From the NCBI GenBank assembly GCA_900317425.1, contig ONGR01000020.1, positions 1 to 37,251 of the forward strand: a stretch of DNA of 37,251 bases, written 5' to 3'. Positions 1 through 37,251 of this stretch are shown one piece after another. Source of the DNA: an uncultured Eubacteriales bacterium (lineage in GTDB: Bacteria > Bacillota > Clostridia > Oscillospirales > Oscillospiraceae). The notes under the pieces are model-generated. The model made no database searches and had not been told where the DNA came from. It saw only the letters and a list, made by a program, of their open reading frames with translations. The position numbers were made by a program, and so were the translations under genes. How positions within the stretch are numbered: position 1 is the first letter of the stretch; each line of letters begins with the position of its first letter.

Positions 1-127
1 AAAACTAAAGGGCCTGACACCTGCTCAACACAGATCTCAGACCCTTCTGGTCGCTTAATATTATAATATTTTGTCTAACTTTTGGGGTTCACTTCACCTT
101 TGCCGTCCGGGGTTTTTTATTGGTTAT

Positions 128-1417
128 TTATCCGTTCAGCAGCGCTTCCAGCGCCTGCTTGACGGGGGCATAGAGATAGAGGGAGCCAAGGCAGACCAGT
201 GGGCGGTTCTCCCGCCGGGCCAACTCCACCGCGGCGCGGACGCCGTCGGCGATGGTCGCGGCGGGCGCGGCCTCCGTGCCCCAGGCGCGGAACTCCGACG
301 CCGTCTCCTCCGCTGACAGGGCCCGGGGGTTGTCCGGCCGCACCGTCACCACGGCGGAGGCGAAGGGGGCCAGGGCGGCGATCATATGCCGGTGGTCCTT
401 CTCGGCGATGACGCCCATCAGCAGCACCACCAGGCCGTCCTCCGTCAGGGGCGAGAGCAGGCGGCCGATATTCTCCGTGGCACCGGCCACGCCCTGGGGG
501 TTGTGGGCGCCGTCATAGAACACCAGCGGGTCCTCCGACAGCCGCTCGAACCGGGCCTTCCAGCGGACCGAGGCCAGGCCATTCGCCACGGCGGATTCGG
601 GGATCTCGAGCCCGTCCTCCCGCAGCAGGTCCACCGCCGTCAGCACCGTGGCGGTGTTCCGGGTCTGGTACAGGCCCGCCAGGGGGATACGCACCTCCCG
701 GCCCCGGAACCGGAAGGAGGTGCCGGACAGGTCGGCATGGATATCGGTGATGGCGGAGAAATCGGTGCGGATCAGGCGGCTGCCCCGCTGCCCGGCTGTG
801 CGGCGGATCACCTCGGCGGCGCTCTCGTCGCCCTCGCCGAAGAGGACGGGGACGCCGGGCTTGATGATGCCCGCCTTCTCCGCGGCGATCTCCCCGATGG
901 TATTGCCCAGAATGTGGCAGTGGTCCAGGGCGATGCCGGTGATGATGGACAGCGTGGCCGTGGGGATCACGTTGGTGGAATCCAGGCGGCCGCCCAGGCC
1001 GCACTCGAACACCACGTAATCGCAGTTCATCCGCCGAAAATACACCAGCGCCGCGGCGGTGATCCGCTCAAAGGCGGTGGGGGCCTCGGCCATCTCATCG
1101 ATGCAGGCCTTCACCGTCTCCGTGTCACGGGCCAGATCCCCGTCGGAGATGCTGACGCCGCCGAAGCGGATGCGCTCGTTGAACCGCTCGATATAGGGGG
1201 AGGTGAACAGGCCCACCCTGTAGCCGGCGGCGCGGAGGATGCTGTCCAGCATGGCGGAGACGGAGCCCTTGCCGTTGGTGCCGGCGATATGGATGAAGCG
1301 CAGATCCCGCTCCGGGTGGCCCAGCCGCTCACACAGCTCCTCCATCCGGCCCAGGCTGGCGTGGTCGCTCTTCCACTCCGCGGCGTTGAGATAGGTCACA
1401 GCTTCCTGATAGGTCAT
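128..1417 (-). CDS. folC: Folylpolyglutamate synthase / dihydrofolate synthase
   Basis: This 429-aa cytosolic ligase of the Mur-ligase superfamily would add glutamate to folates with ATP, which traps them in the cell; many family members also make dihydrofolate. The P-loop HIAGTNGKGS is at residues 43-52, CGLGGRLDSTN follows near 145, and the C-terminal ligase domain has YDGAHNPQG near 325. Length is normal for FolC. I chose the ATG at 1417 because MTYQEAV is the usual family start and AAAGAAGAG lies just upstream. A second ATG at 1435 overlaps the stop of the upstream FolT-like gene as ATGA and would add six residues. Transcription with that transporter implies control by the THF riboswitch. 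No clear terminator is visible between the stop and the window edge. Confidence 0.95.
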   Translation of the reverse strand: MTYQEAVTYLNAAEWKSDHASLGRMEELCERLGHPERDLRFIHIAGTNGKGSVSAMLDSILRAAGYRVGLFTSPYIERFNERIRFGGVSISDGDLARDTETVKACIDEMAEAPTAFERITAAALVYFRRMNCDYVVFECGLGGRLDSTNVIPTATLSIITGIALDHCHILGNTIGEIAAEKAGIIKPGVPVLFGEGDESAAEVIRRTAGQRGSRLIRTDFSAITDIHADLSGTSFRFRGREVRIPLAGLYQTRNTATVLTAVDLLREDGLEIPESAVANGLASVRWKARFERLSEDPLVFYDGAHNPQGVAGATENIGRLLSPLTEDGLVVLLMGVIAEKDHRHMIAALAPFASAVVTVRPDNPRALSAEETASEFRAWGTEAAPAATIADGVRAAVELARRENRPLVCLGSLYLYAPVKQALEALLNG

Positions 1418-1431
1418 GATTCGCTCTTCTT

Positions 1432-1944
1432 TCATCGTTGTTTTTTCAGCTGGTCCGCCAGGCGCAGCAGGACGGGCAGCAGGATCAGATGCACGGGGAT
1501 CAGAATGGCGTACTCCGGCAGGCGGTAGACAAACCAGCCCCAATAGGTCCGGGAGCCGTAGAGGATGCTGACCCAGAGGGTGTTGACGCCCAGCCCCAGG
1601 ATCAGATTGTTGATGAGGGACGGCAGCAGGATATGGGGGAAGAACTTCACCTTCCGCCCGTGGAGAAACCAGCCGTACACCGCGCCCATCAGGGCGGCGG
1701 TGGCCGTAAAGCCGGGGAAGTAGGGGCCGAAGGGGAACAGCAGCGCCCCCACCAGGTCCGCCACGCCGTACACCGCCGCGGCGGCGGCCGGGCCGTACAC
1801 AATGGCCGTCAGCGCCACCGGGACGAAGGCGAAGCCGATGGTCCAGCCGGCGGTATGGATGGAGCAGAACCGGTTGAGCACCACCGTCAGCGCCGCCATC
1901 ATGGCGCAGGTCACCAGCAGCTGCAGCGAGATCTTCTTTTCCAA
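1432..1944 (-). CDS. folT: Folate-family ECF transporter S component (FolT-like)
   Basis: This 170-aa integral membrane protein would be the substrate-binding S component of an energy-coupling-factor importer, working with shared EcfA/A'/T subunits that are not encoded here. It has about five or six hydrophobic segments and the S-component style N-terminus ISLQLLVTCAMMAALTVVL. The folate assignment rests on context: a THF riboswitch upstream and folC directly downstream. The start is a TTG at 1944, eight bases after GAGGGGG. An ATG at 2007 in the same frame would add 21 non-hydrophobic residues and lies inside the leader pairing region, so I reject it. Substrate is inferred, not read from residues. 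Confidence 0.85.
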   Translation of the reverse strand: MEKKISLQLLVTCAMMAALTVVLNRFCSIHTAGWTIGFAFVPVALTAIVYGPAAAAAVYGVADLVGALLFPFGPYFPGFTATAALMGAVYGWFLHGRKVKFFPHILLPSLINNLILGLGVNTLWVSILYGSRTYWGWFVYRLPEYAILIPVHLILLPVLLRLADQLKKQR

Positions 1945-1952
1945 AAAAACAA

Positions 1953-2029
1953 CCCCCTCACAAATGGATCGTGGGATGACAGGATGCGACAGCTTCCGCA
2001 CGTACATTTATGAGAGGACAGGCTCATTC
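1953..2029 (-). promoter_or_regulatory. Putative expression platform of the THF riboswitch (SD sequestration)
   Basis: Read on the minus strand, CCTCTCATAAATG (2017-2005) can form an unbroken 13-pair helix, including G-U pairs, with CATTTGTGAGGGG (1966-1954). That segment contains most of the Shine-Dalgarno sequence of the FolT-like gene. An alternative hairpin ATGAG/CTCAT (2026-2022 with 2015-2011) uses the same anti-SD segment, and its 5' side lies next to the aptamer P1. This is the layout expected for a translational OFF switch. The pairings are seen in the sequence; the switching is inferred. Confidence 0.6.
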
Positions 2030-2137
2030 ATGACAGCGGGATGCGGGGGCGGCACTGCAAGAGACACGCTCTTTTCGTCCGGCGGACAACTCCCCGTCCC
2101 GCCGGCACTTAAACATGCCGAACCCTACTCTGACTTG
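2030..2137 (-). promoter_or_regulatory. Tetrahydrofolate (THF) riboswitch aptamer
   Basis: The minus-strand leader contains the landmarks of the THF riboswitch in order: AGAGTAG just after the P1 5' strand (2131-2125), TTTAAGTG (2113-2106), a CCGGCGG/CCGCCGG hairpin, ACGAA directly after it (2078-2074), a further AAGAG/CTCTT hairpin, and GCATCCCGCTG at the 3' side (2044-2034). CGGCAT pairs with GTGCCG to form P2, and CAG/CTG closes P1. It lies upstream of a folT-folC pair, the usual genomic setting of this class. Binding to reduced folates is known for the class and inferred here. Confidence 0.88.
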
Positions 2138-2147
2138 TTGCTCCTAT

Positions 2148-2175
2148 ATTATAATGCAGCTTTTTGAAATTGCAA
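2148..2175 (-). promoter_or_regulatory. Promoter of the folT-folC transcription unit
   Basis: On the minus strand, TTGCAA (2175-2170) and TATAAT (2153-2148) are separated by 16 bases. Transcription would begin near 2141, just upstream of the THF aptamer. Confidence 0.75.
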
Positions 2176-2189
2176 GCATTATATAATAA

Positions 2190-2220
2190 AAAAGAGGCCC
2201 GTCAGATGACGGACCTCTTT
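2190..2220 (-). terminator. Terminator of the rnf operon
   Basis: On the minus strand a GAGGTCCGTCA / TGACGGGCCTC stem with a two-base loop is followed by a run of T. It begins 14 bases after the rnfB stop. The A-run on the other flank gives it some two-way character. Confidence 0.9.
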
Positions 2221-2233
2221 TGGTGGATTGACC

Positions 2234-3139
2234 TTACTCGCCCTTCTCGGCGGCAGCCTTCTCGGCAGCGGCCTTGGCGGCGGCGGCCTTGCGCTCGGCG
2301 GCGGCCTTCTGAGCGGCCTTGAACTTCTCCTTCTCCTCGGCGGTGGGGATGGGCTCAATGGCGTTTCTCGGGCAGGCCTTGGCGCACATGGTGCAGTTGC
2401 GGCACTTGGTGTAGTCGATGACGGCCACGTTGTTCACCACGTGGATGGCGTCGAACTTGCAGGTGCGCTCGCACATGCCGCAGGCGATGCAGGAGTTGGC
2501 GCAGACCTTGGTGACGGCGGGGCCCTTGTCCTTGTTGGAGCAGTTGACCACCACCTTCTTGGAATAGGGGACCTCCACGATCAGCTTGCGGGGGCAGGCC
2601 TCACGGCAGGCGCCGCAGTTGGTGCACTTCTCCTTGTCGACCACGGCCACGCCGTTCTCGCCGACGTGAATGGCATCGAACTTGCAGGCGGCCACGCAGG
2701 AGCCGAAGCCCAGGCAGCCGTAGCGGCAGGCGGAAGCGTCGCCGCCGCAGACCTTGGTGGCGGCCAGGCAGTCGGTCACGCCGCGGTACTCAAAGTTCTT
2801 CTTGGCGTTGGTGCCGCCGTTGCACAGCACGTGGGCCACCATCTTCTCGCCGGAGGGGGCCTCCATGCCCATGATGGCGGCGATCTTGGCGGCGCCCTCG
2901 GCGCCGGCGGGGGCGCAGGCGGTCACGGGAGCCTTGCCGGCCAGAATGGCCTCGGCGCAGCCGCCGCAGCCGGGATAGCCGCAGCCGCCGCAGTTGGCGC
3001 CGGCCAGAGCGGCCTGGATCTGGGGCAGGCGGGGATCCACCTCTACCTCGAAGACCTTGGCGGCGATGGCCAGGATCAGACCGAAGATGACGGCCAGAGC
3101 GCCCAGCACGATAACAGCATACAGGATGTTCAGTTCCAT
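2234..3139 (-). CDS. rnfB: Rnf electron transport complex subunit B
   Basis: RnfB (301 aa) is the iron-sulfur subunit thought to accept electrons from ferredoxin and pass them into the Rnf membrane complex. One N-terminal membrane helix (about 5-28) is followed by a 4Fe-4S motif with Cys 50, 53, 58 and 75 (CGGCGYPGC). Multiple ferredoxin-type clusters follow, including CTNCGACREACP, CIACGMCERTC and CRNCTMCAKACP. The last 35 or so residues are an Ala/Lys/Glu repeat tail (AAAERKAAAAKAAAEKAAAE) that is low complexity and probably helical. It is the last gene of rnfCDGEAB, 14 bases after rnfA and just before the operon terminator. Confidence 0.97.
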   Translation of the reverse strand: MELNILYAVIVLGALAVIFGLILAIAAKVFEVEVDPRLPQIQAALAGANCGGCGYPGCGGCAEAILAGKAPVTACAPAGAEGAAKIAAIMGMEAPSGEKMVAHVLCNGGTNAKKNFEYRGVTDCLAATKVCGGDASACRYGCLGFGSCVAACKFDAIHVGENGVAVVDKEKCTNCGACREACPRKLIVEVPYSKKVVVNCSNKDKGPAVTKVCANSCIACGMCERTCKFDAIHVVNNVAVIDYTKCRNCTMCAKACPRNAIEPIPTAEEKEKFKAAQKAAAERKAAAAKAAAEKAAAEKGE

Positions 3140-3153
3140 TTTCCTCTACCTCC

Positions 3154-3738
3154 TTACCAGACCTTCAGGCCGCTGAAGCCCATGAAGGCCAGGGCGATCA
3201 GGCCGGCGGTGACCAGCGCGATGGGGAAGCCATCGAAAGCCTTGGGATTGTCGGCGAACTCCAGCTGCTCACGGACGGCCGCGAACAGGAAGATGGCCAG
3301 CAGGAAGCCCAGGCCGCCGGTGATGCCGTAAACCACGGACTCGATGAAGTTGTAGTTGTTCTGCACGTTCAGCAGGGCCACGCCCAGCACGGCGCAGTTG
3401 GTGGTGATCAGGGGCAGGTACACGCCCAGAGCGGTGTACAGGGTGGGAACGTTCTTCTTCAGGAACATCTCCACGAACTGCACGAGCGCGGCGATGACCA
3501 GGATGAAGGCCACGGTCTGCATGTACTCCAGGTGAGCCAGCTTCAGCAGGTTGTTGACGCCGTAGCAGACGGCGGAGGCCAGGCCCATGACGAAGGTCAC
3601 GGCGGCGCCCATGCCCACGGCGGTGTCGATCTTCTTGGAAACGCCCAGGAAGGGGCAGATGCCCAGGAACTGGGAGAAGATAAAGTTATTGGTGAGAATG
3701 GCGCCAAGGGAGATGGCGAGCAAACTGGTGATACTCAT
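3154..3738 (-). CDS. rnfA: Rnf electron transport complex subunit A
   Basis: RnfA (194 aa) is an integral membrane subunit of the ferredoxin:NAD+ oxidoreductase. It pairs with its paralogue RnfE as a pseudo-symmetric core that takes part in electron transfer across the membrane and in ion coupling. The sequence has about six hydrophobic helices. Its N-terminus holds NNFIFSQFLGICPFLGVSKK, and TNCAVLGVAL follows near residue 113; both segments are characteristic of RnfA/NqrE. Length is typical. It starts three bases after the rnfE stop and is followed by rnfB after 14 bases, so the genes are translated from one message. Confidence 0.97.
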   Translation of the reverse strand: MSITSLLAISLGAILTNNFIFSQFLGICPFLGVSKKIDTAVGMGAAVTFVMGLASAVCYGVNNLLKLAHLEYMQTVAFILVIAALVQFVEMFLKKNVPTLYTALGVYLPLITTNCAVLGVALLNVQNNYNFIESVVYGITGGLGFLLAIFLFAAVREQLEFADNPKAFDGFPIALVTAGLIALAFMGFSGLKVW

Positions 3739-3741
3739 ATC

Positions 3742-4368
3742 TTACTCGGCCTCCTTTTCCTTGTTCTCGTTCTTCTTGGCGGACTTGGCCATGGCCCACT
3801 GCATCACGGCGATCAGGGTGCCCAGGCAGATGAAGCCGCCCACAGGCTGGGTCAGGATGCCGATGGGAGTATAGCCGTTGGGCATGATCTGGATGTCCAG
3901 CAGGGTGCCGTAGCCGAACAGCTCGCGGAAGAAGCACATGATCAGCAGGACCAGCGTGTAGCCGATGCCCTGGAAGATGCCGTCCAGGGCGGAGGCGCCC
4001 ACGGAGTTCTTGGAGGCAAAGGCCTCGGCGCGGCCCAGGATGATGCAGTTGACGACGATCAGCGGGATGAACACGCCCAGGCTCTTGTCGATGGCGGGCA
4101 GGAACGCCTTCAGCAGCAGCTGCACGCAGGTCACGAAGCCGGCGATCACGATGATGAAGCAGGCGATACGCACTTCATTGGGGATGATCTTGCGGAGCAG
4201 GGCGATGAAGATGTTGGACAGGGTCAGGATGATGATGACGCTGACGCCCATGCCCAGACCGTTCATGATGGAGGTGGTGATGGCCAGCGTGGAGCACATG
4301 CCCAGCAGCTGCACCAGAACGGGGTTCTGGGTCAGAAGACCCTCTTTGACTTGCTTTTTCACGTTCAT
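3742..4368 (-). CDS. rnfE: Rnf electron transport complex subunit E
   Basis: RnfE (208 aa) is the second RnfA/RnfE-type membrane subunit of the complex. It has about six helices. The N-terminal ENPxxVQLLGMCPxLA pattern of the family appears here as QNPVLVQLLGMCSTLA, and VNCIILGRAEAFA near residue 129 is the conserved second half. A charged C-terminal tail ends the protein. It lies 18 bases after rnfG and three bases before rnfA within rnfCDGEAB. Confidence 0.96.
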   Translation of the reverse strand: MNVKKQVKEGLLTQNPVLVQLLGMCSTLAITTSIMNGLGMGVSVIIILTLSNIFIALLRKIIPNEVRIACFIIVIAGFVTCVQLLLKAFLPAIDKSLGVFIPLIVVNCIILGRAEAFASKNSVGASALDGIFQGIGYTLVLLIMCFFRELFGYGTLLDIQIMPNGYTPIGILTQPVGGFICLGTLIAVMQWAMAKSAKKNENKEKEAE

Positions 4369-4386
4369 GTTTTAGCTCCCCCTTTC

Positions 4387-4968
4387 TCAGCCCATGGTAG
4401 CCACGGCGGCCAGAGCGGCGTTGGCTCCGGCGGTGATGCCACGGGTGGACACGGTGGCGCCGGTGATCGGCGTGATGTTCTTCTTGACCTCCAGCGTTCC
4501 GGCGCCGGAGAGACCGATGAACTGATCCAGCACGGGCACGCCGGCGTCGTTGGGCAGGTTGTCCATGACCTTGGAGCCGATGCCCTTGGTCTCGGCGTTC
4601 TCCACCACGGAGATGCCGGTGACGGCGCCCTCGGCGTCCACGCCGACGATCATCTCGATGTTGCCCTGGGAGCCGGAGGCCACCACCTTGCAGGCGTAGC
4701 CGCCGGTGGAGACGCAGTACATCTCGGTCAGGGTGCCGCCCTGGGCGGCAGCGGCGGCCACGGCGTCGTCCGTCAGGTCAACCGGCTGGAAGTCGGCGCC
4801 CTCGGGGGTGACGGCGGCCAGCGCCTCACGGGTGGCGGCGAAGTTGAATTCCTCGATGCGCTCATGGGTGACCATGTTGACCACGCCCAGCAGGGCGGCC
4901 ACCACCAGAGCGATGGCGGTCAGGGTGCCGGCCACCTTCAAAACAAACTTGGGAGTCAGATTTTTCAT
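4387..4968 (-). CDS. rnfG: Rnf electron transport complex subunit G (covalent FMN subunit)
   Basis: RnfG (193 aa) carries covalently bound FMN on the outer face of the membrane and passes electrons within the Rnf complex. One N-terminal membrane anchor (about 10-32) precedes an FMN-binding domain. The flavinylation motif TGATVSTRG places the acceptor at Thr172. The start codon overlaps the rnfD stop by four bases (ATGA), which indicates translational coupling. The transferase ApbE that attaches FMN in known systems is not encoded in this window. Confidence 0.96.
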   Translation of the reverse strand: MKNLTPKFVLKVAGTLTAIALVVAALLGVVNMVTHERIEEFNFAATREALAAVTPEGADFQPVDLTDDAVAAAAAQGGTLTEMYCVSTGGYACKVVASGSQGNIEMIVGVDAEGAVTGISVVENAETKGIGSKVMDNLPNDAGVPVLDQFIGLSGAGTLEVKKNITPITGATVSTRGITAGANAALAAVATMG

Positions 4969-5993
4969 TTTGCAGCCGCCTCCTTCTTTTCCTTCTTGGG
5001 AGCACCGTAGATGGTGGGACGGATGTACTTATCCAGCAGCCAGGTGGTGCAGTTCATGATCAGGATGGAGTAGCACACGCCCTCGGGATAGGAGCCGAAG
5101 CGGCGAATGAAGCAGGTGATCAGACCGCAGCCGATGCCGAAGATCAGCTGACCGGGCTTGGTGACGGGGGAGGTGGCATAGTCGGTGGCCATGAAGATGG
5201 CGCCCAGCATCAGACCGCCGCTGAGCACGCTGTAGGCCATGTAGTCCACGGCGCCGATGCCGGCGGGGGCGGAGATCAGGCTCAGCAGGGCCACGGTGGC
5301 GATGTAGGCCACGGGGATCTGCCAGGAGATGACCTTGCGGGCCAGCAGGTAGATGCCGCCCAGCAGCAGAGCCAGGGCGGAAACCTCGCCCAGGGAGCCG
5401 CCGATGGTGCCCACGAACATGTTGCCCACGCCGTAAGTGGAGGCCAGCTCACCGAAAGCCTCGGCGCCGCCCTCCTTCATGATGGCCAGGGGGGTGGCGG
5501 CGGTCACCACGTCAGCGGTGGAGCCGAAGATGGGAGCCTTGCTGCCGGGAGCGGCCCAGGTGGTCATGGCGGTGGCGAAGCTGGCCAGCAGAACGGCACG
5601 GCCCGCCAGAGCGGGGTTGAGGAAGTTGCAGCCGATGCCGCCGTAGAGCTGCTTGACCACCACGATGGCGAAGAACGCACCGATGACGATCATCCAGTAG
5701 GGCAGGGTGACGGGGCAGACAAAGGCCAGCAGCATACCGGTGACGACGGCGCTCAGGTCGCCCACCATCTGGTTCTTCTTCATGACCTTGCGGTAGCCCC
5801 ACTCCCAGAACACACAGCTCAGAACGGACACCAGCGTCAGGGTCAGAGCCCGCCAGCCGAACACGTATACGCTCACCACCAGCGCCGGGCACATGGCGAT
5901 GATCACGTCCAGCATGATGGAGCGGGTATCCTCGTTGGAGCGGATGTGGGGGGAGGAGGACGCGATCAACTTCAGATTCTTGTAATCAGTCAT
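4965..5993 (-). CDS. rnfD: Rnf electron transport complex subunit D
   Basis: RnfD (342 aa) is a polytopic membrane subunit that also carries covalent FMN in studied complexes. It has about nine or ten hydrophobic segments, the family segment GGIGCNFLNPALAGRA near 118-133, and the FMN motif DVVTAATPLA with the likely acceptor Thr167. The C-terminus is Lys-rich. It starts three bases after the rnfC stop and overlaps rnfG by four bases. Confidence 0.96.
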   Translation of the reverse strand: MTDYKNLKLIASSSPHIRSNEDTRSIMLDVIIAMCPALVVSVYVFGWRALTLTLVSVLSCVFWEWGYRKVMKKNQMVGDLSAVVTGMLLAFVCPVTLPYWMIVIGAFFAIVVVKQLYGGIGCNFLNPALAGRAVLLASFATAMTTWAAPGSKAPIFGSTADVVTAATPLAIMKEGGAEAFGELASTYGVGNMFVGTIGGSLGEVSALALLLGGIYLLARKVISWQIPVAYIATVALLSLISAPAGIGAVDYMAYSVLSGGLMLGAIFMATDYATSPVTKPGQLIFGIGCGLITCFIRRFGSYPEGVCYSILIMNCTTWLLDKYIRPTIYGAPKKEKKEAAAK

Positions 5994-5996
5994 CGT

Positions 5997-7346
5997 TTAC
6001 GCCTCCTTCTTCTCGGCCTCGGCCTTGGCCTTCATTCTCGCGTTGTTGACCTGCTGCTTGCCCATGCGGAAGGCGTGGGTCAGGGGCAGACGGGCCGGGC
6101 AGGTATAGGTGCAGGCGCCGCACTCGATGCAGTCCATGCCGTGGAACTGATCGCGGAAGGCCTCCCAGTTGCCCTTCATCAGATACTTATACATGAACAC
6201 GGGCTCCAGACGGATGGGGCACACGCCCACGCACTTGCCGCAGCGGATGCACTGGGGCTCGGCCACGTACTTCTCCTCGTCGCCGGCGAAGGCCAGCATG
6301 GCGCCGGTGCCCTTGCCCACGGACACGTCCACCGTGTACTGGGCCATGCCCATCATCGGGCCGCCCATGATCAGCTTGTAGGTGTCTTCCTTCAGGCCGC
6401 CGCAGGCGTCGAACAGCTTGGCGATGGGGGTGCCGATGGGGCACTCGATGTTCTTGGGCTCGATGACGCCGGAGCCGGACACGGTGACGATCTTGTTCAC
6501 CACGGGCATGCCGGTGTACACCGCGCGATAGATGGCGCAGGTGGTGTTCAGGTTGAAGATGCAGCAGCCGGCGTCGGCGGGCAGCTTCCCGGAGGGAACC
6601 TGACGGCCGGAGATGGCCTGGCAGAGCTGCTTCTCAGCGCCCTGGGGATACCGGGTGTGGAGGACCTCCACCACCACGGGGGCCTGGAGCTCGGCGATGG
6701 TCTTGTTCAGCACGTCGGCCGCGTTCTGCTTGTTGGCCTCCACGCCGATGTAGACCTTGTCCACGCCGAAGCACTTGGCCAGCAGCGTGGCACCCTTGAT
6801 GACCTGCTCCGGCCGCTCCAGCATGGTGCGGTGGTCGCCGGTGATATAGGGCTCGCACTCGGCCGCGTTGATGATCACGTAATCCACCTTGCCAAGGCCG
6901 GAGCTGATCTTCACGTGGGTGGGGAAGGTCGCGCCGCCCTGGCCGACGATGCCGGCGTTCTTGACGATCTCCACCAGCTGCTCGGGAGTCAGGCTGTCGG
7001 GATCCTCAACGGGCTTGATGTCTTCGGAAACGGTATTTTCAAAATCGTTTTCGATCACCACGGACATCACCGTGCCGCCCATGGAGGAGGGGCGGGGCTC
7101 CACAGCCTTCACCGTGCCGGAGACGGAGGCGTGGATGGGAGCGGAAACGAACCCGCCGGGCTCGCCGATCCGCTGGCCGATCTTCACTTTGTCTCCCACA
7201 GCAACGATGGGCTTGCAAGGCGCACCGATGTGCATGGACATGGGAATGACCACTTCCGCCGGCGCAGCCAGCTGCTCGATGGCCTTCTCATTGGTCGCGG
7301 CCTTCATGTCGTTGGGATGAACGCCGCCAAAGAAAGCTTGTGCCAT
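5997..7346 (-). CDS. rnfC: Rnf electron transport complex subunit C (NADH-side subunit)
   Basis: RnfC (449 aa) is the soluble subunit expected to bind NAD(H) and FMN and exchange electrons with RnfB. The segment GIVGQGGATFPTHVK near residue 145 is the glycine-rich nucleotide/flavin region of the RnfC/NuoF family. Near the C-terminus two 4Fe-4S motifs, CIRCGKCVGVCP and CIECGACTYTCP, are present. I chose the ATG at 7346, which follows AGGTGA at good spacing; a GTG three codons upstream at 7355 is possible. It is the first gene of the operon, directly behind a recognisable promoter. Confidence 0.96.
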   Translation of the reverse strand: MAQAFFGGVHPNDMKAATNEKAIEQLAAPAEVVIPMSMHIGAPCKPIVAVGDKVKIGQRIGEPGGFVSAPIHASVSGTVKAVEPRPSSMGGTVMSVVIENDFENTVSEDIKPVEDPDSLTPEQLVEIVKNAGIVGQGGATFPTHVKISSGLGKVDYVIINAAECEPYITGDHRTMLERPEQVIKGATLLAKCFGVDKVYIGVEANKQNAADVLNKTIAELQAPVVVEVLHTRYPQGAEKQLCQAISGRQVPSGKLPADAGCCIFNLNTTCAIYRAVYTGMPVVNKIVTVSGSGVIEPKNIECPIGTPIAKLFDACGGLKEDTYKLIMGGPMMGMAQYTVDVSVGKGTGAMLAFAGDEEKYVAEPQCIRCGKCVGVCPIRLEPVFMYKYLMKGNWEAFRDQFHGMDCIECGACTYTCPARLPLTHAFRMGKQQVNNARMKAKAEAEKKEA

Positions 7347-7405
7347 TGTCTTCACCTCATCTTACTACTTTCGCGTGGCTTCTGCGCCACTGCACATTGC
7401 ACTCC

Positions 7406-7434
7406 AGTTTACAACAAATCTTTTCAGTTGTCCA
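7406..7434 (-). promoter_or_regulatory. Promoter of the rnf operon
   Basis: On the minus strand TGGACA (7434-7429) and TAAACT (7411-7406) are 17 bases apart, 60 bases before the rnfC start. The -10 is imperfect, so the call is moderate. Confidence 0.55.
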
Positions 7435-7546
7435 GTACCTCCTCCGCATTTTCTGGGCTTTTTCCCCGATTTCATGCCACTTTCCCGGTAAAAAATCGCA
7501 TTTTCCCGCATTTTGGAGCAGCCCCTGTCCCACTTTTTGCCGCTGC

Positions 7547-7575
7547 TTGTATTTTATTCGCCGCCGTGATATACT
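7547..7575 (+). promoter_or_regulatory. Promoter of the DUF975 gene
   Basis: TTGTAT (7547-7552) and TATACT (7570-7575) with a 17-base spacer lie 63 bases before the start codon. It diverges from the rnf promoter. Confidence 0.65.
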
Positions 7576-7638
7576 TATCACCGCAATACGCCGTACACTT
7601 TTAATAATAGTGTGGCGGAATGGAAAGGACGTGCCCAC

Positions 7639-8391
7639 ATGATCGATCGCGCAGCCCTGAAGCTGGAGGCAAAGGATGTCCTCCGGGGCGCCCTGGTCTC
7701 CCCCTATCTGTTCACCCTGCTGTGCCTGGCCGTCAGCCTGGTGATGAACGGCATCGATGAATATACCTCCCTGCCCGCCAGGATCGCCGATCTGGCCCAG
7801 GTCGACCCCCAGCTGGTGCTGGGCCTGCCGCCCTTCCTGCGCAACGCGTCCTTCCCCCGGCTGCCCGCCATGTTCATCGACGTCCTGTCGCTGCTGCTGA
7901 CCGTCACCCTGGGCGCCGGCGCCTCCCTCTATCACCTGGGGATCCGCCGCGGGGAGGAGATGCCCTATTCCACCCTGTTCGACGGCTTCGGCATGGTGGG
8001 CCGGGTGGTGGCGCTGGGCCTGCTGCGGGCCCTCCTCATCTACCTGTGGTCCATGCTGTTCATCATCCCCGGCATCATCGCCGCCTATCGCTACCGCTTC
8101 GCCATGTACAACCTGCTGGAGGATCCGGAGCTGAGCCCGTTGGACGCCCTGCGCATGAGCCGCGTCCAGACCAGCGGCTTCAAGGGGGAGCTGTTCCTGC
8201 TGGACCTGTCCTTCCTGGGCTGGATCGCCCTGACTCTGGTCACCTTCGGCCTCCTCTCCATCTGGTTCGCCCCCTATTACCAGCAGACCGACGTGGGATA
8301 CTTCCAGGCCATCAAGCGCATCAAGGGCATCGGCCGTTTCCCCGGGGAGGACGGCCCCGGTGGGGAGGATCCCTTCGCGCCGCGATACTGA
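7639..8391 (+). CDS. DUF975 family integral membrane protein
   Basis: This is a 250-aa membrane protein of unknown function in the DUF975 family, common in Firmicutes. Visible features are about five hydrophobic segments, a central loop LYHLGIRRGEEMPYSTLFDGF, then FIIPGIIAAYRYRFAMYNL and DALRMSRVQTSGFKGELFLLDLSF split around it, which is the family hallmark region near 155-195. A short acidic/Gly tail follows. The start at ATG 7639 uses AAAGGAC upstream; nine extra in-frame codons upstream are not needed. It has its own promoter and a terminator-like hairpin, so it appears to be a single-gene unit. No function is claimed. Confidence 0.85.
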   Translation: MIDRAALKLEAKDVLRGALVSPYLFTLLCLAVSLVMNGIDEYTSLPARIADLAQVDPQLVLGLPPFLRNASFPRLPAMFIDVLSLLLTVTLGAGASLYHLGIRRGEEMPYSTLFDGFGMVGRVVALGLLRALLIYLWSMLFIIPGIIAAYRYRFAMYNLLEDPELSPLDALRMSRVQTSGFKGELFLLDLSFLGWIALTLVTFGLLSIWFAPYYQQTDVGYFQAIKRIKGIGRFPGEDGPGGEDPFAPRY

Positions 8392-8407
8392 GCCATACCG
8401 CCTTCCG

Positions 8408-8438
8408 AGGGGCCGGGGCACGACGCTCCGGCCCCTTT
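8408..8438 (+). terminator. Terminator-like hairpin after the DUF975 gene
   Basis: AGGGGCCGG / CCGGCCCCT forms a nine-pair stem with an 11-base loop, 17 bases after the stop. The T-tract is short (TTT), so termination may be weak. Confidence 0.6.
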
Positions 8439-8560
8439 CCCGTCCCGGCAGCCGCCTTTGGCCGTTTTTCTCCCAGACGACCCCCATTTCGCTTATGCAC
8501 ATTGTCTAATTTGCACAGAGCGCCTGTCATATCTTTGGCAATGATTTTCCGCCGCCCATC

Positions 8561-8588
8561 TTGCATTTTCCGAACTTTGTTATAAAAT
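8561..8588 (+). promoter_or_regulatory. Probable atoE promoter
   Basis: TTGCAT (8561-8566) is followed after 16 bases by TAAAAT (8583-8588), within TATAAAAT. It lies about 100 bases before the atoE start and upstream of a leader hairpin. Confidence 0.5.
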
Positions 8589-8608
8589 AAACGTGTTGTT
8601 TTTGGCTT

Positions 8609-8636
8609 CAGAAGGGGCGGTATGCCCTTTTTTCTG
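8609..8636 (+). terminator. Leader hairpin with T-tract upstream of atoE
   Basis: CAGAAGGGGC pairs with GCCC(TT)TTTTCTG around a GGTAT loop, and a T run follows the GC core. It lies between the likely promoter and the atoE start, so it could attenuate atoE or stop read-through from upstream. Confidence 0.5.
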
Positions 8637-8684
8637 CGGCCGAGGCAGTTCCTGAAAAAAGAAAGAGGAGAGTGAGAACAAAGT

Positions 8685-10064
8685 ATGTTCAAAAAGTTCA
8701 CCAACGGCTGCGTTCGCGTAGTCAACCGCTGGCTGCCGGACGCCTTCCTGTTCGCAGTCATCCTGACCATCGTGGTCTTCATCGGTGCGCTGGCCGCTAC
8801 CGGTCTGCCTGTCTTTTCCGCCGCTAAGGACGCGGAGGGCAAGCCCGTTCTCGACCTGATCACCGCCTGGGGCGGCAACTCCACCTTCTGGAGCCTGCTG
8901 GCCTTCTCCATGCAGATGGCCCTGGTTCTGGTGCTGGGCTCCGCCTGCGCCTGCGCCAAGCCCTTCAAGGCTCTGCTGCGCACCCTGGCCGGTATGTGCC
9001 ACAACAACATGCAGGCCATCGTCATGACCACCGCCGTGTCCACCATCTGCTGCTGGCTGAACTGGGGCTTCGGTCTGGTCATCGGCGCCCTGCTGGCCAA
9101 GGAAGTCGTCCGCCGCGTGCCCACCGTTGACTATCCCCTGCTGATCGCCTCCGCCTATTCCGGCTTCGTGATCTGGCACGCCGGTCTGTCCGGTTCCATC
9201 CCCCTGGATCTGGTTGCCGGCAAGACCTTCGGCGACGTGCTGTATCAGGCTCCCATCAGCGCCACCATCATGCACCCCATGAACCTCATCATGTGCGGCG
9301 TCATCCTGGTCGCCATGCCTTTCGTGAACTACGCCATGCATCCTGACAAGGAGCACGCTGTCACCATCGATCCCGCCCTGCTGAAGGACGAGGCCGAGAG
9401 CGAGTATCGCATGGACACCCCCGCCGACAAGGTCGAGCACTCCAAGATCCTGTGGGTCATCCTGGTCGTCATGGGCGTGGCTTACATCATCCACTACTTC
9501 TTCATCGAGAAGGGCTCCCTGGGTCTGAACATCGTTAACTTCATCTTCCTGTTCCTGGGCATCCTGCTCCACGGCGACCTGCGCCGCTACGTGGACGCCA
9601 TCGGCGAGGCCGCTGCCGGCGCCGCAGGCGTGCTGCTGCAGTTCCCCTTCTATGCCGGTATCATGGGCCTGATGGTGGCCAAGAATGCTGACGGCGTGTC
9701 TCTGGCCGGCGTCATCTCCAACTTCTTCGTGTCCATCTCCAACCACGTGACCTTCCCCATGTGGTCCTTCCTGGCTGCCGGTATCGTCAACTTCTTCGTT
9801 CCCTCCGGCGGCGGCCAGTGGGCCGTCCAGGGTCCCATCATGATGCCCGGCGGCGCTGCTCTGGGTATCGAGGCCGGCCGTACCGCCATGGCCGTTGCCT
9901 GGGGCGATCAGTGGACCAACATGATCCAGCCGTTCTGGGCTCTGCCTGCTCTGGGTATTGCCAAGCTGTCTGCCCGTGACGTCATGGGCTACCTGGTCAT
10001 CGTCCTGCTGTTCACCGGTCTGGTCGCCATCCTCGGCTTCCTGGCCTGGGGTCTGTGGTTCTAA
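8685..10064 (+). CDS. atoE: Short-chain fatty acid transporter, AtoE family
   Basis: This 459-aa polytopic permease (about twelve hydrophobic segments) belongs to the AtoE/TIGR00366 family, which moves short-chain fatty acids such as butyrate or acetoacetate across the cytoplasmic membrane. Family segments include NRWLPDAFLFAVILT at the N-terminus, SAYSGFVIWHAGLSGSIPL near 162 and FVPSGGGQWAVQGPIM near 368. Length is typical. It stands alone between a leader hairpin and a strong terminator. Codon use is rich in GCT, GTT and GGT compared with neighbouring housekeeping genes, which may mean high expression. Direction of transport and true substrate are inferred from the family. Confidence 0.93.
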   Translation: MFKKFTNGCVRVVNRWLPDAFLFAVILTIVVFIGALAATGLPVFSAAKDAEGKPVLDLITAWGGNSTFWSLLAFSMQMALVLVLGSACACAKPFKALLRTLAGMCHNNMQAIVMTTAVSTICCWLNWGFGLVIGALLAKEVVRRVPTVDYPLLIASAYSGFVIWHAGLSGSIPLDLVAGKTFGDVLYQAPISATIMHPMNLIMCGVILVAMPFVNYAMHPDKEHAVTIDPALLKDEAESEYRMDTPADKVEHSKILWVILVVMGVAYIIHYFFIEKGSLGLNIVNFIFLFLGILLHGDLRRYVDAIGEAAAGAAGVLLQFPFYAGIMGLMVAKNADGVSLAGVISNFFVSISNHVTFPMWSFLAAGIVNFFVPSGGGQWAVQGPIMMPGGAALGIEAGRTAMAVAWGDQWTNMIQPFWALPALGIAKLSARDVMGYLVIVLLFTGLVAILGFLAWGLWF

Positions 10065-10084
10065 GCCAAGTACATCTCTTATCG

Positions 10085-10122
10085 CAACAGAGAGCGGTTC
10101 GCCGCTCTCTGTTGTTTTATTT
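10085..10122 (+). terminator. Terminator of atoE
   Basis: CAACAGAGAGCGG / CCGCTCTCTGTTG, a 13-pair stem with a TTCG loop and TTTTATTT after it, begins 20 bases after the stop. Its right half plus T-tract recurs at 10327. Confidence 0.95.
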
Positions 10123-10353
10123 CTCCAAAACGACAGAGCCGTTTTGGAGAAAAGAGCCGCAGTCCACTTCGCGCACTCATTGCCCACCTTCGGCACGCAA
10201 TTCGCACACTGCGTGGCCTGAGCGGTGCAATTTCTGACGCACATGTCGTCAGAAATTGCGGTTTTACCTCTTCCGCCGCTGCGGCGGCGGAACTCTGCGA
10301 GGCCTTTTCAAATCGCCGGCAGAGCCGTTCGCCGCTCTCTGTTGTTTTATTTC
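10097..10353 (+). repeat. 27-nt direct repeat of the atoE terminator half, flanking an intergenic element
   Basis: The 27 bases beginning GTTCGCCGCTCTCTGTTG at 10097-10123 recur exactly at 10327-10353. The 200 bases between them hold copy A of the dispersed intergenic repeat. In the second copy only the shorter stem AGAGCCG...CGCTCT remains. Confidence 0.85.
10123..10302 (+). repeat. Dispersed structured intergenic repeat, copy A
   Basis: Order of parts: a CTCCAAAACG/CGTTTTGGAG hairpin; CGCGCACTC; a variable hairpin (ATTGC...GCAAT); TCGCACACTGCGTGG; CTGAGCGGT; a stem GCAATTTCTGACG / CGTCAGAAATTGC around a CACATGT-type loop; and TTCCGCCGCTGCGGCGGCGGAA followed by CTCTGCGAGG (the last stem is 22 bases in two halves with a CTGCG-type centre). 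The same plan is seen at 14899, 23292 and 33590. Confidence 0.8.
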
Positions 10354-10365
10354 CGCCGTGAGCGA

Positions 10366-10400
10366 CGCACCCCGCCAAAACATCGGCGGGGTGCGTTTCT
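10366..10400 (+). terminator. Strong GC hairpin before the recJ promoter
   Basis: ACGCACCCCGCC pairs with GGCGGGGTGCGT, followed by TTCTCTCTCTTT, with a longer outer pairing of CGTGAGCGA and TCGCTCGCG. It would insulate recJ from upstream transcription. Confidence 0.65.
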
Positions 10401-10512
10401 CTCTCTTTCGCTCGCGGCACCCTCATTATACGGCGGCCTGTCCCGCGCCGCAACGGACACTTTCCGGCAGTTTTTCCAGCTTTTTCCGCCGGCGGCAGGA
10501 CAAAAAATACGC

Positions 10513-10541
10513 TTTACGCACCTTTTCCTTTGTGTTATAAT
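10513..10541 (+). promoter_or_regulatory. Promoter of the recJ-rel unit
   Basis: TTTACG (10513-10518) and a consensus TATAAT (10536-10541) are 17 bases apart, 56 bases before the recJ start. Confidence 0.75.
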
Positions 10542-10596
10542 AAAGTATTATCAGTAAACTCCGGGATTTTGCCCAAAGAGAGGAGGCGAGTGCATC

Positions 10597-12699
10597 GTGA
10601 AATTCCAGCAGTGGAACGTGGCCGGCGTGCCGGAGCAGACGGTCCGGCGTCTGATGGACGCGGGGTATCCCTATCTGGTATCCGCGGTGCTGGCCTCCCG
10701 CGGCATCGCCTCCGAGACGGAGGCGGCGGATTTCCTCCTGTGCGACCACCGCCTGACCCATTCGCCCCTGCTGATGGCCGATATGGACCGGGCTGTGGAG
10801 CGGATCAGCCGTGCCATGGCCGACGCCGAGCGGATCGCCGTGTTCGGCGACTACGACGTGGACGGCATCACCGCCACTGTCATCCTGGTGGACTATCTCC
10901 GTCAGCGGGGCGCCGACGTGGTGCACTACATCCCCCGGCGCATCGAGGACGGCTACGGACTCAGCGTGGACGCCATCGCCGCGCTGCACCAGCAGGGCGT
11001 GGGCCTGCTGGTGACCGTGGACTGCGGCATCACCGGCGTGGACGAGGTGGCCTACGCCCGCTCCCTGGGCATGGACACCGTGATCACCGATCACCACGAG
11101 TGCAAGGAGATCCTGCCCGACGCCGCCGCCGTGGTGGACCCCCACCGGCCGGATTGTCCCTATCCCTTCAAGCATCTGGCCGGCTGCGGCGTGGCGCTGA
11201 AGCTGGTGCTGGCCCTGGCCGGACCGGACAGGGAGGAGGCCGTCTTCTCCCGCTACTGCACGTTGGCCGCCATCGGCACCGTGGCCGACGTGATGCAGAT
11301 GTCCGACGAGAACCGCACCATCGTCTCCCGTGGCCTGGCCTCCATCGACCACTCCGATTTCATCGGCCTCCACGCCCTGCTCCAGGAGGCGGGTCTGGCC
11401 GGCAGGGCCATCTCCTCCGTGCAGATCGGCTTCGTGCTGGCGCCCCGGATCAACGCCGCCGGGCGCATGGGCGCGGCCAACATGGCCGCCGAGCTGCTGC
11501 TGTGTGACGACGAGGCCAAGGCCGAGGAGCTGGCCCGGGAGCTGTGCGCTCTGAACCGGGAGCGGCAGAGCGTGGAGCAGCACATCTATTCCCAGGCGCT
11601 GGAGATGATCGACGCGCTGCCGGAGGACGAGCGCAGCGCGCTGGTCCTGGCCTCCGACACCTGGCACCAGGGCGTGGTGGGCATCGTGGCCTCCCGCCTC
11701 AGCGAAAAATTCTCCTGCCCCAGCTTTATGATCCATCTCAACGGCACCACCGGCAAGGGCTCCTGCCGCAGCTGGGGCGGCTTCAATCTCTTTGCCGCGC
11801 TGGAGGCCTGTTCCGACCTCCTGCTGGGCTTCGGCGGACACGAGCTGGCCGCCGGCTTCACCATCGAGGCGGAGAACATCCCCGCCTTCCGCAAGCGCAT
11901 CAATCAGTACGCCCGGGATTTCCGGGGCGGCGAGGCGCCCGTGTCCAGTCTGGACGTGGACGTGGTCATCGCCCATCCGGGCCGGATCACCCTGGAGGAG
12001 GTGGAGGCGCTGGACGCCCTGGAGCCCTACGGCTCCGGCAACGTGCGGCCCGTGTTCTGCCTCACCGGGGCCACCCTGGAGCGGGCCCAGAACGTGGGCC
12101 AGAACCGGCATCTGAAGCTGCGGCTGGGCAAGGGCAGCGCCCAGCTGGACGGCATCTTCTTCTCCGCCACCGCCGAAAGCTGCGGCTGCGAGACCGGCAG
12201 CCGGGTGGACGCCGCCTTCTATCTCCAGATCAACGAATTCCGGGGCAGCCGCTCCGTGCAGCTCCAACTGGTGGACATCCGGCCCTCCCTGGCCCCCAGC
12301 GGCAGGGAGGAGGAATCCCTCCAGCTGCTGGGGCGGTGTCTGGCCGGGGAGGAGCTGCTGCCGAAGGAGGCCATGCGGCTGATCCCCAGCCGGGAGCAGT
12401 TCGTCCGCATCTGGCGGACGCTGGAAAAAACCGTGCCGCCGGACGGCCTGACGGCAGATTATCTGCCGCTGCTGCGGACTCTGGCCGCCGCCACGGGCGG
12501 CGCCGATCCCTTCCTGCGGAGCGCCTTCTGCCTGGAGATCTTCGCCGAGCGGGGGCTGCTGGTCAGCAGCCGCCCGGGCGACCGGATCGAGCTGCAGCTG
12601 GCCGGCGAGGGGAAAAAGGTCGACCTGGAGCAGTCGACGTATCTGCAAAGGCTCCGTGACATTCTGGAAACACCGCACAGAGGAGGTGGGCTCGCATGA
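10597..12699 (+). CDS. recJ: Single-stranded-DNA-specific exonuclease RecJ
   Basis: RecJ (700 aa) degrades single-stranded DNA 5' to 3' in recombination and mismatch or base-excision repair. DHH-family motifs are clear: GDYDVDG at 84-90, VDCGITG near 141 and TDHHE at 164-168, with the DHHA1 portion (GKGSCRSWGGFN and GGHELAAGF) near 385-420. The C-terminal OB-like region follows. It starts with GTG at 10597, ten bases after AGGAGG. It overlaps rel by four bases, so the two are translationally coupled; recJ next to relA is also seen in Bacillus. Confidence 0.96.
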   Translation: MKFQQWNVAGVPEQTVRRLMDAGYPYLVSAVLASRGIASETEAADFLLCDHRLTHSPLLMADMDRAVERISRAMADAERIAVFGDYDVDGITATVILVDYLRQRGADVVHYIPRRIEDGYGLSVDAIAALHQQGVGLLVTVDCGITGVDEVAYARSLGMDTVITDHHECKEILPDAAAVVDPHRPDCPYPFKHLAGCGVALKLVLALAGPDREEAVFSRYCTLAAIGTVADVMQMSDENRTIVSRGLASIDHSDFIGLHALLQEAGLAGRAISSVQIGFVLAPRINAAGRMGAANMAAELLLCDDEAKAEELARELCALNRERQSVEQHIYSQALEMIDALPEDERSALVLASDTWHQGVVGIVASRLSEKFSCPSFMIHLNGTTGKGSCRSWGGFNLFAALEACSDLLLGFGGHELAAGFTIEAENIPAFRKRINQYARDFRGGEAPVSSLDVDVVIAHPGRITLEEVEALDALEPYGSGNVRPVFCLTGATLERAQNVGQNRHLKLRLGKGSAQLDGIFFSATAESCGCETGSRVDAAFYLQINEFRGSRSVQLQLVDIRPSLAPSGREEESLQLLGRCLAGEELLPKEAMRLIPSREQFVRIWRTLEKTVPPDGLTADYLPLLRTLAAATGGADPFLRSAFCLEIFAERGLLVSSRPGDRIELQLAGEGKKVDLEQSTYLQRLRDILETPHRGGGLA

Positions 12700-14891
12700 C
12701 GTTGCAGGAACAGTATCAGCATCTGGAGGACACCATCCGGGCCTATAACCCGGGCGCCAATTTCGAACAGATCCGCGCCGCCTTCGACTTTGCCGAGGCC
12801 GCCCACGCCGGGCAGCTCCGGAAGGACGGCTCCCCCTTCGTGACCCATCCGCTGGCCGTGGCCCAGATCCTGGCCGAGGAGCTGCATCTGGACAGCGAGT
12901 CCATCTCCGCCGCCCTGCTCCACGACACCATCGAGGACACCGCCGCCACTCACGAGGATATCGCCCGCCAGTTCTCGCCCACCATCGCCGATCTGGTGGA
13001 GGGCGTCAGCAAGCTGACCCGCGTCCACTATACCTCCAAGGCCGAGGAGCAGATGGAGAACCTGCGCAAGATGCTCATGGCCATGGCCAAGGACATCCGG
13101 GTGATCCTCATCAAGATCTCCGACCGGCTCCACAACATGCGCACCATGGAGTATCAGACGCCGGAGAAGCAGAAGCAGAAGTCCTACGAGACCATGGAGA
13201 TCTACGCCCCCATCGCCCACCGGCTGGGCATGCAGAAGATGAAGTGGGAGCTGGAGGATCTGAGCCTGAAGTATCTGGATCCCGTGGGCTACCGGGAGAT
13301 CACCGAGGCGCTGGAGGCCAAGGCCGCCGAGTACGAGGGCTTCATGGCCGCCATCCAGGACCAGATCTCCGGCCGGCTGACCGACGCCGGCATCGACGGC
13401 GTGGTCTACGGACGGCTGAAGCACCCCTACAGCATCTACCGCAAGATGTATACCCAGAACAAGAGCCTGACCGACGTGTTCGATCTGATCGCCTTCCGGG
13501 TGATCGTGGACACGCTGGCGGACTGCTACAACGTGCTGGGCATCATCCACGACCTGTACCACCCCATCCTGGGCCGGTTCAAGGACTATATCGGCACCCC
13601 CAAGCCCAATATGTACCAGAGCCTGCACACCACGGTGGTGGGCCAGAACGGCATCCCCTTTGAGGTGCAGATCCGCACCAGGGAGATGCACGAGGTGGCC
13701 GAATACGGCATCGCCGCCCACTGGAAGTACAAGCAGAACGGCCAGGGCGCCGGCGACGAGAAGAACTACGAGTGGGTCCGCCGCCTGCTGGAGAACCAGG
13801 AGGGGGCCGACGCCGAGGATTTCATCCACTCCCTGAAGGTGGATATGTTTGCCGACGAGGTGTTCGTGTTCACCCCCATGGGCGACGTGATCAATCTGCC
13901 CGCCGGCGCCACGCCCATCGATTTCGCCTATACCATCCACTCCGCCGTGGGCAACCACATGGTGGCCGCCAAGGTCAACGGACGGATCGTCCAGTTCGAC
14001 TACAAGCTGCAAAACGGCGACGTGGTGGAGGTGGAGACCTCCAAGTCCGCCCACGGGCCCAGCCGGGACTGGATCAAGATCGCCCAGTCCAGCAACGCCC
14101 GCAGCAAGATCCGCCAGTGGTTCAAGAAGGAGCGCCGGGAGGAGAACATCATCAACGGCAAGGCCTCCTTCGACGCGGAGATCCGCCGCTGCGGCATCAC
14201 CGTCAAGGAGCTGACCAACGAGGAGAATCTGCCGCTGGTGCTGAAAAAGCTGAGCTACAACTGTCTGGACGATATGTACGCCGCCATCGGCTACGGCGGC
14301 GTCACCGCCCTGAAGCTGGTGGGCCGGCTGCGGGAGGAGATCAACCACGTCCTCCAGCAGCACCAGAACGCCCCGGCCCAGCCGGAGCAGACCGAACAGG
14401 CCAAGCCCTCCGCCCAGCCCCGCCGGGTACACGGCGAGCAGGGCATCATCGTGGAGGGGCTGGACAACTGCCTGGTGAAGTTCGCCAAGTGCTGCACCCC
14501 CGTCCCCGGCGACGAGGTGGTGGGCTTCATCACCCGGGGCTACGGCGTGTCCGTCCACCGGGCGGACTGCCCCAACGCCGCGCCGGAGCGCCGCCGCAGC
14601 GAGGAGGACGGCCGCTGGATCAAGGTCAGCTGGGCCGAGAAGACCAATCCCTCCTATCAGACCACGCTGGAGGTGCTGGCCAAGGACCGCCCCGAGCTGA
14701 TGGTGGATATCTCCACCGTCATCTCCTCCACCAAGACCCAGTTCCGGGGGCTCAACGCCCGCATCACCGCCGAGGGCGCCGTCCTGGTGACCATGGACGT
14801 GAGCGTGGCCGACACGGAGCAGCTGCAGGCTGTCGTGCGGCGGCTGACACAGATCTCCGGCGTGATGCAGGTCAACCGTCCGGCGGGATAA
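12696..14891 (+). CDS. relA: Bifunctional (p)ppGpp synthetase/hydrolase (RSH)
   Basis: This 731-aa long RSH enzyme would make and degrade (p)ppGpp in the stringent response. The HD hydrolase domain shows H51 in FVTHPLAV and HDTIEDT at 76-82. The synthetase has YGRLKHPYSIYRKM near 240 and GRFKDYIGTPKPN near 290, where the RxKD motif is the form found in bifunctional enzymes. A TGS domain (VFVFTPMGDVINLPAGAT) is near 390, the conserved KCCTPVPGD near 590, and a C-terminal ACT domain ends the protein. The ATG overlaps the recJ stop. Transcription probably continues toward dtd through repeat copy B. Confidence 0.96.
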   Translation: MTLQEQYQHLEDTIRAYNPGANFEQIRAAFDFAEAAHAGQLRKDGSPFVTHPLAVAQILAEELHLDSESISAALLHDTIEDTAATHEDIARQFSPTIADLVEGVSKLTRVHYTSKAEEQMENLRKMLMAMAKDIRVILIKISDRLHNMRTMEYQTPEKQKQKSYETMEIYAPIAHRLGMQKMKWELEDLSLKYLDPVGYREITEALEAKAAEYEGFMAAIQDQISGRLTDAGIDGVVYGRLKHPYSIYRKMYTQNKSLTDVFDLIAFRVIVDTLADCYNVLGIIHDLYHPILGRFKDYIGTPKPNMYQSLHTTVVGQNGIPFEVQIRTREMHEVAEYGIAAHWKYKQNGQGAGDEKNYEWVRRLLENQEGADAEDFIHSLKVDMFADEVFVFTPMGDVINLPAGATPIDFAYTIHSAVGNHMVAAKVNGRIVQFDYKLQNGDVVEVETSKSAHGPSRDWIKIAQSSNARSKIRQWFKKERREENIINGKASFDAEIRRCGITVKELTNEENLPLVLKKLSYNCLDDMYAAIGYGGVTALKLVGRLREEINHVLQQHQNAPAQPEQTEQAKPSAQPRRVHGEQGIIVEGLDNCLVKFAKCCTPVPGDEVVGFITRGYGVSVHRADCPNAAPERRRSEEDGRWIKVSWAEKTNPSYQTTLEVLAKDRPELMVDISTVISSTKTQFRGLNARITAEGAVLVTMDVSVADTEQLQAVVRRLTQISGVMQVNRPAG

Positions 14892-14898
14892 GAGCAGT

Positions 14899-15057
14899 CG
14901 CTGTAAAAACGCTTCGCTGGTTTTTCCAGCGAGGAGATTGCGGCTCACTCCGCGCACTCGCTGCGCTCGCACACTGCGTGAGCCGAGAAGTATTTTTTCT
15001 GACGCGCATGTCGTCAGAAAAAATGATTGAATGTCTTTCGCCGCTGCGGCGGCGAAA
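14899..15057 (+). repeat. Dispersed structured intergenic repeat, copy B
   Basis: It begins seven bases after the rel stop. Parts: a CGCTG...AAAAAC / GTTTTT...CAGCG hairpin; an outer stem CGGCTCAC / GTGAGCCG enclosing CGCGCACTCGCTGCG and CTCGCACACTGCG; a stem TTTTTTCTGACG / CGTCAGAAAAAA around CGCATGT; then TTTCGCCGCTG / CGGCGGCGAAA. It ends directly before the dtd ribosome-binding site. Confidence 0.8.
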
Positions 15058-15088
15058 TGCTACTTTACAACAACAAAGGAGAACCCCT

Positions 15089-15535
15089 ATGCGAGCTGTA
15101 TTGACCCGGGTGAGCCGGGCCTCCGTCACCATTGACGGCGAGGTGGCCGGCAAGATCGGCACCGGCTTTCTCATTCTGCTGGGCGTGGGCCAGGACGACA
15201 CCGAGGCCCAGTGCGTCAAGCTGGCCGACAAGCTGACCAGTCTGCGGATCTTTGACGACGAGAACGACAAGATGAACCTCTCCCTCACCGACGTTGGCGG
15301 CGAGATCCTGGTGATCTCCCAGTTCACCCTCTACGGCAACTGCCGCAAGGGCCGCCGCCCCGAATATCTGGCCGCCGCCCGGCCCGAGGTGGCCATCCCC
15401 CTCTACGAGAAGTTCGTGGAGCTGTGCCGGACCAAGGGCTTCCACGTGGAGACCGGCCGCTTCGGCGCCGACATGCAGGTGGAGTCCCTCAACAACGGGC
15501 CGGTGACCCTGGTGGTGGACACGGACAATTTATAA
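15089..15535 (+). CDS. dtd: D-aminoacyl-tRNA deacylase
   Basis: Dtd (148 aa) hydrolyses D-aminoacyl-tRNAs and also mischarged glycyl-tRNA-Ala, protecting translation from wrong amino acids. The family start MRAVLTRVSRASVTIDG, the core motif SQFTLYG near 78-84 and the C-terminal motif NNGPVT near 137 (usually N-x-GPVT) are all present, and the length is standard. AAAGGAG lies upstream at good spacing. A 10-base gap separates it from the metallo-hydrolase gene, so the two are probably co-transcribed. Confidence 0.96.
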   Translation: MRAVLTRVSRASVTIDGEVAGKIGTGFLILLGVGQDDTEAQCVKLADKLTSLRIFDDENDKMNLSLTDVGGEILVISQFTLYGNCRKGRRPEYLAAARPEVAIPLYEKFVELCRTKGFHVETGRFGADMQVESLNNGPVTLVVDTDNL

Positions 15536-15545
15536 GGGGGCCGCT

Positions 15546-16169
15546 ATGAAGATCTATACCATGCAGGTGGGTCCCATCATGACCAACTGCTATCTCCTGT
15601 GCGACGAGGAGGCGGGCCTGTGCGCCCTCATCGACCCCGGTGACAACGCCGGTCGGCTGGAGGAGATGATCGCCTCCTCCGGCTGCGCCCTCCGATATAT
15701 CCTGCTGACCCACGGCCACTTCGATCACTGCAGCGCCGTGGGGGACATTCTGGCCAGGCACCCGGACGTGCCGGTGTACATCCACCCCAGCGACGTGGTG
15801 CCTGCCGGCGTCTACAACGATCTGAAGTTTGCCCGGCTGGACGATCACAACCAGCGCTTCTACGGCGAGGGCGACACGCTGACGCTGGGCAGCATCACCA
15901 TCTCCGTGCTGGCCACGCCGGGCCACTCCAGCGGCTCCGTGTGCCTGATCGCCGGGAACGTGATCTTCTCCGGCGATACCCTGTTCCGGGCCACCTGCGG
16001 CCGCACCGACTTTCCCGACGGCAGCTATGAGGATATCCTCCGCTCCCTGGCCCGCCTTGCCCGGCTGGAGGGCAGCTATCACGTCTGTCCCGGCCACGAG
16101 AGCCAGACAGAGCTGGACTACGAGCGCCGGGTCAATCCCTACATGCAGCAGGGGCTGCGCCAATTCTGA
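15546..16169 (+). CDS. MBL-fold metallohydrolase (glyoxalase II-like)
   Basis: This 207-aa cytosolic metallo-beta-lactamase-fold hydrolase has the metal motif THGHFDH at 55-61, further ligand segments ATPGHSSGS near 122 and FSGDTLF near 141, and a final PGHE near 185. It belongs to the small GloB-like group commonly found beside dtd and rel in Firmicutes. The physiological substrate cannot be read from sequence; hydroxyacylglutathione or another thioester is a family guess. AAGGGGG precedes the start. Confidence 0.9.
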   Translation: MKIYTMQVGPIMTNCYLLCDEEAGLCALIDPGDNAGRLEEMIASSGCALRYILLTHGHFDHCSAVGDILARHPDVPVYIHPSDVVPAGVYNDLKFARLDDHNQRFYGEGDTLTLGSITISVLATPGHSSGSVCLIAGNVIFSGDTLFRATCGRTDFPDGSYEDILRSLARLARLEGSYHVCPGHESQTELDYERRVNPYMQQGLRQF

Positions 16170-16174
16170 TCCAA

Positions 16175-16198
16175 CGGGCCGATGCCATCATCGGCCCG
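16175..16198 (+). other. Perfect intergenic hairpin without T-tract
   Basis: CGGGCCGATG pairs exactly with CATCGGCCCG around CCAT, six bases after the hydrolase stop. The next bases are AAACTTTG, so it is not a standard terminator. It may be a processing or stability hairpin between this gene and hemZ. Confidence 0.6.
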
Positions 16199-16233
16199 AA
16201 ACTTTGACTGCGATGATTTGAGGAAACACGCCC

Positions 16234-17712
16234 ATGAAACTGTTTTTTCACGGACACGACGAGCGCTACGCCGTGGAGCAGAGCCTGCTGGCCTTCTTCC
16301 CGGAGGAGCGGCCCGTCTACGACCCGGACGCCGCCGAGGACAGCGCCGCCGTGGTGAACCTGTCCGCCGCCCCTGTCTACACCACCGCCACCACGACCAT
16401 CGCCTGCGGCGGCAGGACCGCCCGGGGCGTCTCCCGGGTGGCCATCCCCGCCGGCCTCGACCCCTACGAGGCGGAGCGGCGGCGGCAGAAGGCCGTCAAG
16501 CTGAGCTTCTTCAAGGCCGCCCGGGCCATCACCGGCGCGACCCCCTCCTGGGGCGCCCTCACCGGCATCCGGCCCGGCAAGCTGGCGGAGCGGTTTTTGC
16601 TGGAGGGCAACTCCCCCCGGCAGGTGGACCGGATCCTGGAGAAAACCTATTTCGTCGCTCCCGAGCGGCGGCGGCTGGCCATCGAGACGGCGCAGGCCGG
16701 CCTGCGGGCCAAGGCCGACCTCCGGCCGGAGGACATCTCCCTCTACGTGGGCATCCCGTTCTGTCCCACCCGGTGCGCCTACTGCTCCTTCGTGTCCCAG
16801 TCGGTGGAGAAATCCCTGCCCATGATCGAGCCGTATCTGGACGTGCTGATGCGGGAGATCACCGACGCGGCGGAGATGGTGCGGGAGACGGGCCTGCGCA
16901 TCAAGTCCTTCTACATGGGCGGCGGCACCCCCACCACGTTGTCGGCAGCGCAGATGGACCGGCTGCTGACCCATCTGAACCGCTCCTTCGACCTGAGCGG
17001 CTGCGTGGAGTACTGCATCGAGGCCGGCCGGCCCGACACCATCACGCGGGACAAGCTCCAGGTGCTGTTGGATCACGGCGCCGACCGGATCAGCGTGAAC
17101 CCCCAGTCGTTGGACGACCGGGTTTTAGCCGCCATCGGACGGCGCCACACCGCCCGGGACATCCAGGAGGCCATGGATCTGGCCACCTCCATGGGCTTCC
17201 CCCACGTGAACATGGACCTGATCGCCGGATTGCCGGAGGACACGCCGGACGGCTTCCGCCGGACGCTGGACACCTGCCTCACCTACGGCGCCGACAACAT
17301 CACCGTCCACACCCTGGCCCTCAAAAAGGGCAGCCGCATCCTGCTGGAGGGGCTGGCCATCCCCAGCGCCGAGGCCGTGGGGGAAATGCTGGACTACGCC
17401 AACCCCACCCTCCGCGCCCACGGCTTCGTGCCCTACTATCTCTACCGGCAGAAATATATGTCCGGCAGCTTCGAGAACGTGGGCTGGTGCATACCGGGGG
17501 CCGAGGGCCTATATAATATCTACATCATGGAGGAGCTCCACAGCATCCTCTCCCTGGGCGCCGGCGGCTCCACCAAGATGGTGGACCCCGGGGGCAACCG
17601 GATCACCCGGGTGTTCCACGCCAAGTATCCCAACGAGTACATCACCCGCCCGGAAAAGCTGCGGGAAAATCTGGAAGCGTTTCGGCAGTTCCATGAGGAG
17701 CTGCTGAAATAG
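16234..17712 (+). CDS. hemZ: Radical SAM coproporphyrinogen dehydrogenase family protein HemZ
   Basis: This 492-aa radical SAM enzyme is of the oxygen-independent coproporphyrinogen III oxidase family, HemZ branch. The cluster motif CPTRCAYC gives Cys 177, 181 and 184; YMGGGTPTTL near 227 and SVNPQSLDDRVL near 287 are family segments. A long N-terminal extension of about 165 residues with GALTGIRPGKLAE is typical of HemZ and separates it from HemN and HemW. A role in heme synthesis is the family annotation; no other heme genes are in view. TTGAGGAAA precedes the start. Confidence 0.92.
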   Translation: MKLFFHGHDERYAVEQSLLAFFPEERPVYDPDAAEDSAAVVNLSAAPVYTTATTTIACGGRTARGVSRVAIPAGLDPYEAERRRQKAVKLSFFKAARAITGATPSWGALTGIRPGKLAERFLLEGNSPRQVDRILEKTYFVAPERRRLAIETAQAGLRAKADLRPEDISLYVGIPFCPTRCAYCSFVSQSVEKSLPMIEPYLDVLMREITDAAEMVRETGLRIKSFYMGGGTPTTLSAAQMDRLLTHLNRSFDLSGCVEYCIEAGRPDTITRDKLQVLLDHGADRISVNPQSLDDRVLAAIGRRHTARDIQEAMDLATSMGFPHVNMDLIAGLPEDTPDGFRRTLDTCLTYGADNITVHTLALKKGSRILLEGLAIPSAEAVGEMLDYANPTLRAHGFVPYYLYRQKYMSGSFENVGWCIPGAEGLYNIYIMEELHSILSLGAGGSTKMVDPGGNRITRVFHAKYPNEYITRPEKLRENLEAFRQFHEELLK

Positions 17713-17731
17713 TCCCATCAAGGAGGCGCAC

Positions 17732-19321
17732 ATGGCCAACCCACGACGGCAGAGCTTTTTGAGCGGTGCCATGATCCTGACGGCCACCATCGTCGTCACC
17801 AAGTTCATCGGCGCGCTGTACAAGATCCCCCTGGGGAACCTGCTGGACAGCGAGGGCATGGCCCATTTCTACGCCGCCTACAACATCTACCGCCTGCTGC
17901 TGACCCTGTCCACCGCCGGACTGCCTCTGGCCATGAGCCGGATGGTGTCCGAGGCGGAGGCTCTGGGCCGGGAGAACCAGAAGCACCGGATCTTCCACGT
18001 GGCGCTGGGCCTGTTCCTGGTCATGGGCGCCGTGTCCGGCGCCGGCATGTTCCTGCTGTCGGCGCCCTTGAGCCGCCTGCTCCACGATACCCTGGCCCAG
18101 ACGTCCGTCCGGGTCCTGGCCCCCGCCGTGTTCTTCGTGTGTCTCATGTCCGCCATCCGGGGCTATACCCAGGGCCAGGGCAACATGAAGCCTACCGCCG
18201 CCAGCGAGATCATCGAATCCCTCAGCAAGGCCGTCATCGGCTACGGTCTGGCCTGGTGGCTGCTGAGCCGGGGTCTGCCCCGGCATATCGCCGCGGCAGG
18301 CGCCATCGGCGGCGTCACCGCCGCCACGGCCCTGGCGCTCATCGCCCTGCTGCTGTATCTGGCCGGCCGGAAGGGCCGCCGACCCTCCCGCGACGTGCCG
18401 GAGGACCGCCGGATCATCCTCCGCCGCCTGCTGCGCATCGGCATCCCCATCACCGCCGGCTCCTGCGGCATGAGCCTCATCACGGTGCTGGACACCTCCC
18501 TGGTGCTGGGCACCCTGCAGCGGAGCCTGGGCTATTCCCAGGCCGAGGCCACCGCCCTCTACGGGCAGTATACCTACGGCCTCAACCTCTTCACCCTGCC
18601 GCCGGCCCTCATCGCGCCGGTGACCATCAGCCTGATCCCCGCCGTCAGCGCCGCCCGGGCCCGGCTGGACGGCGCCTCCGCCCGGCGCAACATGGACGCC
18701 GCCTTCCGCTTCGCCGCCCTGCTGGCCCTGCCCCTGGGGGCGGGGCTGTGCGTGCTGTCCCGGCCGCTGCTGGATCTGCTGTACCCCGATATCCCGGAGA
18801 CCGCCGCGGCCGCCGCGGGGCATCTGAGCGTGCTGGGCATCGCCAGCATCTTCGTCTGCCTCATGACCCTCTCCGGCGGCATCCTCCAGGCCTACGGCCG
18901 GGAGCGGATCCCCCTGTGGACCCTGCTGGCGGGCGGACTGGCCAAGATCATCTCCAACTACCTGCTGGTGGGGGACCCCGCCATCGGCATCCGGGGCGCC
19001 GCCTACAGCACCCTGCTGTGCTACGTGCTCATCGCCGTGCTGAACCTCATCGCCGTGGCGCGGTCGGTGCCGGAGCGGCCCGGCTATCTGGAGGTCTTTG
19101 CCAAGCCGCTGCTGTGTACGGCCGTGATGGCGGCGGGGGCGCGGTCCGCTTTTGGGCTGCTGGCCCAATGGTTTCCGGGCCGTCTGGCCGTTTTGCTGGC
19201 CATTTTGTTCGCCGCCGCGGTGTACGCCGCCCTGGTGCTGGCCATGGGGATCATCCGCCGCCAGGACCTGGCCGCCCTTCCAAATGGTGGAAAAATCGCG
19301 GACCTGCTGCACATACGATGA
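17732..19321 (+). CDS. SpoVB/MurJ-like polysaccharide flippase (YabM-type)
   Basis: This 529-aa protein of the MOP superfamily has about 14 hydrophobic segments. Relatives flip lipid-linked cell-wall precursors across the membrane; SpoVB acts in spore cortex synthesis and YabM is its vegetative neighbour of mazG in Bacillus. It begins with the family segment SFLSGAMILTATIVVTKFIG and has RGYTQGQGNMKPTAASEIIE near 150 (a 20-residue hallmark). Placement directly before mazG and the yab genes supports a YabM orthologue. AAGGAGG precedes the ATG. The exact substrate is unknown. Confidence 0.88.
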   Translation: MANPRRQSFLSGAMILTATIVVTKFIGALYKIPLGNLLDSEGMAHFYAAYNIYRLLLTLSTAGLPLAMSRMVSEAEALGRENQKHRIFHVALGLFLVMGAVSGAGMFLLSAPLSRLLHDTLAQTSVRVLAPAVFFVCLMSAIRGYTQGQGNMKPTAASEIIESLSKAVIGYGLAWWLLSRGLPRHIAAAGAIGGVTAATALALIALLLYLAGRKGRRPSRDVPEDRRIILRRLLRIGIPITAGSCGMSLITVLDTSLVLGTLQRSLGYSQAEATALYGQYTYGLNLFTLPPALIAPVTISLIPAVSAARARLDGASARRNMDAAFRFAALLALPLGAGLCVLSRPLLDLLYPDIPETAAAAAGHLSVLGIASIFVCLMTLSGGILQAYGRERIPLWTLLAGGLAKIISNYLLVGDPAIGIRGAAYSTLLCYVLIAVLNLIAVARSVPERPGYLEVFAKPLLCTAVMAAGARSAFGLLAQWFPGRLAVLLAILFAAAVYAALVLAMGIIRRQDLAALPNGGKIADLLHIR

Positions 19322-19369
19322 ACTTTTCCCCTTTCCCGCGGGAAAACCCCTTGAAATAGGAGTGTAAAT

Positions 19370-20158
19370 ATGATAAATTTTGTAAGGAAAAGCCGCTATG
19401 ACTACGCCGACGCCCTGGAGATCATCCGTCTGCTCCGCTCGGAGGACGGCTGTCCCTGGGACAAGGTGCAGACCCACAGGAGCATCCGCCGCGGGCTCCT
19501 GGAGGAGGCCTACGAGGCCGCCGAGGCCATCGACCTGGACGATCCCGTCCTCATGCAGGAGGAGCTGGGCGACGTGCTGATGCAGGTGATCTTCCACGCG
19601 GACATCGAGAAGGACGCGGGCCGTTTCACCATGGACGACGTGTGCGACGGCATGGTGAAGAAGCTCCTCTTCCGCCATCCCCACGTGTTCGGCACCGCCC
19701 ACGAGGACAGCCCCGAGAGCGTGCTGGTGAGCTGGGATAAGCTGAAGCGGCAGGAGAAGGGCCAGGCCACCGTCACCGACACCCTCAACAGCGTGGCCCG
19801 GAGCCTGCCGGGTCTGTGGCGGGCGGAGAAGATCCAGAGCAAGGCCGCCAAGGCCGGCTTCGACTGGCCCGACGCCAAGGGCGCGCTGGACAAGCTGGAG
19901 GAGGAGACGGGCGAGCTGCGCCGGGCCGTGGAGAGCGGCGAAGGCGTGGCCGAGGAGCTGGGCGACGTGCTGTTCGCCGCCGTGAAGGTGGCCCGGTTCG
20001 CCGGGGTGGACCCGGAGGACGCCATCGCCGCCACCTGCGAAAAATTCATCCGCCGCTTCCGGGCGGTGGAGGAGGGCGCGGCCCGGCAGGGACGCAGCCC
20101 GGATCAGCTGTCCCTGGAGGAGATGACCGCCCTGTGGGACGGCGCAAAGGGTTCTTAA
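19370..20158 (+). CDS. mazG: Nucleoside triphosphate pyrophosphohydrolase MazG
   Basis: MazG (262 aa) converts NTPs or dNTPs to monophosphates plus pyrophosphate and so helps clear non-canonical nucleotides. Two MazG repeats are visible: an N-terminal one with CPWDKVQTHRSIRRGLLEEA near 30 and EELGDVLMQV near 65, and a C-terminal one with EETGELRRAVE and EELGDVLFAAVK near 195. It lacks the extra N-terminal methylase-like domain found in Bacillus YabN. AGGAGTG lies before the start. It begins the yabN-yabR type gene order. Confidence 0.95.
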   Translation: MINFVRKSRYDYADALEIIRLLRSEDGCPWDKVQTHRSIRRGLLEEAYEAAEAIDLDDPVLMQEELGDVLMQVIFHADIEKDAGRFTMDDVCDGMVKKLLFRHPHVFGTAHEDSPESVLVSWDKLKRQEKGQATVTDTLNSVARSLPGLWRAEKIQSKAAKAGFDWPDAKGALDKLEEETGELRRAVESGEGVAEELGDVLFAAVKVARFAGVDPEDAIAATCEKFIRRFRAVEEGAARQGRSPDQLSLEEMTALWDGAKGS

Positions 20159-20240
20159 CGCGGGTTTGTCCGCTTAGGATGCTGCCACGGAGATGTGGGC
20201 AGAATACAAATGATTGCAACTTTTTGAGGAGGAAACGTCA

Positions 20241-20516
20241 ATGAACAAGACCGAACTGATCGCCGCTGTCGCCGAGCGTACCGGCATGTCCAAGAAGGAC
20301 ACCGAGGCTGTGATCGCCGCTGCCGTCAACACCATTACCGCCGCTCTGGCCGACGAGGAGAAGGTCCAGCTGGTGGGCTTCGGCTCCTTCGAGGTGAAGA
20401 AGAGAGCCGAGCGCACGGGTCTGAATCCCCGCACCAAGGAGCCCGTTCAGATCGCCGCTACCAAGGTCCCCGTCTTCAAGGCCGGCAAGGCTCTGAAGGA
20501 CGCCGTGGCAAAATAA
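20241..20516 (+). CDS. hup: HU family DNA-binding protein
   Basis: HU (91 aa) is a dimeric nucleoid protein that bends DNA. The start [20 protein letters not shown] and the beta-arm consensus [19 protein letters not shown] (followed by the usual basic and Pro arm residues) are textbook. AGGAGG lies eight bases before the ATG, and a very strong terminator follows 19 bases after the stop, so it is probably an abundant single-gene message. Its position between mazG and rqcP interrupts the order known from Bacillus. Confidence 0.97.
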
Positions 20517-20535
20517 GCGCATATAGAAAAACAGC

Positions 20536-20571
20536 GGCGCCGGCGCGTCTTCTCGCGCCGGCGCCTTTTTT
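20536..20571 (+). terminator. Terminator of the HU gene
   Basis: GGCGCCGGCGCG / CGCGCCGGCGCC, a 12-pair stem, is followed by TTTTTT. The rqcP ribosome-binding site begins right after it. Confidence 0.95.
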
Positions 20572-20586
20572 CGGAGGATCATCACC

Positions 20587-20847
20587 ATGCGACTGGATAA
20601 ATATCTGAAGGTGTCCCGCCTCATCAAGCGGCGCACCGTGGCCAACGAGGCCTGTGACAACGAGCGCGTGTCCGTCAACGGGCGCATCCAGCGGGCCTCC
20701 TACGACGTGAAGGTGGGCGACCGGATCTCCATCCGCTTCGGCCAGCGGACGCTGGCGGTGGAGGTGCTGAGCGTCCAGGACAACGTGGGCAAGGCCGACG
20801 CCGCCGCCATGTACCGGGAGATCGAGGCAACCGACAGCTTGTCATAA
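20587..20847 (+). CDS. rqcP: S4-domain RNA-binding protein RqcP (YabO)
   Basis: This 86-aa protein is nearly all S4 domain: MRLDKYLKVSRLIKRRTVA, then SVNGRIQRASYDVKVGDRI. RqcP binds obstructed 50S subunits and helps RqcH add Ala tails in ribosome quality control in Bacillus. Length and location before yabP match YabO/RqcP rather than the heat-shock Hsp15. Its ribosome-binding site TCGGAGG follows the HU terminator directly. The 3' untranslated part forms a hairpin with the yabP leader. Confidence 0.92.
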   Translation: MRLDKYLKVSRLIKRRTVANEACDNERVSVNGRIQRASYDVKVGDRISIRFGQRTLAVEVLSVQDNVGKADAAAMYREIEATDSLS

Positions 20848-20870
20848 AAATACCGCTCCTCTCATACAGT
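20844..20870 (+). promoter_or_regulatory. Putative sigma-E type promoter of yabP
   Basis: CATACAGT (20863-20870) matches the sigma-E -10 pattern CATACAnT, and TCATAAA (ATA at 20844-20846) stands at the right distance for the -35. Transcription would start near 20877. Sigma-E control of yabP/yabQ is known in Bacillus; here the promoter is predicted from sequence. Confidence 0.6.
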
Positions 20871-20905
20871 TTCTATGAAACCACACATGAGAGGAGCTAT
20901 TTTTT
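20855..20905 (+). terminator. Stem-loop that includes the yabP Shine-Dalgarno sequence
   Basis: GCTCCTCTCAT (20855-20865) pairs perfectly with ATGAGAGGAGC (20887-20897). The inner pairing is GTTTC/GAAAC, and TTTTTT follows shortly after the stem, ending at 20905. The 3' arm contains GAGAGGAG, the only ribosome-binding site for yabP. RNA entering from rqcP would both terminate and hide the site. RNA starting at the putative internal promoter would lack the 5' arm. Confidence 0.7.
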
Positions 20906-21190
20906 ATGGCATACGAGGTCAGCAATCTGTCGCCCATGAGCCACCGGCTGCAGATGGAGGGCCGGGAACGGCTGACGGTGTCCGGGGTGGAGGACGTGGT
21001 GCGCTTCGACGAGGGCTGCATCGTCATGACCACCTGCGTGGGCAGCATGGTCATCACCGGCACGGACCTCCACATCGGCAAGCTGTCCCTGGACGGGGGC
21101 GAGCTCCACGTGGACGGCCACATCGACTCCATCACCTACGAGGAGAGCCGGGCCGAGCGGGGCTCCCTGCTGCAGCGTCTGTTCGGCTGA
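20906..21190 (+). CDS. yabP: Sporulation protein YabP
   Basis: YabP (94 aa) is a mother-cell sporulation protein of the YabP/YqfC family, made under sigma-E in Bacillus and needed for proper spore cortex formation. The family pattern LxMEGRERLTVSGVEDVVRFDE near 15-35 and the following TxxGxMxITGxDLHIGKLSLDxGE region are evident. It starts nine bases after a GAGAGGAG that is locked in a stem-loop. yabQ follows after four bases. Confidence 0.95.
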   Translation: MAYEVSNLSPMSHRLQMEGRERLTVSGVEDVVRFDEGCIVMTTCVGSMVITGTDLHIGKLSLDGGELHVDGHIDSITYEESRAERGSLLQRLFG

Positions 21191-21194
21191 GCCT

Positions 21195-21710
21195 ATGGAA
21201 AACCACGTGCTCCAGCAGCTGGAGCTGCTGGCTCTGTCGGCGCTGCTGGGCGCCTCCGGCGCCGTGTTCTACGACATGCTCCGGGCCATCCGCCTGCGCC
21301 GGCGGCGGGACCGCTCTCTCACCCACCTGCTGGACGGGGTGTACGTGGCCCTGGCCCTGCTGGTGCTGGGCGTGTTTGCCCTGCGGCTGGGGGGCGGTGA
21401 GCTGCGGCTCTACATGATGCTGGGCACGCTGCTGGGCGCCGTGCTCTATTTCCTGCTGCCGGCGGCGCTGCTGCGGCCCCTTTGGGACTTCTGGGTGGAC
21501 GCGGCGGCGGAGGCCCTGCGCCTTTTGTGGCTGCCGGTGGACTTTTGCCTCGGCATTTTGAAAAAATTATGTCAAACGGCAAAAAAAGACTTCCTTTTTC
21601 TCCGCAAGTACGCTAGAATAAATAAATATAGGTGGGAGTTTGTCCTGCTGCACAGGCATACAGGCGGCAAAGGAGGTAAGAAGCACCGTGAAAAAAGCAA
21701 AAAAGAGTAA
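21195..21710 (+). CDS. yabQ: Spore cortex biosynthesis protein YabQ
   Basis: YabQ (171 aa) is a polytopic membrane protein that Bacillus needs for cortex formation and that sits in the outer forespore membrane. Four or so hydrophobic segments fill residues 10-115, with the family segment GAVFYDMLRAIRLRRRR near 22-38. A basic, Lys/Arg-rich tail ends the protein. It lacks an obvious ribosome-binding site of its own and starts four bases after yabP, which suggests translational coupling. Its last 23 bases overlap the divIC start in another frame. Confidence 0.9.
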   Translation: MENHVLQQLELLALSALLGASGAVFYDMLRAIRLRRRRDRSLTHLLDGVYVALALLVLGVFALRLGGGELRLYMMLGTLLGAVLYFLLPAALLRPLWDFWVDAAAEALRLLWLPVDFCLGILKKLCQTAKKDFLFLRKYARINKYRWEFVLLHRHTGGKGGKKHREKSKKE

Positions 21711-21981
21711 GTCTCGCCCCAACTTTGTCACTACGCTGGTGTTGGTGGTGCTGCTGGCCGTGATGGCCATCGAGCTGGGACAGGTATACGGCAAGCTGCA
21801 TACCGCCAAGAAGGAGCAGGCCAGCGTCGCCGCCCAGGTCCAGCAGCTCCAGCAGCAGAACGACGCGCTGGCATCCGACCTGTCCAAGGCCGGGGACGAG
21901 GAGTTCATGAAGGAGCTGGCCCGGACCCAGCTGGGACTGGCCGAGAGCGGCGAGCGCATCTTCTACGACGTCAACGACTGA
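21688..21981 (+). CDS. divIC: Septum formation initiator family protein DivIC/FtsB
   Basis: This 97-aa bitopic protein has a basic N-terminus, one membrane helix (about 13-33) and an extracytoplasmic coiled coil rich in Gln (VAAQVQQLQQQNDALASDL). That is the DivIC/FtsB layout for the divisome trimer with FtsL and DivIB/FtsQ. The C-terminal EEFMKELARTQLGLAESGER is the family region. I chose GTG at 21688, which follows AAAGGAGG; an upstream ATG at 21640 would place more coding sequence inside yabQ. It overlaps yabQ by 23 bases. Confidence 0.92.
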   Translation: MKKAKKSKSRPNFVTTLVLVVLLAVMAIELGQVYGKLHTAKKEQASVAAQVQQLQQQNDALASDLSKAGDEEFMKELARTQLGLAESGERIFYDVND

Positions 21982-21988
21982 CGGATCA

Positions 21989-21998
21989 CCCCCCCCCC
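21989..21998 (+). repeat. Ten-base C homopolymer between divIC and the S1-domain gene
   Basis: A run of ten C lies seven bases after the divIC stop and 31 bases before the next start. It is the longest homopolymer seen in an intergenic position here. Confidence 0.9.
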
Positions 21999-22029
21999 AC
22001 GAAACCAAAAGGGAGATTGGCACACAGAG

Positions 22030-22464
22030 ATGGAATTGGCAGTTGGGACCATCGTCACCGGCAAGGTGACCAGCATTACCAAATTCGGCGCGTTCGTGGC
22101 CCTGCCGGGCGGCAAGTCCGGCCTGGTGCATATTTCCGAGGTGTCCAACACCTTCGTCAGCGACGTGCACGATTTTCTGACCGAGGGCCAGGAGACGCCG
22201 GTGAAGATCCTGTCCGTGACGCCGGAGGGGAAGATCAACCTCTCCGTCAAGCAGACCCAGGCCGCGCCCGCGCGCCCCGCCCGTCCGCCCAGGCCCCAGC
22301 GCGCCCCGATCCAGGCGGCTGCCGCGCCCCAGCAGGCGCCCCTGCCGCCGGCGGAGCCCTCCTTCGAGGACAAGCTGAAGAAGTTTCTGTCCGTGTCCGA
22401 CTCCAAGCAGTCCGAGGTCAGCCGCCACATGGCGGGGAAGCGGGGCGGCAGGAGGAGAAAATAA
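22030..22464 (+). CDS. S1 RNA-binding domain protein (YabR-like)
   Basis: This 144-aa protein has one S1 domain (1-72: GTIVTGKVTSITKFGAFVAL, then GKSGLVHISEVS and VKILSVTPEGKINLSVK). A Pro/Ala-rich linker and a basic C-terminal end (SRHMAGKRGGRRRK) follow. Position after divIC matches Bacillus YabR, a general RNA-binding protein of unclear role. The best ribosome-binding site, GGGAG, is 14 bases from the ATG, which is further than usual. A strong terminator follows. Confidence 0.9.
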   Translation: MELAVGTIVTGKVTSITKFGAFVALPGGKSGLVHISEVSNTFVSDVHDFLTEGQETPVKILSVTPEGKINLSVKQTQAAPARPARPPRPQRAPIQAAAAPQQAPLPPAEPSFEDKLKKFLSVSDSKQSEVSRHMAGKRGGRRRK

Positions 22465-22503
22465 TCCCCCCGCTTGCATATTTTCCTATTTCCGATTACA
22501 ATA

Positions 22504-22540
22504 ACAGGTGACCCGGCATTCGCCGGATCACCTGTTTTTT
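22504..22540 (+). terminator. Terminator after the S1-domain gene
   Basis: ACAGGTGACCCGGC pairs with GCCGGATCACCTGT and is followed by TTTTTT; it ends the yabP-yabQ-divIC-S1 unit. Confidence 0.95.
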
Positions 22541-22556
22541 CGAGGAGGACACATTT

Positions 22557-23291
22557 ATGGAAAAGATCGCGCTGGTTAGCGGCTCGTCCCGGGGGATCGG
22601 CCGGGCCGTGGCCGCCCGGTTGGGGCGCAGCGGCTGGGCCGTGTGCATCAACTACCGGGTGCGGCAGGACTGTGCCGAGAGTCTGGCGGCGGAGCTGCGC
22701 GCCGAGGGCTGCCGCTGCATGGTGGTGCAGGCGGACGTGTCCGACCGGGAGCAGGTGAACGCCATGGTGCGCCAAATCGAGGAGACCTTCGGCCCCGTAT
22801 CCCTGCTGGTGAACAACGCCGGCGTGGCGGGTCAGGCCCTGTTCCAGGACATCACCGACGAGCTGTGGCACCGGTACTTCTCCGTCAACGTGGACGGCGC
22901 CTTCCACACCATCCAGGCCGTGCTGCCCCACATGCTCCATGAGCACGAGGGCTGCATCGTCAACGTCTCCTCCATCTGGGGCCAGCGGGGCGCCAGCTGC
23001 GAGGTGACCTACTCCGCCACCAAGGCGGCGCTCATCGGCCTGACCCGGTCGTTGGCGGCGGAGCTGGCCCCTACCCACATCCGGGTCAACTGCGTGGCCC
23101 CCGGCGTCATCCGCACCGATATGCTGGACGCCCTGCCCCCTGAGGTCCTGCCCCAGCTGGCACAGGAGACCCCCATGGGCCGTCTGGGCACCCCCGAGGA
23201 CGTCGCCTCCGCCGTGGCCTTCCTGGCCTCGGAGCAGGCGGACTTCGTCACGGGACAGGTCCTCACCGTGGACGGGGGATTCATCCTGTAG
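22557..23291 (+). CDS. SDR family oxidoreductase (FabG/YmfI-like)
   Basis: This 244-aa short-chain dehydrogenase has the Rossmann motif GSSRGIGRA at 9-17, NNAGV at 86-90 and the catalytic set Ser139, Tyr152 and Lys156 (YSATK). The terminal DFVTGQVLTVDGGF is typical of FabG-like enzymes. It could be a 3-oxoacyl-ACP reductase or the related reductase that completes elongation factor P modification (YmfI). No fatty acid synthesis genes flank it, so the second option stays open. CGAGGAGG precedes the start. Repeat copy C begins right at its stop. Confidence 0.88.
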   Translation: MEKIALVSGSSRGIGRAVAARLGRSGWAVCINYRVRQDCAESLAAELRAEGCRCMVVQADVSDREQVNAMVRQIEETFGPVSLLVNNAGVAGQALFQDITDELWHRYFSVNVDGAFHTIQAVLPHMLHEHEGCIVNVSSIWGQRGASCEVTYSATKAALIGLTRSLAAELAPTHIRVNCVAPGVIRTDMLDALPPEVLPQLAQETPMGRLGTPEDVASAVAFLASEQADFVTGQVLTVDGGFIL

Positions 23292-23460
23292 TCAACGAAG
23301 TGGCAGAGCCACTTCGTTGAGGGGGTATGCAGCCCACTCCGCGCACTCGCGTGAGACGCTCGCACACTGCGTGGTCTGAGAAGTGTGTTTTGCCACGTAC
23401 ACGCCGCGGCAAAACACGACTATATTCCTTCGCTCACTGCGGTGAGCGAACTCTGCGAGG
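23292..23460 (+). repeat. Dispersed structured intergenic repeat, copy C
   Basis: It starts at the base after the SDR stop. Parts: a perfect TCAACGAAGTGGC / GCCACTTCGTTGA hairpin; CAGCCCAC / GTGGTCTG outer stem; CGCGCACTCGC, then CTCGCACACTGCG; a GTGTTTTGCC / GGCAAAACAC stem around CACGTACACGCC; and TTCGCTCACTG / CGGTGAGCGAA followed by CTCTGCGAGG. The last two stems differ in sequence from copies A and B yet keep pairing. Confidence 0.8.
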
Positions 23461-23470
23461 CTTTTGGCAT

Positions 23471-23508
23471 AAAAAACGGCTCTCTGCGAAGGCAGAGAGC
23501 CGTTCTTC
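23471..23508 (-). terminator. Two-way terminator between the SDR gene and the Cys-Ala protein gene
   Basis: ACGGCTCTCTGC / GCAGAGAGCCGT with a four-base loop. On the minus strand it is followed by TTTTTT and lies four bases after the stop of the Cys-Ala protein gene; on the plus strand only TTCTTCTGTTT follows. Confidence 0.9.
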
Positions 23509-23511
23509 TGT

Positions 23512-24633
23512 TTATTCCCTCTCGTCCAGAGCGCGGCTGAGCGTGTCGTCCAGGCGGATGGCGCCGTAGAGGTTCTTGGCGCTGCAGCCGGCCCGTCCGC
23601 CGCCGGCGCAGGCGCAGGCACAGGCGCAGGCGCAGCTGCTGGCGCAGGCACAGTGGCTGCCGCCGCCGAAGCCGCTGCCGCCGAAACCGCCGCCGCCGTG
23701 CTTGCCGCCGCCGAAGCCGCTGCTGTGGTGGACGGGGGGCTTGGGCTTGTGGGGCGTGCCCACGCTGCCGGGCCTGGGCTTGCCGTTGGGCCCGGCGGGA
23801 TACCACAGGTGGTTCACGTACACGTAGTGGGTGCCGAAGCCGCCGGCATAGTGGTCGCGGCTGAGCGCCACGATGAACACGATCACCATCACCACCACAA
23901 AGACCATCACCATCATGGCGAAGATCTCGCTGCTGTCGTCATAGTGGTCAGCGCCGCCCCAGTCGTCCCAGTCATCGCCGGGCAGGTTCTCGCTGCTCCC
24001 CTCCCAGCTCAGCTCCGTGGGCCAGTTGGGGTAGGAGGCCTGGATATGCACCCGGGAGCCGTAGGGCAGGTCGGCGCCCACCAGGACGCCGCTCTCCACC
24101 GTCCAGAGGGATCCGTCGTCAGCTTCCCAGGCGGCGCTGCCGCCCACGCCCGCCGGGTCCTGCCAGGTGAGGGTCATGTGGTCCACCAAGGCGTCGTCAA
24201 ACCAGCCGGGGGTATAGTCGTAGTTGACGGAACCGTCCTCCCCAATTGTATACATGTACTCCTGAACCCAGGAGTAGGCAAAATGGAGAGTTTCTCCCGC
24301 TTTGTACGCCTTTGTCATGTAGACGTACATAAATCTGTTGTCGAAATCCAGCCGCTCGATGTTGTCGGTGAGGGCCTTCTCCTCCCGGATGGAGCCATTG
24401 GGTATACCAACAGGCAAATAATTCTCGCCACCGTATGGCAATTCTTTTAGAAGCAACCAATCGAAGGTCGCCGTAATGTTCAAGCTGCCGTCGTCCACGT
24501 TAGGTTGGACCGTAATATCGTAATTGACAATCTGGTCATAGCCCTTATCGGCGTAGGCGGTGCGGACGGTGGCCGGCAGGAGCAGCAGGCACACCAGGAG
24601 CGCCGTCAGCAGGACGGAAATTCTCTTCTTCAC
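23512..24633 (-). CDS. Membrane protein with C-terminal alternating Cys-Ala tail; candidate substrate of the adjacent radical SAM enzyme
   Basis: This 373-aa protein has a signal peptide (about 1-28, ending TAYA), an extracytoplasmic domain rich in aromatic and acidic residues (about 30-235), and one membrane helix (about 236-257). A cytoplasmic tail follows. It runs through Pro/Lys and Gly/Phe-rich sequence to a 23-residue segment at 328-350 with eight Cys: CACA, SS, five Cys-Ala pairs, then GGGRAGC. The Gly-rich tail resembles those of DUF2207-type proteins, but I do not assign a family. Start is GTG at 24633 after GGGAGGG; it lies one base after the radical SAM stop. The tail would face the cytosol, where a radical SAM enzyme could reach it; modification is inferred. 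Confidence 0.8.
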   Translation of the reverse strand: MKKRISVLLTALLVCLLLLPATVRTAYADKGYDQIVNYDITVQPNVDDGSLNITATFDWLLLKELPYGGENYLPVGIPNGSIREEKALTDNIERLDFDNRFMYVYMTKAYKAGETLHFAYSWVQEYMYTIGEDGSVNYDYTPGWFDDALVDHMTLTWQDPAGVGGSAAWEADDGSLWTVESGVLVGADLPYGSRVHIQASYPNWPTELSWEGSSENLPGDDWDDWGGADHYDDSSEIFAMMVMVFVVVMVIVFIVALSRDHYAGGFGTHYVYVNHLWYPAGPNGKPRPGSVGTPHKPKPPVHHSSGFGGGKHGGGGFGGSGFGGGSHCACASSCACACACACAGGGRAGCSAKNLYGAIRLDDTLSRALDERE

Positions 24634-24634
24634 G

Positions 24635-26017
24635 TCAGCACCCTCCCTTGTTGCCCCGGCGGAGCTGGCAGATATGCTCCATCTTGGCGCTCTCAGTCCG
24701 GATCTGGCGGCACTGGTCGCTGTTCCAGATGGCGTCCCAGTCGTCGGTGAGGACATTGCCCAGGGTGACGCCGCCCAGCCAGCTCTGGCAGGGCACCACG
24801 GTGCCGTCCGGCGCCACCGCCATGTTGGAAAGGCAGGCGCCGCAGCTGGGGATCAGCGTGAGGCCCATGCCCCGCAGCGTGGCCTCGTCCAGCCAGCCGG
24901 GGGAGGTGAAGTCCAGCTCCATGCCCAGCTCGTAGGCCTTCTTGGACGCCCGGCCCAGCACCTCCGTCAGCTCCTCGGCTGTCAGGGCCGTGGCGCGGCT
25001 CTCGGCCCCCTCGGCGGCGCCGGAGGGGATCAGGCCGGAGCAGGTGGCGTAGCGCACGCCCAGAGAGCTGGCAAAGGCCAGCGTGTCGGCATAGTCGGTG
25101 TTCAGGGAGCACAGGGGGGTGTTGACGGACACCATCAGACCCGCCGCCACGGCGTTGCGGATGCCCTCCACCGTCCGGTCAAAGCCGTCCGTGCCCACCA
25201 ATGCGTTGTGGGTGGCGGCGCCGGCGGCGTACAGCGTCACCTGGACGCTGTCCAGACTGGCGGCGTACAGGCCGCGGCACAGCTCCGGCGTCAGCAGCAG
25301 ACCGTTGGTATTCAGCCGGGTGACGAACCACTGGGCCTCCTCCACCAGCTCCACCAGATCGCTCCGCAGGGTGGGCTCGCCGCCGGTGAAGGTCACCTGG
25401 GGCACGTTGGCCTGACGCAGACGCTTCAGCACCTCCTTCCACTGCTCCGTGGTCAGCTCGGCGGTCTCGCCCACGGGCTGGCCGGCGGCGTAGCAGTGGA
25501 GGCACTTCTGGTTGCAGTGCCAGGCGCCGTTTTTCGTCATGGCGCTGACCATCAGATCCATCCGGTGGGGCGCCGTCATCTCGGAGGCGTATTCCCCCAG
25601 ACTCAGTGCCGCCACCTCCGCCGCCGGCTCGCCGCCCCGGGCGATGGACACCAGGGAGTTCAGCATCAGCTGAAGATCGTCGGCCAGCCGGGCCCGCTTC
25701 GTGCCGGGGTAGGTGCGGCGGGTGGCGGACACGGCCCGGCTCATCATGGCCTGCCAGTCCTCCTGTCCGATCTCGCGGCCGGAGTAGGGCTGGAGCTCGT
25801 CCATAAAGTTGGCCAGCAGGACGGCCCAGCTGAGATTCAGAGGCACCAGCCGGGCGCCGTTGATCAGCAGCAGGAAGGGGGAGGCCGGGTCCTCGGACCC
25901 GGGCGGGATCATGTGCAGGCGAACCACGCCGGGACCCTTGGGGTCCAGGGTGATGTGGCGCACGTAGTCCAGATGTTTGCGCCGGTAGCGGCGCTCCAGA
26001 AACGTCATATTCTTCAT
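24635..26017 (-). CDS. Radical SAM/SPASM protein, candidate peptide or protein maturase
   Basis: This 460-aa enzyme has the radical SAM cluster motif CNQKCLHC (Cys 168, 172, 175) and GGEP at 212-215. A Cys-rich C-terminal SPASM-like region has Cys 392, 395, 410, 436, 450 and 460 (CGACLSNMAVAPDGTVVPC). Residues 40-105 look like a small winged domain of the PqqD/RiPP-recognition kind (LLLINGARLVPLNLSWAVLL), by pattern only. Such enzymes modify Cys-containing peptides, for example by thioether bonds. The last base of its stop is one base from a gene for a protein with a Cys-Ala tail. AAAGGAGGG precedes the ATG at 26017. An unusual leader structure lies upstream. Confidence 0.9.
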   Translation of the reverse strand: MKNMTFLERRYRRKHLDYVRHITLDPKGPGVVRLHMIPPGSEDPASPFLLLINGARLVPLNLSWAVLLANFMDELQPYSGREIGQEDWQAMMSRAVSATRRTYPGTKRARLADDLQLMLNSLVSIARGGEPAAEVAALSLGEYASEMTAPHRMDLMVSAMTKNGAWHCNQKCLHCYAAGQPVGETAELTTEQWKEVLKRLRQANVPQVTFTGGEPTLRSDLVELVEEAQWFVTRLNTNGLLLTPELCRGLYAASLDSVQVTLYAAGAATHNALVGTDGFDRTVEGIRNAVAAGLMVSVNTPLCSLNTDYADTLAFASSLGVRYATCSGLIPSGAAEGAESRATALTAEELTEVLGRASKKAYELGMELDFTSPGWLDEATLRGMGLTLIPSCGACLSNMAVAPDGTVVPCQSWLGGVTLGNVLTDDWDAIWNSDQCRQIRTESAKMEHICQLRRGNKGGC

Positions 26018-26059
26018 GGGTGCCCTCCTTTTTCGGTGGGATTGGCTCGGTTTTTTATC

Positions 26060-26087
26060 AGTATACCATATTTGCCCGAAACCGCAA
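26060..26087 (-). promoter_or_regulatory. Promoter of the radical SAM operon
   Basis: On the minus strand TTGCGG (26087-26082) and an extended -10, TGGTATACT ending at 26060, are 16 bases apart, about 43 bases before the radical SAM start. Confidence 0.65.
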
Positions 26088-26104
26088 GAACAAAACCGGG
26101 GCAT

Positions 26105-26257
26105 AAAAAGGAGCCGCCCTGCGTCACAGAGCGGCCCAAGCGGGTGGGATATTGGAAAGCTTCCGAACATAGGATACCTCCCGGGGGCGGGTCTTGTAAA
26201 TAGGAGGTTTTGTCGCATTCCCACTACTTTTGCCGAATGGCGCAGCTTGGACCGCTC
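26105..26257 (-). ncRNA. Candidate structured leader or small RNA with competing terminator
   Basis: The stretch folds into a long rod: GAGCGGCCCAAGC (26129-26141) with GCTTGGACCGCTC (26245-26257), 12 of 13 paired; GTGGGA (26144-26149) with TCCCAC (26219-26224); ACCTCC (26176-26181) with GGAGGT (26203-26208). On the minus strand a GCCGCTCTG / CAGGGCGGC hairpin (26113-26135) plus TTTTT (26109-26105) reuses the outer stem, so the two folds exclude each other, as in riboswitches or attenuators. I could not match it to a known class. The strand is uncertain; a 6S-like rod on either strand is an alternative. Confidence 0.4.
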
Positions 26258-26319
26258 CTGCCGAAATTTTGTCAGAATGCACAAATCGTAAGGCCCCCCT
26301 TTTCTTTTGCATGGTAGTG

Positions 26320-26328
26320 TGTTATAAT
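26320..26328 (+). promoter_or_regulatory. Extended -10 promoter of hpf
   Basis: TGTTATAAT is a consensus extended -10, lying 76 bases before the hpf start. No good -35 is seen, which is common for this promoter type. Confidence 0.55.
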
Positions 26329-26403
26329 CTCCACAAGGAAAAGGGGAACGCCCTCCCCGACCCTTGTCTTGACCGTACCGGACAAACGAAAGGAGCCAAC
26401 ACC

Positions 26404-26940
26404 ATGAAGTTCACATTTACCTGCAAGAAGATCAGCCTCAACGATTCCGTTCGGGAGTACGCGGAGAAGAAGATCAGCAAGCTGGATCGCTTCTTCGCCC
26501 AGGAGGCGGACGCATTTGTGACCTTCGCCGTGGAGAAGAAAAACCGCTGTGTGGTGGAGCTGACCATCCGCGCGGCCAACGGAACGCTGTTCCGCGCCCA
26601 GACGGAGGATCCCGACGGCGATATGCGGGGCGCCATTGACGCCGCCGTCAGCTTTATCGACCGCCGCATCCGCAAGAACAAGACCCGTCTGGCCAAGAAT
26701 CTGCGGGCTGAGGCACTGACTCCCACCGTTCCCGCCGAGTTCGACGTGGCGGAGGACGTGGAGTTCAACGTGGTGCGTACCAAGAACTTCGTCGTGGAGC
26801 CCATGTCCATCGACGAGGCCATCTTGCAGATGAACCTGCTGGATCACAATTTCTACGTCTTCCGCAACAGGGATACGGAGAAGATCTGCGTGGTCTACCA
26901 GCGCAACAACGGCGGCTACGGCCTGATCGTTGCCGAGTAA
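26404..26940 (+). CDS. hpf: Ribosome hibernation-promoting factor, long form
   Basis: Long HPF (178 aa) binds the 30S decoding region in stationary phase and joins two ribosomes into 100S dimers. The N-terminal RaiA/YfiA domain spans 1-100 (KISLNDSVREYAEKKISKLDRF split by position). After a linker with PAEFDVAEDVEFNVVRTKNF, the C-terminal dimerisation domain has the hallmark VEPMSIDEAILQMNLLDHNF (near 136-155) and VYQRNNGGYGLI. AAAGGAG precedes the ATG. It has its own promoter and terminator. Confidence 0.97.
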   Translation: MKFTFTCKKISLNDSVREYAEKKISKLDRFFAQEADAFVTFAVEKKNRCVVELTIRAANGTLFRAQTEDPDGDMRGAIDAAVSFIDRRIRKNKTRLAKNLRAEALTPTVPAEFDVAEDVEFNVVRTKNFVVEPMSIDEAILQMNLLDHNFYVFRNRDTEKICVVYQRNNGGYGLIVAE

Positions 26941-26954
26941 ATATCGCCATACTT

Positions 26955-26983
26955 CAGGGGGCCGGGTCACCGGCCCCCTTTTT
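26955..26983 (+). terminator. Terminator of hpf; first copy of a 29-nt duplicated terminator
   Basis: GGGGGCCG / CGGCCCCC around GGTCAC, then TTTTT. The same 29 bases recur exactly at 27132-27160. Confidence 0.92.
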
Positions 26984-27035
26984 GGACCCCAGACGTTCCA
27001 AGCGCAAAGAGCCATCGATGCGCATGGGGAGATTG

Positions 27036-27160
27036 TGAAGAGGGGATGGGAGTCCCCTCTTCACGTGAGATCAACGCAAATTCAGAAATTTGTTTCTGAA
27101 TTTGCCCCCTGTGTCGGCAACTGTGCCGACACAGGGGGCCGGGTCACCGGCCCCCTTTTT
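27036..27160 (+). promoter_or_regulatory. Hairpin-array leader of the alcohol dehydrogenase gene with overlapping anti-terminator and terminator
   Basis: Successive perfect hairpins: TGAAGAGGGGA / TCCCCTCTTCA (27036-27063); GCAAATTCAGAAA / TTTCTGAATTTGC (27076-27105); CCCCCTGTGTCGGCA / TGCCGACACAGGGGG (27105-27138). The last shares GGGGG (27134-27138) with a terminator GGGGGCCG / CGGCCCCC plus TTTTT (27134-27160). The 15-pair stem and the terminator cannot form together. Confidence 0.6.
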
Positions 27161-27191
27161 CACCCTCCGGGAAAGAAAGGAGTTTTTCCCT

Positions 27192-28367
27192 ATGACCGCG
27201 AAAACCGTTCTCTATCGGGCACAGCAGGCCGCCGTGGGACTGGGCGGGCATTTTTTGCGCTGGCCGAAGCCCGTCTGCGTCACCGGACCGGGGAGCCTTG
27301 CCCGCCTGCCGGACCTCCTCCGCGAGGCCGGGGCGAAGAAGCCCCTGATCGTGGCCAGCCGCCGCCAATGCGCCGACCCCGCCTTTGCCGCCATGGCGGC
27401 GGGGCTGGCGGACTACGCGCTCTTCTCGGACGTCCCCGCCGATCCGCCGGTTATGACGGTGGAGGCCATCGCCGCCCTCTACCGCCGGGAGGGGTGCGAC
27501 AGCTTCGCCGCCATCGGCGGCGGGTCCCCCATGGACGCCGCCAAGGCCGCCGCGGCCCGGATCGCCCGGCCGGACAAAACCCTGGCCCAGATGGGCGGGC
27601 TCATGAAGGTGGGGCGGGCCATCCCGCCCTTCGTCGCCGTGCCCACCACCGCCGGCACCGGCTCGGAGACCACCATGGCCGCCGTGGTCACCGGCCCGGA
27701 CCACCGCAAGTACGCCCTGGGCGACCTCCATCTCATCCCCCGGTACGCCATCCTGGACCCCACCCTCACCGTCTCCCTGCCGCCGGATATCACCGCCCAG
27801 ACCGGCATGGACGCCCTGACCCACGCCGTGGAGGCCTATTGCAGCCGCTTTTACAACACCAACCAGACCCGCCGTCTGGCGGAGACGGCGGTGGCGGACA
27901 TCTTCCGCTGGCTGCCCGCGGCCTGCGAAAACGGGGAAGACCTGACCGCCCGGGAGAAGCTGCTGATCGCCTCCTTTCGGGCCGGGTGCGCCTTTACCCG
28001 GGCCGGGGTGGGCAACGTCCACGCCATCGCCCACACGCTGGGCGGCCTCTACGGCGTGGGGCACGGTCTGGCCAACGCGGTGCTGCTGCCGGTGATCCTC
28101 CGGGACTACGGCTCGACCGTGGCGCCTCAGCTGGGCCGTCTGGCGGAGGCGGCGGGCATCGCCGGCGGGGCGGACGGCTTCGTGGACGCCATCTTCGCCA
28201 TGAACGAAAAACTGGGCATTCCCCGGGGCTTTTCCTGCATCCGGACCGAGGACATCCCCCGGATGACCGCCTGGGCCGACGCCGAGGCCAACCCCGGTTA
28301 TCCCGTGCCGGTGATCTACGACCGGGAACATTTTGCCGAGATCATTCACCGGATCCGGCTGGAATAA
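27192..28367 (+). CDS. Iron-containing (group III) alcohol dehydrogenase family protein
   Basis: This 391-aa NAD(P)-dependent dehydrogenase of the iron-activated family has the nucleotide motif GGGSPMDAAK near 115, the family signature region PTTAGTGSETT near 155, and metal-site His in DALTHAVEAY near 217 and NVHAIAHTLGGLYGVGHG near 276-293. The true substrate is unknown; butanol, propanediol or lactaldehyde dehydrogenases share this fold. AAAGGAG lies nine bases before the ATG. It stands alone behind a hairpin-rich leader with a terminator and ends in a clear terminator. Confidence 0.9.
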   Translation: MTAKTVLYRAQQAAVGLGGHFLRWPKPVCVTGPGSLARLPDLLREAGAKKPLIVASRRQCADPAFAAMAAGLADYALFSDVPADPPVMTVEAIAALYRREGCDSFAAIGGGSPMDAAKAAAARIARPDKTLAQMGGLMKVGRAIPPFVAVPTTAGTGSETTMAAVVTGPDHRKYALGDLHLIPRYAILDPTLTVSLPPDITAQTGMDALTHAVEAYCSRFYNTNQTRRLAETAVADIFRWLPAACENGEDLTAREKLLIASFRAGCAFTRAGVGNVHAIAHTLGGLYGVGHGLANAVLLPVILRDYGSTVAPQLGRLAEAAGIAGGADGFVDAIFAMNEKLGIPRGFSCIRTEDIPRMTAWADAEANPGYPVPVIYDREHFAEIIHRIRLE

Positions 28368-28408
28368 TCCGCGATTTCGGGACATTTGTCCGCCGCAAAA
28401 GAACATCG

Positions 28409-28435
28409 GGGGTGCTCTGCACCCCTGTTTTTTAT
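28409..28435 (+). terminator. Terminator of the alcohol dehydrogenase gene
   Basis: GGGGTGC / GCACCCC with a three-base loop, then TGTTTTTT. Confidence 0.88.
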
Positions 28436-28440
28436 GGTAA

Positions 28441-28642
28441 CGGGCAAATTATGGGAAGTTTTCCGGCGGTTTTTCCGTTGACATAACGGTTGTGGAAAAT
28501 TTGGTGGAAAGTGTGAAAAACTTTGTGGTTACAGGGTTTGTAAGGCGGTTGCAACCTTTGTTATTTTTTGCGGTAACCGGGAATTATTTTTTGCCTTTGC
28601 ACCCTTTTTGTCAATCGTCGGCGCACCGCGGCAGATGGGCAC
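28441..28642 (+). other. Gene-free region with DnaA-box-like 9-mers
   Basis: This AT-richer stretch before the topoisomerase promoter has no convincing gene. TGTGGAAAA (28491-28499) and TGTGAAAAA (28512-28520) both fit the complement of the DnaA-box pattern TTWTNCACA; TGTGGTTAC (28524-28532) is a weaker relative. The palindrome GGTTGCAACC lies at 28547-28556. Confidence 0.4.
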
Positions 28643-28671
28643 TTGCCAGATCCCAAAAAATAATATAGAAT
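28643..28671 (+). promoter_or_regulatory. Promoter of the topoisomerase B-subunit gene
   Basis: TTGCCA (28643-28648) and TAGAAT (28666-28671), each one base from consensus, are 17 bases apart. Confidence 0.75.
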
Positions 28672-28773
28672 ATGTATTTGGTGAAATGGCCGCCTTGGGC
28701 CGTCTCACCACCCGGGAAACAATTTGCGCGATTTCACCGGCGGAGCGCCGGGCGAAAGGAATACGAACATCAT

Positions 28774-30762
28774 ATGGCAAAGAAACACGTATACGACAAC
28801 GAGAGCATCTCCAGTCTGAAGGGCGCGGACCGGGTGCGCAAGCGCCCCGGCGTCATCTTCGGCTCCGACGGACTGGAGGGCTGCGAGCACGCGGTCTTCG
28901 AGATCCTCTCCAACGCCATCGACGAGGCCCGCACCGGCCACGGACGGCTCATCACCGTGACCCGGTTTCTGGACAAGTCCATCCAGGTGGAGGACCAGGG
29001 CCGGGGCTGCCCCGTGGACTGGAACGAGAAGGAGGGGCGCTACAACTGGGAGCTGGTGTTCTGCGAGCTGTACGCCGGCGGCAAGTACGACAACGAGAGC
29101 AGCGAGAACTACGAGTTCTCCCTGGGCCTCAACGGTCTGGGCTCCTGCGCCACCCAGTACGCCTCCCGCTACATGGACGTCACCGTCTGGCGGGAGGCCA
29201 CCGAGTACCGCCTCCACTTCGAGCGGGGCGAGATCGTGGGCCAGCTGGAAAAGACGCCCCTGACCACCAACAAGAAGCGCACCGGCACCACCATCCGCTG
29301 GCTGCCGGATCTGGAGGTGTTCACCGACATCGCCATTCCGGTGGACTACTACCGGGACGTGATGCGCCGCCAGGCCGTGGTCAACGCCGGCGTCACCTTC
29401 CGGCTGCGCAACGAGACCGCCGCCGGCAAGTTCGAGACCGAGGATTTCCTCTATGAGAACGGCATCCGGGACTACATCGCCGAGCTGGCGGGGGAGGACG
29501 CCCTCACCGAGCCGGTGTGCTGGGAGACGGAGCGCCGGGGCCGGGACCGGGCGGACAAGCCGGAATACAAGGTCCGGCTCAGCGTGGCCTGCTGCTTTTC
29601 CAACCGGGTGGCGGTGTGCGAGCACTACCACAACTCCAGCTTTCTCGAGCACGGCGGCTCCCCGGAGAAGGCCACGCGCCTTGCCTTCGTGGCCGCCATC
29701 GACAAGTACCTGCGGGAGAACAACAAGTATCTCAAATCCGAGGCCAAGATCACCTTCGCCGACGTGCAGGACTGCCTGGTGCTGGTGAGCAACAACTTCT
29801 CCACCCAGACCAGCTACGAAAACCAGACCAAGAAGGCCATCACCAACAAGTTCGTCCAGGACGCCATGTCGGAGTTCCTCCGCAGCCAGCTGGAGGTCTA
29901 CTTCATCGAGAACCACGAGGCGGCGGAGAAGATCGCCGCCCAGGTGCTGGTGAACAAGCGCAGCCGGGAGACCGCCGAGCGCACCCGCATCAACCAGAAG
30001 AAGAAGCTCACCGAGAAGATCGACATCGCCAACCGGGTGCAGAAGTTCGTGGACTGCCGCACCAAGGACGTGGAGCGGCGGGAGATCTACATCGTGGAGG
30101 GCGACAGCGCCCTGGGCGCCTGCAAGCAGAGCCGGGACGCCGAGTTCCAGGGGCTCATGCCCGTCCGGGGCAAGATCCTCAACTGCCTGAAGGCCGACTA
30201 TCCCCGGATCTTCAAGAGCGAGATCATCACCGACCTCATGAAGGTGCTGGGCTGCGGCGTGGAGGTCCAGAGCAAGGCCGTCAAGGACCTGAACCAGTTC
30301 AACTTGGGCAATCTCCGCTGGAGCAAGGTGGTCATCTGCACCGATGGCGACGTGGACGGCTTCCAGATCCGGACGCTGATCCTCACCATGCTCTACCGCC
30401 TGTGCCCCACCCTGATCCGGGAGGGATACGTCTACATCGCCGAGACGCCCCTCTTCGAGATCACCTGGAAGGACAAGACCTGGTTCGCCTACTCCGAGAA
30501 GGAGAAGGCCGACATCCTCCAGGAGCTGGAGGGGAAGAAGGTCACCGTCCAGCGCAGCAAGGGACTGGGCGAGAACGACCCGGAGATGATGTGGCTGACC
30601 ACCATGAACCCGGCCACCCGCCGGCTCATCAAGGTCCTGCCCGACGAGGCGGAGGAGACCGCACGGGTCTTCGACCTGCTGCTGGGGGACAACCTGGCCG
30701 GGCGTAAGGACTATATCGCCGAAAACGGGTATAAGTATATGGACATGATCGACGTGAGCTGA
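28774..30762 (+). CDS. Type IIA DNA topoisomerase subunit B (ParE/GyrB family)
   Basis: This 662-aa ATPase subunit would drive DNA strand passage with the A subunit downstream. The GHKL ATPase shows EILSNAIDEA (near 46-55), VEDQGRGCPVD (near 71) and the ATP-lid SLGLNGLG (near 117). The TOPRIM domain has YIVEGDSALGACKQ near 443 and CTDGDVDGFQIR near 521, and a QRSKGLGENDPEMMW segment precedes the end. These differ from the canonical EGDSAGGSAKQ and TDADVDGAHI of main gyrase, so this is the divergent second enzyme found in many Clostridia, probably a ParE-like decatenase. Start at 28774; AAAGGA is 13 bases upstream, a long spacing. Confidence 0.88.
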   Translation: MAKKHVYDNESISSLKGADRVRKRPGVIFGSDGLEGCEHAVFEILSNAIDEARTGHGRLITVTRFLDKSIQVEDQGRGCPVDWNEKEGRYNWELVFCELYAGGKYDNESSENYEFSLGLNGLGSCATQYASRYMDVTVWREATEYRLHFERGEIVGQLEKTPLTTNKKRTGTTIRWLPDLEVFTDIAIPVDYYRDVMRRQAVVNAGVTFRLRNETAAGKFETEDFLYENGIRDYIAELAGEDALTEPVCWETERRGRDRADKPEYKVRLSVACCFSNRVAVCEHYHNSSFLEHGGSPEKATRLAFVAAIDKYLRENNKYLKSEAKITFADVQDCLVLVSNNFSTQTSYENQTKKAITNKFVQDAMSEFLRSQLEVYFIENHEAAEKIAAQVLVNKRSRETAERTRINQKKKLTEKIDIANRVQKFVDCRTKDVERREIYIVEGDSALGACKQSRDAEFQGLMPVRGKILNCLKADYPRIFKSEIITDLMKVLGCGVEVQSKAVKDLNQFNLGNLRWSKVVICTDGDVDGFQIRTLILTMLYRLCPTLIREGYVYIAETPLFEITWKDKTWFAYSEKEKADILQELEGKKVTVQRSKGLGENDPEMMWLTTMNPATRRLIKVLPDEAEETARVFDLLLGDNLAGRKDYIAENGYKYMDMIDVS

Positions 30763-30785
30763 GGGCGGTTTCGCGCCCCCCGTGC

Positions 30786-31276
30786 GCGGGGACGTGTCTC
30801 CGACGGGTGACTTTCTCCATCAGCGGAGAAAGTAGGCAAAGACGCCGCTTGAAACCCATGGTTTCAAGACTTCCTTTGCGCGAGGTATGACTTTCCTTGT
30901 TGAAACCTATTACCGCGCGATCGCGGAGTACGCTGCGTTTTCCCCGCAAATATGATCCATTTCCCTTCTCTGTTCGCTGCCGCACTCTGGCGCAACGGTA
31001 GAAGCCGGTTCTCCTACATTTCAGAGCAGCGCGGCAGCGGAGCCAAGAAGCAGAGACGATGCCACATTTCGGGTCCCTTGCTGTTTTTCCGCTGCGCGTG
31101 GTGGAAACTTCCACAACCGCCGTGGTGCGGAGCGCGCCGAGGAAGGTCTTGGAAACAACGTTTCCAAGCGGCCCTTTTGGTGACTTTTGGGGCCGAGGCC
31201 ATAACTGACGCCCCAAATCTCTGATTTGGCTGGCGGAAGGGTTCCTGTGGAAAAGTCACCCGCGTCCGGGGACGCG
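30786..31276 (+). repeat. Intergenic element with long imperfect inverted arms
   Basis: The left arm (about 30806-30885) reads GGTGACTTTCTCC, AAAGTAGGCAAAG, GCCGCTTGAAAC, GTTTCAAGAC and TTCCT...GCGCG. The complement of the right arm (31260 back to 31131) reads GGTGACTTTTCC, AAAAGTCACCAAAAG, GCCGCTTGGAAAC, GTTTCCAAGAC and TTCCT..GCGCG. The right arm carries an extra block with the hairpin CCAAATCTCTGATTTGG (31213-31229). The core (30886-31130) has further pairing, such as TTCGCTGCCGC / GCGGCAGCGGA. No transposase is present and no convincing gene is inside. Confidence 0.75.
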
Positions 31277-31342
31277 GAATTTCCCCCTCCCCGCAAGCGC
31301 GGAAATCCCTCTTTCAACCCTCCAAGAAAGGACACCGTTCCT

Positions 31343-33586
31343 ATGGCAAAGAAAAAGACAACCGACGAGCTGACCGTCCGGCACGCCGACAACCCCAACG
31401 TCATGGGGCTCCGGGGCGCCGTGGTGGACCAGCCTATCACCGAGACGCTGGACAGCAACTTCATGCCCTACGCCATGAGCGTCATCGTCAGCCGGGCCAT
31501 TCCGGAGATCGACGGCTTCAAGCCCTCCCACCGGAAGCTGCTGTACACCATGTACAAGATGGGCCTGCTGACCGGCGGGCGCACCAAGTCCGCCAACATC
31601 GTGGGCCAGACCATGCGCCTCAACCCCCACGGCGACGCCGCCATCTACGAGACCATGGTGCGCCTCTCCCGGGGCAACGAGGCCCTGCTCCACCCCTTCG
31701 TGGACAGCAAGGGCAACTTCGGCAAGGTCTACTCCCGGGACATGGCCTACGCCGCCAGCCGCTACACCGAGGCAAAGCTCTCCCCCATCTGCGCCGAGCT
31801 CTTCCGGGATCTGGACAGCGACGCCGTGGACTTCATGCCCAACTACGACAACTCCACCACCGAGCCCACCCTGCTGCCCACCACCTTCCCCAACGTGCTG
31901 GTGTCCTCCAACCTGGGCATCGCCGTGGGCATGGCCAGCCAGATCTGCGGCTTCAACCTGGGCGAGGTCTGCGACACCACCATCGCCCTGCTGAAAAATC
32001 CCGACCACGACATCATGAGCACCCTCCTGGCCCCCGACTTTCCCACCGGCGGCCAGCTGATCCTGGATGAGAAGGAACTCTGTCAGATTTATTCCACCGG
32101 CCGGGGCGGCGTCCGGGTCCGGGCCAGGTACCGCTATATCAAGAAGGAGAACCTCATCGAGATCTACGAGATCCCCTATTCCACCTCCATTGAGGCCATT
32201 CTGGACAAGGTGGCGGAGCTGGTGAAGGCCGGCAAGGTGAAGGAGATCAACGACATGCGGGACGAGACCGACCTGAGCGGTCTCAAGCTGACCATCGACC
32301 TGAAGCGGGGGGCCGACCCCGACAAGCTGATGGCCAAGCTCTTCAAGCTGACGCCGCTGGAGGACACCTACAGCTGCAACTTCAACATCCTCATCGCCGG
32401 CAGCCCCCGGGTCATGGGCGTGGGGGAGATCCTGGAGGAGTGGATCGCCTGGCGCACCGAGTGCGTCCGCCGCCGGGTCTACTTCGTGCTCAGCAAGAGG
32501 CGGGAGAAGCTGCACCTGCTGCTGGGCCTCAAGCGGATCCTGCTGGATATCGACAAGGCCATCGCCATCATCCGCCAGACCGAGGAGGAGGCGGAGGTCG
32601 TCCCCAACCTGATGATCGGCTTCGGCATCGATCAGGCCCAGGCCGAATACGTGGCGGAGATCAAGCTGCGGAACATCAACAAGGAGTACATCCTCAAGCG
32701 GGTGGCGGAGACCGAGGCCCTCCAGGACGAGATCGCCGATCTGGAGGACACCCTGGCCAAGGCCAGCCGCATCCGGAAGATCATCATCGACGAGCTGACC
32801 GCCGTGCGGAAGAAGTACGCCGTGCCCCGCCGCACCGAGATCGTCTACAGCGACGAGGTGGAGGAGTACACCGAGACCGAGCAGGTGGAGGACTATCCCG
32901 TCCACCTGTTCCTCAGCCGGGAGGGCTACTTCAAGAAGATCACCCCCCAGTCCCTGCGGATGTCCGGCGAGCAGAAGTTCAAGGAGGGCGACAGCCTGCG
33001 CCAGAGCTTCGAGGCCACCAACGGCGCCGAGCTCATGTTCTTCACCGACCGCCAGCAGGTCTACAAGTGCCGCGCCGCCGACTTCGGCGACACCAAGGCC
33101 TCCGCCCTGGGGGACTATCTGCCGGCCAAGCTGGGCATGGACGAGGGGGAGAGCGTCATCTTCCTGTGCCTGCCCGGGGACTACGGCGGCCATCTGCTGT
33201 TCTTCTTCGCCAACGGCAAGGCCGCCAAGGTGCCGGTGGAGTCCTATCAGACCACCTCCAACCGCCGCCGGCTCACCGGCGCCTACAGCGACAAGGCGCC
33301 TCTGGTGGCCATCGTCCACATGCCGGAGGACGCCGAGCTGGCCCTCTACACCAACGAGCCCCGGGCCCTCCTCTTCCACACGTCCCTGCTGCTGCCCAAG
33401 GCCACCCGGGCCACCCAGGGCGTGGCGGTGATGACCATCAAGCCCAAATATCACCTGGAGCGGGTGGTCGGCGTGGCCGAGACCGGCATCGTCAACCACA
33501 GCCGCTACCGGGCCCGCTCTCTCCCCGCCGCCGGCGCGCTGGTGAAGCCGGAGGATTCCGACGAGAAGCAGCTGGCGCTGCTGTAG
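31343..33586 (+). CDS. Type IIA DNA topoisomerase subunit A (ParC/GyrA family)
   Basis: This 747-aa subunit breaks and rejoins DNA. The catalytic pair is Arg140-Tyr141 in AYAASRYTEAKLS. The winged-helix region has PSHRKLLYTMYKMGLL near 61-76 and the quinolone-pocket segment MRLNPHGDAAIYETMVRLSR at 91-110. There Ala99 stands where gyrase and ParC usually have Ser, and Glu103 at the acidic position. A coiled-coil stretch is near 440-500 and a short beta-pinwheel C-terminus follows. It is shorter than typical GyrA and lacks an obvious GyrA box. With the preceding B subunit it forms a divergent second type II enzyme. AAAGGA precedes the ATG. Confidence 0.88.
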   Translation: MAKKKTTDELTVRHADNPNVMGLRGAVVDQPITETLDSNFMPYAMSVIVSRAIPEIDGFKPSHRKLLYTMYKMGLLTGGRTKSANIVGQTMRLNPHGDAAIYETMVRLSRGNEALLHPFVDSKGNFGKVYSRDMAYAASRYTEAKLSPICAELFRDLDSDAVDFMPNYDNSTTEPTLLPTTFPNVLVSSNLGIAVGMASQICGFNLGEVCDTTIALLKNPDHDIMSTLLAPDFPTGGQLILDEKELCQIYSTGRGGVRVRARYRYIKKENLIEIYEIPYSTSIEAILDKVAELVKAGKVKEINDMRDETDLSGLKLTIDLKRGADPDKLMAKLFKLTPLEDTYSCNFNILIAGSPRVMGVGEILEEWIAWRTECVRRRVYFVLSKRREKLHLLLGLKRILLDIDKAIAIIRQTEEEAEVVPNLMIGFGIDQAQAEYVAEIKLRNINKEYILKRVAETEALQDEIADLEDTLAKASRIRKIIIDELTAVRKKYAVPRRTEIVYSDEVEEYTETEQVEDYPVHLFLSREGYFKKITPQSLRMSGEQKFKEGDSLRQSFEATNGAELMFFTDRQQVYKCRAADFGDTKASALGDYLPAKLGMDEGESVIFLCLPGDYGGHLLFFFANGKAAKVPVESYQTTSNRRRLTGAYSDKAPLVAIVHMPEDAELALYTNEPRALLFHTSLLLPKATRATQGVAVMTIKPKYHLERVVGVAETGIVNHSRYRARSLPAAGALVKPEDSDEKQLALL

Positions 33587-33589
33587 CCT

Positions 33590-33840
33590 GCTCAAAAACG
33601 GCTTGGCCGTTTTTAAGCAAAAGGTTTGCAGACCACTCCGCGCACAGCTGGCGCATAAGTTCGTGTTGCCAAATCAGAGATTTGGACACTCACTTATCGC
33701 TGCGCTCGCACACTGCGTGCTCTGAGCGGTGTATTTTGCCACGTACGCCAGTCTTCGCCCGCGAGGAAGGAGCGGTTGCGAAGACAAGTGCCCTTGGGGT
33801 ACACGCCGCAGCAAAATACGATTGAAATAATCTTGTCACT
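33590..33840 (+). repeat. Dispersed structured intergenic repeat, copy D
   Basis: It starts four bases after the topoisomerase A stop. Parts: a GCTCAAAAACGGC / GCCGTTTTTAAGC hairpin; CAGACCACTCCGCGCAC; an inserted block that includes the hairpin CCAAATCAGAGATTTGG (33669-33685); CTCGCACACTGCGTG; CTGAGCGGT; then GTATTTTGC / GCAAAATAC, whose loop is enlarged by an inserted GTCTTCGC / GCGAAGAC hairpin. The final stem seen in A-C is degraded. Confidence 0.75.
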
Positions 33841-33894
33841 CGCTTGTCCCCGCTTCATTACGTATTCCATTTTCAGCGAAAGGAGCTCTCCGCT

Positions 33895-34566
33895 GTGAAA
33901 AACACGAAACCTTTCGGCCTCTTCTCCGCTGTTCTGGTTCTTATCCTGCTGCTCACCGGCTGCGGCTCCTTCCTCAACCGGGAGTACAGCTCCAGCGAGC
34001 CCCACAGCGCCGCCTATTTCGGCGGCGAGGACCGGTCCGTGCTGCGGCTGGAGACGTATCAGGATCTGGTCAACGGCCTGCTGACCCTGGTGTCGGGCCA
34101 CGCCGCCGAGGGCACCGTCTGGCTCTATCCCTCCGAGGATATGCCCGGTGCCGCCGAGGCCATGGAGCGAGCCTGCGCCGAGGTCCAGCAGGAGACGCCC
34201 CTGGGGGCCTACGCCGTGGACTACCTGACCTACACCATCGATGAGACGGCCCACAACTACAGCGTCATCCATCTCACCATCGGCTACCGGCGCACCGCCG
34301 AGCAGGTGGCCGCCATGGTCCACACCACCGGCGTCAGCGCCATCCACGATCTGCTGACCGCCGCCGCCCAGGCCGGCGCGCCGGAGCTGGTGATCCAGGT
34401 GGCCTATTTCGACCAGCAGCAGCAGGAGGTCCGGGCCACGGTGGAGCAGGTCCAGCGGGAGGTGCTGGGCGAGGACGTGGTCTGGGAGGAGGTCGTCCCC
34501 TGGCAGGTGAACTTCTATCCCGACACCGCCGAGGCGGGCATCGTGGAGATCCTGCTGGAAAATTGA
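33895..34566 (+). CDS. Putative lipoprotein of unknown function
   Basis: This 223-aa protein has a lipoprotein signal: a basic N-terminus, a hydrophobic stretch and the lipobox LLTGCG with the lipidated Cys near residue 23. The mature part is acidic and Gln-rich, with no family I recognise. A central segment (YAVDYLTYTIDETAHNYSVI) and a later Gln run (YFDQQQQEVRATVEQ) suggest a mixed alpha/beta fold. GTG at 33895 follows AAAGGAG at nine bases; an upstream ATG at 33844 lies in the end of repeat copy D. It precedes the tRNA-Gly promoter. Confidence 0.75.
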   Translation: MKNTKPFGLFSAVLVLILLLTGCGSFLNREYSSSEPHSAAYFGGEDRSVLRLETYQDLVNGLLTLVSGHAAEGTVWLYPSEDMPGAAEAMERACAEVQQETPLGAYAVDYLTYTIDETAHNYSVIHLTIGYRRTAEQVAAMVHTTGVSAIHDLLTAAAQAGAPELVIQVAYFDQQQQEVRATVEQVQREVLGEDVVWEEVVPWQVNFYPDTAEAGIVEILLEN

Positions 34567-34585
34567 AAAAAGTGAAAAAGCAGGC

Positions 34586-34614
34586 TTGACAAACGGCGCC
34601 GTCCGCGCTATAAT
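34586..34614 (+). promoter_or_regulatory. Consensus promoter of tRNA-Gly
   Basis: TTGACA (34586-34591), 17-base spacer, TATAAT (34609-34614): a perfect sigma-A promoter 14 bases before the tRNA. Confidence 0.95.
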
Positions 34615-34627
34615 TATTCTTGCTTTT

Positions 34628-34703
34628 GCGGGCGTAGCTCATCTGGTAGAGCGCGACCTTGCCAAGGTCGAGGTAGCGAGTTCGAGCCTCGTCGCCCGCT
34701 CCA
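34628..34703 (+). tRNA. tRNA-Gly (anticodon GCC)
   Basis: A 76-base cloverleaf: acceptor GCGGGCG / CGCCCGC, anticodon stem CGACC / GGTCG with loop TTGCCAA (GCC at 34661-34663), T-loop TTCGAGC, and an encoded CCA. Confidence 0.97.
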
Positions 34704-34942
34704 TAAAAAAGAAGGACACCCTTTGGGTGTCTTTCTTTTTTATGGAAAGAGTAGGGGAGAGGCTCGAACAGGCCGGTCGTCCCGTTAGGGACGATGCCGA
34801 TATGCCGGTGGCATGTCGGCAAGGCCGCGTGCGTGCCGGCGGCAGCGGCCGCCGGGCGAGCCTCGTCGCCCGCTCCATAAAAAAGAAGGACACCCTTTGG
34901 GTGTCTTTCTTTTTTATGGAAAGAGTAGGGGAGAGGCTCGAA
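34683..34942 (+). repeat. 86-nt direct repeat of the tRNA-Gly 3' end plus terminator
   Basis: Bases 34683-34768 and 34857-34942 are the same 86 bases. Each has the last 21 bases of tRNA-Gly, a GACACCC / GGGTGTC hairpin with T-tract, and GGAGAGGCTCGAA. Each unit is also an imperfect palindrome, since GAGGCTCGAA at its right end is complementary to TTCGAGCCTC in the tRNA. A third, shorter match, CCTCGTCGCCCGC, is at 35136-35148. The gaps (34769-34856 and 34943-35135) are rich in hairpins such as AAACAGTCC / GGACTGTTT and contain no gene. Confidence 0.88.
34703..34742 (+). terminator. Terminator of tRNA-Gly
   Basis: AAAAAAGAAGGACACCC pairs with GGGTGTCTTTCTTTTTT around a short loop. It is duplicated at 34877-34916 within the direct repeat. 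Confidence 0.92.
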
Positions 34943-35155
34943 ACGAACTCCGAAGGTGCCGAGCGCCAGCGACGGCAGCTTCGGCAGCAAACAGTCCGGT
35001 GGACTGTTTGCGCAGTGAGAGGAGATGTGCTCACCGTTGCGCCAGCCGCTTCCCGCTTCCCGTTGGTCGCGGCAAGCGGGGCGCTGTCTCGATTCCGCCT
35101 TGCTTTTTCTCCCACAGGGAGCGCTTCGGCGGAATCCTCGTCGCCCGCCATATCA

Positions 35156-35190
35156 AAAAAAACACACCGGCCTGTTGACCGGTGTGTTTC
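35156..35190 (-). terminator. Terminator of the YitT gene
   Basis: On the minus strand AACACACCGG / CCGGTGTGTT is followed by TTTTTT, ten bases after the stop. Confidence 0.93.
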
Positions 35191-35197
35191 CTTCCCC

Positions 35198-36079
35198 TTA
35201 CGCCAGATGCCGCTTGAAGTTGCCGCTGGTGTGGACCCCCTCCTGCACCATGATGAACGCCTCGGCGTCGATGGCGCGCACCGCCTGCTGCAGCGTCTCG
35301 ATCTCATACTTGCTCAGACATACGCACAGCACCCGCACGTCGTCGCCGGTGTAGGCCCCCAGGCCCTCCCAGCAGGTGACGCCCCGGCCGATGGCCTCCA
35401 TGATGGCTTTGGGCAGGACCTCCCCCTTCTCCTTGGTGATGATCAGCGCCTGGACGGTGATGTTCTGCTGATGCATCCGGTCCACCATCAGGGAGGTGAT
35501 GACGGAGAAGATGGCGGAATAGATGGCGGTGCGGGTGTCGAAGAGCACCATGCAGACGGAGAAGAGCACCGCGTTGAACATGATGGACATTCTGCCCACG
35601 GTGATGCCCCGCTTCTTGCTCAGATAGAGGCCCAGGATGTCCAGACCGCCGGAGCTGCCGCCGCAGGTGAGCATCAGCCCGATGGAGGCGCCGTTGATCA
35701 GTCCGCCGATGAGACAGCTGGTCAGCACGTCCTCCACCACCGGCTGGGCCGGCACCGGGATCACCATCATGAACACGGAGCTGCACACCGTGCCCAAAAC
35801 CAGCTTGGCCACGAAGGTCCGGCCCAGGGTGCGCCAGGCCAGGATCATCAGCGGCACGTTGGCCGCCAGGTTCAGCGCGCCGGCCAGATCCACGTCCGTC
35901 ACCCGGATGCCCAGCTTCGTATCCAGCAGGGTGCGGATCACCTGGCACAGACCCAGCACGCCGCCGTTATAGAGCCCCTGGGGCACGATGATCCGGTTGA
36001 TGCCGAAGGCCATCAGCAGCGCGGCCGCCACAATGCCCACCACCCGCAGCCAGCGGCTGTGCATCGCCTTGTTATACAT
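35198..36079 (-). CDS. YitT family membrane protein (DUF161/DUF2179)
   Basis: This 293-aa protein has five or six membrane helices followed by a soluble C-terminal DUF2179 domain (about 215-290, TVQALIITKEKGEVLPKAIM onward). Family segments are GINRIIVPQGLYNGGVLGL near 26 and the glycine-rich GGSSGGLDILGLYLSKKRG near 140-158. Function is not established; some relatives have been linked to transport, which I do not claim. It has its own promoter and terminator. The start is the ATG at 36079; a second Met five codons on (36064) is possible. Confidence 0.9.
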   Translation of the reverse strand: MYNKAMHSRWLRVVGIVAAALLMAFGINRIIVPQGLYNGGVLGLCQVIRTLLDTKLGIRVTDVDLAGALNLAANVPLMILAWRTLGRTFVAKLVLGTVCSSVFMMVIPVPAQPVVEDVLTSCLIGGLINGASIGLMLTCGGSSGGLDILGLYLSKKRGITVGRMSIMFNAVLFSVCMVLFDTRTAIYSAIFSVITSLMVDRMHQQNITVQALIITKEKGEVLPKAIMEAIGRGVTCWEGLGAYTGDDVRVLCVCLSKYEIETLQQAVRAIDAEAFIMVQEGVHTSGNFKRHLA

Positions 36080-36125
36080 CGCTATCGCTCCTCTCTCCCG
36101 CGCCGGCGGGATCCTTTTTTAACAG

Positions 36126-36153
36126 CTTATACGGGTTGGGGGGCAAAAGTCAA
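36126..36153 (-). promoter_or_regulatory. Promoter of the YitT gene
   Basis: On the minus strand TTGACT (36153-36148), 16 bases, TATAAG (36131-36126). It lies just after the stop of the small helix-turn-helix gene. Confidence 0.7.
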
Positions 36154-36161
36154 TCTTTTTT

Positions 36162-36449
36162 TCAGAGGCTGTACCGCAGGGCCCGGAACAGACGGTCCGT
36201 GGCCCGGGAAACCGTCCGGGACACCACCGATTTGCTGACGCCCAGCTCCTCGGCGATGTCCGTCACCCGCATCCCCCGGGTGAAGCGCATGGTCAGGATC
36301 TGCCGCTGCCGGGGCGTCAGCTCCCGCTCCACCGCCAGGGGCAGGTTGGTCAGCAGGCGCTCCATCTGCAGGCGGTTGTCCCCCCGCTCCCCCTGCTGCC
36401 ACAGCGCCAGGCTGGCCGCGTCCAGCGGATCATACGGTGTATTTCTCAT
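36162..36449 (-). CDS. Small sigma-70 region-4-like helix-turn-helix protein
   Basis: This 95-aa protein has a helix-turn-helix typical of sigma factor region 4 or related regulators near residues 50-90: LTPRQRQILTMRFTRGMRVT, then DIAEELGVSKSVVSRTVSRA. There is no region 2, so it is not a complete sigma factor. It overlaps the upstream 72-aa gene by four bases (ATGA) and has GAGGGGGG before the start. The target is unknown. Confidence 0.8.
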   Translation of the reverse strand: MRNTPYDPLDAASLALWQQGERGDNRLQMERLLTNLPLAVERELTPRQRQILTMRFTRGMRVTDIAEELGVSKSVVSRTVSRATDRLFRALRYSL

Positions 36450-36664
36450 TTCGACAGTACCCCCCTCTCGTAGTAGCGGGCCGTCAGCTCCGCCAGCTCC
36501 CTGGTCTGGCGCAGCAGCGGGCCCAGATCCCGGATCCGCCGCCGGAGAACGGCGATCTCCTCCGGGTCCGCGGCCGTCTCCAGCCGCTCCGACAGCTCCC
36601 GGATCCGCTCCAGGATGGCCTTCTCCCCGGCCCGATAGGCCGGGGACAGCTCCGATAGTTTCAT
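36446..36664 (-). CDS. Small coiled-coil protein of unknown function
   Basis: This 72-aa charged, almost wholly helical protein (ERIRELSERLETAADPEEIA, then LRRRIRDLGPLLRQTRELAE) has no family I recognise. It is coupled to the downstream helix-turn-helix gene by a four-base overlap, so the two may work as a pair. AGGAAGGG precedes the ATG at 36664. The gene ends in tRNA-distal sequence with no sign of decay. Confidence 0.7.
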   Translation of the reverse strand: MKLSELSPAYRAGEKAILERIRELSERLETAADPEEIAVLRRRIRDLGPLLRQTRELAELTARYYERGVLSK

Positions 36665-36712
36665 CTGATCCCTTCCTCCCGTGAAAATATGTGAATTCGC
36701 CAAATATTTTTG

Positions 36713-36741
36713 TTGACAAAGCCCCGGAATCATGGTATTAT
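36713..36741 (+). promoter_or_regulatory. Promoter of the tRNA-Thr/tRNA-Tyr unit
   Basis: TTGACA (36713-36718), 17 bases, TATTAT (36736-36741), 18 bases before tRNA-Thr. Confidence 0.9.
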
Positions 36742-36759
36742 TTTTTGCGCTGGACAAAC

Positions 36760-36835
36760 GCTGGTGTAGCTCAGCTGGTAGAGCAGCTGATTTGTAATCA
36801 GCAGGTCGGGGGTTCGAATCCGTCCACCAGCTCCA
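36760..36835 (+). tRNA. tRNA-Thr (anticodon TGT)
   Basis: A 76-base cloverleaf: acceptor GCTGGTG / CACCAGC, anticodon loop TTTGTAA (TGT at 36793-36795) in stem GCTGA / TCAGC, T-loop TTCGAAT, encoded CCA. Confidence 0.97.
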
Positions 36836-36849
36836 TCACAATCCGATAT

Positions 36850-36934
36850 GGGGGATTTCCCGAGTGGCCAAAGGGGACAGACTGTAAATCTGCTGGCGAT
36901 GCCTTCGGTGGTTCGAATCCACCATCCCCCACCA
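36850..36934 (+). tRNA. tRNA-Tyr (anticodon GTA)
   Basis: An 85-base class II tRNA with a long variable arm: acceptor GGGGGAT / ATCCCCC, anticodon stem CAGA / TCTG with loop holding GTA, T-loop TTCGAAT, encoded CCA. It follows tRNA-Thr after 14 bases. Confidence 0.97.
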
Positions 36935-36964
36935 TCAAAAGGGTACGAAAAAGATGTACCTGGC

Positions 36965-36992
36965 AAAAAGCCCGATTTTATCGGGCTTTTTT
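36965..36992 (+). terminator. Terminator of the tRNA-Thr/tRNA-Tyr unit
   Basis: AGCCCGAT / ATCGGGCT around TTT, followed by TTTTT. Confidence 0.93.
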
Positions 36993-37099
36993 GCTGCCCA
37001 AACACCGTTTTTCAAAGTTTCAAATTCGTAGATGTAAAAACGGCTTTTTCCCTTTGAAGATAGATACGAACCCAAGTAACAACTGAATACAGTACAAGG

Positions 37100-37136
37100 A
37101 CGGCAGACAGTAACAGATACTACCTGCCGTTTTTTG
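37100..37136 (+). terminator. Terminator-like hairpin in the AT-richer right end
   Basis: ACGGCAG / CTGCCGT with a 17-base loop, then TTTTTTG. No gene recognised upstream ends here, so a small RNA between 36993 and 37136 is possible. Confidence 0.55.
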
Positions 37137-37145
37137 TTGCCATCG

Positions 37146-37189
37146 GAGCCAATCGTTTTGAAAAGAAACGGTTGGCTCTTTTTTTATTT
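37146..37189 (+). terminator. Second terminator before the truncated gene
   Basis: GAGCCAATCGTTT / AAACGGTTGGCTC, a 13-pair stem with one G-T pair, then TTTTTTTATTT. Confidence 0.85.
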
Positions 37190-37210
37190 CACAGACAAAG
37201 GAGCAAGACG

Positions 37211-37251
37211 ATGATATTTTCAGATTCACCGAGTCAGAAAGCCCTCGAGCG
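37211..37251 (+). CDS. Start of an unknown gene, truncated by the window edge
   Basis: AAAGGAG lies nine bases before an ATG that opens MIFSDSPSQKALE and runs off the window. Thirteen residues are too few to identify a family. Base composition here is clearly more AT-rich than the rest of the window, and the gene lies beyond the tRNA pair, so it may be acquired DNA. Confidence 0.5.
   Translation, partial: MIFSDSPSQKALE

Follow-up and report, generated by a model that had tools for sequence, protein, structure and literature searches.

The stretch of DNA analysed here (the window; 37,251 nucleotides of contig ONGR01000020.1, from an uncultured Eubacteriales bacterium) carries four repeats, copies A to D, which share a plan of successive hairpins (P1 to P5) and all have the orientation of the gene upstream. 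Copy A (10120..10304, + strand) lies downstream of a gene for a short-chain fatty acid transporter and comprises P1 (10120-10152), P2 (10160-10167 with 10213-10220), P3 (10227-10259), P4 (10271-10292) and P5 (10293-10301); the covariance model of the family matches it at 10153-10304 (E 2.7e-35). It lies 55 bases downstream of the stop codon (10064), with a terminator hairpin in between. Duplicates of this 33-bp host terminator flank the copy on the left (10091..10123, +) and on the right (10321..10353, +), as shown by the duplication test (locus L049, which scored 61 where the null reached at most 23) and by reading the sequence. Copy B (14898..15057, +; P1 at 14898-14932 to P4 at 15036-15057; model match 14934-15069, E 9e-35) is located between a RelA/SpoT gene and the D-Tyr-tRNA deacylase (dtd) gene, is truncated at its right end and is without P5. 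Copy C (23292..23462, +; P1 at 23292-23320, P5 at 23451-23459; model match 23323-23462, E 3.7e-39) follows immediately 3' of the TAG (23289-23291) of a short-chain dehydrogenase gene. Copy D (33589..33831, +; P1 at 33589-33619; model match 33622-33831, E 1.4e-4) lies behind the gene of a gyrase/topoisomerase IV subunit A. It is enlarged, with an additional hairpin in the P2 loop and a 54-base module (GCCAG...GGGGT, 33747..33800, +) in the P3 loop; P4 and P5 are unrecognisable.

The original prediction, made from the window alone, described four copies with one plan, and these were found where it placed them and built as it described. Its further claim that three copies start close to a stop codon and that all are gene-oriented holds for the orientation of all four and for the distance in B, C and D, where P1 is at most 8 bases from the stop (TAA 14889-14891 for B, TAG 33584-33586 for D); the right truncation of B and D and the module in D are to be added as corrections.

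A search for further copies in this genome and its relatives, as originally proposed, revealed a large family. In its own genome the covariance model yielded 26 matches at E<0.002, including the four window copies (scores were computed for 150 of the 432 first-look candidates), and matches were recovered in 30 of 31 other genomes of the genus. At most 53 candidates were scored in each of the latter, and copy numbers are consequently lower bounds; one genome, G018, gave 75 copies, and copy number thus varies between genomes. A 13-mer allowing at most one mismatch matched 15 times in the own genome (8 exactly) and its reversed control not once. Within the window, a 14-base motif taken alone with three mismatches remained at chance level (7 matches against a mean of 5.24, a count reached in 27 of 100 shuffles), and another core motif exceeded chance (4 matches, reached in 1 of 100 shuffles). 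A chance origin was rejected since the full model, unlike the one bare motif in the window, is not at chance level. The element is short, about 170-200 bases, and multi-copy, and is too short for a transposase gene; young copies outside the window measure about 200 bases and reach TTTTTTGACAnnCTG. The original prediction recognised no named family, and neither did Rfam, which returned no family at gathering score for the window copies and no fitting match at a relaxed threshold for seven loci with copies and one with the module. Plasmids gave no match, phages gave two matches, both partial and in faecal records without annotation (covering 62% and 36% of the query), and viral contigs gave 20 matches to a short pattern. 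Among the papers listed on IS1182 and miniature inverted-repeats, terminator targeting, Faecalibacterium and Oscillospiraceae repeats, palindrome-associated elements, and hairpins with template switching, no description of the family was recognised by title.

Of the 83 copies with a called upstream neighbour, 73 shared the strand of that gene, and no copy with both neighbours called occupied a divergent gap. Strands were called with a codon score trained on nine frames of the window, selected by length (flanks were long enough in 88 of 99 copies), because the longest open frame is misleading in this G+C-rich genome. Distances from P1 to the stop codon fell between -8 and 10 bases in 52 of 75 placed copies, between 11 and 34 in none, and at 35 or more in 23. 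P1 was located by a script that maximises pairing. A score of at least 16 was reached in 95 of 98 copies but in only 16 of 490 shuffled sequences, where high-scoring hairpins are thus rare.

Reading of 40 copies from seven genomes showed that young copies end in terminal inverted repeats, GAGACTGTC(A/G)AAAAAC on one side and TTTTTTGACAnnCTG on the other, and that they adjoin a terminator-like hairpin upstream which is repeated downstream. Few copies retain both end motifs; of the 75 placed copies, 67 were without one or both when judged strictly. Direct repeats of 21-57 bp abutted the element in 23 of 97 tested copies, the weakest of which scored 32 against 23 for the best of 97 mismatched pairings, and the other 74 displayed no clear abutting duplication. 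A hairpin of at least 8 pairs was present in 18 of these 23 repeats and was not detected by a simple finder in the other 5. Empty sites were also encountered. The site of locus L102 has its counterpart in genome G008 as a single terminator with no element, and of three young G018 sites for which empty counterparts were sought, a relative aligned across the junction at one. The site of copy B is empty in 14 of the 26 relatives read, and four relatives apparently retain only remnants there, for instance P4 with the tail, or P1 together with P4. By eye, no terminator is seen where the copy B site is empty, and terminator targeting therefore leaves this insertion unexplained.

The ends of the element closely resemble those of IS1182-type insertion sequences from the same bacterial family. 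Transposases at loci L142 and L143 match the IS1182 model NF033551 (397 and 345 bits), and L194 and L195, whose proteins are 76% identical to that of L142, are complete elements. The latter, CAGTTTGTCAAAAAAC...GTTTTTTTGACAAACTG, is flanked on both sides by copies of a 31-bp hairpin, and the former, CAGACTGTCGAAAAAC...TTCGACAGTCTG, by copies of a palindrome. Hairpins also adjoin the right ends of L142, L193, L209 and L211 and one left end in L143; none abuts the right end of L144 by eye. As far as read, the interiors of L194 and L195 are unlike that of the short element. Given the similar ends and the complete insertion sequences lying between duplicated hairpins, the repeats are miniature inverted-repeat elements (MITEs), probably moved by IS1182-type transposases. 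The transposase domain PF13751 was detected in 5 of 32 genomes of the genus (4 above the cut-off), while the own genome, G018, G013 and G017 gave no match; this search thus found no IS1182-type transposase in most carrier genomes.

Stem covariation was far above shuffled and slid controls. In an alignment of 100 loci, 94.8% of cells were paired, a value that leans upward because the loci were fitted to the model, and 631 cells held double changes, a level that none of 500 shuffles attained. The paired stem changes of the original prediction are consequently significant. Pairs in P2-P4 comprised 2597 Watson-Crick, 18 G.U and 10 A.C, a G.U share of 0.7% of standard pairs, with two of 30 columns left out as less than 80% paired; the full 30 columns gave 2675, 18 and 74, with 64 of the A.C in a single conserved A.C column. 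The THF riboswitch of the same genus (RNAalifold structure; 27 of 31 hits, 25 of them distinct) gave 606, 93 and 2 (G.U 13.3%), and other terminator-like hairpins gave 1517, 99 and 16 (G.U 6.1%), the last A.C count being lowered by a limit of one mismatch. The G.U to A.C balance of the element differed from that of the riboswitch (Fisher p 4e-6) and of the terminator-like hairpins (0.013), and in columns switching between A-T and G-C the G.U share was 0.8% against 7.0% in the riboswitch. P1 carried more wobble than P2-P4 (1209 Watson-Crick, 37 G.U or 3.0%, and 19 A.C). With G.U nearly absent and a mismatch spectrum that is not RNA-like, structured RNA was rejected as the main reading. The original prediction of an RNA or cruciform under selection is thus upheld in its compensating changes, with a cruciform closer to the data than an RNA; selection on RNA is not supported, in view of the wobble counts and of features typical of mobile elements (inverted repeats at the ends, duplicated hairpin targets and sites that lack the element). 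Several unpaired segments are conserved, namely the P3 loop ACGyACAyGyCG, the P4 loop TGCG, the P2 core and also the P5 loop, which suggests that the structure is recognised by something.

Variation of hairpin P2b in genome G018 illustrates how the stems change. The set comprised 51 of the 75 G018 copies, of which L309, L312, L320 and L328 were unrecognised and L336 was without P2b, leaving 46. The 30 distinct forms held 6 A.C and 1 G.U mismatches. The closest pair differed at 2 of 138 other positions, yet at 9 of 27 in P2b, with pairing kept. Pairs with at least 8 P2b differences had a median divergence of 10.9% elsewhere, and most such pairs are therefore not young. Since P2b can differ widely between otherwise near-identical copies and still pairs, rewriting or exchange of arms at the DNA level appears likelier than selection on RNA. 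Loop inversion, an expected mark of template switching, did not exceed chance (5 pairs against 3.49 expected; 491 of 2000 permutations as high).

The 54-base module of copy D sits in hairpin tips outside the family as well. At the copy B site it is present in genome G029 and absent in the own genome, so that, for this module, the original proposal of growth through inserted hairpins holds.

We therefore hold with considerable confidence that the repeats are MITEs of about 170-200 bases, mobilised in trans by IS1182-family transposases, whose hairpins are maintained at the DNA level, arm rewriting and exchange being the likeliest cause. The transposase would cut at both feet of a hairpin on opposite strands, and gap filling would then copy the target hairpin. 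As terminators point with the gene, copies would mostly come to be gene-oriented. Older copies may shed the outer end together with the upstream terminator copy, by which P1 would arrive at the stop codon and may have taken over as terminator. Nearly strict Watson-Crick pairing of P1, P2, P2b, P3, P4 and P5 is kept at the level of DNA, most likely because one arm is rewritten from the other by template switching in replication and because hairpins are exchanged between copies, or alternatively because the transposase uses DNA hairpins that are under selection. A fuller version, which we offer tentatively, is that the body is continually rewritten arm from arm, so that stems change whole and covary without RNA, that P1 takes over at the stop codon, and that the 54-base tip element spreads into the loops of palindromes both within the family and beyond it.

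A functional structured RNA spread by copying (a 3' UTR element, a terminator or a small RNA), with paired changes selected on the RNA, would account for the strong covariation, the conserved loops, the same-strand position of most placed copies directly behind stop codons and the high P1 scores. We regard it as improbable, given the scarcity of G.U pairs and the G.U to A.C balance relative to both controls, the absence of an Rfam match, the apparent remnants at the copy B site, and a place and number that the marks of mobility explain. More serious, though still unlikely in our judgment, is that the same MITE has hairpins or cruciforms selected for binding by the transposase or another protein. 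The nearly strict pairing and the conserved P3, P4 and P5 loops fit this well, and IS1272 and TnSha1 are reported, in excerpts of PMC5678879 and PMC4923244, to choose hairpins. However, the 67 copies without intact ends should no longer move, yet the pooled set (both groups together) stays paired, and some near-identical copies have widely different P2b hairpins. An IS200/IS605-like single-strand transposon, or a system of the REP/RAYT type, would share the extragenic palindromes, conserved loops and high copy number. We consider this origin very improbable: inverted repeats at the ends and long duplications of target hairpins agree with IS1182-type elements, and REP elements are not known to have either feature.

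Several known systems resemble the MITE family in part. BOX, Correia/NEMIS and bcr1 are bacterial MITEs with internal structure, being short, non-autonomous, intergenic, modular, foldable and present in high copy; unlike them, the element has IS1182-like ends and target, and highly variable stems that are nearly strictly Watson-Crick. Group IIC introns insert behind terminator hairpins, whereas the element duplicates the terminator and ends in inverted repeats. The IS1182-family insertion sequences IS1272 and TnSha1 share the DDE transposase family of the presumed partner and the use of hairpins or terminators as targets. In the excerpts of those two sources, IS1272 replaces its target hairpin without duplication and TnSha1 deletes part of its target. 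Replacement of the stem-loop in the manner of IS1272 was rejected for the copies with a clear repeat, in which the target hairpin is duplicated and not deleted. Template switching is put forward in an excerpt of PMC8794818 as the cause of perfect stems and multi-base compensation in RNA genes; we propose the same cause for a mobile DNA repeat.

The family offers an example from nature in which terminator hairpins are duplicated in full by an IS1182-type system; the excerpts of the IS1182 literature depict this outcome only as possible. It also suggests that DNA can give rise to covariation of a strength commonly read as proof of a functional RNA, and that such mobile repeats can be mistaken for structured RNAs. 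Here, DNA and RNA are told apart by the near-absence of G.U and by the ratio of G.U to A.C, two measures that might be tested as a filter in searches for new RNAs. Finally, with its many young copies and variable stems, the family makes concerted stem change directly testable.

The repeats make up a family of IS1182-linked MITEs (short non-autonomous transposons), which are genetic entities of a known kind. The four copies in the window (A, 10120-10304; B, 14898-15057; C, 23292-23462; D, 33589-33831; all on the plus strand) have the positions and the common plan given in the original prediction. Their upstream genes encode a short-chain fatty acid transporter (A), RelA/SpoT (B, with the D-Tyr-tRNA deacylase gene dtd downstream), a short-chain dehydrogenase (C) and gyrase/topoisomerase IV subunit A (D). 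Elsewhere in the window, an exact 86-bp duplication (34683-34768 and 34857-34942) takes in the terminator of a tRNA-Gly gene and the 3' end of the gene itself.

A covariance model built from 13 copies of this genome retrieved 26 matches (E<0.002) in its 1.87 Mb and further matches in 30 of the 31 other genomes of the genus; comparison with Rfam returned no family matching the repeats, which the original prediction had not assigned to a named one. Matches were also found in 3/5 genomes from other genera of the same bacterial family and in 1/23 from other families, with 75 in G018 (same genus) and 83 in G042 (another family). Scanning named species genomes for a pattern yielded 46 stretches. One came from Curtobacterium; the remaining 45 were in records titled Oscillospiraceae, Ruminococcaceae or Clostridia, whose isolate names indicate samples from rabbit, goat and water buffalo, among others.

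The 5' hairpin of the element, P1, has 9-21 pairs, was present in all 98 copies examined and displays 70 distinct 5' arms. A spacer separates it from P2 (as CAGACCAC/GTGGTCTG), and next comes the conserved core CGCGCACTC...TCGCACACT, which encloses a variable hairpin, P2b. P3 follows with the conserved loop ACGyACAyGyCG, then P4, with the loop TGCG in most forms, and finally the tiny P5 (NTC-TGC-GAN; C-G 50, A-T 35, G-C 4), which has T-rich sequence on its 3' side. The 83 G042 matches represent a sister element (e.g., loci L288 and L292) that has P3-P4-P5 in common with the family; its 5' hairpins, different in the 15 copies read, are long and variable. The claim that stems change sequence and keep pairing held in 98 distinct copies, in which 94.8% of P2, P3 and P4 cells were paired and 27 of 30 pairs of these stems showed double changes, values unreached by any shuffle. 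Folded as single-stranded DNA, copy C was 6.1 standard deviations better than shuffles.

Such paired changes had been taken to indicate a selected RNA or cruciform. A selected RNA should tolerate wobble pairs, and intolerance should be expected of a DNA hairpin, of a requirement that both strands fold, or of arm copying; the pairing counts of the repeats suit DNA better than RNA. Well-paired columns of P2-P4 contained 2597 Watson-Crick, 18 G.U and 10 A.C cells, and were compared by Fisher tests with the THF riboswitch, an RNA control across the genus (window 2032-2134, minus strand; 606, 93 and 2), and with 146 terminator-like hairpins outside the elements (1517, 99 and 16), giving p values for G.U:A.C of 4e-6 and 0.013, respectively. 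At the 14 columns of the repeat that switch between A-T and G-C, G.U made up 10 of 1287 standard pairs (0.8%), the riboswitch value being 17 of 242 (7.0%). P1 was laxer than P2-P4, with 1209 Watson-Crick, 37 G.U (3.0%) and 19 A.C cells. The P2b hairpin took 30 distinct forms in 46 G018 copies, with 6 A.C and 1 G.U mismatches. In the closest G018 pair with differing P2b, 9 of 27 P2b positions had changed, against 2 of 138 elsewhere, and P2b was still paired; pairs with at least 8 P2b differences had a median divergence elsewhere of 10.9%. A published account (PMC8794818) describes template switching as a one-step route to stem rewriting. Loop inversion, its mark, was looked for in the repeats and not found above chance; selection for DNA hairpins or exchange between copies may therefore also account for the stems.

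Young, near-identical copies in other species have the ends GAGACTGTC... and ...TTTTTTGACAnnCTG, and a terminator-like hairpin on their 5' side is repeated 3' of the element. Of 97 copies tested, 23 have direct repeats of 21-57 bp immediately beside the element, copy A among them (10091-10123 and 10321-10353), and 18 of the 23 have a hairpin of at least 8 pairs; none of 97 mismatched control pairings scored as high. One of the young G018 sites corresponds in the relative G008 to a single terminator without the element, and the same search at two other G018 sites found no relative aligned across the junction. The transposases at loci L142 and L143 match NF033551 (IS1182); PF13751 occurs in 5 of 32 genomes of the genus. 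Among 150 genomes of the bacterial family, 11 encode proteins related to that of L142. Each of the complete elements at L194 and L195 closely resembles the MITE at its ends and is flanked by duplicated palindromes. MITE-like ends adjoin hairpins on the left at L143 and on the right at L142, L193, L209 and L211; the right end at L144 lacks an adjoining hairpin. These common ends and the common target suggest that an IS1182-type enzyme moves the repeats. No matching transposase was found in this genome, so the partner may have been lost, be absent from the assembly, or be different.

Of 83 copies whose upstream neighbour could be called, 73 have that gene on the strand of the repeat, and divergent gaps hold none of the copies for which both neighbours were called. 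For the 75 placed copies, the distance from the stop codon to the start of P1 is -8 to 10 bases in 52, at least 35 bases in 23, and 11-34 bases in none; 18 more copies have no same-strand stop within 250 bases. Both end motifs (strict test) were retained in eight placed copies, all in the far class. Fresh copies would thus sit 3' of a terminator, and older ones would be missing both the outer end and the terminator copy that stood upstream, so that P1 comes to adjoin the stop codon. This scheme does not simply accommodate the copy B site: inspection by eye revealed no terminator in the empty forms of that site. Among 27 genomes with both flanking genes readable, the copy B site holds a full copy in three (this genome, G029 and G025), a 22-44-base gap without the element in 14, apparent remnants in four (L218, L219, L220, L238) and a longer gap with other sequence in six. 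The copies of this genome and G029, taken as orthologous because they have the same truncated right end, differ almost wholly in their P1 stems, both paired. In several relatives (L222, L223, L228, L229) the relA-dtd interval is rich in other repeats, of the GTAGGGGC...GCCCCTAC kind.

A 54-base module (GCCAG...GGGGT) lies within P3 or P4 loops (copy D, L031, L032, L034 and others) and also within loops of unrelated palindromes; examples from these settings are window 33747-33800, L153:5414-5467 and L216:1884-1936. At the copy B site the module is present in G029 and absent from this genome. Its pattern marks 32 stretches in the fetched loci, five of which look like chance by eye; about 14 fall outside the family, and flanking stems exceed the 95% point of random places in 18 of the 32. 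What is new in this MITE family is the duplication of a terminator, together with a highly variable, nearly strictly Watson-Crick hairpin body.
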